A stretch of DNA of 64,000 nt. It comes from Physcia stellaris. Taxonomy: Eukaryota; Ascomycota; Lecanoromycetes; Caliciales; Physciaceae. Of this stretch, positions 1-64,000 are shown piece by piece (within the stretch, counting starts at the first letter, position 1; every line of letters starts with the position of its first letter). The notes under the pieces were generated by a model. It was not told the origin of the DNA. It ran no database searches and worked only from the letters and a program-made list of their open reading frames with translations. The stretch covers positions 620,001-684,000 of the forward strand of contig JABSSW010000005.1 in NCBI GenBank assembly GCA_018902385.1. The letters run 5' to 3'. Both the position numbers and the translations under genes were made by a program.

Positions 1-234
1 GACCATCATGAGACTGCTGTCTCCTAGCAGCGCGAAGCTGTACAGGCTGGCGAATGCGAAATAGCATGCATCTATGGCAGAAGGTCGAGGGTTAGCAACG
101 CTGAGTTCGTTGTTGGCTTTGGTGACCTTTCTGGGCTTTGTTGTGGTTCTCCGGGCTCAGAATTTGTCCGCCAAGGGATCGAAGGAGATACTAGGTCTGC
201 AAAGGGGGGAGATATTGTAGTTCAAGGCATTCAT
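1..234 (-). CDS. Possible 5' end of an unidentified minus-strand gene, cut by the window edge
   Basis: I do not recognise this gene. A minus-strand ATG at 232-234 opens a 43-nt exon (192-234). It is followed by a GTATCT donor, a GCTAAC branch-like site and a CATAG acceptor (intron about 72-191, 120 nt). The second exon (1-71) stays in frame to the window edge. It encodes a hydrophobic stretch (ACYFAFASLYSFALLGD) that could be a membrane segment. The orientation matches the NRPS-like gene and the P450 upstream of it, so it could be a third cluster member. A competing plus-strand frame (74-220) also encodes a hydrophobic helix, so the call is weak. The rest of the gene lies outside the window. 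Confidence 0.33.
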
Positions 235-524
235 CGCGGAATACCCCTAGATGTTAGATGTCCGCGCCGATGCGGAGTTTGATTTCCTTTTTCGGCCAAT
301 CCGTCGGCACCTCGGTCCGCTCTACTTTCCACAGCGCTAGGCTCTACGGGCCGCCAACAATATCAACGACACCCGCAGAGTGCTCCGACAGCGACCTTTT
401 TCAGTCATACTCTGTTCTGGTGGCGATACTCGATATGCTATACTATAGACATGATCGGAAAACACGGACAGGCATGCGGCAGCGGTCAGCTTTTAAAGTG
501 AGATGGGAGAATGATATTCTCGAC
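235..524. promoter_or_regulatory. Intergenic spacer, possible promoter of the left-edge gene
   Basis: No convincing gene is seen in these 290 bases. At 293-303 there is an inverted pair of CGG triplets with five bases between them (CGG-CCAAT-CCG). It combines a CCAAT box with half-sites of the kind used by fungal Zn2Cys6 regulators. This would lie roughly 60 nt upstream of the left-edge ATG. It is a candidate only. Confidence 0.25.
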
Positions 525-3500
525 TCATGCCTCCGGGGAGCAATCTGCTACAAAGCCATTTACAGCGCCATTTGCAGAGCCATTCGTAGCGCCATTTGTG
601 GAGCCATTGAGGGCCTCTCTGTGCGGTTTCGAGTTGACGACCCTCACCTGCAACCATTCCAGATACTTTCCCACCAACTCACTATTGAACAAGGGAAATT
701 CTAGGCCCCCACGATAATCAGCCAAAGCCTCCATGGTATTTTTCGTCTCATATACTGGCATGTTCTCATACAATTGCCAGCGAGTGCAGCCATCCAATAC
801 CTTTTCAGCTAACATGGGCTCCAATGGCTGCAAACGCCCGGGCGGACTTGATGCCAGTCGATCGACCCACTCAGCATAAGGTACACCTTGGATTGGCCGG
901 CCACTGAACATACTGACCAGCTCCATCGAGTTATCCATATCGATGGACACGTTCCGAAACGGCGGTACAATATGATAGGCATGGCCCAGGGAAGATATCC
1001 GCGCAGCAATATGCAGGGTAGCGGAGCTTACGTAGTCAACGGGAACAAACTCTTTGCGCTGGTTCGGCAGCTGGGGATAGTATCCTATCTGACAACAGGC
1101 ATGAATAAGGCGACTAAAGAAATCATCGGGATTACAAGCGCCAGTCCAACTATGGCCAGTTATAAAACCGGGTCGATAAATCGCAATAGGAAAACCTCGA
1201 TCGATAAGGCGGCGAAGGAGCTCTTCTGCAACCCACTGACTTTGAGCATAGCCATGGTCGTACGGAAGCGCTGGCAAATGTGGCAATAATGGTTCGTCTT
1301 CGTGGACTATTGTAGCGCCATTGATATAACCCGTTGGGCCGAAGCACGAGATGCTAGATAAGTAGTGGATGGCTTTCTTGCGGCCGGCGCAGGCGAAACG
1401 GACAACATTGAATGTGCCCAATGTGTTAGCGGGACGATGTAGGGAATAAGGTTGGGTGTAATTGACGCGGGCTCCGAGATGGAACACCACACTAGCCCAG
1501 CAAGCGATCTCCTGGAAGCGCTCTGGTCCAAGTCCGAGATATTCGTCCTCAAGCAAACCAGGCAAAAGCAGTAATTTGTGCTCAAAGTGGTCCTCCCAGA
1601 GCATGTACTTGGACAGTGCAAGCCGTACACGCTTCCGACCAGTGGCTTCGTCTGATGCGCGGACAAGGCAGCCGACTTGGTGGATGTGGGGCAGACGTAG
1701 TAAGTCTGCCAGCATAAAGGCACCCACAAAACCAGTGGCACCAGTGAAAAAGACTCGACCTTCTGTATCACGACACCAATCAACCACCTCACCATCAGGA
1801 AAAGGCAGTCCATCGGCAATCTTGGTGTCGGCCACCAAGATCTCACTCTCGTTGCGGACTGTCTCACTCTGACCATGCTGGAAGTCTCGAATAACAGAAG
1901 TGAGGGAGCTCAGAGTGGAATTGTCGTAGAGAGTCAGCAGGGACACTTCTATGCCGAATGTACCTCTTATCCGGCTAATGAGTAATGATGCCTGGAGAGA
2001 AGTTCCGCCGAGACTAAAGAAGTCGTCCGTATCTTCGTACGGAGCCACAGGAGTCGGCAGGATACTAGCCCACAAGGCTGCCAGCGTGGAGCGCGGACCC
2101 TGCGATTCAGATTGTGGCCCGTCTACATCGATATCGTCCAATCGCCGGCGATACAGCTCAGTCAGCTCCTTACGATTTACTTTGCCATGACTGTTAAGAG
2201 GCAGCTTGTCGATCAGCTCTAACTGAGGAATCATGTAATCTGGAAGAGTGTTCTCAAGGGCTTCTATAGCTTTGCTGAGATCAGGCTGATTAATCGTATC
2301 CCTAGCAACAACATACGCCACCAGCATTGAGCCAGCCGCCGCTTGCGGCGCATCGATTTTCATTGCTACCACCTGAGAGAACAGACTCGTCTTCAGTAAA
2401 GCTGTCTCTACCGCTGCAAGCTCGATCCGAAACCCGCGAACCTTGACTTGGTGATCTCTTCGACCAATGTACTCAATTTGGCCGTTCGCACAACGCCGGA
2501 CAATGTCGCCGGTCTTATACAGACGGATTGGAGAACCTGAAGGTGATACAAAGTTATCGATGATGGTGAAGGATGCAGCGTTCTGCTCTGGTTGGTCAAG
2601 ATAACCCGAGGAAACCCCAGCGCCGCCAATCCATAACTCACCCTCGTCGCTCATATTACCAGTCTCATTTGCAATAAAGGTGATGGTACGGCCAATTGGC
2701 ATTCCAACCGGGACAAAGCCTGCCTGCACATCCTCACGAGTGACACGATGAGCTAAACACCATACACAGCACTCTGTTGGGCCATACGCATTTATCAGCA
2801 TTGTTGGTGGTCCCTGATCTAGAATTGTGCCGATGGCTGCAACATTGGCTGCCTCGCCTCCAATGAAGCAGATCCGCAATCTGCTAAAAGCCCGGGCAAA
2901 GGTCGATGCGGCCAGATTCAAAATGGCGGTGGTAGTCGCCATGACGGTAATATCATGGCGCTTGATAAAATCTGCCATGACCGGGGGATCCATTAAGACT
3001 GCCTTAGTTAACACGACAATTCGTGCCCCACGCAACAAGGGTGCCCAAATATCAAATAATGACACGTCGAAGCTGCTGTTATTGACGTGGGCGACGACAT
3101 CATTCTCTCGAAGTGGCTCAAAGGGTGCATGAAACACGACCTGCATCACTGAGCGTGCTGCAATTTGGACTATCTTGGGCTCACTTGTCGTCCCTGATGT
3201 ATGGATTAAATGGGTACGATGTCCCAAGGTTGTAGAGACAGGGTACCACCCTCTTTGCTGAATGGGAAGATCGCTGACAGAGAATTGGCGGAATGGGAGA
3301 TGTCGATCTTTGTTTGCGTCATCCACAAGAAGATACCGAGCATCTAGTCGTCGTAATCGACGCTCTATCTGCTGGTCTTGAAGCGTTGGATCCATGGTAG
3401 CACAAGTGCCTCCAGCATAAATGATAGCCAGCTGGGCCACGACATCGCCAATTCCATGCTGCACGACGATTCCCACTGGCTCTTCGAAGGATACCGAACA

Positions 3501-3692
3501 TTGGATTAGATCCAGAGCTAGATGCGATGATTGAGAGTGTAATTGACTGTAGGTTAAGGACAAGTCGCCATCGACCACAGCAACAGCGTCGGGATTCTCT
3601 GTGACCTGATCGTGGAACAGCCGCCCAAGGCCATCATTACGATCGACCACAAGGTCATACTCCTCCGCTGGATTTAGGATGAAAGGACTCAT
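525..3692 (-). CDS. NRPS-like A-T-R enzyme (adenylation, thiolation, thioester reductase)
   Basis: A single-exon frame of 1055 residues. The adenylation domain shows A3 TSGTT (166-170), FDVS (208-211), YGPTE (303-307), YKTGD (392-396), GRRDHQVKVRGFRIEL (410-425) and the A10 lysine in NSHGKVNRKEL (504). The Asp of FDVS suggests an amino-acid substrate, by analogy with NRPS adenylation domains. The carrier domain has DDFFSLGGTSL with the phosphopantetheine serine at 565. The reductase domain has NADPH-binding GATGFVG (651-657) and a SDR-like tyrosine at 815. Such enzymes adenylate an acid, load it on the carrier and release it reductively as an aldehyde or alcohol. Odd points: the lysine expected in YxxxK is Gln819, and the tail is Asn-Gly rich. 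I chose the ATG at 3690-3692; an upstream in-frame ATG (3758) adds 22 residues that look non-coding, and CTACAG just before 3692 could be a 5'-UTR splice acceptor. No condensation domain is present. Confidence 0.9.
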   Translation of the reverse strand: MSPFILNPAEEYDLVVDRNDGLGRLFHDQVTENPDAVAVVDGDLSLTYSQLHSQSSHLALDLIQCSVSFEEPVGIVVQHGIGDVVAQLAIIYAGGTCATMDPTLQDQQIERRLRRLDARYLLVDDANKDRHLPFRQFSVSDLPIQQRGWYPVSTTLGHRTHLIHTSGTTSEPKIVQIAARSVMQVVFHAPFEPLRENDVVAHVNNSSFDVSLFDIWAPLLRGARIVVLTKAVLMDPPVMADFIKRHDITVMATTTAILNLAASTFARAFSRLRICFIGGEAANVAAIGTILDQGPPTMLINAYGPTECCVWCLAHRVTREDVQAGFVPVGMPIGRTITFIANETGNMSDEGELWIGGAGVSSGYLDQPEQNAASFTIIDNFVSPSGSPIRLYKTGDIVRRCANGQIEYIGRRDHQVKVRGFRIELAAVETALLKTSLFSQVVAMKIDAPQAAAGSMLVAYVVARDTINQPDLSKAIEALENTLPDYMIPQLELIDKLPLNSHGKVNRKELTELYRRRLDDIDVDGPQSESQGPRSTLAALWASILPTPVAPYEDTDDFFSLGGTSLQASLLISRIRGTFGIEVSLLTLYDNSTLSSLTSVIRDFQHGQSETVRNESEILVADTKIADGLPFPDGEVVDWCRDTEGRVFFTGATGFVGAFMLADLLRLPHIHQVGCLVRASDEATGRKRVRLALSKYMLWEDHFEHKLLLLPGLLEDEYLGLGPERFQEIACWASVVFHLGARVNYTQPYSLHRPANTLGTFNVVRFACAGRKKAIHYLSSISCFGPTGYINGATIVHEDEPLLPHLPALPYDHGYAQSQWVAEELLRRLIDRGFPIAIYRPGFITGHSWTGACNPDDFFSRLIHACCQIGYYPQLPNQRKEFVPVDYVSSATLHIAARISSLGHAYHIVPPFRNVSIDMDNSMELVSMFSGRPIQGVPYAEWVDRLASSPPGRLQPLEPMLAEKVLDGCTRWQLYENMPVYETKNTMEALADYRGGLEFPLFNSELVGKYLEWLQVRVVNSKPHREALNGSTNGATNGSANGAVNGFVADCSPEA
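555..608 (-). repeat. 12-bp tandem repeat coding an Asn-Gly-rich tail
   Basis: Four imperfect 12-bp units beginning GCCATT (555-566, 567-578, 579-590, 591-602) plus half a unit. Read on the minus strand they give four-residue units starting Asn-Gly near the C-terminus (about residues 1029-1046) of the A-T-R enzyme. This is an in-frame coding minisatellite and probably varies in copy number between strains. Confidence 0.8.
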
Positions 3693-4181
3693 CTGTAGAG
3701 AATGGGATGTCAATCTCGAATTCGATAATGCTCTCTCTATGGGCCAGACAAGAAGCACTCAAAGTTGTTGAGACCAAAGGGCAGGTTCAATGTTTCGCCG
3801 GTGTAATTTACAAAGCCCTGCCCGTTTCTGGTAAAATTTGACCTAAGAAGAGTATGATTGGTGCTGATGCGCATCCAGGAGCTGGGCACAAAACTCGTTA
3901 TGTATCTTGGTTCTGGCTTTGTCGGCAGACTCGGCGCCAACAAGCAATGTTGTGTCATGCGTGCAGGCTCCATCGACAGGGAGTCGGGCAGAAGACTACT
4001 CTAGACTTATGCACACCCTAACGTATCGGTATATTTGCCCAAAAGTTTCTGTATCAAGATCCGGCCTTCAAGCTCTGAAGACTAAGCCTAAGTGTAGCCT
4101 GCTTAAAGGTTCTAACCTTACTCAAAGGGTTTCCAGCACTAGAAAGCTATTCCATCAATTCGAAAATTTTACCCTAGCTAT
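3693..4181 (-). promoter_or_regulatory. Spacer between the P450 stop and the NRPS-like start
   Basis: 489 bases that should hold the P450 3' end and the NRPS-like promoter. No canonical TATA box or terminator was recognised. A minus-strand stretch at about 3842-3995 reads as roughly 50 residues with protein-like composition, but it has no usable start or splice donor, so I do not call a gene. The sequence CTCTACAG directly before the NRPS-like ATG is a good splice-acceptor match and may end a 5'-UTR intron. Confidence 0.4.
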
Positions 4182-5870
4182 TCAATTTTTGCGTACCTCC
4201 GTCACTCGAAGCTTCAAAGGCTTCACCTCCCAGGTTCCATATTCAAGGTACTCGTGGGGATCGATATTGCCCGGTTGAGCTTCGAAGTCGAAACTCCAAA
4301 GCAGTCGTGAGAGAATGATGCGTAGTTGGGTATTCGCATGGCTAAAGCAAGAGCACGATCGTGAGCTTCCTCACATGCTCGCTAGTTGGATGTCAGAGCC
4401 TACCTCATTCCAATACAATTCCGCACTCCGATGGAGTACGGTGCGGACATGTCTCGATTATCTGAATCAAATTCCCATGCGCCCAACCACCTTTCCGGCA
4501 AAAAGCGCTCGGGATCTCTCCAGTACCGTGGAGATCGGCAGGCTGCAAGATTTGCGACGGCAACCCATGTCTAGGAAAAAAGTTACTTAATAAACTAGCG
4601 TTTCCACGCATTGGTGTAGCAGAGTATTGATGCAGTACTCACCGCTCCAGGAACCCATTTATTATCGATATATCTTCCCTTCTTGGGAGTGATGCGGTGA
4701 AGGCCGACCGGAATAGTAGGATGAATGCGAAAGGTCTCTCGCAGCGTAGCCTTGAGATATGGTAGCGAGGCCGAGCTTGACGCAGTGATATCTTTTTCCA
4801 CTTGAAACGCCCCTCTGATCTCCGCAACCAGCTTTTGGTAGGCGTCGGGATTGTGGGTCAGATAGTATAAGGCCGATGAGACCGTCGATGAGGTTGTCTC
4901 GCCCGCGGCTGATGCGATGACATTGATGTTGTCAAAGACCTCTTGCTCGCTCATAAAGGGGGATACGAAAGAGGAAAAATCAACTTCGTACGGCTGTTCT
5001 GTTTCAGCGCGCTCCTTGATCTTCTGATGGCTGATCGCGGAATGTATTTGGAAGCTGTCTCTCATCTGCGTAGGGATAAGAAGGTACTGGATAATACTGT
5101 GGTACGGCCACAGTCGATGAGCTGCCTCGATATAGGTAGATTCAATCAAGGCCTGATACCCAGCCGCAACCCAGGGATGGGAGTGCGCTGTTTTCAGGCA
5201 ACCCAGACCTTTGCCAAAAAGCATGTGGCTCAGAATATCAGAGACAATGAAGTTCGTCCACGGCGTCATGTCTACCACACGGTCCTTGTTCGGGTAGTGA
5301 CTGACTCCACTCACACTACGTAAACCCTCAATCATCTGGTCGCAGTATCCTTGGATCATGGGCTCCTGTGCCCGTATTGTCGACTCCGAAAATGCGGGCG
5401 TCACGAGCCTTCTGTAGCGAGCGTGCTCATCACCGACTGCAAAGAAAAGATTGTCGCTTTCTCCCGTTGCTTGTTGGTTGGCAATCATGTTCTTATGAAA
5501 CGTTTCCGCTGCGGCCGGCTTTCCTCCATAGATTGTTTTCATGGCGGATGCAGTGAGGAAAGATAACTCGTTTGGTCCAGTGCGGACGACATCGCCGTAT
5601 TTGTTGTGTAGAGAGCACAAATACTTGCAGTTGTCGCCTTTGATGATGTGATATACATTTAGGAGTTGTGTTGCGGCTCCGAGCGGCGGGCCGGGGTAGT
5701 GGCGGAGTGGATGGATAAAGATATTGTATATGCAAAGCAGGAAATGGAAGGATATCCACTATAATGCCATTCAGGTATTGGAAAGGGAGAGAAATCGCTT
5801 CCCAGAGCATTATATGGAAATGGATACTCACCAGCGCCACTAGAAAAAGAAAGTAGTCTGACCAGTTCAT
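4182..5870 (-). CDS. Cytochrome P450 monooxygenase, four exons
   Basis: A 493-residue microsomal class II P450 assembled from exons 5832-5870, 4643-5758, 4404-4570 and 4182-4341. The introns are 5759-5831 (GTGAGT..TAG), 4571-4642 (GTGAGT..TAG) and 4342-4403 (GTAGGC..TAG), and the phases agree at each junction. The N-terminus has a membrane anchor (FLFLVALWISFHFLLCIY) and a proline hinge (HYPGPPLG). The I-helix motif AGETTS is at about 298-303 and ExxR (ETFR) at 354-357. The heme loop PYSIGVRNCIG has its cysteine ligand at 437. The first loop position is Tyr instead of the usual Phe. The length is normal for fungal P450s. It lies 489 bp upstream of the NRPS-like gene on the same strand, so it probably oxidises that enzyme's product. 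The exact CYP family and substrate cannot be read from the sequence. Confidence 0.9.
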
Positions 5871-5930
5871 ACCCTCGAATGTCGGTCAACAGCCCGATGA
5901 GCCACGGACAACTTGTATGGTGAAGGAAAG

Positions 5931-5948
5931 CGGGAAGACTTCTTCCCG
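5931..5948. promoter_or_regulatory. Perfect 18-bp inverted repeat upstream of the P450
   Basis: The sequence cgggaaga-ct-tcttcccg has perfect 8-bp arms around a 2-bp spacer and lies 61-78 bp upstream of the P450 ATG. Its outer CGG and CCG triplets are inverted and separated by 12 bases, the geometry of binuclear zinc-cluster regulator sites (Gal4 uses 11). A role as a cluster regulator site is inference. Confidence 0.35.
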
Positions 5949-6905
5949 GCAAACTAGTTGCAATATGCCCCTACGAAAGGGTCTGCCACTGAACAAGAGA
6001 ACGATATATTTCTTGCTGGCGAGCTACGTAGTGTTCTGAACTTGTTAGCGCTCCGGATCGACAGACTGCGGTGCTTAAGGGCGTGACCTTAAAACATCAT
6101 ACCACCTCTTCATAAGTTACATAAGACAGCAGCAGTGATAAGGTGCGACACTTGAGTACCTACCGAAGCTCGAGAAATAGGATCCACGAGATGAAGCAAC
6201 CCAAGCGAACGTGGACAATTTCAGACTAAGGGCTCCGAGCGACATTAGTGGTATCCGCCTCCAAGTGACCGCTATTGTGCTGAACCTGCAGAAGAGACTC
6301 CAAGGATAATGGCACGGCATATGTTGTGTGTTACCGACCTATGTAAGGCCGTACGTATTGTTTCTGGCGTAATACCGTCTATGAACGAAGTGGCTAAGAT
6401 CTACTTATGCACTTCACGAGCTTGCAGCCGCCCTAGTCAGAGATGTTTACGCAAGCGGAAAGGCCCGAAACAAGAGTAAATATCTACTTCTGCAAAATGA
6501 GTGTGATTGAACGCTTGAGAAAAGAAAACTATGCTGCATATCCCCATTATCTACGTTTGATCTGGAAAATTTTCTTGATCAAGAATGTAAAAAGATCGGC
6601 ACTTTTCTTCAGGACAAGGAAGGAATAAGAAACGGCGCCATATCTTGCGAGCAGGCTGGTTCTTATATCTACTTCTACCAGGCAGGACCGTTTCCCCGTA
6701 TCAACAGTTGCATTCTCGTTCCAAAAGCGTAGAATCGTGGCCTATAGGGACCAAATCGAGACAGTGACGCGTCTATGATCCTGAAGCTCATATTTCTACA
6801 CTTGCATTTGCTTATTGCCTTTCAGACCAATATGCTCACCAATATCGGAACCTTGATACGACCAGTAGAAACTGGGAAGCTCCTTAGCGATAGGCCACTG
6901 ACTTC
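5949..6905. other. Intergenic region with no recognised gene
   Basis: Base composition is that of the host island, but all frames are short and without recognisable motifs. It presumably contains the rest of the P450 promoter and decayed sequence up to the AT-rich block. Composition changes over about 6905-7010. Confidence 0.5.
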
Positions 6906-7770
6906 TAAATCCTATCATTTCACGATATTCTCAGCAAATTTCGTTTGTTGTTGTAATTTTGCTTTGTGAACTTGCTTTTTTGCTCGCAAAATTCTGAGCT
7001 TTTTCTGTTGTGCTGAATCGAATTTTTGATGTAACATTTTGCATAACGTATCAAGTTTTTTCGTCAAATAGTTTTGTAAATACGTTGTTTGTTCGAAAAA
7101 TCATTGTTTTGCAAAGTTTTGAAAACAATATCGAACAACAAAATGCGATTCGATTTTTGAATGTTGTTTTGTTTTGCGTTCAAAATTCGTCAAAAAGTTG
7201 TTGACGTCGCGATAAATCGCACATGATCATGTTTCGTAAAATAAATTTGAATTTTCGAAATATTTGTTGAATACACAAAGATTTGAATAAAAAATGTCGA
7301 ATTTTCGTTGATAAAATGAATCGAAATGCGACATGATGCAAAGAATGTTCTGTAATGAGTCGAGCAAACAGATAAATAAATATATCGATAAATAAACAGT
7401 AAATAATAGATAGATATGTTGATGTGATTTCGAATACAATAAAATCAAATAATATTTTTCAACGAAATTGATGATATTTTTCGATTTTGATGTTTATTCA
7501 ACGACGTTGATACGATTTAACGACGTTAATTGCTGTTAAAAAAAACTCATAAACAATTTGAAAAGTTGTCAATCGATTGATGATGCTATCATTGTTACGA
7601 TAAATCGTGATGTGAATGAATAATATACTTGATTTTTTTATTTAGAAAATTGCAAAACACAAATGAAAGTTTTGAAACGAACGTTAATCTTTTCTGATCA
7701 AATTATTCACAAAATTCAATTTTGATTTTACGTTTTGCATACGTAACATGCAAAATTCATAATAAATGTG
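6906..7770. other. AT-rich mutated flank, unidentified
   Basis: The sequence moves from island to AT-rich composition over about 100 bases, and then shows the same loss of CC, CT, AG and GG as the elements beyond it. Only short frames occur. It is presumably a fossil repeat into which element A inserted; no domain was recognised. Confidence 0.5.
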
Positions 7771-7957
7771 TATCATGAATCGTGTTTGAATAAACGTATT
7801 ATTGATTAATTAAACGAAAACAATAAATTTGCAAAAACAAATAAATACAAAATGTTGAAATTGCAAACAATGTGCGACGTCAAGTTTTTCGTTGTTCGAT
7901 CACATATTATATTAATTATTTATTTGTCAAATTTATTTGTCAAACATGTTCGTAACA
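7771..7957 (-). repeat. LTR of element A (left copy)
   Basis: Matches 14191-14414 and the LTR at 37331-37567. It begins TATCATGAATCG, consistent with a decayed TG end, and ends GTAACA. It is 37 bp shorter than the right copy, which carries an internal segment of about 40 bp absent here. Confidence 0.88.
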
Positions 7958-10900
7958 TTATTTTTTTCGCGAACGTCGTTTCGACGATTCGTTGTTGTTT
8001 CGAAATTGAAAAATTTTGTTGAAAATTTTGTTGATTGATTTGAATGTTTGCAAAATTCAAAAATTTCACGATCATTATTTTTCATTTTTAAATATTTCGT
8101 TATTGTTTTAAAATTCGATAAAATTTGACAACAATTTTTGAAAATGTTTTTGACACGATTCAATTTTTCATGCGATGTAAATTTTGATTGTAAATAACAT
8201 CGAAACGATAACGAAAATTAAAAATTGCGAAAACGTTGCGAAAATGAAATCGAAATGAATGTATTGAATTCGAAATTTTCAAATTTTAATCGAACGTAAT
8301 TTCGATTAATGTCAACATAACGTTTTTTTCGAAAACGACGACGATTCGTTGAAAAATTTGATTCGTTGACGACGTTTTGAAATATTAAAATCAACGTTTT
8401 GAACGATTTTGAATTTGCAATCGTAAAATGAATGCGATGAAAATCGTTCATCACGTCGCGAACATTATCAAATTTTTCGTTGTCGACATAATATTATGTT
8501 CGATTATGCGATCAATTCGATTATTTGACACGATATTGAAAACGATTGTAATAATATCGAAATTTCAAAATATCGTTCATTTTTCATTCGAAATTTTCGT
8601 TAATTATGACAAAATCAAAAAATTCATTGATTTGATTTTCGAATAAATCACGAAAATTTTTGCGCAAAAATCAACAATAAAACACATCGTAAATATGCAT
8701 AATTTCAAACAATTCGAATCGATATGAATTGTTCATACGTTGTAATATTTTGTAAAAATTTAATTTTTTGTCATCGAATTTGTCAAACGATTTGATCGTT
8801 TTGATGTTTCGTCGATCGAAAAAAACGAAATTTTTTCGACGTATTTTACGATTTTTCGATGTTTGTTGATTTGAATTGTTATACGTTTTTGAATTATTTT
8901 TGTATGATTTCGTACGTAATTGAAAATATTTTGCATCGTGTCGATAATATTTTTTGTTTTAACGATCAAAAATCGTTTTTTCGTTATAACATACGAAATA
9001 AAATTTGATGAAAAATTCATACGAAAATGAAAATTTTTATTGATGAAAAATGATAATAATTTTGTTGTTACAAATATTGCGTTATTGTTTGCAAATTCGA
9101 TCATGAATAATCAAACGTTTCAATCGTTTTGCATGTAATTGCAATATTGTCGCAATTGTTTTTCGATATTTTGATTGATTTTTTCGATTTGTTCATCAAT
9201 TTTGAATGAAAAACGATAAAAAATTTACATTTGATGTCGAAAATTCGACAAAATGTTTGTCAAACGAACGATATGAATTGAAAATTTCGATCAAACGTTA
9301 TCGAAAAAATAATTCATGTATACGAAATACGTAATTGATGAATATTTTGATCGTGATTTCAACATTGATATTTTCGTCGTCGACGATACAAAATACGTAA
9401 TGACGTTTTTTGTTAAATTTGTCAATTATCGTGCATATGACATTATGATCGTGAACGTCGAACAATTCGATAATGAAATTCATTGATATGTCGATTCAAC
9501 GTTGCAAAAATATAATCAAAAAAATAAATAAATCATTTTTTGCGATTTTTGAAAATTTTCGTGCGTTGATATTCATAACAATTACGTACGTATCAACGAA
9601 TCGTTTTACGCATGTTAAATCAATAATAATCGCGATATATAAAATTTTTCATGCGATTAAAATTTGAATGTTTCGAAACAAAAAATTCATGAATTTTTTT
9701 GAAAAAATCAACGAATAAAAAAACATCGACGAACATTCAAAATTGATTTTTTCGATACAAAACGTCGTTTTTTTAATGCAATTTCGTAAATTAATTTCAT
9801 TCATTGAAATAAAATTTTGTTCGATGATTTCACGATAAATCGTGCAATCATCGTCAATTTTGTTGACAACAAAAATTCGTTTATAAATAAATTCGTCAAT
9901 TTTTATCGCGTGAATTTCGAATCGTTTCGAAATAAACAATATTTGTTTTCGATATTGATATCGTTCGTCAATATCGTTTTTGATCGTGAATCAAACATAC
10001 GAATCAAAATATTTGTTTTAACGTTTTGAATTTCGAATTGAAATTGAATAATAATATTGAATTTCGAAAAAATTTCTGTTTAACGAATTTGACGAAAAAT
10101 GAATTTTTTCGACGTCATGAAAATTTTCAAATTTTTGTAATCGATAAAAATTTTAATCGATTTTTCAATGTTTTCAAATTCAAAACGTCAATATTTTAAA
10201 TAACGAATAATGATTAACAATTTTTTGTTATAAATTTCGTAATTGCATTCGATTAAAATCATATTGCGATTATAAAAAACAACAAAATGCAAAAATTTTT
10301 CGTCGTCGTATTGAAATAATATTTTCGCATTAACGTAATCAAAAAATCAATTTTTAAAATAATTTGTTTGATTCGATCGTAATGTCGTAATATGAAAATT
10401 TCGATCATTGTTTTTTTGAAAAAATTGAAAATTTTTTCGATTTCAACAATTCATTCGAAATTCACAAATTTTTTGATCATTCGAATGAAAATTCGAATGT
10501 TTTTCGAAAAATCACGAATGAATCGTTTGTAAAAATTGACGAAATTCACGAAAATTTGCATTTTTTTCAAATTTGTAAAACGTTTTCAATTGACAATGAT
10601 TTTTATTTTTTCGAATTCATGCGAAAATTATTTATCGATAATATGACGTTCAAAAATGTCGTTTTTTTTTTTGAAAAATTCGCATTTTTCAATATTTATT
10701 TGTAATTCGATTTTTTTGAATTTTTTCAACATTTTACGAACGTGAACGATATGTTTTTTTTTGAATTTGTTGTAAATGAAAATATCATTTAAATAAATTT
10801 GACAAAAATCGTTCAAAAAATTGAACAACAAATCGTTTATGTAATGTTGTCAATTCGCGAATTCGTTGATCAATTCGAAAAATAATATTCGATATTTGTA

Positions 10901-13900
10901 CGATTTCATGAAAATAACGAATGTAATAAATTTTTCATTTTTTTCATTCATTCGAAATTTGTTGAAAATCGATATGATATTCAATTTGATCAAATATTTG
11001 CAATTTTGCATTTTAATTAAAATTTTTTCGATCAAAAAAATGAAATATCGATTGCGTTTCGTGATGTGATTAAATCGTCGATAATTCACACACAAACGTA
11101 ATTAATCATTTGATTTGATTGCAAATAAAACGAACGAAACGTATGTTGTTTGATTGAATACGATAAAATTTTTTTGAAAATTATTTTTCAAATATTTTTT
11201 GAATTTTTGAAATTTGAATTCGAACAAAAAATATATTCGATTTCGAAATAATATATTGTTATCGTTTAAAAATTCGATTTTGTGATCGTAAATTCGATGC
11301 GACAACAATTCAATTGTTTTTTGAAAATCGAATATTTTTGATAAATGTTTGAAATATTTGAATATTTTTTTCATTATACGTTCAAAAATCGATTTGATTT
11401 GTTCATGTTTCAAATTTTTTTGATCATGACAACAATTTTCAACGATTCAAAATTTGTTCGCAATGTTTTGAACGCGAAATCGATTTGATTGATTGTAATG
11501 AAAAAACATTGCATTTTTTGTTTTCGATTTTTGAAATCAACGAACAAACAAAAAAAAATCGCATTAATTATCGCGATATTCATTGAATCGTTTGAATTCA
11601 ATTTCGAAAATGAAAAAATTTCGAATTGTTGTTTTTTGATTTTTCAACGTTTGTTGCGTTGTTTTTTCAAATTTTTTTTTTTTGATGAATGTCGTTTTCG
11701 TAATTGTTGTGATATCAATTTTTGAATTATTTGATTCAACGACGAACGATTCGTCATTTTGATCGATTTTCAAATGAATAAAGCAATCGAAATATTTCGA
11801 ATCGAATACGTTTGATTCGTTTTGTACATAAAACGTTGAAAAATTAAATTGCGAACGAAATAAAATTGTATATCGAAATTTTATTGCAACAATATGTTTC
11901 GCGTTATTTGTTTTCGATAAAAAAACATCGCGACGTCAATTAAATACGTTTCATCGACGATTTGAATCAAAAGTTTTCAAACGTCGAATTTGCATTGTTT
12001 TGATGAATATATTGTCATGATGATTACATTTGAACGATTTGAAAATCAATTTATCGTAAATCATATTCAAAATAATTTCATGTTTGTTCATTCACGATTT
12101 TTTTAAAATTATCGAATGATTGTTCAAATCGATGATGAACAAAAAAATTGTCAATTCGAAATGCAAATCAATTATCAATTTGAAATAAATGACATGAATT
12201 ATTGAAAAAATTTGACGATCGTCGAATTCGATAATGAATTTCGATTTTAATAAAAATACGAAATTCATGTTCAACATGTTGCATACAAATTGCGCAATTT
12301 TTTTATCAATGAAAACATAATCAATTGCATCAATATTTATTAAAATTTTTAATTTATGTTTATTATCGTTGAATAACAACGTACAATTGATGATTAAAAA
12401 TCGTTTGACAAAAAAATCAAACAATTCGTTATGATAAATAATTTTTTTTTTAAACATTCATCAATCGCGTTTTTGATGTGAATTATCAATTTTTCGAATC
12501 AAATTCGTTCGATTCGTTGATCATGTTCATGTAAAACATTTGCATTTTGTGTCAATAACGTTTTTAATATTTGTGAACGTTCGAACATTTTTTTTATACG
12601 TGATCGATTTCATCGCATATGAAACATTTGTTCATGACGATCAATTTGTCAATCATCGAATCACGAATTTTGATTTCAACGTTGAAATGAAAATGAACGA
12701 CAAATTTCACGAAAAAAATCGAAATAACAAATTTCGTAAAAAATATCGAAATCGAAACGACAAAAATTGATTTGAATTGAAACAATTCAAAACGTTGTTG
12801 ACGTGTCGCGATTTTTTTTTCGAAAATTTGATTGTCGATTGTATATTTGTTGCAAAATGATTCGAATTTCGTCGAACGTAATGAATTCGCGAAAATATAC
12901 ATTCATCGTTTTTTTCAAATTTCAGAAAAAAAATTTCATTAATTTTTCGATTTTGATGATTTCGTTATAATCGATTGAATTGTTAAAACGAAAAAAAAAT
13001 GAAATAAAAAAATTGAATGTTCGAAATTGAATACGCATATTGCGTTTGAAATCAAAATTTTCGAAAATGAAATTCAAAAATTTCAACATCATATGTCAAT
13101 TTTTAAAATGATTTATGTCGATATTACGTATCGATTGTATGTGATTATCGACATCATTTTCAATTCAATCAATCACAATAATGATTGCAATCATGTTCGT
13201 GTCATAATGATCGACGTTAATCGTCATTTTATCATGCATTTTTGTTTTTCAAACACGTCAAATAAATTTCATTTCGTCGATGAATTTAAAAAATTTGAAT
13301 GAATTTTTGAATGTCGTTTGCTTTTATTGAAAAAATTAATTACGTTGATTTCGTCGTCGTTGTTTTCATCGTCGTTATTCGAATTTCGTGTACGATTGCG
13401 AATCGTGATCAACAAAACGTCATGATTTTTTTGAAAAAAATGTAATCGTGTTGTTTGATTAAAAATCGATCACGCGTTTGTTCGTAATTAATTTTTAATG
13501 TATTCATTTTTTTTACGAATTTTATCGAATTCAACGTTTGTATTGATCAATTCGTCACGATCGACGTTGACAATATTGTACAAATTTTGATATTGAATCA
13601 AAACGTTCAAATAATTGTCACGATCAATGCGTAATCGATCAAATTTTTTCAAAAAATCGATAATTTTTTGATTGATTCATCATTTCAATTGATCGATGAT
13701 GACGATGTTCAAAAAATGAATAATTTCGTTATTTTTCATTTTTATAAATTCAATCGTTGAAACAAATCGACAACGTTTGAATTGTTCGACGAAATTTTCG
13801 TCGAAAAAATTGTCATTAATTTCGTGCAACATACGATTCACATTGAAACGTAACGTTTTGAAACGTTGTTTTTTCGAAATAGAAAATTCGAAAAAAGTTG

Positions 13901-14190
13901 TTTCGTGATGATTTCGAATCATAATTAGAAATGAAAAGTTGAAAAATGAAAAAAAAAATTAATCGAATCAATTTTTTTTTTTATCGTCGAAAATATCGTC
14001 GTTTGCGTGAAAATTCGATTTGTTATTTTACGATTTTCGTCAAATATTTCGTCAAAAAAGTTTTCGATCGTTTGTTTGATTAACAGAACTTTTCGTCGTT
14101 TGTTTCGTCAAAAAAATTTGATCGATTTGAAATTTTATTTTTGAACGTTCGCGTATCACGACGAGCGATAAAATTAAAAATTTATTGTAA

Positions 14191-14414
14191 TATCATGAAT
14201 CGTGCTTGAATAGACGTATTATTGATTAACTAAACGAAAACAATAAGTTTGCAAAAACAAATAAATACAAAATGTTGAAATTGCAAACAATGTGCGACGT
14301 CAAATTTCAAATCACGTTAATTTCGACGTAAAATTAAAACATAATTCGTTGTTCGATCACGTATTATATTAATTATCTATTTGTCAAATTTATTTGTCAA
14401 ACATGTTCGTAACA
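14191..14414 (-). repeat. LTR of element A (right copy, 5' LTR)
   Basis: The partner of 7771-7957, retaining a middle segment (near 14305-14350) also found in the B/C LTR. It ends GTAACA directly before the ATGTG duplication. Confidence 0.88.
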
Positions 14415-15310
14415 ATGTGTTGTGTTCAATTTTTCGCAATGTTTGCAACGTTTTAATACGATTTCGATCATAATTTAATGCGTATTCGATAAACTTTCGA
14501 TATTATTAATTATTTGAATAAAATTTATTTCGAATTTTAAAACGAATTTTTGATTTGTATATTTTATTTATTAAATGTAAATGTTATTAAAATGCGAAAT
14601 CGTTGAAATTACAAAACAATTACAAAATGTTAATTTTCGCAATTTTATCAAACAAATTTAGTTTTGAAATTTTTCGAAAAAAAAATAAAAAAAAAAAAAT
14701 TCAAACATATTTGTTTTATTATAAAAAATATTTTATGTAAAAAATCGTAATTGTGTAAAAAACAATTACACGTTCGTAACGATTCAAAATTTCAAAAAAA
14801 TATTTGTTGATTTTAATCGAAAAATATAAATTGCACATCGTAATAAATAATAATAATAACGATTTAAAAATTAAATTTTTATTATTAAAAAATTTATTGT
14901 ATTAATGAATTAAAATTAAAATTTTAAATTTAATCGAATCGTTATTTTTATAAAAACAGAATTTTTATTTGATTAAATATTTAAATTTTTTTTACAAAAA
15001 TATTTAAAATGTTAATTAATTATTGATTTTCGAAATTTAATGTTAAATTTATTTGTGAAATTTTTGATTTAATTAAATCGCATATCGTTTGAACACATAT
15101 CGCATAAAAATTTTATCTAAATTTTTGATCGTAAAAACGACATCAATTTTTTTTCGTTCGTATTCAAAAACAACGTTAAACACAAATTACGACAGCATTT
15201 ATTGTTTAGCGTCAAAATCATATCTTTTAACGAATTCAAACATTGAAGATTGCAGCAAAGCGATTTAAAATTGCGCTGTATTAAACGATATTACATCAAA
15301 ATCAAATGTG
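14415..15310. other. AT-rich flank right of element A, with a dispersed repeat
   Basis: No gene. The part at 14425-14680 is a mutated repeat that recurs at about 29720-29990. The rest is extremely AT-rich with long A and T runs. Normal composition returns between about 15180 and 15330. Confidence 0.6.
14425..14680. repeat. Dispersed AT-rich repeat, copy 1
   Basis: It shares colinear blocks with about 29720-29990, for example GATATTATTAATTATTTGAA and AAATGTTATTAAAATGC. No coding motif was recognised. Element A sits immediately to its left, so the repeat probably predates that insertion. Confidence 0.65.
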
Positions 15311-16397
15311 TCGTTAAGAAATAAAGTGCGACGCTAGATGAGACGACGCGCGAAAGATTTGCACGTGAAATTTCACGCCGAAAGAAGAAATCGATATCAA
15401 ACTCGATAATGAATGTGTCGCACTGATTACTCGCTTGGCCGACCGTGGAACCGGGAATCATTACAAAATCCTAATTTACGTTAATCACTCGCTGCGGGAA
15501 GGATGTGTACGTCCAAATGTGGGCCGGCCCTAGCGCCGGCAACTTAGACCTCCGTAGAGATGATCTCCCAGCCTTTCATACCAAGCCTATGAAATCCCGA
15601 AAGAGTAGGTCACGATAATGGTGAAAAATAGATATCAGTACTGGCCGCCCGTGGCGCAGTCACTAGCCGCCAGTTGGAAGGGAATAAGCGTGAGTCAGTG
15701 GATGAGCTGACCGAGACTAGAAAATGCGGGTGCGCGGGTATGCGACTGACAGTCTTCGTCTTCATCCCATGCAGCCACCCACAAGCCTACGATCGGTGTC
15801 ACTTCCCTTGGATGGCCACTGACATAAATTGATGCACACTAATGCTCCGTGCCTCCGAATATTGGTATGTACAAGCGAAACCTAGTGGTTTGTTTACATT
15901 CACAGAATCCAATAACAAACCACCGAATCCATCAACTATCCACCCGCCAACATACTTCCTGCGGGTTTGGCTAGGTCGCTATAGCCATCTAGCGAAGCAG
16001 CCCATTCTAGCAGCACATGGCTAGCGGAGGGGGCAAACTGGGCAATCAACAACGGCGATACTTCCATAGGTTCAAACGATCGGACATGTGGGGTAGAAAA
16101 CAAAAAAAAAGCAAAGACAGAGAGTGGATGAGACGCACAGCGAAAATGAAATGAGGAGGGGAAGAGAAAGGAAATCATGCATCTTAAATACGTGGCTGGA
16201 GTCCGTGCTCTGCTCTTTCTCATTTCGCGTCGCCCCGGCATAAGCACCCCTGGCTAATGCTGCGTACCTCAGCGTGTAATTATGACGGAAGAAATGGGAT
16301 GCGGTGGGCAACTTCTCTAGAGCTGTGGGTTGCAATAGCGTCACTTCTGCTTAGGAACACTTAGCGGTAGATTGTAAAAGCTATTCTTAGTCGAACA
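15311..16397. other. Host island, no recognised gene
   Basis: About 1.1 kb of ordinary composition. Short frames on both strands (for example 15936-16344 minus) lack motifs and codon structure. It presumably includes the promoter of the plus-strand gene starting at 16398. Confidence 0.45.
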
Positions 16398-17665
16398 ATG
16401 AATGAAGCCGCCCAGATCATCGAGGGTGTCCGAGCTAATTTGACTCGACTGAGCACCAAACGACTGCCGTCCCGAGAAGACCAGCGTCGCGAGCGGCAAG
16501 TCAAGAAGCAGCAAGAACATCTTCTCGATGAGACGGTCTGGAACAGCGACTGGCAGCGGAAGAAAGAGCTGGTTCGGGATATGCTTTTGGACATCTACAC
16601 ACATCGAGGTAAACCTGGAATCTATATGTGCTTCACCGCGGCTACGTTTGGAAAGCTTGGTCGGCTCGATGGCGTTGGGCGACAATGCTTTCTCTCCGGT
16701 TTCAAAGACCTGACTCGCAATTTGGGACGTATTCCAAGCCTACAGCAGCTTGCCGAGGATGCACTTGACGCAAGGGTGGATCAAGTGTTTCGATCGATGT
16801 CCACACCTCCGGCTGATCTAGATCTTTTCGAATGTCACTCAGATGAACAATTGAACCTACCACAAAGCCCTGGAGCATACTTGAATGAGGCAGATCTTGA
16901 TAAGGGAGGGAAATGGCTGACAGGTAAGCACCGCCAAATCAGCAAAGGCTTCCGTCCAATAACATCCCAGCGGGTATGGCAGGATGTAATGAACAGGGCC
17001 CTGAATCCCCCTCTTTGACCGGGTGCTGGGGCTCTGAGTCGATGACAGGTGAAGAAGACCCTGAAGGCGCAGATCCAACGTGGTAACAGCTAGCAGTCGA
17101 CGGCGCTATCGACATACCAGAAATAAGCGAACCATCGGACACCGAAGAAATACCCTGCGTGCAAGATTTGGAGTTGAATTCGCTGCTCGATTTCCTCCAG
17201 AGGTACAGCGAGGCAAATTGCTCGAGCAAGCTGCGCAACACCACCGATCGCTTCAAACACCGCATCGACATTTCATACCAGGACGGGAAGCCTGCGATCA
17301 CGATAGCGCTATCATTGACATCGCGACAGCTACTACAGTTTCTGATGGATCATCTTTTGAATGACGAGATTGTCGACGTTGGCGTTTTATCTGCTCAGCC
17401 TAGACAGTGGATCTATGCCGAAAACTGGGGTACAGCTTCTGCCCTTGCACTAGGCATTAATTTCACTCCAGCAATGGTCTTGTCTTGCGCGCGGAAGCAT
17501 TTTGGGAGTGATTATACCATCCATCTTCACGCCGATATCTCTGGAAGACCAACACCGTTTGTGAATATCCAACACAATGAATCATTGTTAGCTAGGATCA
17601 GCTTTAGCTTCGTGGAGGGACTATCACTGTTTCAGCATCTCCGCCAAGGCGATGGGGAGCTCTGA
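16398..17665 (+). CDS. Orphan hypothetical protein, two exons, possibly decayed
   Basis: I do not recognise this protein. Exon 1 (16398-16923) ends at a GTAAGC donor. It encodes an amphipathic, strongly basic N-terminal helix (SREDQRRERQVKKQQEHLL) and an Asp/Leu-rich middle. The coding part ending at 17665 is clearly protein-like (QPRQWIYAENWGTASALALG). With the obvious acceptor (intron 16924-17048) the second exon holds one in-frame TAA at 17084-17086. With a later CTAG acceptor (intron 16924-17093, 170 nt) the TAA is removed and a 365-residue protein results. A 99-nt in-frame segment (16609-16707) also has intron-like ends and could be spliced. So this is either an intact gene with an unusually long intron or a recent pseudogene. 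No membrane segment or signal peptide is seen. Confidence 0.5.
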
Positions 17666-17952
17666 GGAGAGGGTAACGTTAGACATCATCAATGATTCTA
17701 CGATTATTACCTTACACGTCACCAGACAATAAAGCCTCGCAGCTAACCGCCTAACCTCAAGGCGCAGTCGTAAGTGACGCTTGTCCAATTATGTAAGAGC
17801 TCCTTTGCAGTATGCCAAAGCTAAATCCAGAACTTGTAAGCTTGAACAGGACAGACAAGGAGTTGTAGCGCGAACTAATACCTCAACCTGCTAGTTCTCA
17901 GCTCCAGCTATGCAATTCAGGTAAGTTCACCTTAGAGTTAAAGGTACAAGTA
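17666..17952. other. Spacer between convergent genes
   Basis: 287 bases between the ends of the plus-strand orphan gene and the minus-strand NmrA-like gene. It presumably holds both 3' ends. No further feature was recognised. Confidence 0.45.
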
Positions 17953-19079
17953 TCAGAACTTGCTGGCCGCATACTGCCTTCCAAACCACTCTCTTGCTGT
18001 GATTAGCCGCGCTTGGTCATACCCTCTTCCCAGTGCCACTGCCGTAGCACGCTTTAGCTTCGCTGCTGTGCCAATCTCGCTGGGTTCGGGGCTGAAGTAA
18101 CGGCCTCCCGTAGTCTGCGTGAAGCCAAACATGAGCTTCACGTCGTCCAACTCCGCGATTCCATGAATATCGAATGCCTCCCACGTCGGCAAGACAGGCT
18201 GATATCGAGACCTTTTCCCAGTCACTTTATGCTTCATATCAGCGAACCAGTCTTTGGGAGCTACAAGGTACACCTACCAGCCTCAAAATCCCCCACCAAC
18301 TCTTCAAATGTCCGCATATCACTCGCGCCATGCACAACCTTCCCATTCCATCTTTCTGGGTCCAAAAAAACCCCTTGCACCAGATCACCAAAATCATCTT
18401 TGATTCCCAGAAATGGGACAACATCATCTCCGCCCCAGCGCGGTACCCGAAATGTTAAGATCCCTTCTGCATCCGGCTGGTGTGGGAACCCGCCAAAGAC
18501 TGGCGCAACTTCTTTGACGAGAAAGTTCTCCAGGTACCATGCCGCATTAATGGCGGTAATTGTGTTAAATCGATTGAGACGCTTCGCGTACTGCTCGGTT
18601 TTGTACTTCACTTCAATGGATCACTTGCGTCAGCGTGAACTCAGAGTGCCGGGGAACACACTTTCCATCGCCCTCATCATCACTTTCCCGCCTGTCATCT
18701 CCCCGCACGGCGGCCCCGAGCTGAGTACCACATGCTTCACCCCTGCATCAGCAGCTGCATCCACAATCACCCTTCCCAAATCAAACTCCGTAAGCCTTCC
18801 GCCGTCCATCATAAACACCGGATCATCAGAGTTAGTATTCACAAACACGCCCCAGGCCCCATGAAATGCGGCCAGCATGTCTTGGCGGTTGAAGGCGTCG
18901 GCGTGGACGACTTCGGCGCCGGCGGAGGCGAGAGCGAGCGCCGCAGACGAGGTGGTATTACGGGTGAGGGTGCGTACGCGGAAAGTGGAAGGGTTGGCAA
19001 GGAGGGACATGGAGACGGACGAGCCTTGGTTACCGGTAGCGCCAAGAATGGCAATGAGATGGGGGGCGTGGGGAGGCAT
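17953..19079 (-). pseudogene. NmrA-like NAD(P)-binding protein, apparently frameshifted
   Basis: The first exon (18662-19079) begins MPPHAPHLIAILGATGNQG, the Rossmann glycine motif of NmrA-type atypical SDR proteins, and continues with VRTLTRN and an NSDDP segment. A 51-nt intron (18611-18661, GTGTGT donor, GCTGAC branch, GAAG acceptor) joins in phase to MKYKTEQYAKRLNRFNTIT, which fits the family. Near 18268-18275 the frame that carries GDFEAGR ends in a stop, while the family-like continuation VYLVAPKDWFADMKHK runs in another frame to 17953. No intron of plausible size explains this, so a one-base frameshift is likely, in the genome or the assembly. Expected length is about 355 residues. Such proteins sense redox cofactors or act as reductases; the role here is unknown. 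Confidence 0.75.
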
Positions 19080-19356
19080 TTTTGGGACGATGGATGAGGT
19101 ACTCGGTGAAGAGGAAGCGACGGTTTTGCATGGGGTGCCGAGTTTTTATGTATGTACTTACGGAGATCATTAAGAGAGCGGAGGATCGGATGAGGCTTCA
19201 TAAGCTGCCCTGTGTCCTTGGCTAAGACTTGTCGATCAGTGCATGTGGTGGTTCGGTTGGATGACGAGATATGTCGTGACCAATTTGCTGCACGAAAATG
19301 CAGGATTGTAGTGACCGTGAAGACTTTCTCAGACTATAGTAGTTCTTGAAGCATTC
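19080..19356 (-). promoter_or_regulatory. Upstream region of the NmrA-like gene, to the island edge
   Basis: About 277 bases of ordinary composition upstream of the NmrA-like ATG, ending abruptly where AT-rich sequence begins near 19357. No specific site was recognised. Confidence 0.35.
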
Positions 19357-19661
19357 ATCTGGATTTTTTCGCGATGTGAACGATTGTCGTGTATGCGTTT
19401 TTTTGAAAACGAAATCAATTGAAAAACGTAATTTTTTAATTTTGATTGAAAAATCGAATTTGATTTTTACGATTCAAAACAAATCGTCAAACAATACAAT
19501 TTTGTTTGATAAAACATTTAGTCAATTCGAATTTTTATTAAAAAAACGAACGTTGTAAAATTCGTAAACGAAAAACGTCGTGTGTATTGAACGTTCGTTT
19601 TCTATTTTGAAAATTTTTGACATTATTACAACGTTTCAAATATTGACAATTAATGAATACA
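19357..19661. other. AT-rich mutated flank left of element I
   Basis: 305 bases with the CpY-loss signature and no recognised coding. ATACA at 19657-19661 is the left target duplication of element I. Confidence 0.6.
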
Positions 19662-19855
19662 TGTTATGCGTAAAGTGTAAATTGATTTATGTAAAAATTA
19701 TGAAGGACAAAATGTCAATTTATGTACAATAATTGCGAGTCAATTGTTTGATTATTATTCATTTAATATGAAATGACGACAGAATTTTTGTCAAAAGTCA
19801 AACAAAATAGTGTTGTCATATTTTATATCATTTAATTTGATTTTGTGTCATAACA
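19662..19855 (-). repeat. LTR of element I (left copy)
   Basis: 194 bp, TGTTATGCG...TGTCATAACA. It is nearly colinear with 28957-29150 and has scattered differences. Confidence 0.9.
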
Positions 19856-22800
19856 ATTTGTCAATCAAAAAAAAGAAAAATCAATGTTTTTATTGAATTT
19901 CATGTTTTATCATCATGCGTAATCATATCATGCATCAATTTATTTTTTTCGTTTTTCGTTTGTCGTTGCGATCATCAAAATCATTCGAATAATTGAATTC
20001 GTATTGTTCAATGAAATTCGTGACGTTGTTCAATTTTGAAATAAATCGTCATTCGTCATATTTCGATTCATAATCGATTCATTTGATTAAATATTGAATT
20101 ACGAAAATTTTGTTGTATTTTTTAATTCGTTTGTCGACTAACTTTTCAATTTCATAAAATTTGTATTGATTTGTATCGTTTTCGATTTCAATTGAATCAA
20201 AATAATGAAAACGCGAACGATTGTAAAAATCAATTTCGACAAATGTTGATTCGAATTGTGCAATAAACACAACGAAATGAATTCGTTATGTTGATGACAA
20301 TTTCAATTTATACGCAAAACGTTTTATGCGTTCAAAAATTCGAAATGATTCGCATTTTTGTTGAAATAATTTCGAATTTGATTTGTCAAACAATTTGTAA
20401 TTTTTGTTGAATTGTAAATAAATTTTTTCGTTTTGTTTTAATCGAATCGAAATATGACGCGAATCATAATATATTTTGATTTTGACAATCGCAAAGTTCG
20501 TGACATCGACAATTTTTCGTTGATATTTCATACGTTGCGTTGACAAATTCTGTACATTTGTTGTGTTAATTTCGATGAAATTCGATATCGCGTTTTTGAT
20601 TTTGAATTCGTATATAATTTCATTGAATAATAAATTTGTAACGATGTTAAACGTGTTGTTTAATTGAATTTGAATTGTCAAAAAAAATTAAAATGTAATC
20701 GACGTTCGAAAATTCGATAGCGAAATATTTAATAACACTTTTAACAATTTGATTGATTCGTTTTGACGCGTCATTCGTTTACGAATGATATATTATTAAA
20801 ATTAACAATTTCGTGTTTAATTTAATGAAAAATATTTGTCAAAAATTCGACATGAATTTTGAATCGCAATTTGAAATTATAATTTTAAACATTTTTCAAT
20901 CAATTATTAATAATTTGTTCAATAATGCGTTAATTCATTTTTTCGTTTTATAAATTTTTTTGTCGAAAATCAATAAAATTCGACGAAAATGTTTACATGT
21001 TACGAACATAACAATATTCATTTCATCAAATATAATTAAAATGAAATCGATAACAAGAATATAAAACGAACGCGACGCGAATATAATAAATATCAATTTT
21101 TCGTATAATCGATAATGTTTAATTTGTGTTAATTGACAAATAAAACAATATTCGATATATTTTTGATTTTTTTTAAATAATCGAAATATATATAAAATAT
21201 TGATTATTTTGTCATAATATCGATGAATTTTTGAATGTTGATTTGTATCATGAATTAAACGAAATATTTTTCGTTTCATTGTGACAAATATATACGATCG
21301 ACGCGAATCAATGTCAACGTTATATATAATGTCATTCGTATTTATCGCAAAATTGATTTTTGTTTTGAATTTTTTTGATATAAATTTTGTATCGTTATTT
21401 TTTTGCTCATTGACGTTTCGATTTTTTACGTTGTTTTCGAACGACGACGAAATTTGAAAATTTCGAATCGACAAATTTTGTTTTTTTTTTGCATTCGAAT
21501 TGTCAACGATTTTAATATCGTGATTATGTTTCGTCACGTTTTTTCGTTTTGATATTCGTTTTTGATTTTTTTCTTTAGATTTTTCGACATTGCGATAAAA
21601 ATGTCTTGAAGAGCGTAACAATCGAAATTATTCGAAAAATCGATTATTTCATCATGATATGTGTTCAAATCAAATTTATTTTTTGAATTTTTGTCGATTT
21701 GTTCATTTTCAAAAGTTAATTTTGATAACGCATTCGAAACAACACGATTTTTTTTTTAATTTATATTTCATTTTCAATTTAAATTGTAACAAATAAATTG
21801 AAACACGAACGAAACGAAAATTGAATTTATCGATGTTGTTCGAATTCATCGTGATTTGTTTAACGATGAAAATATTGACGACATAATTCGTAAAAACGAT
21901 AATAATGATATTTTTGATTGTTTTTATCATATGTCGAATTTTTTTGACATTTCAAAATAAATCACACATTTCGAATTCGATAAATCAATATTTGATTTCG
22001 ATTTTGTTTAACATTTTGTTAAAAATAAAATAAATTCGATGTCGTTACGTTTGAATTTGTTTAAATTGTTGTTTATTTTAAAAAAATAAATCATCGCGTC
22101 GAATTCGCGTCGTTTAAACGCGTCGATGTCGATATACAATTGTCGATCGAAATTGAAATATATCAAAAATAAAATTTTGTTAAAAATTTTTTGCAATAGT
22201 CGATATAATTTTAATTTTTCAATTGAAAAATTGTTCATTACAATTTTTTGCGAACAAATTTTGCGAATCGTTTTTTTGTTGAATGAAAATTGACGTAAAA
22301 ATAAAATTTTGCGACGTTATAACGCGTCGATTTTTTGAACATAAAACGTGACGAAATTTCGTAATCATTTTGTAAAATTTAAATAAATTTTCAAATTTTT
22401 GAAAATATAAAAAAATTCAATTTGATTATTGTTTTCAATTTATCGATTGCGATAATGAAATCAAAAACGTCAATTTTTTGATCAAAAATGCGATCGTAAA
22501 ATAGTCGAAAAACGATTTTTCGACGATAAATTAATTTCATAAATATTCAATCGTTCGAATATCGAATGTAAATAAATCATATGTTTTTCAAAAATATTGA
22601 AAAAAACGACAATGTCGTTTACGTAAACACGAACAAATTTGCAAAAATTTCGAAAAATAAAATCGATTCGTCGTTGTACGTATGAAACAATTTTTTTGAA
22701 TTTTATCACGACGATGTTAAATTGTTTTTGTTTTTTATGTGAAACGACGATAAATTTATGTTTGTTTGCAAATTTTATCAATCATTGATGAAAAAAATTC

Positions 22801-25773
22801 GCAACGTTAAAAACGAATTTAAATTTGTATTCGACGACAATTGAAATAATGTTTGATTGAAAAAAAATATAAAATAAAAATCGATTAAAATGATTTTGTT
22901 TAATTTGCGTATATTCACGACGATTCGATTTTTGTATTTTGAATCATTTGATTCAAATATTGTTTTTATATTGCGAAAACAAAATAATTATGCGAAATGA
23001 ATTGATTGATATATTTATTTCATGCGATTCTGAACGTGCAATTTGTCGAAAATTTCATCAATTAATTTTCAATTTGCGAAATCAAACGAATACATTTTTG
23101 TTGTTTCGATTTTGACGTCAAATTTCAATTCGATTGACATTCATTTATTTTTCGAAATTTTTATCGTAAATTCATTGTCGTTTCACAATTTTGAATAATT
23201 CAACGCAACGTTTGCAAATTTAATTCGAACGTTAACGTCATCGTAAATGATAATTTCAACAAACAACATTTTTTTCACATTAATATTAAAATTTACAACA
23301 ATAAAATCGTTAAAATTGCGTGCAAAATTGAACGCAAAATCGACATTTGCATCGACGAAATTAATCGCGATCGCATTCAAATTTTTATAATTAATCGCGA
23401 TAATCGCGTCAATTGTCAAAATCGAAACATCAAATTTTATAATTTGTTTGAATCAATTTTTAAAAACAAATTTATAAACATTAACAATTAAATGAACGTA
23501 TTTCGAATTAATTAAATATTTTTTTTTTTTTCGTATTTTTGTACGAATTCAAAACGCGTATTTTTGAAAATGTAAACATTTTCAACGTTGATGTTAATTT
23601 AATTTGAACAATTTTTGTATGTCGCATCGATAATATGAAAAATACGTTTTCATTTTGATTTAATCGTTCAATTCGTAAAAACGTGAACATAAAATCGCGT
23701 TCAATAAATAAATTATTCTTTTCGCGTATTTTGAAAAAAATCGTAAAATTGATTTAATTGAAATTTTAATAATTTCGTTAACACGAACGTTTGACTTGTG
23801 ATTCAACATTAATGACATTTAATTTAATTCGAATATTTTTGTCAATTTTTTATAATAACGATTTGTTTGTTTACGTTTATATTCATTTGTTTTGAATTCA
23901 ATATATCATTGTTTAAAAAAATTTTGTTTTCAATTTTTTATTATGTAAATTTGTCGAATGAACGTAACAATCGCATTTTGTTATCAATCGAAATTTCAAA
24001 AACACGAAAAATTAATGAAATATAATCAATTGTTGTGACGACGACATTTTCGATATCGCGAATTTTGAAAAATTTCATGATTTGTCGCGCATGAATTTTG
24101 TAATTAAATATTTTTTGTATCAAAAATTTACGATCGATTAATGACGCATCGCATTCGATATCGACGCATATATCGATAAAAAATTGTTTTATGTTTGTTT
24201 TCATCGTGACATAACGTCACGAACGAAATTCGAAATTAAATCGTATATTTGTTTTAATGTTTGATTGTATAATAAATGTTTAATAATTATGAACATTTTT
24301 CGTCGACGATGTGTCAAATTTAATCGAATTTGTTTGACACGAACGCAAATGTCGATGAAATTTGTTATAAAAATAAAATTTCGATTGACAATTTGCATGC
24401 ATAAAATTTTGTTTGTTTGATTGAAATATTCACAAAATATTCGAATAATTCATGAATCACATAATTTTCATTAAATTTTGAATTTCGAAATATTTTTCGT
24501 CATAATATTTATCATTTATTATAAATATTTTTGACACGTTTTCAATATTCATGTTGTAATCATTTTGATAATTTTTTCATCGATTGAATAATTGTTTTTT
24601 TTTTTTTTCGCAAAATACGTTCGTCGATATAATGTTTCATTTTGATTAAACGTTTCATTTTGATTAAAATAAATATTTTGTTTAAACGAAAACGAAAATG
24701 AATTTGAAAAATCAACAAAATAATTATTAAAACGTAAAAATTGCGAATATTGAAATCGCAAATCGAACGTGTTTCGATTTTTTTGAATTTCGTTTTGTTA
24801 CGTTTGTTGAAATCGATATTGATTTTTGTATGAACGTTTTTGCGTATTTTGTGTCGATTGTTGTCGATTTGAATAATTTGATTGATACGAACATTATTGT
24901 TGTTGAAAAACGTAAACGTTATTTTGTTTGTCAAATTGATACGAAATTGAATATTGCGTTTGTCGTAATTGCGAAAAAATTCATTGAAATTTTCGTAATT
25001 ATTACGTTCATTGATTGCAAAAAAATATTATACGAATCGAATAAAATTGAAATTTGAAAACGATAAATGAATTGAAAACGACGATCGTTTTCGAATAAAT
25101 AATAAAAACGATATCGATTTTCGATGTTTCATTATATTTTTTTTATCGTTAAATTGTTGAAAAAACTCATTCATAATATTTTTTTTTGTCGATTTAATTA
25201 AATTTCGTCGAAATTTCAATTTCAATTCATTGTAAACAAAATAAAATTGTGAACAAATTGATATCATAATGAATTTAATATTTTTGATTATTATTTTAAC
25301 GAAATCGAATGATTTTTTGTGTTTGCGAATATTTTTCATAATGTATTTTTTTTCGTGATCATCGTCAACGTCGTTGACGACGATTTTTTTCAACGTTTTA
25401 ACAACAAACGTTTTCATTTTTTTACGTTTTTTTTAATTTGATCAATTTTTTTTGATCGTCATTGACGATTTCAATATATTATCGTAATACATGATCACGC
25501 ATGCAATTATAAAAATTTGTTCGAATTATATCAACATTTTTGAACAATGTCATATTTTTAATTTTTTCAATGTAAAAATGAACATTTCGAAAATATGTAT
25601 TTTTGTTCGAATGTTCGATCGAATTGTCGATAATAACGTTTTTTTTCGTATTACGAATCGAAAAATTTTGTTTTTGAACATTTCATTTGACGTTATCGTC
25701 ATTGTCAAAAAATTCGATTAAATTTGATAATTTGACAAAATTTTGAAATTTTGTTTGAACATCGTTTCGAACA

Positions 25774-25935
25774 TGTTAGAGCAAAATGCATGAGTCAATG
25801 ATGTGATAATAAAATAGTTGGATTGTTGCTATCTAGGAGGCAGAGTGCGAGATATGGGAGCAGGCTGCCAAGGCGCTAGTCCGTTCTGGTCAAGATATCC
25901 TGACTCCAGCCCTATGTGGAGGTTTTACCGTAACA
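25774..25935 (-). repeat. LTR of element J (left copy, 3' LTR)
   Basis: TGTTAGAGC...ACCGTAACA. It shares a nearly invariant core with the right copy around GCTGCCAAGGCGCTAGTCCG. Confidence 0.9.
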
Positions 25936-25939
25936 AGTG

Positions 25940-27292
25940 CCACCGAACGAAAAAGACCACAACGCCCTCGTTGTGCCGCGTGGCGGAGACATGCAACTCA
26001 TCCATCGAGAAATCTATTAGTAATACATGTAAAGGAAGTAAGAAAAGGGCCTGTATCTCCATCAAGAGGTCAAGGATCTCCGAGATTGCGACCGGGGTGA
26101 CCGCGTTTCCGAGGGCTCTCCAAATGACGGCGAGGCGCTTGGCGGAAATGGATAGCTCGTAGGTGCCGATGCAGGTCATTGTTGGATCCGAAAGTACCGC
26201 TGCAAATGCGGCAGGCGTGACGAGAGCCTGAGATATTGGGGGAGGCTCGAATGGTAGGTGACTTGACCGAGATTTTGACGGTTTCGGCCTCTGGATTGAA
26301 GCGAGAGATGACGGGCATTTTGTATGGCAGGATGCTCGATATCTCCGAAGTATGTAGGCGAGAGAAACTCGGTGTTTTGTAAGGTAAATTGGTCGATTTC
26401 TCAGACCACTTGCTGGGGGTGGATTTGGTGCGGTTCGATTCCGCAGGCGTATGCTGCTGAAAACTCCTCGGATTTGGAGTTTTCGAGCCCTGACTAATCC
26501 TGATGCCCTGATTGGCTGCGGGGCTGAAGTATGCGGTGATCTTGGCCTGATATGATGAGGAGACGCTTGGGGAGGATGCGCGTTTCTTGGCCTGATGGTT
26601 GGTATGTTGCAGATCTGTTCTCTTGGGCTTCCCACCGAACATCTCGAACAGGTCTTCGATTGTAAGGTAGGGCTTCTGGTGTTTCGAAGCCGAGTTTCGA
26701 GGGGGTGTTTGCGGCGGAGTAGGCGGGCAGGTATTTGGTGCAGTCTCCACGATATTTGGTACTCGCTTTGGTGTGGAAACTGGGAGACGCGAAGGCTTCG
26801 GCGCAATAAGTGAGCGTGAGGCGATTTCAGCCCAGGATATCTGCTTTCGTGATGCTGTAATTGGTGTGGCAGGAAGAGTCATAGGAAGTGAGGTATCGGA
26901 GGTGGATTCTGACTGGCTAACAGGTGGTGTGAGCATCAATGCTGGCTCACTCGGTGGAGGTGGTGTCGCAGGAGGTGTAGGCATTGCGGGCTCGCTTGGT
27001 GTAGGTTCTGCGAGCTTTGCATTTGGTGTAGAGGGGGTGTTGGCATTGGTTTCGGTGTTCGTTCTGCGATAACCCAAGGGCAGGTGGGCGAGTATTCGCA
27101 GTGCTTCTGGTAGGGGTTTTCGTCGATTCTGAATCCATAGAACTTGACGTCGCAGGCTTCACAGTAGACTTGACCTGGTATATCCGGATTCTGCTTGGAG
27201 GTGAAATTGGCGCTGAGGAGTTGACTGGGAGGAGGATATTGGCTAGGAGAATAATTGACAAAGGAGGCACATCGATCAACGAACGACGGCAT
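25940..27292 (-). pseudogene. Coding block inside element J: BIR-like zinc motif and C2H2 finger
   Basis: Treated as part of an LTR-element fossil. The N-side frame (starting 27292) contains a motif at 27080-27163 with spacing C-x2-C-x16-H-x6-C and the local text DENPYQKH and SPTCPWV. That is the spacing and style of BIR zinc domains (CxxC, D-P, H, SCPF). The other main frame (26070-27077) is low-complexity Pro/Thr/Ser with QISWAEIAS and ends in a finger, C-x2-C-x12-H-x4-H (about 26150-26213). The same arrangement with SNN-LH is seen in the Gag region of E (about 48585-48650). The most likely origin is a Gag-type protein. A captured host gene is the alternative. Function is unknown. Confidence 0.65.
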
Positions 27293-27540
27293 GATGTTGG
27301 TGCGTTTCTGATAACGCTGGTGCGTTTAACGTCGGCCTGACTGAATGTTTCGATTCTAGAAGGATGCCATTGCTGACGGCTTTTGGACTCGATTTCTTGA
27401 AGGAGCGGTGCTCGAGGTGTTATTGACTCGGAGCTTCGAATTTGCTTGAGGCTTCGGTTTCTGAGGAGTTTCGCTCGCTGATTGCAGGCCTGTAATGCTT
27501 AGGACTGCTGCTCTGATTCAATAGACGGTATAACGTCGCT

Positions 27541-27567
27541 ATTGTTGTTGTTGTTGTTGTTGTTGTT
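27541..27567. repeat. GTT trinucleotide microsatellite
   Basis: Eight or so GTT units inside element J, just 3' of its right LTR in plus coordinates. On the element's own strand it is an AAC run in the leader region. Any Leu-rich plus-strand frame here is an artefact of the repeat. Confidence 0.85.
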
Positions 27568-27702
27568 ATGCGGTATGGACGTCGCTGCGGAATTGGCTTC
27601 GCTCGTCTGCAAAGCAGGGACTCAAAACATCTGCACCATGCAGGAAACGTTGAGCTTCTTAACGATAGGAGTTAAGGAATCGTGCTTGATGATGCTACCA
27701 TT

Positions 27703-27863
27703 TGTTAGGGCAAAATGCATGGGTCAATGATGTGGTGGTTAAAATAGTTGAATTGTTACTATCTAGGAGACAGAGTGCGAGATATGGGCCAGGCTGCCAA
27801 GGCGCTAGTCCGTTCTTGTCAAGATATCCTGACTCCAGCCCTATGTGGAGGTTTACCGTAACA
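27703..27863 (-). repeat. LTR of element J (right copy, 5' LTR)
   Basis: TGTTAGGGC...ACCGTAACA, followed by the GAACA duplication. Confidence 0.9.
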
Positions 27864-28956
27864 GAACATTTGTAATTAATGTTTGAAAAATTTGTCATTG
27901 TTGTTGCGTGAATTTCGTGTTTTGTCAATTGTTATTTTCGCTCGTCAAATTTAAATTGAATGCGAAAATAAATTCGATATTTTTGTGTTTCGAAAAATGA
28001 TGTTCGACGAAATTATGATGTTGTTTCGTCGTTGAAAAAACGACGTCGACGAAATAATTTGAAATTTACGACGTACATTTTTCGAAAAATAAACGTAAAA
28101 AATATCAAAAAAATATTTGCAATCGTCGATTTTAAATCAAAAATGAATGACGTAATACGATCATTTGATTCAATCGAAAAATGATTGATTATTTCGATAC
28201 GTTTCGATGACGATCACGAAAATTTTAAAATTTTTGCGAAAACAAATTTTGTCGACGATTCATTTTGTTGAATAAACAATGTTTGTCGAAATTAAATCGA
28301 TTAATAATTGACAACGATGTTGATTTAAAACAATTAATTACGATATTGTTCACAATAATTTTTGCAAATATATTGACAAAATAAATTGAATCAATTGTAT
28401 CGATGTAATCGAATAATTCAAACGCAATGCGAATGATTTGTGATGTAAAAACAATCAAAATGATTTAAATCAAAATGATGTGTCGTATTGAAATTTGAAA
28501 TAAAATAATGATAAACAAAAAACGAATTGAAATTTTCAATATTTGTTGATGAAAAAACAAATAAAATCGTTAAATTGAATTGTTCGAATCAAACAAAAAT
28601 TCGATGATAAATTGATTTTCAAATGTGTCGTCATTAAGCGATAACAATGCGAATTTTCACGAAAAATCGAAATGCATTGAATATTTGAATGAAAAATCAA
28701 TCGTCTTTATTGAAAATTGTAAAAAATTGAGAAAATTTAATTAAAATTTTAATTTTCAATTGAATGAAATGAATTGATTGATTTCGATCGACACGTGAAT
28801 CGAAAAAACAACGAAATTTTCGATTGCGACAACGACGTCAATGATGAATAATTGACATTTTAAAATCGTGTGTTATTTCGAAAATTGATACGTCAAAAAC
28901 AATTGATAATGTCAATTTGTTTACGTACAAATCATCGTTTGAATAATATTATCAAT

Positions 28957-29150
28957 TGTTATGCGTAAAATGTGAATTGATTTATGTAAAAATTATGAAC
29001 GACAAAATGTCAATTTATGTACAGTAATTGCGAATTAATTGTTTGATCATCATTCATTTAATATGAAATGACGACAAAATTCTTGTCAAAAATCAAACAA
29101 AACAATGTTGTCATATTTCATATCATTTAATTTGATTTTGTGTCATAACA
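28957..29150 (-). repeat. LTR of element I (right copy, 5' LTR)
   Basis: 194 bp, same ends as 19662-19855, followed by ATACA. Confidence 0.9.
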
Positions 29151-29155
29151 ATACA

Positions 29156-30075
29156 TTTGTCGATATTAAAATTCAATTATAAACATGTTTAATTAAAATA
29201 TAACGCAATTAAAAGCGATTTAATAACGACGTAACAAAACGAAAATAAAAAATGAAAATGAAAATGAAATAACATTCGAATAACGACGTCAAAACGAATA
29301 AAAATGTTTAATTCGACGTTAAAATATTAAACGAAATAAAACACAATTTATAAAAAAATATTTATTAAAATCGTTTAACGCGAATAATCAATGAAAAAAA
29401 AATTTGATCAATTTTGCATTCGTATTTTTTAAAATCGATAAATTCAATCAATATTTAATTTTTGTTTTCAATTAAAACATACGTCAAAATCATTTTAAAA
29501 CGTTTTAACAACGTGTAATTATTTCATATTTTTCATTTTAATCAACAATTACATATAATTTTCATTTATCGATTCAAATTTGTAAAGTAAAATTAACGTA
29601 TTTTAACGTTGCAAAAATGATAATAATCGATTTATTATTGTAATAATTTTGAAATTTCGAAAATTACGTCGTTGTCAAATTTGTGTTCGTTTCGCGAATA
29701 TTTCGTTTTTGAAAATTTAATTTTCAATAATGTTTGCAATGTTTCAATACGATTTCGATTATAATTCAATGCGACAACGATAAATTTTCGATATTATTAA
29801 TTATTTGAATAATGTTTATTTTGTGTTTCAAAACGAATTTTCGATTGTATGTTTTATTTATTGAATGCAAATGTTATTAAAATGCAAAATTGATAAAATC
29901 GCAAATCGAATGCGAAATTATTTCGCAATTTTATCAAATTTGATTTTAATTTTAAGAATTTTCGACAAAGTTTTTTTAAAAAAAATCGAATTTTTTAGTA
30001 TTTAATAATATTTAAATCGTGATAATAATAAAATTTATTCGTTGACGAAATCGACGTACGTATTTATTCAAAATG
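29156..30075. other. AT-rich mutated spacer between elements I and H
   Basis: No gene. It contains two dispersed repeat segments: about 29340-29430 resembles 40110-40200, and about 29720-29990 resembles 14425-14680. These are probably remnants of older elements. Confidence 0.55.
29720..29990. repeat. Dispersed AT-rich repeat, copy 2
   Basis: Colinear with 14425-14680, with substitutions. It ends shortly before the left LTR of element H. Confidence 0.62.
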
Positions 30076-30419
30076 TGTTGATTTTTGAATCGATTTTTTT
30101 GTAAAAGATAAAAGTTCAGAATTTTCGAAAATGCGATTCGCATTTCGTCAAACAATTCGATTATCGAAATTCGAATGATTTCGAAAAAAATCAATTTCAA
30201 TCATTTTACAATTCGATCAACGATAAATTTAACAAATTCATATTGTCAATCGAAATCGATCGAATTCGTACGATTGAATAAATAAAATGTAAATAAAAAA
30301 CAATTGCAAAACGTAATTTGTTTTGTAACGATTAATAAATCAATATATTACATTTCAAATTATACATTTTTGATATCAATAATTCATTAAATTATATTAT
30401 TTTTAATACGAATTTTACA
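30076..30419 (+). repeat. LTR of element H (5')
   Basis: Begins TGTTG and ends TTTTACA. It shares a long near-identical block with 36357-36750, for example AAAATGCGATTCGCATTTCG. Confidence 0.8.
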
Positions 30420-33400
30420 TTTTAATCGTTATCATATTTCAAAATGATGTCATTCGTGTATATTTAACAAAATTTATTTTTGTAATTTCGCATACATCAT
30501 GTCGAATTTCGACAATAATTTGTTTTTCGAATTTGTTGAAAATGTTGACGTAATTTTTTGATTGATTTATTACAAACAACAAATCGAAAAAAATTACAAA
30601 AAAAAATCAAATTTCAAATTCGAAATGTCGAACGTTCGAAATTTGCAATTTTTATTTTATTTGTTTTTGTTTTTGTTTTCGTTTGAAAATTTTTCGTCAT
30701 GAAAATTATAAATGTTACATTTGATCAATACGAAAAAAAAATTATAAAAAATGAAAAAAAATATTGCAAACAAATGAAAAATCAATTCACGCAAAACAAC
30801 GTGAATTATATAATTCAATTTTCGAATCGAATCAAAATCGTTTATGTTAATATTTATTTCAAATTTCAAAACAATGCGAATAAATTGTGAAACGCAAAAA
30901 TCGATGTTCATTCAAACAAACAATATATTTGAAACGAATTCAAAATTTTTTTGAAAAACGACATCGAACGAACAATCACGTTGCAACAAAATTTTTTGAA
31001 AAAATATCGCAAACACAAACAAAATCACATTCAATCGATTAAAAATTACAATGTCGAACGAATAAATATGTTTGTTGAATTGAAATTCGAATTCAAATTC
31101 ACGAATTCAATGAAATTCAACGATTTTCGTGACGAATTACGTTTGAAATTTCGTTGCATGTTTTTCAAAAAAAAGAAAATTTTTACAAAAACGAAATTGT
31201 TTGAACGATTCAAACGTATGAAAAACGTTCAAATTTTAAAAAAAATTAAAAAATTTCAAAAAGCGTAAAATTTCGTTCGATATTGACAATTTTGAAAACG
31301 AAAACGAAAAATTCAAAATTGCGAAATTCAAAAATAAAAAAATAAAAAATATTAACAAAATCAATTCAAATCACGAATCAATCAAATCGAAAAATACTCG
31401 AATATATCGTTGATTTGCTCGCGAATTCAAAAAAATTCAAAACAAAAAAAATTGTATCGAATGTGACAAATTTGATCATCAAATTGAAATTTGCACAAAC
31501 AAAAAAAAATCATTTTCGTTGATCAAATTTTTGAACAATCAAAAAACTAATCGATTTGATGATTTTCGTTCAAATCGTTAAAAAAAAAAATTTCGAATTT
31601 CGATTTCGATACGTCGTTTTTTTCAAACATGAACAAAAATCATGTTAACAAAAAAAAAACGACGCAAAAAATTTAAAAAATTTGTGATTCGTAAATGCGT
31701 CAAAATCAAAATTAATATACAAAATGAAAATCAAATTTGAAACGAATCGAAAACAATATTCGATACAAAAACGAAAATTAATTTGATAAATCATGTTTAT
31801 GCGAAAAAATTCGATTTTCGTCGTTTCGAAATTTTAAATTGTGATACAATAACAATTGACAATCATTGTTTGAAAACATATGACGTTTATTTCGTACAAT
31901 TCGAAATGTCAAACGTCAAAAAAATCAATCGTTTTTTCGAAAAATCGTTTTTGATCGTGAATTTGAATTGAAATTTAACGTTAAACATGTTTTGAATACA
32001 ATTTTCGAAAATCAAAATAAATTAAAACGACGACAATATCAAAATTTGACGTTGCAAAAAAAAACATTTCATTTTTATCACAAATCGTATCGAAAACATC
32101 GAATCAAAACAATTGACAAAAACGTCATCGATAACGAAATCGAAACGTATTTCATGTTCGTACAAATGTATATTGACAAACAATTCGACATGCATGAAAT
32201 GCACGTTTCAAAACGAATTCAAATAAAATTTGTTTTGAACAAAAACGAAAAAAAAAATTCGATATCAAAATCACGTTTTTCGAAATTTTGAAAACGTATG
32301 AAAAATTCGATAACGAAAATAAAATTTACGAATTATCAAATTATGATTTAAACAATTATGTTATTAATTTAAAAAAAAAACAAAAAATCGTCGCATAAAT
32401 AATTTATTTTTTATTTGAAAATGAATTTCGAATATTACGTGTTTACATCGAAAAACATTTAATTAACGATTTCATTCGATTTTTACAATTTTTGCAAAAA
32501 CGTTCATTTTGTTCGTCAAAAAAAAAATAATAATTTACGATTATGTGTAAATTACAAAAATTTTAATGTTTTCACGATAAAAAATAAATATTTTTTATCG
32601 TTAATCGATGAAAATTTAAATAAATTCAACAAAATCGTCAAATAAATTAACATCGATTTGATTGTTGTTTATCATCGATTGCGTATCAAACATGAAAACA
32701 AATAAAAAACAATTTTTCGTATTCGATATAATCATTTCGAATATAACGTATTTTTTTTCGATTTCATTAACGTTTCGACGACGTTTCAAAATTTTATCAA
32801 TAAAATTTTGACAATTCGTTTCGATATTAACGTCATAATATATTTGAACGATATATTAATTTATTCGATAAACGTCGAAATTTATGTCGACGATGTCAAA
32901 AATTTTTGATCGTTTTAAAAAAAATAAATTATATATTGTTTTTGAAAAATGCAAATGATTCGTTGACGAAATAATTTTTTTTGAATTCGTTATTTCATTC
33001 AAAAAAATACGAATGCAAAACAAAAAAATCGAAATTATTCAACAATGATTTGTATTTTGCAACGTTTTCGACATCATGTAATTTTTTGACATCGTTAATT
33101 TTTATCGACGATTCATTAAACATTTCAATAAAATTGTTGAATTTTTGATCGTTATGTTAAAAAAATCGCAAAAATTACGAAAAAATATTCGTAAACGCAA
33201 ACGAAATCAAAATCGAAATCGCAACAAATTTTCGAATATTTACATTTTTTTGATCAATGAAACGTTGAAAATTTTCAAACGATTTCGCAAAACATTTATC
33301 GAAACATCAATTTTACGTCATTTCGATTTCGAACGCGTTATTCGAATCGAAATCGACGCATTCGACAAAATCATCGAAATTATTTTATGTCAACAAAACG

Positions 33401-36356
33401 ACGAAAATCATTGACATTTTGTTGCGTATTTTTCACGCAAAATGATTTCGATCGAATGCAATTACGAAATTCATAACAAAAAATTGTTGATTATTGTGAT
33501 TTCGTTCAAACAATGAAAACATTATTTCGAAAACGCAAAAAAACAAATTTTTGTTTTTATTGATTATCGCAATTTGAAACAATTTATGATCACAATTAAA
33601 TTGTCGTCACGTCAAATTCGATGAATTCAAAAATTGAATCGATATAATTTTTTAATCGATTATCGTTTCGATAACAAAAATTTTGTTAACGAATTTTCAA
33701 AACAATTTGATCACATGATGATTATTGAAAAAAACGTCGAAAACAATCGTCAAATTTTGAAACAATTGCAAAAATCATTGATTGCAAATTCGAAACGTTT
33801 CGAAAAAATGCGAATAAATGCGATCAAAATCATAAATGCGATACATGTCATGAAACGATTCATGAATGCGATACATAATATAAAACGTCGATCGCATTTA
33901 AATGATTTAACAATCGAATCAATCAACGTTGTTTCGAAAACATTTGATTCAAAAAATTCAAAACGAAATCGAATTTCAATCAACGTTGTTTCGAAAACAT
34001 TCGATTCAAAAAATTTAAAAAATTCGAAACATTCGATTGAACAAAAATCAAACGTGACATTCATAAAATGAAAAATTTTTGTATTAAAATCAACGATTGT
34101 ATTTAAATGCGCAATGCATAAAATTCGAATACAAATTGTTTTACAAAAAAAAAACGACATATAACGACGAGTCAACATTTTTATTGTTGAATTTCGTTCG
34201 TGATTTGATCGTTAAAAATCAATTCGTTTTTGAAATATGTCGAAAATTAATTATTTCGAAAACAAAAACAAATTATTGATAACACAAAAATGAATTTTTG
34301 TATTACGACGACGTCGTTTACATTTCAAAAAATTTGCGTGAAAATGTTATTCGTGTCAATCACGATAATTCGTTCGTTGATCATTTCGATATCGAACGAA
34401 CGTTGAAATTGATACGTCGAAAATATTATTGATCGAATCAAAATTTTATCGAAATTTTTGAAATGCGACAACAAATCAAAAAACATTGAAACATACGTCG
34501 TTTGCAAACGAAACAAAATTTTCACGACACAAATCATACGACGATTTTTTTTTTTTTCGATTTTTGAATTTAAATGAATTGATTTTTTCATGAATTTCGT
34601 GACAAAATTTTTTCAAATAAAACATAAAATGAAACGATTTACGATTCGATTTTAATAATTGTAAATCGTTTAACGAAAATAATTCATTACATATCAATAA
34701 TTAAAACGATTTTCGCAAAAAATTTGATCGAAATTTTATTTCGCGAAATTATTCGATTTTACGATTTTTTTTTCGTCAATCGTTATCGACAAAAATTTCA
34801 TTTTTACATTCAAATACAACGATACGTTGTGTTACGTTTTGAAAATCAAACGTAAATTGTCAATCGTTTTTCATTTTCAAATCGATGAACAAATCGAACG
34901 AATGAACAACGTCATGAAACAATTTTTTCGCGTTTTCGTCAATTTCGAACAAAATGATTGAATAAAATTATTGTTCATAATCGAATTCGTTTACAACAAC
35001 AACAAACACGCGTTTACAAACATTTTTTCATTCGAAATTATGTTTGAATATTCGTTTCGCATATTTTTCGAAAAAAACATGAAACAAAAAAATTAAATTC
35101 AAATTCGCAAAAAAACACGTTGAACATTTAATTGAATTATTTCGAATATTGAAAAACAATTTATTCGTGACACAACAACAACAAACGAAATACAAAAACG
35201 AACGCACGAAATCAATGTCATACAACGTCGAAAATTACGTGAATTTGAACGATAAAAACATCAAAACTAAACGAAACAAAAAATTGAAATGAAAATTTTT
35301 GAATCATTTCAAATTTTAAAAATTATAAAAAATCAAATTTATCGTTTAAATTTATTCAAACGTTGACGCATTCACGACGTTTTTCACGTTTTTTTTTTCA
35401 AAAAATTCAATTTAAATAAAAAAAACGCGCATACGTTACATTTTTTTGAATTTTCGTATCAAATTGAAAATATTGAATTCGACGAAAACATGAAAATGAA
35501 AATCACGAAAAAATTTTATGAAATCGAAATCATTAAAAACAACAAAATTTTCAAAACAAATGAAATTTCAAACAAATTTTACAACGAATTCGATTTTTAT
35601 TATTTGATAAAATGAAAAAATTATGAAAACGCGATTTGAAAATTTGCATCGTTTGTTAAATATTTTCGAAAAACTTTGCGACAATTTCATAACGAAAATT
35701 CAAAAAAATTTGATGTCAATAAAAAAACAAATTATCGAGAATCAAAAAAGAAATGAATTAAAATATTTATTGCATGTTAACACATTTTTCGTTTTCAAAA
35801 CTTTGTGTGTTATTTATTGTTTAAAATTTACGACGTATGAAAAATTGAATCGTGTCAAAAACATTTTCAAAAATTGTTGTTCGATTTGATCGAACGATAA
35901 ATCGTTAAATAAAAATATAAAATAAAATAAAAAAAAAATTTCGAAATTTGAATATCAATGCGATTACGATTAATGAACGTTTATCGCGTTTACATTTTTG
36001 TTTATGATATCAATATTAATATTCGAAACAACGAAATGAAAAAATAAAAAAATATTCGAATTCAAAATTTTTTGTCAACAAGTCAATTGTCAATCATTAT
36101 ATCGAAAATTGTGAATTGTACGAAATCAAATATTCGATTATGAAAACAACAAACAATTGATTTGTCAAATTATGTTTTTTTTTAATTATTCAAAAAAATG
36201 TTTTTTCAAATTTTTAACGCAAATTGATTATTGAATTCGAACAAAAATATTTCGAAATGCGAAAATCACGATCATAATGATTTTTCAAATCAATGCAAAA
36301 TCAAAACAAACAAAACACGTCAAAACAAACAAAATACGTCAAAATTTTTGTTAACA

Positions 36357-36750
36357 TGTTGATTTCAAAAAATTTCGATGTTTAAAAAAAAACGTATGTA
36401 AAAAATAAAAATTCAAAATTTTCGAAAATGCGATTCGCATTTCGTCAAACAATTCGATTATCGAAATTCGAATAATTTCGAAAAAAATCAATTTCAATCA
36501 TTTTACAATTCGATCAACGATAAATTCAACAAATTCATATTGTCAATCGAAATCGATCGAATTCGTACGATTGAATAAATAAAATGTGAATAAAAAGCAA
36601 TTGCAAAACGTAATCTGTTCTGTAACGACAAAACGTAATTTGTTATACATTTAACGATTAATAAATCAATATATTATTATTTCAAATTATACAAATTTTT
36701 TTGATATCAATAATTCATTAAATTATATTTTTTCTAATACGAATTTTAAA
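36357..36750 (+). repeat. LTR of element H (3')
   Basis: The partner of 30076-30419. It is about 50 bp longer because of small internal additions (near 36625-36655 and at the start). Confidence 0.78.
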
Positions 36751-37330
36751 ATTTTTTTTGCGTTTTTTTGATTATTGAAAATCGTTTTGTTGAATTTATT
36801 TCGTTTGCGTTTTGAATTGTTAAAATCGATAATTTGCGTCGTGTTTAAAATTGATGTAATTGATTAAAAATTGATTTTTCGTATTTTTTTATCAATGTTA
36901 TAAAATTTATTAAAATAAATGATAATTTTCATTTATTAAATTCAAATTTATATTTTAATTATTTTATTAAATATTTTATCATTTTTGTTTTTTCGTATTT
37001 GCGAATTTTTTTATCAATTTTTTTTGTACGATTTTTTTCAATCGATATTAAATGCATTTTTTATTTCGACGATTTCGAAAAATTATTTAAAACGAAATCG
37101 ATTATAAAAATTAAGAATTTTTTTAATGTCGATTTTAATTCATCGATTTAATGAAAAAAATTAAATAAATTTGTCATTTTGACGACAAATTTAATTTATC
37201 GAATGTTTTGAATTTATTTATTTGATATTTTATCAAAAAACGATTCAATTTTTTAATTAGAAAATTTAACATTGATTTACGACGAAAAAAAATATTGATA
37301 ATGTAACAAAAAACGAAAATACGTTTTTAT
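36751..37330. other. AT-rich mutated spacer, unidentified
   Basis: About 580 bases of extreme AT content with enriched TA. No repeat partner or coding motif was recognised. Confidence 0.45.
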
Positions 37331-37567
37331 TTTGAATCGTGTTTGAATAAACGTATTATTAATTAATCAAACGAAAATAATAAATTTACAAAAACAAATA
37401 AATACAAAATGTTGAAATTGCAAATAATGTGCGAACGTCAAAATTCAAATTACGTTAATTTCGACGTAAAATTAAAACATAATTTCATTTCGACATATTT
37501 GTTCGATTATATATTATATTAATCATTTATTTGTCAAATTTATTTCAAATCAAAAATGTTCGTAATA
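37331..37567 (-). repeat. LTR of element B/C (3' LTR)
   Basis: Third copy of the element A LTR. It retains the middle segment present at 14191-14414. The left boundary is approximate, and the end GTAATA corresponds to GTAACA in A. Confidence 0.82.
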
Positions 37568-40006
37568 TTATTTTTTTTTTCGCGAACGCGTTTCGACGAT
37601 TCATTGTTGTTTCGAAATTGAACAAAAAAAAAAATTTTTTGAAAATTTTGTTAATCAAATTATATAATTGCAAAATTCAAAAATTTTACGATTATCATTT
37701 TTTATTTTTTAATATTTTATTGTTATTTCAACGTTCGATAAAATTTAACGACAATTTTTGAAAATAATTTTGATACGATTCAATTTTTTATGCGATATAA
37801 ATTTTGATTGTAAATAATATCGAAATAATAATAAAAATTGAAATTGATAAAATAAAATCGTGAAATCAAAAACAAAATAAATAAATTATTGAATTCGCGA
37901 CGTCAAATTTAATCGAAAATAATTTCGATTAATGTTAACATGACGACGATTTTTTTCAAAAACGACGACAATTCGTTAAAAATTTGATTCGTTGACGACG
38001 ATTTAAAATATTAAAATTAACGTTTTAAACAATTCGAAATTTGTTGTCGTAAAATAATTACGATAAAAATCGTTAAATCACATCGTCGAACATTATCGAA
38101 ATTTTTCGTTGTCGACATAATTTTTCAACGTTCGATTATTGAAATCAATTCGATCAATTAACACGATATTGAAAAAATGATTGTAATAATATCGAAATTT
38201 CAAAATATCGAAAATTTTTTAAATTCGAAATTTTTTAATTATAACGAAATCAAAAAATTCATTAATTTGATTTTTGAATAAATCACGAAAATTTTTTGCA
38301 AAAATTAATTTGAAATATATCGTAAATACGCATGATTTTGAATATTTCGAATCGATAAAAATTGTTTATACGTTATAATATTTTGTAAAAATTTAATTCG
38401 ATTTCATCGAATTTGTTAAACGATTTTCGAATCGTTTTGATGTTTTGACGATCGAAAAAAAAACGAAATTTTTTTCGACGTATTTTACGACTTTTCGATG
38501 TTTGTTGATTTGAATTATTATACGTTTTTAAATTATTTTTGCATGATTTCGTACGTAATTAAAAATATTTTATATCGTTCAATAATATTTTTCGTTTTGA
38601 CAATCAAAAATCGTTTTTTCGTAAATATAACAAATACGAAATAAAATTGATAAAAAATTTATACGAAAATGAAAATTTTTATTGATAAAAAATGAAAATA
38701 ATTTTGTTGTTGCAAATATCGCGTTATTGTTTACAAATTCAATTATGAACAATTAAACGTTTCAATCGTTTTGTATGTAATTGCAATATTGTCGCAATTG
38801 TTTTTCGATATTTTGATTGATTTTTTCGATTTGTTTTTTCATTTTTAAATGAAAAACGATGAAAAATTTACATTTGATGTCGAAAATTCGATAAAATGTT
38901 TGTCAAACAAACGATATGAATTGAAAATTTCGATTAAACGTTAAAAAAAAACAATCATGTGTACGAAATACGTAATTGTTAAATATTTTAATTGTAATTT
39001 TAACATTGATATTTTCGTCATCAACGATACAAAACACGTGATAACGTTTTTTAAACAAATTTGTCAATTATTGTGCATATGACGTTATGATCGTAAACGT
39101 CAAACATTTCGATAATGAAATTCATTAATATGTCGATTCAACGTTGTAAAAATATAATCAAAAATTTAAACAAATCGATTTTGCGATTTTTGAAAAAAAT
39201 TTTCGAATGCATTGATATTCATAACAATTACGTATATATCGACGAATCGTTTTGCGTATATTGAATTAACAATAATCGCGACGTATAAAATTTTTCATGC
39301 GATTAAAATTTGAATATTTCGAAACAAAAAATTCATAAATTTTTCGAAAAAAATCAATCAATAAAAAAATATCGACGAATATTTATAATCGATTTTTTCG
39401 ATACAAAACGTTTTTTTAATGCAATTTCGTAAATTAATTTTATTTATTGAAATAAAATTATGTTTTATAATTTTACGATAAATTGTGCAATTATTGTCAA
39501 TTTTTTGACAACGAAAATTCGTTTCGTAAATAAATTCGTTTGATTTTAATAAATTTCGAATCGTTTTGAAATAAACAATATTTTTTTTCGATATTAATGT
39601 CGTTTGTCAATATCGTTTTTTAATCGTAAATCAAATATACGAATGATTTTGAAAAAAATATTTGTTTTAACGTTTTGAATTTCGAATTGAAATTGAATAA
39701 AATATTAAATTTCGAAAAAGTTTTTGTTCAACGAATCATTTTTTGATCAAAAATTAATTTTTTTGACGTTATAAAAATTTTAAAATTTTTATAATCGATG
39801 AAAATTTTAATTGATTTTTCAATATTTTCAAATTCAAAACGTCAATTTCATTTTTTTTTAAACAACGAATAATAATTAATAATTTTTTTTGTAAATTTCG
39901 TCATTGAAACATTCGATTAAAATTATGTTACGATTTAAAAAAAATTTGAAAAATGCAAAGTTTTTTCGTCGTTGTATTGAAATAATATTTTTTTTTATTG
40001 ATTTTT

Positions 40007-40651
40007 TATAAAAAAATATGCAATTAAATGATCAAATAATTACAAACAAACGTAATGTTACAAACGAAACGATAATAAATTATCGTGATAACATTATAAA
40101 ATTTTTTATTTCGTAATATAAAATATTTTATAAATTCGTTTGACGCGAATGATCGATCGAGAAAAATTTGATCAATTCTGAAATCGTATTTTTTGAATTC
40201 GATACGAAAAAAATTTTAAATCAATTGAAAATTCAAATTTTCAAAATGATAATATGTTATTTTTGATTCAATCAATCAAAAATTTTTTTTGCGTTCGTGC
40301 AAAATTGTTGTATATTTTGTTCGCAATATCAAAAACGTGTAAATTTTATGTAATTATTCAAAATTATGACGTTTTTCAATGTTTTTTTCAACGATTCAAA
40401 AAATCACGTTAAATTGATTTTTTAACGTTGAAAAATTGTGTTGATTTCAACGTTTTCAATTTATTTCGAAAATGAATTCTTATACGAGAATTTTTTTGAA
40501 AAAATTCACGAACAAACTTGATAACATGAATAATGATAAAATTGAATTGTAAAAACGAAAAAATGAAAATTTTCGAAATGTTATATTTTATCGATCAAAA
40601 CGTTAAATTCGATCAAATTAACGTGTTTGACGATTTTGACATAACATAACA
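40007..40651 (-). repeat. Left terminal repeat of element D (3' LTR), with extra internal sequence
   Basis: The first about 95 bp (to about 40100) and the last about 130 bp (from about 40522) match the right copy. The roughly 420 bp between them are absent from the right copy, and part of that stretch resembles 29340-29430. Confidence 0.7.
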
Positions 40652-43600
40652 ATTGTTTTTTTTTTTTAAATTTTGATTTTCAAAATCGAATCGTCGATGT
40701 TTTTTTTGCGTGTAATTCATTCGATTTTTCAATTTTTTCGTTTAAAAAAATTTTTTGATAATAATTTTTTGTGTGACGTCAATTCGTTGTTGCGCGTTTT
40801 TCAATTAAAATTTGTTTGTAAATTTCAATGTTGATGTTCACGATCATGTAATAATTTTTTTGTTATTCGTGATGTTGTCATTTGCGATATATCATGACAT
40901 TCGTGATACACGACACGAATATGTTCAAATCAATATTTGTTCGAATTATTAATACATTGTTGTTTTGTAAAACAAACGAAAACAAACGTTTTTGCGACGT
41001 TTGATTTTCGCGAATTTCGTTTTTTTAATTGTAATTTTTATTTTTGTGTCACGAATTGTTTTTCGAATATTGAAATAAACAATTTAAATCAATTTTTGTA
41101 TAATTCAAATAATTTAACGATAAAACGTTAAAATCAAAATTTTTTGATTTTAAAAATAATCGTTCGAATCGATTTTTGAACATTTTTTTTTTTTATTTTG
41201 ATTTAACGACGATTATTTTGCATTTTATTAATGTCATTTAATTTTACGCGTGATAATTTATTCGTGTCAAATTAAATTAACATATAATTTCAATTTGATT
41301 TTTTATTTGTTATCGTTTAAATGATTTAATGATAAAACGTAAAAATTAAAAAATTTTCATTTTTGAAATTGTCGTTCGAATCGACGTTTGAACATCGTTT
41401 TTTTTTTTTTGTTTTTCGATTTGTATTTTGATGACGATTTTTTTGCGTTATTTCAAATATAAATAAATTTGTTTTGATTTTCATTCATTTTCATTTTTAA
41501 ATAATTTATTTTCATTATCAATAACAAATGTTCATTGTAATTCAAATGATGAAATATTCATTATAATTCATGAATCGATAACGTGACGACGATTTTATTC
41601 ATTGTTACGTTTTCAATATGAAATAAAAAAAATGATTTTCAATGTTTCGAATTGACATTAATTGTCGTCGTTGAACAAACGTTTTGTGACGTTCATTATA
41701 TAATTTTTTTTCGTTTCATTTGCGATTTATCGTATTTGTTGTTTGTTTTAATAAATATATTAAACATTTAATTAACGTTTTGACATGTACACAAAAATTC
41801 ATTGCGATCATTTTTTCAATTTTTTTTTCAATATTATTTTGAAACAATTTGATAAAAATGTTTTTCGTATTTAAATTGTGTTTCGTTGACGTTGATAATT
41901 TTGTACAATATCAAAATTGTCAACAATAAATTTATTGTTTTTTTATTGTTGTTATTGAAATACGCAATGATTTCGCGTAACGTCAAAATCAAAATTGTGA
42001 ATTTGATTTGATTTCGTGATTTCGTGTGTTTATTTTTGTAATTTTTTAAACGTGTCGTGAACACGTTTCGTGTAAAATGTTATATAAAATGCGTCAAACG
42101 CAAATTTGAAAATGTTAAATATAAAATATATATTTTACGTTTTCAATTGATCGCGTTGATTTACGCAATATTTTCAATCGTTTCACGACGATAAATGTTT
42201 TACGTATATGTCGATGCGCAAATTTTGCACATCAATTTTTTTAAAATATGTTCATCGAATTCAATAACATTTGATAATTTTGACAATTGCAATAAAAAAC
42301 AAACGCACACATTTAATATTTAATTTGCAATTGCGTTTGAATAATGCGATTGTGAAAATTCAATAACATTTCACAAAACAAAAAAAATCAAATCAACATC
42401 GTTTTATTAAAAATTTGTTGTTATGTTTGAAATTTCGATTCGTTAACATCAATAAAATTTTACGTTTAATGATCGATTCGTTTCGCGTCAATAAAAATTG
42501 TTCAATTATGCGTTTTGCGAATTTTTCGAATAAAAAAAACGAAAATCAAATTTCGATTGATGTTGAAATTATGAATTTCGACGACGATAACGTCGAATAA
42601 ACGTCATGATTGTTTTTGAACATTATTTTTATCAAAATCGAACAAATCGTAATCAATCGAAAAAATCGATACGATAAAAACGAAAACAAAATTCAAAACG
42701 ATGTTTATTGTAATTCACAAATTTTAATTTGTGATTTTTTTAACACAAAAACGACGAAATGTTGAAAAAACATTACATAAAAAAATTAATTGATGATTTC
42801 AACATGTTTATTAATTATTTGTACATATTTAATGCAACGATACAATTATTAAAAAAATAAATTTTATTGATTTTATTATTTGTGAAACAATTTATTGTAA
42901 AAAAATTCGCATTTTGCGTTTTTTTTTGTTATAAATTTTCGTTTTTTTTAAAATTTCAAATTTAATTTCGTAAAATTTCGTTTGCACGATCGTTTTTTTT
43001 GACGAAAATTGACAATTGAATTTCGACACGTTTTCGTTTGAACGTCGTTAACGTTTCGTTGACGTTATTCAATTTTTTTTTAAATTCATTCATTATCACA
43101 TGATAAATATTTTTTTCAACGAATTAAATATCGAAATATTTTTTTTTCACGTCGAAATTTTTTTTATTTTTTATTTTTCGTGATCGTTTATCAAAATTAT
43201 TTTCGCAAACGATTTTGTGAATTCGTTAATATAATATTTTTCGAATAAAAACACGTAAAATATTGAATGAATACGTTATTTGAATAACAATTTCAAACGA
43301 TAAATTTGCGCGTCGACAACGTTTTTAATTTCAAAAATTTCGATATATTTGTTTGACAATTTTTTTTGATCGCATTTATTTCAAACTTTTAATCGATAAC
43401 ATGATTTTGTTTTTTACATTGTATGTTTTCGCGAATATTTTTTTGTTAATTCATTTTGTTTGCGTTTCATTATTGTTTTTCAAATTTTTTTTGTAATTTT
43501 TTTCGTTTATCGAACAAATTTTAAAATTTTTGTTTCGTCGTTGAAATGTTTTGTTGATATTGAATCGAATTTGAAATTAAAATTTGAAATATATTTAAAC

Positions 43601-46366
43601 AAAATTTCAAACGAAATTGATTCAATAAATACGTGTTTTACGCAATTGTATACGAAAACGATCATTAACAACAACGAAATTCAATTGTTTTGTTTGTAAT
43701 TGCAAAAATATCGTAAATAATGTTCAAAAATTTGATTTTGTTTTTTCGTTTAATTATTTGTTTGTAAATAAAAAACGATATTAAATTTGCGTTTAATTTT
43801 CGCGTGATAACACAATGTTAATCAAAAATTGTTTGTAAACAAAAATTCACGATTTGAAATTATATTTTTCGATAAATTATATTTTAAAAAAACGTCGTCG
43901 AAAAACAAATTACATATTTTGTTCGTTTTCATAATAAATTTGATCGAAACGTAAATCGTTATTTTGATATATCGATTTATTATTATTATAATCGAATCGT
44001 AAATTTTTTTGCGTCATTTATTAAATGAAAATTTTGTAATCATATCAATAATAATTTTTTTCACGATTTTGTCGACATTGACAATTTCGACAATTTTTCG
44101 TAAAAACGATAATAATGAATTTTTGTTTTTTAACAAATCGCGCATTTTTTGATGTATTTTTCGATATTTTTTCGTATGTACATTCAATAAAATTTTCGTT
44201 AAATAAAATTAACGATTTTTTCAATTTCGAAATGTTTTACAAAAAAATTATCGTGACAACGTTACAAAATTTCGATTTTTAAATTCGTTTCGTTGAATAC
44301 ATATACAACATGTTAATATCGTAAAATATATTTCGTGTTTAATGTTCAATTTTTAAATTTTTTGTCGTTTCGTACAAACGCGCGACGTTTTACGCATTCG
44401 TTATCGAATATTTGTAATTTTTTAATTTTGTTAAAAAAATTTTGAAATGAATTTTTTTTGTCACACGTTTTAACAATTTTTTTTCGATACATTGTTTGCG
44501 ATATCGCGACAATTTCGTTTTGAAATTTTTTTTTGAAAATTTTTATCAAAATTTTTTCGCATTGTTCAAATTTCGTTGAAAACGCGATATTCGCAATTGC
44601 GATATTTCGAAATTTGTTTTGCAACATGAACAAACAAATATTATCGTTTTCGTTTTCGTTTTCGTAATTTGAACGTCGAAATAATTCGTTTGTTAAATTA
44701 AAATTTTCATTTTTGTATTTAATTTCAAAATCGTATTCGTTTAACAATAAAATTTATTTGATTTGTCGTTTGTTCAAAAACGTAATAAATATAAAATATT
44801 TCAAATTATTATAATTCGACATTACGATAATCGTAAATTAATTATTTTTTAAATAATGACGTCATTGTTTGAAATTTTTTACGATAACGAACAATTTTTG
44901 ATCGTGCGTTGAATATTTAATTTCGACAAATATTATTTTTTTTGAATAAAAAACGACGAAATGTTATTGCGTTTGATTTTCGATATCGAAATTTTTTATT
45001 AATTGCGAAATTATTTTTGCAATGACGAATTTCAAAATCATCGATTTCGATTATTGTTCGATTGTTAAAATCGAAATGTATTAACATAAACGTTTCAATA
45101 AACATACGAATAAATTTTTTAAAAATTTTTATTGTTTCGTCGTTTCAAATAAATTCGTCGATTTGTTTTTCGTTTTTGTTATTTTTCAATAATTCGAAAA
45201 ATAAACGCGATATTTTCGCGTATTTTACGATAAATTTTCGATAAAAATTTGCAAATTTCAAAAAAAAATTGAAATTTTTTTCAATTGTTAAAAATCGATC
45301 ACGATTTGATCGAATTTTTTTTTTTCGTGTTCATGAATATTTTTTTGTTATTAATAATATAATTTAAAAATTCAATAAATTTTTGCATAAATTGACATTT
45401 GATCAAATTGACAAAAAAATTGAATTTTTGCAATCGTTTCAATATCGTTTTTACGTAACGTTAATGTTTTTTTTTTTTCGTTCGAAAATAAATCAAAATG
45501 TCGTTTAAAAATAACACGCACAATTTGTTTATCAATTTTGCAAATATTTTGTTTATTAAAAATTGAAAAATCGTCGACGCGTTAACAAAATCGAAAAATA
45601 TCACGACGTATTCGAAAAAATCGTATTGTGTTCGAAACGCGATTTTTTATTCGTTATTTGTTTTGATTTTTATGCGATAATACGCGTTTTTTAAATTTAA
45701 TTTGATAAAATACGCGACGTTTATTAAACGATTCAATATTTTATCAATCAACGACAATGAAATTTTGTTTTTGATCGTAATCGCGTTCAAATTTTTGTAA
45801 TTCACGCAAAATTTTAAATTTTCGTTTTTTTTGAAAATAAACAATATCGACGTATCGACATCGACAATCGAATATTTAATACAATTCAACGCAAAATTTT
45901 CGCGAATATATTTTTGAAAATTTTTTATTTTTTTTGAAACATATTGTACAAAAATTCGAAAAACGAAAATTTGTTCGACATTAAATCAATGACATAATCG
46001 TGTTCGTTGTACGAAAAAAACGTAATTGTCGATTTTAAAAAAAACACATTTTCGAATATTTGCAATGTATTTGAAATTTCGATTAATGTTTTGTCGTTTT
46101 TTCGTATAATATATATCAACGCGTACATTGAAATAATGTTATCGTTTAACATTGTCGTGAAATTTTCGAAAATGTTCAATTTTAATCGATTTTTTTGATT
46201 GTATAACGTTATGTCATCGTGAATCAATATACATGTAAATTATTTTTTATCATTTATGAAAATTTATTATTAAAAAATGTATCAAAATAAACGAGTAAAA
46301 TTTTTGTATCAAAATGAGAAACTTATTTTTGTTATTACGAATATTTATTTTCATTTAATACGTGTT

Positions 46367-46547
46367 TGTCAAAATATTTGATTTGATTGATGTTTGAAAA
46401 TTTCTGTCATCTGTTTGCTTGTTGTTGACATTTGTTTGTCTGTTGATCGATTAGCTTTTTCTGTATTTAATTAGCGTGACTTTTTATATATCGTGCTTTC
46501 TGCACAGAATCAACGACATTTTTTTATCATTTCAATAATTCGTTACA
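46367..46547 (+). repeat. LTR of element E (5')
   Basis: 181 bp. It differs from the 3' copy mainly by an 8-bp duplication and scattered transitions. Confidence 0.92.
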
Positions 46548-49500
46548 AATGATAGCATCATTTATCAACGTCAATACGACATCATTGATTGTCGTTTGAC
46601 GTATCAAATTCATTTTTCGAATCATCAATCAATGTTTGAATAATCGACAAGCGATTTCTTGCTTCGATTGCTGTTTTTTTTTTGTCAAAAATATTTCGAC
46701 TATTCATTCAGCAATCTCATTCACGATTCACGTCAATTCTAATCAGAACATCGTCAAATTGATTTTCGATAACTAACATTATTCGTGACATTGTCATTTT
46801 AATTCATCAGATACAAAATTTCGTTATTATCGATCACAAATATCAGACATTCGTATTCATTATTATCAAAAAAATCTTGTACGAAATTTGTCGTCAACAT
46901 TTTCGACTTTCATCGATTCAGTCATTTGAACGCTTTCGAGTCGATTCAACTGACACACAAAAAAAATCACGTATTTGATTCAGCGATTGAATTTTTGACA
47001 AGTCAATTTTCAAAAAAATCGTCAAGCGATTCGAAACATCAACTCAAGCATTTTATTCAGTTATTTCTTTTTCAACAGACATCTTTACGTCGATCACGAT
47101 ATCTGAATCAAACAATATTTTTGACGATTCATCATTTATCGATGTCATTCTTTTCGATAATTTTTTTATCGACAATTCACAACAAACTAAAAACACGTCA
47201 ATGACGAAAAAATAAAACGAAACAACATGTCAGACAACGTTGACAATGTCGATGTCAATTTCAATGACAACAACTATCAGAAATTCGAATTCACTCGTCA
47301 ATAATGAAAATTTCTACAGACATTTATGAATCGATCACACGATGACGACGACGACGATGTCAATGATTTTTTTAACAACGATAACAACGTCAACATTGAC
47401 AACAATAATTTGAAAATCGAAAACGTTGATTATTTCGATTCAAATTACGAAATCAATCGAATCGAATGTTTTTGTAATTAACGTTGAACGTCACGTTTTT
47501 TACATCGATGTTTACATTTTTGTTAATAAATTCAAAAAATTGATTGCACGACGCGACAATGACAAAATGTTAAAAAAAGTTATCATTGTTTGTTTAAAAG
47601 ACACAGTTTTTATTTGATATTTCAGTGAATTTATCGACATGAAACGAATTCTTTTTCGAATTGTCATTTGTGAACAATGATATGCAATATTTATCAAACG
47701 CTTCAAAAAAACGTACAGTTATTGTCGTTCAATATATTCAGCGAGAACGTTACATTTTTGCAAATGTCAAAATTGACAAATTTTTCGTGTCTTTGTTCAA
47801 AAATGCTACGTCACGTCAAAGTTGCAAAAATGACGTCAATGTACAATCAATTGACAATCGTTTGAAACAACATTGACGTAAAATTTCGACGTGACATATT
47901 TGAATTTACAATCATCATCTCATTATTCAGCTTTTTGAATCAATTGAACAGTAAAATCAACATTTGATTTGAGTTGACACGTAATCAACGTTCTGACAAT
48001 TTTAATCGACTCAACAGAACAGTCGATCAGTATATTTTTGATCGTCAACAAAATTTTACTTTCAAATATTTTAGAAATCAATTTGACAAACAGTCATATC
48101 AAAACTATCAATCAAATCGAAATCAATATCAACAATATTTTTCAAATCGATTTGTTAATGTTTATCAGTCAAAATCAGCATCAACGTCAATTCTATCTTT
48201 CGCTCGTCAATCGTTACAAATCATAGACGAAAACGCGTCAAATTCACAAAATCAAAACAATCAGCGACAGAACGATGTTCGTCAACAAACTGACAATTAC
48301 AACGTCAAACGAGACGACAAATCAAAAAACGATTCAAGCAATCGTGACGATTACAACATCAACAATTGACGCAATCGATCATTTGCATATCAAGTTGAAA
48401 AACAACATGACGAACAAAAAAAAAACGAATTGATTACAATTCGTCGTCGATGAAAAACGAATTCGAACAATTTAACAACTATTTCGTTGACGATTTGAAT
48501 TATTACAATCCGAATCGTCAAAATCAATCGAACAATGAAATCGACAGTTACGAATATTTCACGTCATCGCAATTGAAATATTTTTGTCGACGTTGCAAAT
48601 CGACTTTTTTATCAAATAATCAATTACACAAGCACATTCGAGTTGAATGTCAATCGTTCAAATTCATTGACATTTCGATTTCGACATCGTATCATGACGA
48701 ATCAATCGATGTTAACGATTTTGACTTTACTATCATCGTTAAATCGTCAATTGTCGAATTTTCTACTAAGAACAGCGTGAAACAAAAATATGATTTTAAA
48801 CAATGACATTACATCATTGTCAAAATTATGCTCGATTTGAATGCTTTTGTCGAGTCAATTTGTTTAAATATCGACTGTGACATTATCTTTGTCGATCGTC
48901 AATTTTTGTCAAAACAATCATCGATTACAATCGTCAAAACAAAGTCAACGTCAATATTCGTCATCGAAATCGACGACAACAAACACGAAATCAACGAGTA
49001 TGTCGTCGTCACAATTCATGTGTTTGATTTTAACAAGCAAAACAAACCTGTGATAATTAAAATTATTCGTGAAACTCATGTAGTTGACGAACTGAAAATC
49101 AAAATGCTTATTGACACAAACATCATTGAATCGAAACAAATAAACATCATGACTTCGTTTAATCAAATTAGCATTGATTTTGCGACGTCACAATTTCGAT
49201 CAAATTACAAACATTATCAAATCGTCGTGTCAAGCAAATAATACAAGCAAACAAAATTATCGTAATATCATTTCATTCACAGTTTGTCATATTTTTCGAC
49301 GTTTCAATAAAAAAATCTTTATCGAATCGTGATTTTTTATTTGAATTTGTCGAATGTAATTTGTCATTTTACGTTCACGTCGTGAATGTCATCACAAACG
49401 TCATTTTGACACGTAACGAAATCGATAAATCGATTTCTTTATCAAGAAAATTCAAACTCGACATCATCAATGAATTAAGTTACGACAGCTGCTGCAATTT

Positions 49501-51560
49501 AGCAACTGAAAATAACGATTTAATCGTTAAATCATCAAAAACAATACATCAAACAAATTGAATGAAAAAAGTTTTGTGTCATCGCATTGACAATTATCGA
49601 TGTCATTATGTCGATCGTAAGCATCGACTATTACGTCATTCAATGTCAATATTGTCATCGCTTTTGACAATCACATTTGTTGTAAAAACAACGTTCAAAT
49701 TAAAAATCACATTGTTTAACGACGTTAATGTCTTTGAAAACAATGTGACAATCGAAATTTCACTCGAATTGTCGATGACTATTCGAATTTTTGACGAAAT
49801 CGTGATTTCGTCGATTTGTCACGATTAATTAAAAAATGAATGAGAATATCGTTGAAAAAAATGAATTACATTCGACAAAACTAAAATGTATTCATTGAAA
49901 AACAAAAATAAAAAAGTCGTTAATAAAACTTTTGACGAATTACATGAACAAAACAGACTTATGTGAACAAACAGACAAACGTCGTTTAATTATTCGATGT
50001 TTGTTGTTTGAAAAACGCTTTTTATTGACGAGAAAAAGAATCGAATAATTGTTGACATACGTGAATTCAATCGACTATTAAATTCGACGTTTATTTAAAT
50101 ATCATTACAAAACGACATTATAATTTTAATTCGTGAATGTGCATACATCATCGTCGTTGACGTAACGTTTTTTTTTATCAATGAAAAATGCATTCGAATG
50201 ACAAACATAAATTCATCGTTGTTATTAAATCGTGAACAAGAAACGTTTTGCGTATTTGTCATGATAAATTGCAAAAATAATTCGATTTATGTACAACGTC
50301 AAATTGATCGAATACTTCGTTCATTGCGTCATTGTGTTCGCGTTTACGTTGACGATGTCGTAATTTTAATTTTTAAAACGTTCGAAAAACACGTTTCACA
50401 TTTACGTGCAATTTTCGATTTATTCGTCAAGTTGAATATATTCATCAAATCAAGTAAAGCGTTTTTTGATTATTCGAATGTTCAATTACTTGATCACACG
50501 TTGATTTTTTCGACTTGTCAATTGTCGAAAACAAACTGAAAATTATCAGCATGTTACGATTTTCACGTACGTTACGCAAATTCGAAATTTATTTTGACAT
50601 GACGAATTGATTACGTCAATATGTATCATATTACGTTCAAATAAAAAAATCGCTCAAAAATCGAAAAATCAATCTTCTAAAATTGACGTTTAAGTTTGAC
50701 AATTCACGTCGTGTCTATTCGACACGAATTGTTGTAAAAACGTCGTTTTTGATAAAATTGATCGCTTTCGATATTTTTCAAAAGTTATTGAGTCGTTTTA
50801 ACTATTTCGTACATCACGATTCTAGTCGATTTATTTTCGTGAATTTTGACGCGTCAAAGAAACGCGATATTGACGTAAATTGATATTTCACGTCAAAAGC
50901 GACATTGTGTCAATTGACGATTATTTAGTCGATCGTCGATTCAATCTATTTTATTTTTCAATCGTTTTTGACAGTCGTCGAAATCAAATACTGATTTACG
51001 AAACTAAAAATTGTCGAATTCGTATGAATATTAAAAAAAAATTCGACACATGATTGAATCGTCAATTAAAATTATTTTGTACATCAATCACGATGTCGTT
51101 TCAATGAAAACAATCATTTATACAAATCACGCGATTATTTTGAATATTGTTAAACAATCAACATTGACAACGTCAATCATTGACAAATTAAATTTACGAT
51201 TTGTTCGTGCATCAGAATTTTTCAGTCGATTTGATTTTGACATTCGTCATAAATTTGACAAAAAACACGTCGTGTTTGACGCGTTGTCACGTTTATCAAA
51301 TGTCAATTTTGAAACACATTTCAAATCAAAAAATGAATTTGATTGTTACATATTTAAAAAGCAATCGTCTCGCTGATTCATTTCAATGATGAATTTCGCA
51401 ACAAAATTTTTGATGATTACGATAATGACTCAATTTGAAAACGCATTAAGAATCAAATTTTTGTCAACGAAAAATTTGACGAAAATGTCGTTTCAATTTT
51501 CTTTCAACGTGAAATTACATCGACGACATTCAAGAAATTCATTAAAATTAACTTTAATCA

Positions 51561-51777
51561 TGTGACGAGCGTACATCGAATTCAACATTTGACAAAATTA
51601 ACATCGAATTAACATCGTTATCTTATCACATCGAATGTTAGAATCGAAATTCGTCTTGACGCATTCAAGAAATCAAATTTTCTACATATGTCTTTGCAGA
51701 TTTCATGTATTTGCTTTTCACTTCGATATTCTCGTGTAATTATGTAGTAATATCATATTTTTGCATAGCATTTCACA
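51561..51777 (+). repeat. LTR of element F (5')
   Basis: 217 bp, equal in length to the 3' copy, with a limited number of mostly transition differences. Confidence 0.92.
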
Positions 51778-54700
51778 TTATATCGAAATCATTTTTTTCA
51801 TGTTCGTTTATGATACGCGAGCATTCAAATAAACAAAGTTTTCTGTTTCAAAACTCAAGAATTGATAGAGAAACATAATAGACTCGTATCGTTTGATCAT
51901 TCAAAGAGAACAACAAAACGTAACAGATTGATTGTGAATGCGAAAAAACGAAACATAATAAATTCGTTTGTCGATTCAATTGAATATTTTGACAGACGAA
52001 TTTCAGCGATAATCGATGTCACGAAAATAATTTTTTCGAACGTCGATTCAGATTCGTTTCATTATTAATTGACAAAGTTTTTTGTTTCAGAGATGATTCG
52101 ATTACATCATCAAACACATATCAAATCATTTCGAAAAAATGACATTCATACAAAAAAACATCAAAAAATTAATCAAAAATTTCATTTTCAATGATATTCA
52201 ATTTTTTATCATTTCGAACGACATTATACTCAATCGATTATTTAAGTTTTTTATATTTCGATTTTTTTTTTTTTTTCAATTCAATCATTTATTATTTTTT
52301 ATCATCATGATTTTTTCAATTCGTTTGAAAGAACGTCAACGATTCAACGAAATAAAAAAACTGAATATTTTCGATTTTAATCAAAAAATCGATGATTTTG
52401 AACGTTTTTTCGATATTTATATGATCACAACAGTGTTCGATTTTACAAAATCGAATTTCATCATGATTTTGACGTCAATTGACATATTCAGTTTTTCGAA
52501 ATTAAAAAAAACGATTTTTGAACAATTTGCACGATTTTGAAAAATTTTGAAATTTTTTCGAAAAAATAAAACAAAAACATCAATATCATTCGTGTTTGAA
52601 ACAATCGCGAAAAATACATAAAAACGAAAAATTTAAAACATTTTTTAAAATTCGATGAAATCAACGTTCAATTCGAAACAAATCGAATTGAAATTCATAA
52701 ATATCGTATTAAAATCAACAAGCGATTCGTCGCTAATCGTAAACAAAAAGAAAAGACAAAAAAAGAATTTTCGAATGATCAAATTGTCGACGTTTTCTCA
52801 AAAACTAACTATAACGAAAAAACTGATCTTTTCAAAACTCGCTCAAAGAACAAGAAATTAATCTCTAAGTACATCGATTTTTTTATTTTTTATGAACACA
52901 AGAATTCGAACATTTTCGATTACATTCGATATGATATTTGAAAAAATAAATGCGTAAATAAGTTGAAAATCAATGCGAATTGATATTTCATTAAACAACA
53001 ACAAATCATTGCAATCGTTCAATGATTAAAAAACAAAATCGTCGAACACGTTTACATTCGACGTAAAACTCAACGTCATTTCTTTTTCGATCACGAAAAA
53101 GTTTTCAAATTGTTCGATATCATTTACGTCGATACAAATCATGATCGCAATATTCGACGTCAATACGACGATTTCAAAATGAAATTTTCGAATGTATACA
53201 GCGAATTTTATTCAAAATTTTTATTATTGATTAATCAATTATTCAACAAATTTGATGACGACAAAATTCATGACTTGAAAAAAAAATTTATCGTTAAATT
53301 CAGATTGATTATGAATAATTTGAATAATTTCATTTCGTTTGATGTTTTTATCGAAAAATTCAAACAATCGATAATCGTCATCGACGTATTCAGAATGACG
53401 ACGATAATTTTTTCAAATTTTCGAATTATAAGCAAACATTTCGAATTCGTCGAAACGAAAAGTATTTTGCGAAATTGATCATCAATTACATCAGTTCAAT
53501 CGAGAAGAAGATTTACAAAACTGTCATAGCTCGTTTTTCTGTAAGAAAGAAATGTCGTCGTTGTGATAGTTTGAAACATTGATGAAAAAAATGCAAATCA
53601 AACAAGTCGTTATTCGAATGAATAGACGATTTGATTAAAAAAAAAATATTCAATCTTCAAAATATTGCAACGATTTTCGATTATGTTAACAATACATTCA
53701 TTGTTTTTTCATTTTTCGATAAATCGAAAAACTAATTATTTTTTCGAAAACGCGAAAAATTATCAAAATTTGTTCACGAAATTTTCAGCATAACATTTTT
53801 AACGAATTTTTTGTAAATTTTTAATTAAGAAAATAAATTGTTTTTTGACAATCGAAAAATCATGATTCATGATTTAATTGATATCGATGTTTTGAATATG
53901 TTTTCATTAATGAAAAAACTGCGCAAAAGTTTGTCATAAATTAAAATTAATTTCAATATTTTTATCGAGATTCAAAAAAATTTTAATTTCGAAAAACAAA
54001 ATCAAATTTATTATTCATCAAATATTGTTCAAAATGACGATACAAAATCATTCAAAACTTTTCGTTTCTTTGTTTATTATCAAATAAAACAACATTCGTT
54101 GATTTTAAATAAATCATGAATGAACAAACATGAAATGATTTTCAACATGATCAATGACGAATGTTATTTCACATCAAATCATTGTGATCATGACGAAACA
54201 TTTTTTTTATCGTTTCGATCGTCGATATTTCAAAAATTATTCAGTTCAAACAAGCAATCGAATAAAACATTTTATTTATCGTTTTTTGAGCGATTTTTCA
54301 CGTCGTTTTTTTTTGCGAACGTTCAAAAATATCAAATATTTCAAAAACGATCAATTTCGATTTCGTTTCGATCGATTTTTTTCGCTTTATCGTTGAAAAC
54401 TGAATCGAAAAAAAATCGTCGTTAAAAAATTTTTGAATCTCGATTTCAAATATGTCATCGAGAAAATAAACAAAAACTATTTTTCGAATAAATTTTTCAA
54501 AAAAAAGCAAAGAATGAAAACAATACGCGAAACACAAAAATCGAATTTGATCAACGTTTCGATCAAAAAATTCGATTTATTCAAAAATTTACGCGACGTT
54601 TTAGTCGAAAATTTAAAATTACGATTTTCGAACATGAAAACGACGAGCAAAATTTCGATTTTGACGCATCATTAAATGTCGTTTTTATTGACGCGATTGT

Positions 54701-57700
54701 TTTTCAATCGTTAGCGAAATCTAGAAAAAAAAAAAAAAATCAAAACATTTTTTTTGATCATGAAAAAGCTAAACGAAATTATCGACAACGTCAAAGAAAA
54801 TTTAGTCAAAATAAAAATTGATTTCGATTTGAATTTCAAAAAAATTTTTAAAATCATGAAGATCGTCGTCGAAAAATTGAAACGTAAAATTTTTGAGTTT
54901 TTTAAGCGATTCGAAAGCGTATTTAATTCGAAAAAAATCGACAAATTGTTTTCGCATCGATTTTACGATCACAAAATCGAATTGACGAAAAATTCGAATC
55001 AATTATCTCGAAATCGAGTTTATTTTTTATCGTTTAAAAAGCTCGAAACTTTTCAAAAATATTTACACGATAATTTTCAAAAAGAATTTATCAATTCAAA
55101 CAAAACGTTTTATGTTTCGTTCATTTTATTCGTCGTTAAATCGAACGAACAGTTTCGTTTGTGTGTCGATTATCGAAAACTGAACGTCATAATCAAACGT
55201 AATAGTTATTTTATTTCGTTGATCGAAAAATTTTCGCAAAAATTATCGATTGTAAATTTTTGTTCAAATTGAATATCATATTTGTTTTCAATAAATTTCG
55301 AATGAATTCACAAAGCGAAAATTTCATTATTTTCATATGTTCGTTAGACATCTACAAATATCATGTATTGTTTTTGAATTAATCAATGATTCGATCAGTT
55401 GACAATATTACATGAACGACTTGTTGTTCGAATACATCAATCATTTTTGTCAAATGTATTTGAATGATATTTTCATTTACAACAAAACTCGAAAACAACA
55501 CGAGCGACATTTCATTCAAATATTTCAAAAATTAAAAAGTCGATTTTCAAATCGATATCAAGAAATGCGAATTTTTTCAAACAAAAGTTTTTTTTTTCGA
55601 CGTCATATTATCAACAAAAAACTTGCGCATGAACTCAAAGAAAATGCAAAACATTGTCAATTGAATTCGTTTCATTTGCATCAAAAAAATGCAAACGTTT
55701 GTAGATTTTTGCAATTTTATCGACGTTTCATCAAAACATTTTCGAAATTCGTCAAATTTTTAATTCGAATGATCAAAAAAAAATTAATTTCGAGTGAATC
55801 GATTTGATCAATGAGACGTTCGAAATTTTGAAAAAACAAATGATCGAAATTTCAATTTTTCGACATTACGATCGCAATCGTAAAACGATTTTGAAAATCG
55901 ATTTTTCGAATTGATGTCTAGATGAATTTTTTTCAATACGACGACGACGAAATTTTTCATTCGATAATTTTTTCAACAAAAAAGATGATTTTTGTCGAAT
56001 GCAATTACGAAATATATGACAAAAAACTTTTTTAGTCATTATTCGATGTTTAAGCATTGAAGATTCGAATTCGAAAATATCGACGAATTCGTCGAAATTT
56101 ACATCGATCACAAAGATTTGAAAATCTTTATGACAAACAAGAAATTCATTTCTCGTCAAGTGCGTTGAATCGAGATTTTGACTGATTACAACATTAAAAT
56201 TCAATATCAATTCGACGTCAAAAATGTTAAAATTGATGTTTTGATTCGAATGTTTGAATTTCGTTCGGCGAAAAACGACGAGAAAAAACTCTATAAAAAG
56301 CAAATTTTTTTTTTTTTTTTCGATTACAGTTATGTTCAATAGACGCGATGAATGATTTGTACGAACGTGTCATGCAAATCAATCGCGAGAACGAAAATTG
56401 TATTAGTCATCGTCAAATTTTGATCGATGATCAAATCATCAACGAAAAAGTAAATTTGCGAGATTGTTTCGAATCGAGACGAGATTCTATTTAAAAACGA
56501 GAATTTCTGAATATCAAATCGACTAGATTTTATGATTGAAATAATTCGTGACGTTCACGATCAATTTTTCTGTGCACATTCGAGCATGAATCGTACTGAA
56601 AAACTCATTAAACGTTATTACTATTGATTTAGTATGAAACTACTCATCAAGCGCTATATTCGTAATTGTCACAAATGTCAGCGATCGAAATTTTCACACG
56701 ATAATCGTCACGAACTACTAATTTCATTGTCGATTTCTAATCAACGATGAATTGATATATCGATGAATTTCATAATCGAACTGTCTGATTTCAGAAACAA
56801 CAATGTCATTTGTATTATCATCGATCGTTTGATCAAAAAACGTCATTACGTTTTTGCGTAGTCGATGACGATAATTTGACAATTCAAATTTGTGTCAAAA
56901 TATTGATACATTACGTATTTCGTACTCATGAATTATTCTTTTTCATTATTTCAGATCGAAATGATCAGTTCGTAAGTCGAATTTGAAAAATTTTTGTAAA
57001 CGACTAGAAATCAAATGTAAATTGTTCATTGCTTTTCAATTTGAAATTGATGATCAAATCGAACGAATCAATCAGAATATCGAGATTCGATTACGTTTGT
57101 ATTGCAATTATCGTCAGAACGATTGATTGAATTGAATAAACATCATGAAATTCGTTGACAACAACGATGTTTCAGCAATCATCGAATTCACTTCATTTTT
57201 CATCAATAAAAATATCATTTTCGAATGATTTTCGAATCAAATTTAGATGATTACGACATCACAAAAAAAAACGTTTGTTGACTAAACAGAGCGAATTCAT
57301 TGTCGAAAAAATAAATCGTATCATCGAATACGTCAAAGTCAATGCTGTCAATGCAAAACAAAAAATGATTGTTCGAGTCAACAAATCTCGATTGTTTATA
57401 AATTTTGATATAAAAAACTATCTTTGATTAAATCGTCGTCATATAAAAACGACTCGTTCATCAGACAAGCTCGATGACAAAAAATTGAATTCATACAAAA
57501 TAATCAAGAAAAGAAATCTCGTTTATGAATTGAAATTGCTCGACGACATGCACATTCATTCAATTTTTCATTTTTGATTGTTGAAAAAAAATTCTAAAAA
57601 CTCGTTGAAAAAACAACATAACGATTTTTCAAAATCAATTATTGCAAATGAAATGTCTGAATGAAAACTCGATGATATATTGAAATTTCGATATCATTAT

Positions 57701-58795
57701 CATCGATTACAGTATCGTTGCAATTGATTCGAATAAAAATTTCACGATCGTATTTGATATTATGTCGACGACGACGAATTTCAAAATGTTCAAAACATCG
57801 TAAATGTTTTTCACGATGTTAACTCAAAAACAGCAAAATTTGCTTTTGCGAAATGACTAAATCATGAATTTTATTGTTTATGATCGATCAAAAGATTGTC
57901 ATCGAATTCGTTACAACTCACTTTCACATTGATTTCAATAATTTTTTTTTTGTCATTCGTTTCGTTATCATTTCGCGTTGTTTACAGTCAGAATTTACGT
58001 CGCGTGAAAAATTGAATCGTGTCAAAAACATTTTCAGAAATTGTCGTCAAATTTTATTGAACAATAAAGTAGTAATGTAAAATGCTATGCAATGAAATGA
58101 GTAAACGCAAATTGTCAGAAAAATTCGAACATTTACGAGTTCGTCAACAAAATTCTCAATTGCTTATTAATGACACGCGAAGTTATCTGTAAGATTCGTT
58201 CAAAATACTTGTTTTTCAAGAAATTTAATACATGCATATTTCGCTGAATGCAATGTACGAATCAAACGTCGTATATGCGATAACATCAACGCGTTAATCG
58301 TGATGATAAAAATTCTATCGACATGATCAAATTGCTCGTCTCGTGATATCAATTTGATGTTGCAAAAATTTTCAAAATTGTTGACGCGCTCAATTGTTTG
58401 TTTACTAATGTTCGTCGAAATTACTTTTGATGAATTGTATGAATTGATCATTTTTCACGACATTCATTACATTCACGCTTTGTCGCATGCAATGTACACA
58501 TCAATTTTCGCATACGTCGAAATGTCAAGATTTTCAGCATTGTTACGATGATTTTATTAACATGATCAGATTGCTCATTTCATCGTAAATCGATCTGATG
58601 TTTTCACGATTCTTGACGAATCGATTTCGCGAACGAAATCGATTTCACAACATTTCGAATCTATTTGTTCATTTCATCAATTATTCAATTCAACGTCACT
58701 CAACAACGCATCTAGATCGCGCAGAACGTTCATCGTTGAAAACAGAAAAATTCAGTTGATCGTTTCGAGACGAAACTGAAAAAAACGAGAAATAA

Positions 58796-59012
58796 TGTAA
58801 CGAACGTATATCGAATTCAACATCTGACAGAATTAACATCGAATTAACATCGTTATTTTATCACATCGAATGTTAGAATCGAGATTCGTTTTGACACATT
58901 CAAGAAATCAAATCTTCTACATATGTTTTTGCAGATTTCATGTATTTGCTTTTCATTTCGATATTTTCGTGTAGTTATGTAGTAATATCATATCTCTGCA
59001 TAGCATTTCACA
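58796..59012 (+). repeat. LTR of element F (3')
   Basis: 217 bp, ending TTTCACA before AATCA. Confidence 0.92.
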
Positions 59013-60743
59013 AATCAGACGAAATCATCAACAGTGAATCATTTTATCGCGTTGATCAAAATCAGTTCGTCACAAACAATGAAAATCGTTTTTTTCGTCA
59101 TTTAAATTTACGAGTTCACTTTCGACAACGTTCAAAATCGATGTCAGCGATTCTGATTTTACGAATCAGCACTTTTCGATTCGATTTTTAATTTATCATG
59201 TCGACAAGTTTACAAAACATCGTCGTTTGTGCATATCGAAAAGTTGCATCAAAAACATTCTTGACGTTGATCATATCAACAGTGATCACTCGAAATTTGT
59301 CAAATGTTTCGAAAAAATGTTTGTTAATTGATATATACGTGATTTGAGCAAACATTTACGAATTTATTTACATCATTGTTCGAAATGTTTCGTTTATCAA
59401 ACACGTCGTCATCAATTTTACGATTCATTACAATTTATCGAAAAATCATCAATACTTTTTTATATCATTATCATTCATTTCATTTTCGCATTGTTTATAG
59501 TCATTGAAATCGAATATGATTTCGTCATGTCGATGATTTGTAAATTTAGCAAACGCGTCATTTTCGTAATCGAAAAAAGCATTTGATCAACGTTTCAATA
59601 AAAAATAACTTTTTTGATCGATTGAACGTGACAAATTGAAATACGTTTAACGTCATTTTGTTCGATAGAAATCGCAAATTTCTGTCTGAATTGTGAATTA
59701 CAATCTTCAAATATTTTGACGTTAGATTGCTGTATTCTATCGTCTATCACGCACAAATTGATAATCAAAATGAAATTATCAATCAAATTGTCGAAATAAT
59801 TTTACGCTATTTTATTGTCACACTCGACAATTTTGACAAATGATCGTTCACACTATCACGTTTACAAGTCGAATTAAACAACGTTTCGTCAATTACAATC
59901 GATAAATCGATCAACGACATTATTTACGACTTTACATTTGATCAATCATTAAATTTTATCAGTTTGAACGCGTCAATTATCAATCAACATATCGTCAAGA
60001 CAGAAGCAATCGACGTCATTTTCTTCGTCATAATGTTTCAAAAGCGACATTACGATCGTCGACATCAATCGACATTTTTGCTGTCGACGAATGAGCGTTA
60101 CTTCAATTGAACAAAAAATATAGCATTTCAATTATCGTTAACATTATCAAAAATATGATTTACAATATGTCGATTTTTTCAAAATGCTAAAACGTATTGA
60201 TCGATTCGCTTATAAGTTTGAAATATTTGATCATTGACGTTTGCATTCGATTTTCATTATAATTCAATTAAAATTTTGTTCGATTTTTGACAACGATTTT
60301 TATCATCGCTTTCGATCGAATCAATTCGATTTTGTCTTTGTAAAAAATGACATCGAAACGTACAAGTTTTTCGAACTTGACAAGTTATTCAACAAACGTG
60401 TCATCAAAAAAACAGAAACGTAACGACACAATATTTAGCACGCTGAAAAATTATGATTTTCAATTCGACAGATGAATTAATATCAAAAATTTGAACAATG
60501 TCAAGAATTTGATCGATCAATATGAAATTACAATTGAAATTACGATGTCAAACAGAAAACAACGACGAAATAATTCGACTACAATTCAATCAACATCGAC
60601 GTTGATTACAATTCAATCAATATCGACATCGATTTCGAATTCATTTGACAAACGTCGTTTTGACAGATTTCGTAAAATACAAACAATGATGTGAAAAGAT
60701 GAAACAACGAAAACGTTGTTAAATTTGTTTGTTCGAAAAAGAT

Positions 60744-60932
60744 TGTCACGATATGTGATTTGATTGATTTGATTGATGTTTGAAAATTTTTGTCATTTGT
60801 TTGCTTGTTGTTGACATTTGTTTGTCTGTTGATCGACTAACTTTTTTTGTATTTAATTAACGTGACTTTTTATATATCGTGTTTTTGCACAAAATCAATG
60901 ACATTCTTTTATCATTTCAATAACTCGTTACA
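60744..60932 (+). repeat. LTR of element E (3')
   Basis: 189 bp, TGTCACGATATGTG...CGTTACA, followed by GTGTT. Confidence 0.92.
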
Positions 60933-62584
60933 GTGTTAATAAAAAAATTGTTTTCGATATCGAAATTATTCATTTTTATAAACGTTTCGTCGATATTTTG
61001 CAAATTTTATTTTTTCGTCAACGATTTCGAAATGCAATTTATGTTAACGACAAAATTTATAAAATTCATTTGCGATTATTATTTTTCAAAAATATTGACG
61101 TTGACGCGAATAAATATATTATTTAATTAAATTTTATATGAATTCGTTACGACAACGACGATTATCGCAACAAATTTTTTCAATTTTTCGAATCATTTTT
61201 GATTTCGATAAATTTTAAAAACGTTTTGATTTTGTTTTTACAAATCGCATTGATTTCGACGATTGTTTTTTTTTTGAATGAAAACAATATTTTTTTTTGT
61301 GTTTTTGTTCATCGCAATTGTAACAATTTCGATTTTTTTTCGTCGACGCGTCGATATCGTTTTTTTTAATTTTGTCAAATTGATTTTTCGTTTTATCAAA
61401 TTGCGTCAAAAAAATTTTTTGAACGATTTTTTATTTTTTTGACGTTCACGATTATCGAACGACGAAATTTGCGAAAATCGAAAACGTTTTGAAAATTTTT
61501 GATAAAATGACGATCGTTTCGTATTGACAATTTTAATCAAAATTTTTTGACGAATCGTCGACGAAATTGCGTCGAATATAATGATTTTTCGTAAAATGTC
61601 GTTCAAATCGTAAAAAAATTTGTTTTGTTTAATATTTTCGATGACATTTAATTTTGTTTTTAACGATTCGAAATGCGTTGCGAATTCATTTATCGTTTTT
61701 TTGTTTGACATTATTGTATTTTTGATTCACGTCAAAACGACGAATTTCAAAAAATTCGACATCGTTATGAAAAAATTTCGAAAAATACGTTCAAATCATC
61801 ATCAATTTTTTTCGATATTGATTGATTTTTTGATACGATTTTCACAATTCGATTGACGTTAAATCAAAAAATTGTTGCGTTCAAATTATTTTGATACGAA
61901 ATTTGAAAAAATAATTAAAATTTGTTTCGAAAATTCACGCGACGTTGCGAATTCACGATTGATATTTTTTAATGTTTTTGACGAAATAAATCGATAAATT
62001 TTTGAATTTGAATTCGATAATTCGTCGAAAACGCGAACGTTTAAAAACGAATTTATTGTGAAATTTTTCGTTGTCGTCATTGTTATCGTCGTTTTCGTTA
62101 TTGAAAAACGTTTGTAAACGTTTTCGTTTTTTTAACAACGCGAATTGAATTAATTTCGTTTTTTCGAAATGACGTTGTATCGAAACGTTTGATTTTTTTC
62201 AAAAACAATTTATATTCACGTTTGTTTTTCGTTTTTTTTTTCAATTATCGTTTGAATTGTTCGCAATTGTGCGTAATCGATTTAATTATCGAATTCGAAA
62301 TCGTTGACGTTTGTTAAAACGACGATAATACGTCGAAACGACACGCGAAAAACAATAACAATACGTTCGTCGTTTGATTGATTTTCATAAATTAAAATCA
62401 ATTCGTTTCGTTAATCGATTTCAAATTAAAACGATTTCACGATCGTGTTATCGAATGATAATTGTTAAAACGAAATAACGATATTATTTCGAATTACGAA
62501 CGCAATAACAACAAATGTTTTCGAAATTTTAAATGATGTCATTTAATCGAACAATCATTCACGAAAATTGAATTGATTTAAAAT

Positions 62585-62798
62585 TGTAAAAAAATATGCG
62601 ATTGAATGATAAAATAATTACAAACAAACGCAATGTTTACAAAACGATAATGAATTATCGTAATAACATTATGAATAATGACAAAATTGAATCGTGAAAA
62701 CGAAAAAAATTGAAAATTTTCGAAATGTTATATTTTATCGATCAAAACGTTAAATTCGATCAAATTAACGTATTTGACGATCTTGACATAATATAACA
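62585..62798 (-). repeat. Right terminal repeat of element D (5' LTR)
   Basis: About 214 bp, TGTAAAAAAATATGCG...ATATAACA. It matches the two ends of 40007-40651 and abuts the resumed element B/C at 62799. Confidence 0.78.
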
Positions 62799-64000
62799 AT
62801 TAACGTAATCAAAAAAATTAATTTTCAAAATGATTTGTTTGATTCGATCGTAACGTTATAATATCAAAATTTTCGTTATCGTTTTTTTGAAAAAATTGAA
62901 AAAATTTTCGATTTCAATAATTCATTCGAAATTCACGAATTTTTGATTATTCGAATGAAAATTCGAATTTTCTTCAAAAAATTATAAATAAATCGTTTGT
63001 AAAAATTGACGAAATTTATAAAAATTTGTATTTTTTTAAATTTGTAAAACGTTTTCAATTAACAATAATTTTTTTTTTTTTTCGAATTTATACGAAAAGC
63101 ATTTATCGATATTATAACGTTCAAAAATGTCATTTTTTTTAAAAATTTGCATTTTTCAATATTCATTTACAAATCGATTTTTTTAAATTTTTTCAACATT
63201 TTACGAACGTGAACGATATGTTTTTTTTTTAAATTTGTTATAAATGAAAATATAATTCAAATAAATTTAACAAAAATCGTTTAAAAAATTAAACAACAAA
63301 TCGTTTACATAATATTGTCAATTCGCGAATTCGTTGATCAATTCGAAAAATATTATTCGATATTTGTACGATTTCATGAAAATAACAAACGTAATAAATT
63401 TTTCATTTTTTTTATTCATTCGAAATTTGTTGAAAATCGATATAATATTCAATTTAATCAACAATTTGTAATTTTGCATTTTAATTTAAAAAAATTCGAT
63501 TAAAAAAAATATCGATTACGTTTCGTAATGTGATTAAATCGTCGAAAATTTGCACATAAATATAATTGATTGTTTGATTTAATCGCAAATAAAACAAACA
63601 AAATATATGTAATTTGATTGAATATAATAAAAAATTTTGAAAATTATTTTTCAAATATTTTTTGAAATTTTGAAATTTGAATTCGAACAAAAAATAAATT
63701 CGATTTCGAAATAATATATTGTTATTGTTTAAAAATTCGATTTTGTAATCGTAAATTCGATATAACGACAATTCAATTGTTTTTTGAAAATTGAATATTT
63801 TTGACAAATGTTTAAAAGATTTCGATATTTTTTTCATTATATGTTCAAAAATCGATTTGATTTGTTCGTGTTTCAAAAAATTTTTGATTATGACAACAAT
63901 TTTCAACGATTCAAAATTTGTTCGCAATGTTTTGAACGCGAAATCGATTTGATTGATCGTAATGAAAAAACATTGCATTTTTTGTTTTCGATTTTTGAAA

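Follow-up and report, generated by a model that had tools for sequence, protein, structure and literature searches.

Gene-like DNA and retrotransposon remains in the window

The window, which is the whole 64,000-nucleotide stretch of Physcia stellaris DNA that we analyzed, consists of gene-like DNA and AT-rich blocks. Unmutated gene-like DNA occupies positions 1-6910 (49.8% GC) and carries an NRPS-like reductase ORF (528-3758, minus strand; Pfam AMP-binding 8.7e-57, PP-binding 1e-13, NAD_binding_4 6.1e-55) and a cytochrome P450 exon (4598-5758, minus strand; p450 5.2e-38), after which an intron-like GTGAGT...CCTAG can be read in the sequence. The genes there lie on the minus strand, and plus-strand whole frames of 1-6900, translated with stops as X, matched no Pfam family; one further whole-frame scan of this kind also returned no family. 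A second unmutated stretch (15378-19360; 50.9% GC) carries an NmrA-like gene (18264-19145, minus strand). Four of nine ORFs taken from gene-like DNA and from the island element described below were without a Pfam family. A tRNA search of the window found none, and its tandem repeats were uninformative.

The AT-rich blocks contain the remains of LTR retrotransposons, with fragments of reverse transcriptase (RT), RNase H and integrase. As features of LTR/Gypsy elements we took LTRs with TG...CA ends, a 5-bp target duplication and RT, RNase H or integrase domains; LTRs, duplications and domains were all found, not every one of them in each element. AT block 1 (7771-15377), mostly saturated for loss of C before a pyrimidine (CpY), holds minus-strand remains that include RNase H and an integrase zinc-binding domain. 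Beyond the second gene-like stretch lies a CpY-depleted LTR element, element E (19662-29150), with LTRs of ~194 bp (19662-19855 and 28957-29150), the duplication ATACA and an integrase fragment whose ORF (20938-21627, minus strand) gives the element its orientation. Element E is split by a nested, young LTR element, the island (25774-27863; ~160-bp LTRs, duplication GAACA), which has ~51% GC and internal CC and CT at gene density. In the saturated block that follows (27864-46366; 22.5% GC) are retrotransposon fragments, among them an RNase H-like one under the Pfam cut-off (33082-33411, plus strand), together with copies of sections of block 1 and the end of element E. Next come a half-mutated LTR element, P1 (46367-60932, plus strand), with TGTCA...TTACA ends, the duplication GTGTT and RT fragments below the Pfam cut-off, and a second half-mutated element nested within it, P2 (51556-59028, plus strand), marked by an LTR-like direct repeat pair with approximate ends (51556-51792 and 58791-59028). 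The last stretch (60933-64000; 23.1% GC) is again of the saturated class, and 62799-64000 is a copy of 10329-11536.

Whole-frame translations with stops as X gave RT_RNaseH (2.1e-7) and Integrase_H2C2 (5.7e-8) above the Pfam cut-off, and ORFs of the AT blocks gave Integrase_H2C2 above it (2.7e-6) and RVT_1 below it (2.7e-5). The RNase H and H2C2 models, rather than a tree, suggest that the elements are Gypsy and not Copia. Five of ten AT-block ORFs had no family, and the names returned for one other were weak and unrelated (Fib_alpha 0.0095, Occludin_ELL 0.012); matches of AT-block ORFs to PEX11 (0.0089) and PNISR (0.048) were taken as chance beside the true-looking ones. Several ORFs of 100-230 amino acids persist in the AT blocks, and we considered whether the blocks keep their frames open; the six-frame stop fraction did not bear this out, being 6.0% in the deep part of the blocks (defined below) and 3.8% in gene-like DNA.

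Near-complete loss of CpC and CpT

An earlier note on this DNA had claimed that CpY is nearly absent from the AT-rich blocks while CpA and CpG survive, and our counts, which cover one window of one species, showed the loss to be stronger than claimed. Across the AT blocks (6913-15377, 19362-25773 and 27864-64000; 51,014 bases) there were 2 CC, 2 GG, 305 CT and 372 AG, alongside 2965 CA, 2918 TG and 3060 CG. Their deep part (8000-13800, 20000-25600, 28000-46000 and 61000-64000; 32,404 bases) contained 0 CC, 0 GG, 31 CT and 38 AG (69 CT+AG), one apparent GG being an artefact at a junction of the four joined pieces. Base composition leads one to expect ~408 CC, 464 GG, 1430 CT and 1454 AG in the deep DNA; at the density of our baseline, the gene-like DNA of the same window, the figures would be ~3,878 CC-type and ~4,150 CT-type sites. 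The deep DNA retained 1640 CA, 1871 TG and 1967 CG, against compositional expectations of ~1364, 1524 and 435. Relative to gene density, its ratios were 0.000 for CCR, 0.010 for CTR, 0.022 for CTY, 0.78 for CA and 1.05 for CG, such that CpC and CpT fell far under expectation and CpA stayed near it, and depletion was similar on both strands. (CpT+ApG)/(TpC+GpA) was 0.017 in deep DNA versus 0.935 in genes, and none of 12,361 overlapping 100-bp windows of gene-like and island DNA lacked CC and GG. The three lines sampled in the earlier note (starting at 8761, 12481 and 33181) read as it had reported: of the 27 C residues 11 are followed by A and the other 16 by G, and each of the 24 G residues comes after T (8) or C (16).

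The resulting scar is the loss of CC/GG and CT/AG with a fall in GC from ~50% to 23-29%, and mutation within the window is confined to AT blocks in which remains of retrotransposons occur. The range given in the earlier note, 6906-64000, is not uniform: CC and CT have their normal density in 15378-19360 and 25774-27863, and mutation of 46367-60932 is partial, with CC gone and CT at 28-29% of gene density.

The outer rim of block 1 (6913-7770) had no CC/GG (~103 expected) and 33 CT/AG (~110 expected), with CpA at 101% and CpG at 81%, and 10 CT+AG were still present in its first 100 bases. Within the window the LTR elements are mutated and the gene-like DNA is not, and a BLAST self-comparison of the window found no copy of this rim, which therefore reflects leakage or else belongs to a repeat with copies outside the window. 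At 7426 the rim has 69 bases that are 62% like another stretch of the window. At the 19361 edge CT is down to 0 within the first 100 bases inside the block, so CT survives no longer than CC at this edge.

Exhaustive conversion of CpY to TpY in gene DNA from the window came close to the composition of the blocks. This simulation, which removes about half of all G+C, gave a GC of.255 (.232 in deep DNA) and, per kb, 140 CA+TG (108), 58 CG (61), 15 GC (12), 141 AT (142) and 375 AA+TT (397). A CpA rule failed, yielding a GC of.364 and a TA/AT of 1.83 versus the observed 0.50. Classical RIP is called at TpA/ApT of at least 0.89 (RIPper 1.1) and (CpA+TpG)/(ApC+GpT) of at most 1.03 (RIPper 0.75); the deep DNA had 0.50 and 1.26, and 0 of 96 affected 1-kb windows passed the RIPper thresholds. 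Because TpA is not enriched, index-based RIP tests are negative. We therefore rejected classical CpA-type RIP on the indices together with the simulation mismatch, and CpG-type hypermutation (the Masc2 type of Basidiomycota, in which CpG is depleted) on the CpG density, which in deep DNA is 105% of that in genes.

Graded preference among target contexts

To compare repeat copies we used 14 aligned pairs out of 35 self-BLAST pairs. C:G-to-T:A transitions on both strands dominated the differences, with 371 transitions versus 131 transversions in seven pairs (A-G) and 28 versus 5 in the P1 and P2 pairs. In the P1 and P2 repeat pairs, C/T differences fell at 24 of 35 CpT sites, 2 of 60 CpA sites and 2 of 32 CpG sites (Fisher, 5e-12 for CpT versus CpA and 1.5e-7 for CpT versus CpG), the P2 copies alone differing at 14 CpT, 2 CpA and 1 CpG; within the window, then, alignment of retrotransposon copies bore out the C-to-T change at CpY that the earlier note had proposed to look for. 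In P1, CCR was almost gone (2 versus 984 expected) and CT partly so (530 versus 1866 expected), with CpA at 93% and CpG at 104%.

The LTR copies of the island differ at 6 of 20 CpC, 2 of 25 CpA, 0 of 21 CpT and 0 of 8 CpG sites (p=0.009 for CC versus CT). All 8 transitions are G-to-A on the plus strand and fall within the LTR's first half, where GG is present and CC absent, and a reading of the alignment places the mutated C at CC as the one preceding the other C. What we take to be the youngest stage of mutation rests on these 8 transitions. In element E the LTR pair shows 7 CpT and 6 CpA differences.

Comparisons with saturated copies extended the series. In four overlapping pairs of half-mutated and saturated copies, the half-mutated copy had the C at 84 of 85 CpT differences, and the copies also differed at 237 CpA and 230 CpG sites. 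Sites now T in the saturated copies made up 94 of 129 comparisons at CpT, 153 of 498 at CpA and 145 of 468 at CpG; two regions were used, each represented by a pair of saturated copies. Among old saturated copies, 218 CpA sites differed and 357 were shared, versus 119 and 430 CpG sites, making CpA the more variable (218/575 versus 119/549, p=3e-9). When the half-mutated copy was used as outgroup, it had C at 53 and T at 22 of the CpA differences; the corresponding CpG counts, 21 and 20, showed no direction.

Across elements in graded decay and the block rims, we thus saw a target order of CpC > CpT >> CpA >= CpG. The lead of CpC over CpT is not a chain effect because CCR, if CpR is spared, can be lost only as CpC; nor is CC favored merely because either of its Cs can change, as CCR sites are equally gone. 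The earlier statement that CpA and CpG survive holds for the most part, but deep DNA has lost CpA down to 78% of the density in genes and old copies differ chiefly at CpA and CpG; we refine it to say that both are hit slowly and secondarily and are not immune.

A proposed RIP-like process and its alternatives

We consider it likely that these scars were left by a RIP-like C-to-T defence that acts on LTR retrotransposons and the DNA immediately flanking them, on both strands and in the order given above. RIP as a class is premeiotic and requires a RID/Masc1 (or DIM-2) methyltransferase; the process here would be premeiotic or methylation-linked. Its enzyme would be a cytosine methyltransferase of DNMT1 type, from the RID/Masc1 or DIM-2 class (Gladyshev and Kleckner reportedly described DIM-2-mediated RIP in 2017) that reads a 3' pyrimidine in place of a 3' adenine and acts on duplicated DNA in repeated rounds. 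An ageing element would first lose CC only, then CT, then slowly CA and CG. Loss of Pro, Gly and Trp codons would inactivate its proteins, with few of the CAA/CAG-to-stop changes known from classical RIP.

Since old copies differ mainly at CpA and CpG, those sites are reached as well, by this process or by a further one. We think it unlikely that two layers are needed, in which a CpY-specific mutator was followed on old copies by a CpA-preferring RIP or by 5mC decay. The excess of CpA over CpG differences between saturated copies and the direction of the polarized CpA differences both suit such a sequence of events, but a single enzyme with graded preference accounts for the same data, the polarized CpG counts are directionless, and the CpA/CpG difference may partly be older family divergence, given the 131 transversions in seven pairs.

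Somewhat less likely still is slow vegetative decay, in which heterochromatic CpY is methylated, for instance by an enzyme resembling DIM-2, and is lost by spontaneous deamination with no premeiotic RIP. Neurospora DIM-2 methylates all CpN with CpT preferred, according to a 2026 review; the flank rims are affected; and graded loss in repeats of graded age would look alike. However, CC has been lost entirely (0 in 32.4 kb) with CpA still at 78%, and the P1 and P2 pairs have 28 transitions and 5 transversions, which together indicate strong selectivity over background change. For slow decay to leave this pattern, methylation would have to be close to total at CpC and very low at CpR.

C-to-T change at CC also arises from UV-type damage and from AID/APOBEC-type deaminases, and CC and CT are both dipyrimidines, but we regard either source as highly improbable. 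TC+GA stands at 122 per kb in deep DNA versus 137 in both gene-like DNA and the CpY simulation, so that TpC is depleted little beyond what CpY loss predicts, and TCA and TCG are the commonest of the surviving contexts. The effect of the 5' base is modest (in P1, 7-13% of CpT is left after T, 8-16% after A and 14-18% after G), and the mutated C at CC in the island LTR is the C-followed one, whereas APOBEC3G prefers the second C of CC. That the pattern is mere AT low complexity or an ancestral compositional habit of the elements is barely conceivable, for although AT-rich blocks would have few CC anyway, composition predicts the hundreds of CC and GG and well over a thousand each of CT and AG given above, the nested island holds CC and CT at gene density, and repeat copies show a specific C/T difference at CpT.

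A RIP-like process led by CpC would matter for how RIP is recognized. Detection indices incorporate the preference for CpA that is regarded as a hallmark of RIP, and index scans look for TpA, so that lineages of this kind would be scored as RIP-free; surveys of genomes by TpA index would then overlook some RIP-active fungi. We lean, by a modest degree, toward a fungal lineage with a reversed 3'-neighbor code, arising through a changed RID/DIM-2 relative or another enzyme. Target choice by RIP methyltransferases would then be evolvable, offering a comparative handle on the residues that read the 3' base. Transposons would also be killed differently, by the removal of nearly all codons for Pro, Gly and Trp: under the genetic code CpY changes create new stops from Trp codons alone, by Trp to TGA, and the scar also deletes the TAG triplet.

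Comparison with known systems

The earlier note knew of no pyrimidine form of RIP. That stands for a CpC-led signature, of which our limited search of partly accessible literature found none, and not for CpT-led signatures, which are already in print; novelty here is relative to that search. In the passages matched from the cited papers, Magnaporthe oryzae and Botrytis T4 have predominant CpT with secondary CpA, and Sclerotinia a CpT-signature RIP (Amselem 2015, PMC4352252); Anisogramma has a CpA+CpT signature (PMC10998396); RIP-capable control fungi have CpT called dominant in alignments (PMC7882544); and for the Tad1 family of Neurospora RIPCAL found CpT changes to outnumber those at CpA. 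CpT is thus a major, sometimes leading, C-to-T target there as here. Unlike here, CpA is also a signature in Anisogramma and the Magnaporthe, Botrytis and Sclerotinia group, and the matched passages on CpT-signature fungi do not name CpC as one. Colletotrichum truncatum has CpT families with TpA/ApT of ~1.6 and (CpA+TpG)/(ApC+GpT) near 0.1 (PMC6180176, in part), in which CpA, unlike here, is largely gone.

Loss of CpC is shared, in the passages matched, with Monilinia, which has CpC-to-TpT double mutations, and with Stagonospora nodorum repeats, which are depleted of CpC and GpG, although the main pattern in both is classical CpA-to-TpA. Neurospora RIP resembles the process proposed here in its C-to-T change on both transposon strands, its AT-rich blocks and, as far as the source passages go, some leakage into flanks (leaky RIP). 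The Neurospora crassa order, given in part of PMC5496416 as CpA>CpT>CpG>CpC, is roughly the reverse of CpC>CpT>>CpA>=CpG, and TpA is not enriched here. RIP in crosses of Trichoderma reesei likewise combines C-to-T change with a graded 3'-neighbor preference, in which CpA and CpG come first and CpC last (the same source). Transposons of Microbotryum and other Basidiomycota also undergo C-to-T change with a non-CpA signature, described in the passages matched as CpG-type hypermutation (TpCpG in Microbotryum); CpG is the target there and the best-preserved context here.

Retrotransposon remains and genes in the window

Gene-like stretches of ~50% GC (1-6910 and 15378-19360) alternate in the window with AT-rich blocks of 22.5–28.7% GC (6913-15377, 19362-25773 and 27864-64000). 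The AT-rich blocks hold remains of LTR retrotransposons, some of them diverged copies of one another, with RNase H and integrase zinc-binding domains (Pfam) and reverse transcriptase fragments scoring below the Pfam cut-off. Perfect 5-bp target duplications were found at three elements: E (19662-29150; ATACA), the half-mutated P1 (46367-60932, plus strand; GTGTT), within which element P2 is nested (51556-59028, plus strand), and a young 2.1-kb 'island' with short LTRs (25774-27863; GAACA), which lies inside the mutated E. The island ORF (26073-27158, minus strand) has a C2H2-type zinc finger (PF13894, 0.0016, below cut-off), whose zinc-finger stretch is identical to that of P1 (48411-48803, plus strand) at 12 of 23 positions; both may belong to zinc-finger-carrying elements.

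The gene-like DNA of 1-6910 contains an NRPS-like carboxylate reductase (528-3758, minus strand; AMP-binding, carrier and NAD-binding reductase domains), which adjoins a cytochrome P450 (4598-5758, minus strand; with what we read as intron-like sequence after its exon) at the border of a mutated block, the two forming a possible small secondary-metabolite cluster (528-5758). The gene-like DNA of 15378-19360 carries an NmrA-like gene (18264-19145, minus strand). The window probably comes from a filamentous fungus.

C is lost before pyrimidines

The loss of CpC and CpT (together, CpY) claimed in the earlier note is real and very clean: the 51,014 bases of AT-rich blocks contain 4 CC+GG and 677 CT+AG, while keeping 5,883 CA+TG and 3,060 CG. 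The 32,404 bases of saturated DNA (8000-13800, 20000-25600, 28000-46000 and 61000-64000) contain no CC, no GG, 31 CT and 38 AG, and at equal length their ratios to gene-like DNA are 0.000 for both CCR and CCY, 0.010 for CTR and 0.022 for CTY (R, purine; Y, pyrimidine). The depletion is not due to chance, because none of 12,361 overlapping 100-bp windows in gene-like or island DNA lacks CC+GG. The accompanying claim that CpA and CpG survive was borne out for CG (1.05 of gene-like density) and needs tempering for CA (0.78), of which some has been lost. In six-frame translations of the saturated DNA, Pro, Gly and Trp each stand at 0.0%, and the TAG triplet falls from 21.8 to 0.3 per kb.

Block edges were set by the last CC, so that CC is zero there by construction and the information lies in the neighbouring CT. 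The edges at 6911, 15378 and 19361 are sharp, with normal CC density falling to zero over ~100–200 bases; where CC is already low, CT remains near normal over 100 bases at 6911 and 19361 and stands at roughly half its usual level at 15378. Around 19361, 3 CC+GG and 14 CT+AG occur in the 100 bases beyond the edge, and no CT+AG in the 100 bases just inside it; the 200 bases ahead of the 15378 edge have 0 CC+GG and 13 CT+AG, roughly half as much CT as in gene-like DNA. The rim at 6913-7770 lacks CC, with CT at ~30%, CpA at 101% and CpG at 81%, its first 100 bases containing 10 CT+AG. Within the block, near its 15378 edge, 200 bases (14878-15077) have ~9% GC, below the prediction of the CpY rule alone.

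Repeat copies and simulation identify a C-to-T change

Of 35 copy pairs from self-BLAST, 14 were aligned. Repeat copies in P1 and P2 show C/T differences at 24 of 35 CpT sites, compared with 2 of 60 CpA and 2 of 32 CpG sites (Fisher, 5e-12 and 1.5e-7, respectively). Between half-mutated and saturated copies (four overlapping pairs), the half-mutated copy holds C at 84 of 85 CpT differences; 237 CpA and 230 CpG sites also differ in the four overlapping pairs of this type. Starting from the C sites of the half-mutated element, with two saturated copies for each of two regions, C is read as T in 94/129 CpT, 153/498 CpA and 145/468 CpG comparisons; many of these CpA and CpG changes are ordinary divergence, because the families are ~68–74% identical.

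Exhaustively converting CpY to TpY on both strands of the window's own gene DNA yielded a GC content of 25.5% and a dinucleotide profile near that of the saturated blocks. The remaining gap (predicted versus observed, CA+TG 140 versus 108 and TA 47 versus 70) indicates some further CpA loss. Classical CpA-type RIP was rejected: none of 96 windows passes its defining test, and simulating the CpA rule misfits both GC (36.4%) and TA/AT (1.83, versus 0.50 observed). The change is thus C-to-T, with the target chosen by its 3′ neighbor.

Targets are lost in a set order

In the island, the youngest element, interior CC and CT are at gene density, and its LTR pair differs at 6/20 CpC, 2/25 CpA, 0/21 CpT and 0/8 CpG sites. 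Read on the plus strand, the eight changes are without exception G-to-A, and they fall within the first half of the LTR, which has GG and no CC, so we claim no strand bias. The half-mutated element retains CCR at 0.2%, CT at 28–29%, CpA at 93% and CpG at 104% of gene density, and saturated DNA retains no CpC and ~1–2% of CpT. Seven pairs of saturated copies differ at 218/575 CpA and 119/549 CpG sites; they also differ at 30 CpT sites and have no CpT in common. The polarized CpG differences have no direction (outgroup C in 21, T in 20). The order of targets is therefore CpC > CpT >> CpA >= CpG, its CpA-over-CpG step coming from old copies only.

Two saturated copies were mutated unequally: 7776-10325 holds C at 157 of its 220 C/T differences from 37333-39991, and at 102 of the 138 differing CpA sites, which implies that one copy underwent more of the slow CpA/CpG loss.

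A probable RIP-like process with altered preference

The process most likely works like RIP. It would act on retrotransposons in repeated rounds, with a 3′-neighbor preference roughly inverted relative to that of Neurospora. Because each target C is picked according to its 3′ neighbor, an enzyme that reads this neighbor is indicated, and a relative of RID or DIM-2 would be the candidate mutator in this window.

C-to-T before a pyrimidine makes no stop codon; with G-to-A after a purine, Trp is the sole source of new stops (TGG to TGA), and an existing TAG becomes TAA. Because the genetic code so limits CpY-derived stops, inactivation would proceed by rewriting Pro to Ser or Phe, Gly mainly to Asp or Glu, and Trp to stop. 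The idea that reading frames are kept open was rejected (six-frame stops, 6.0% in saturated versus 3.8% in gene-like DNA).

Comparison with known RIP signatures

In the literature passages searched, CpA is one reported RIP signature. CpT accompanies CpA, and predominates, in Magnaporthe oryzae and Botrytis T4 (PMC4352252), and the paired signature also occurs in Sclerotinia (PMC4352252) and Anisogramma (PMC10998396). Colletotrichum truncatum has CpT in some families, yet very low CpA indices (PMC6180176), and CpT was called dominant in the control fungi of one survey (PMC7882544) and, by RIPCAL, in Neurospora Tad1. A CpG signature is described for Basidiomycota and Tuber. For Stagonospora and Monilinia, CpC loss is mentioned alongside a loss of CpA that dominates, one nematode-trapping fungus reportedly has a weaker CpA preference, and the strong RIP blocks of a lichen fungus were characterized through GC content. 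RIPCAL already defines a CpC index, so the measure exists. The earlier note knew of no standard description of a pyrimidine-specific form; CpT-led signatures are in print, whereas neither CpC as the leading target nor CpA spared to this extent was found in the passages of the RIP literature searched.

The signature is best read, from this one window, as a RIP variant with reversed preference. CpC is the last target both in Trichoderma reesei RIP and in the Neurospora order, CpA > CpT > CpG > CpC (PMC5496416); in the window CpC is the first, and the order is roughly the reverse of that of Neurospora.
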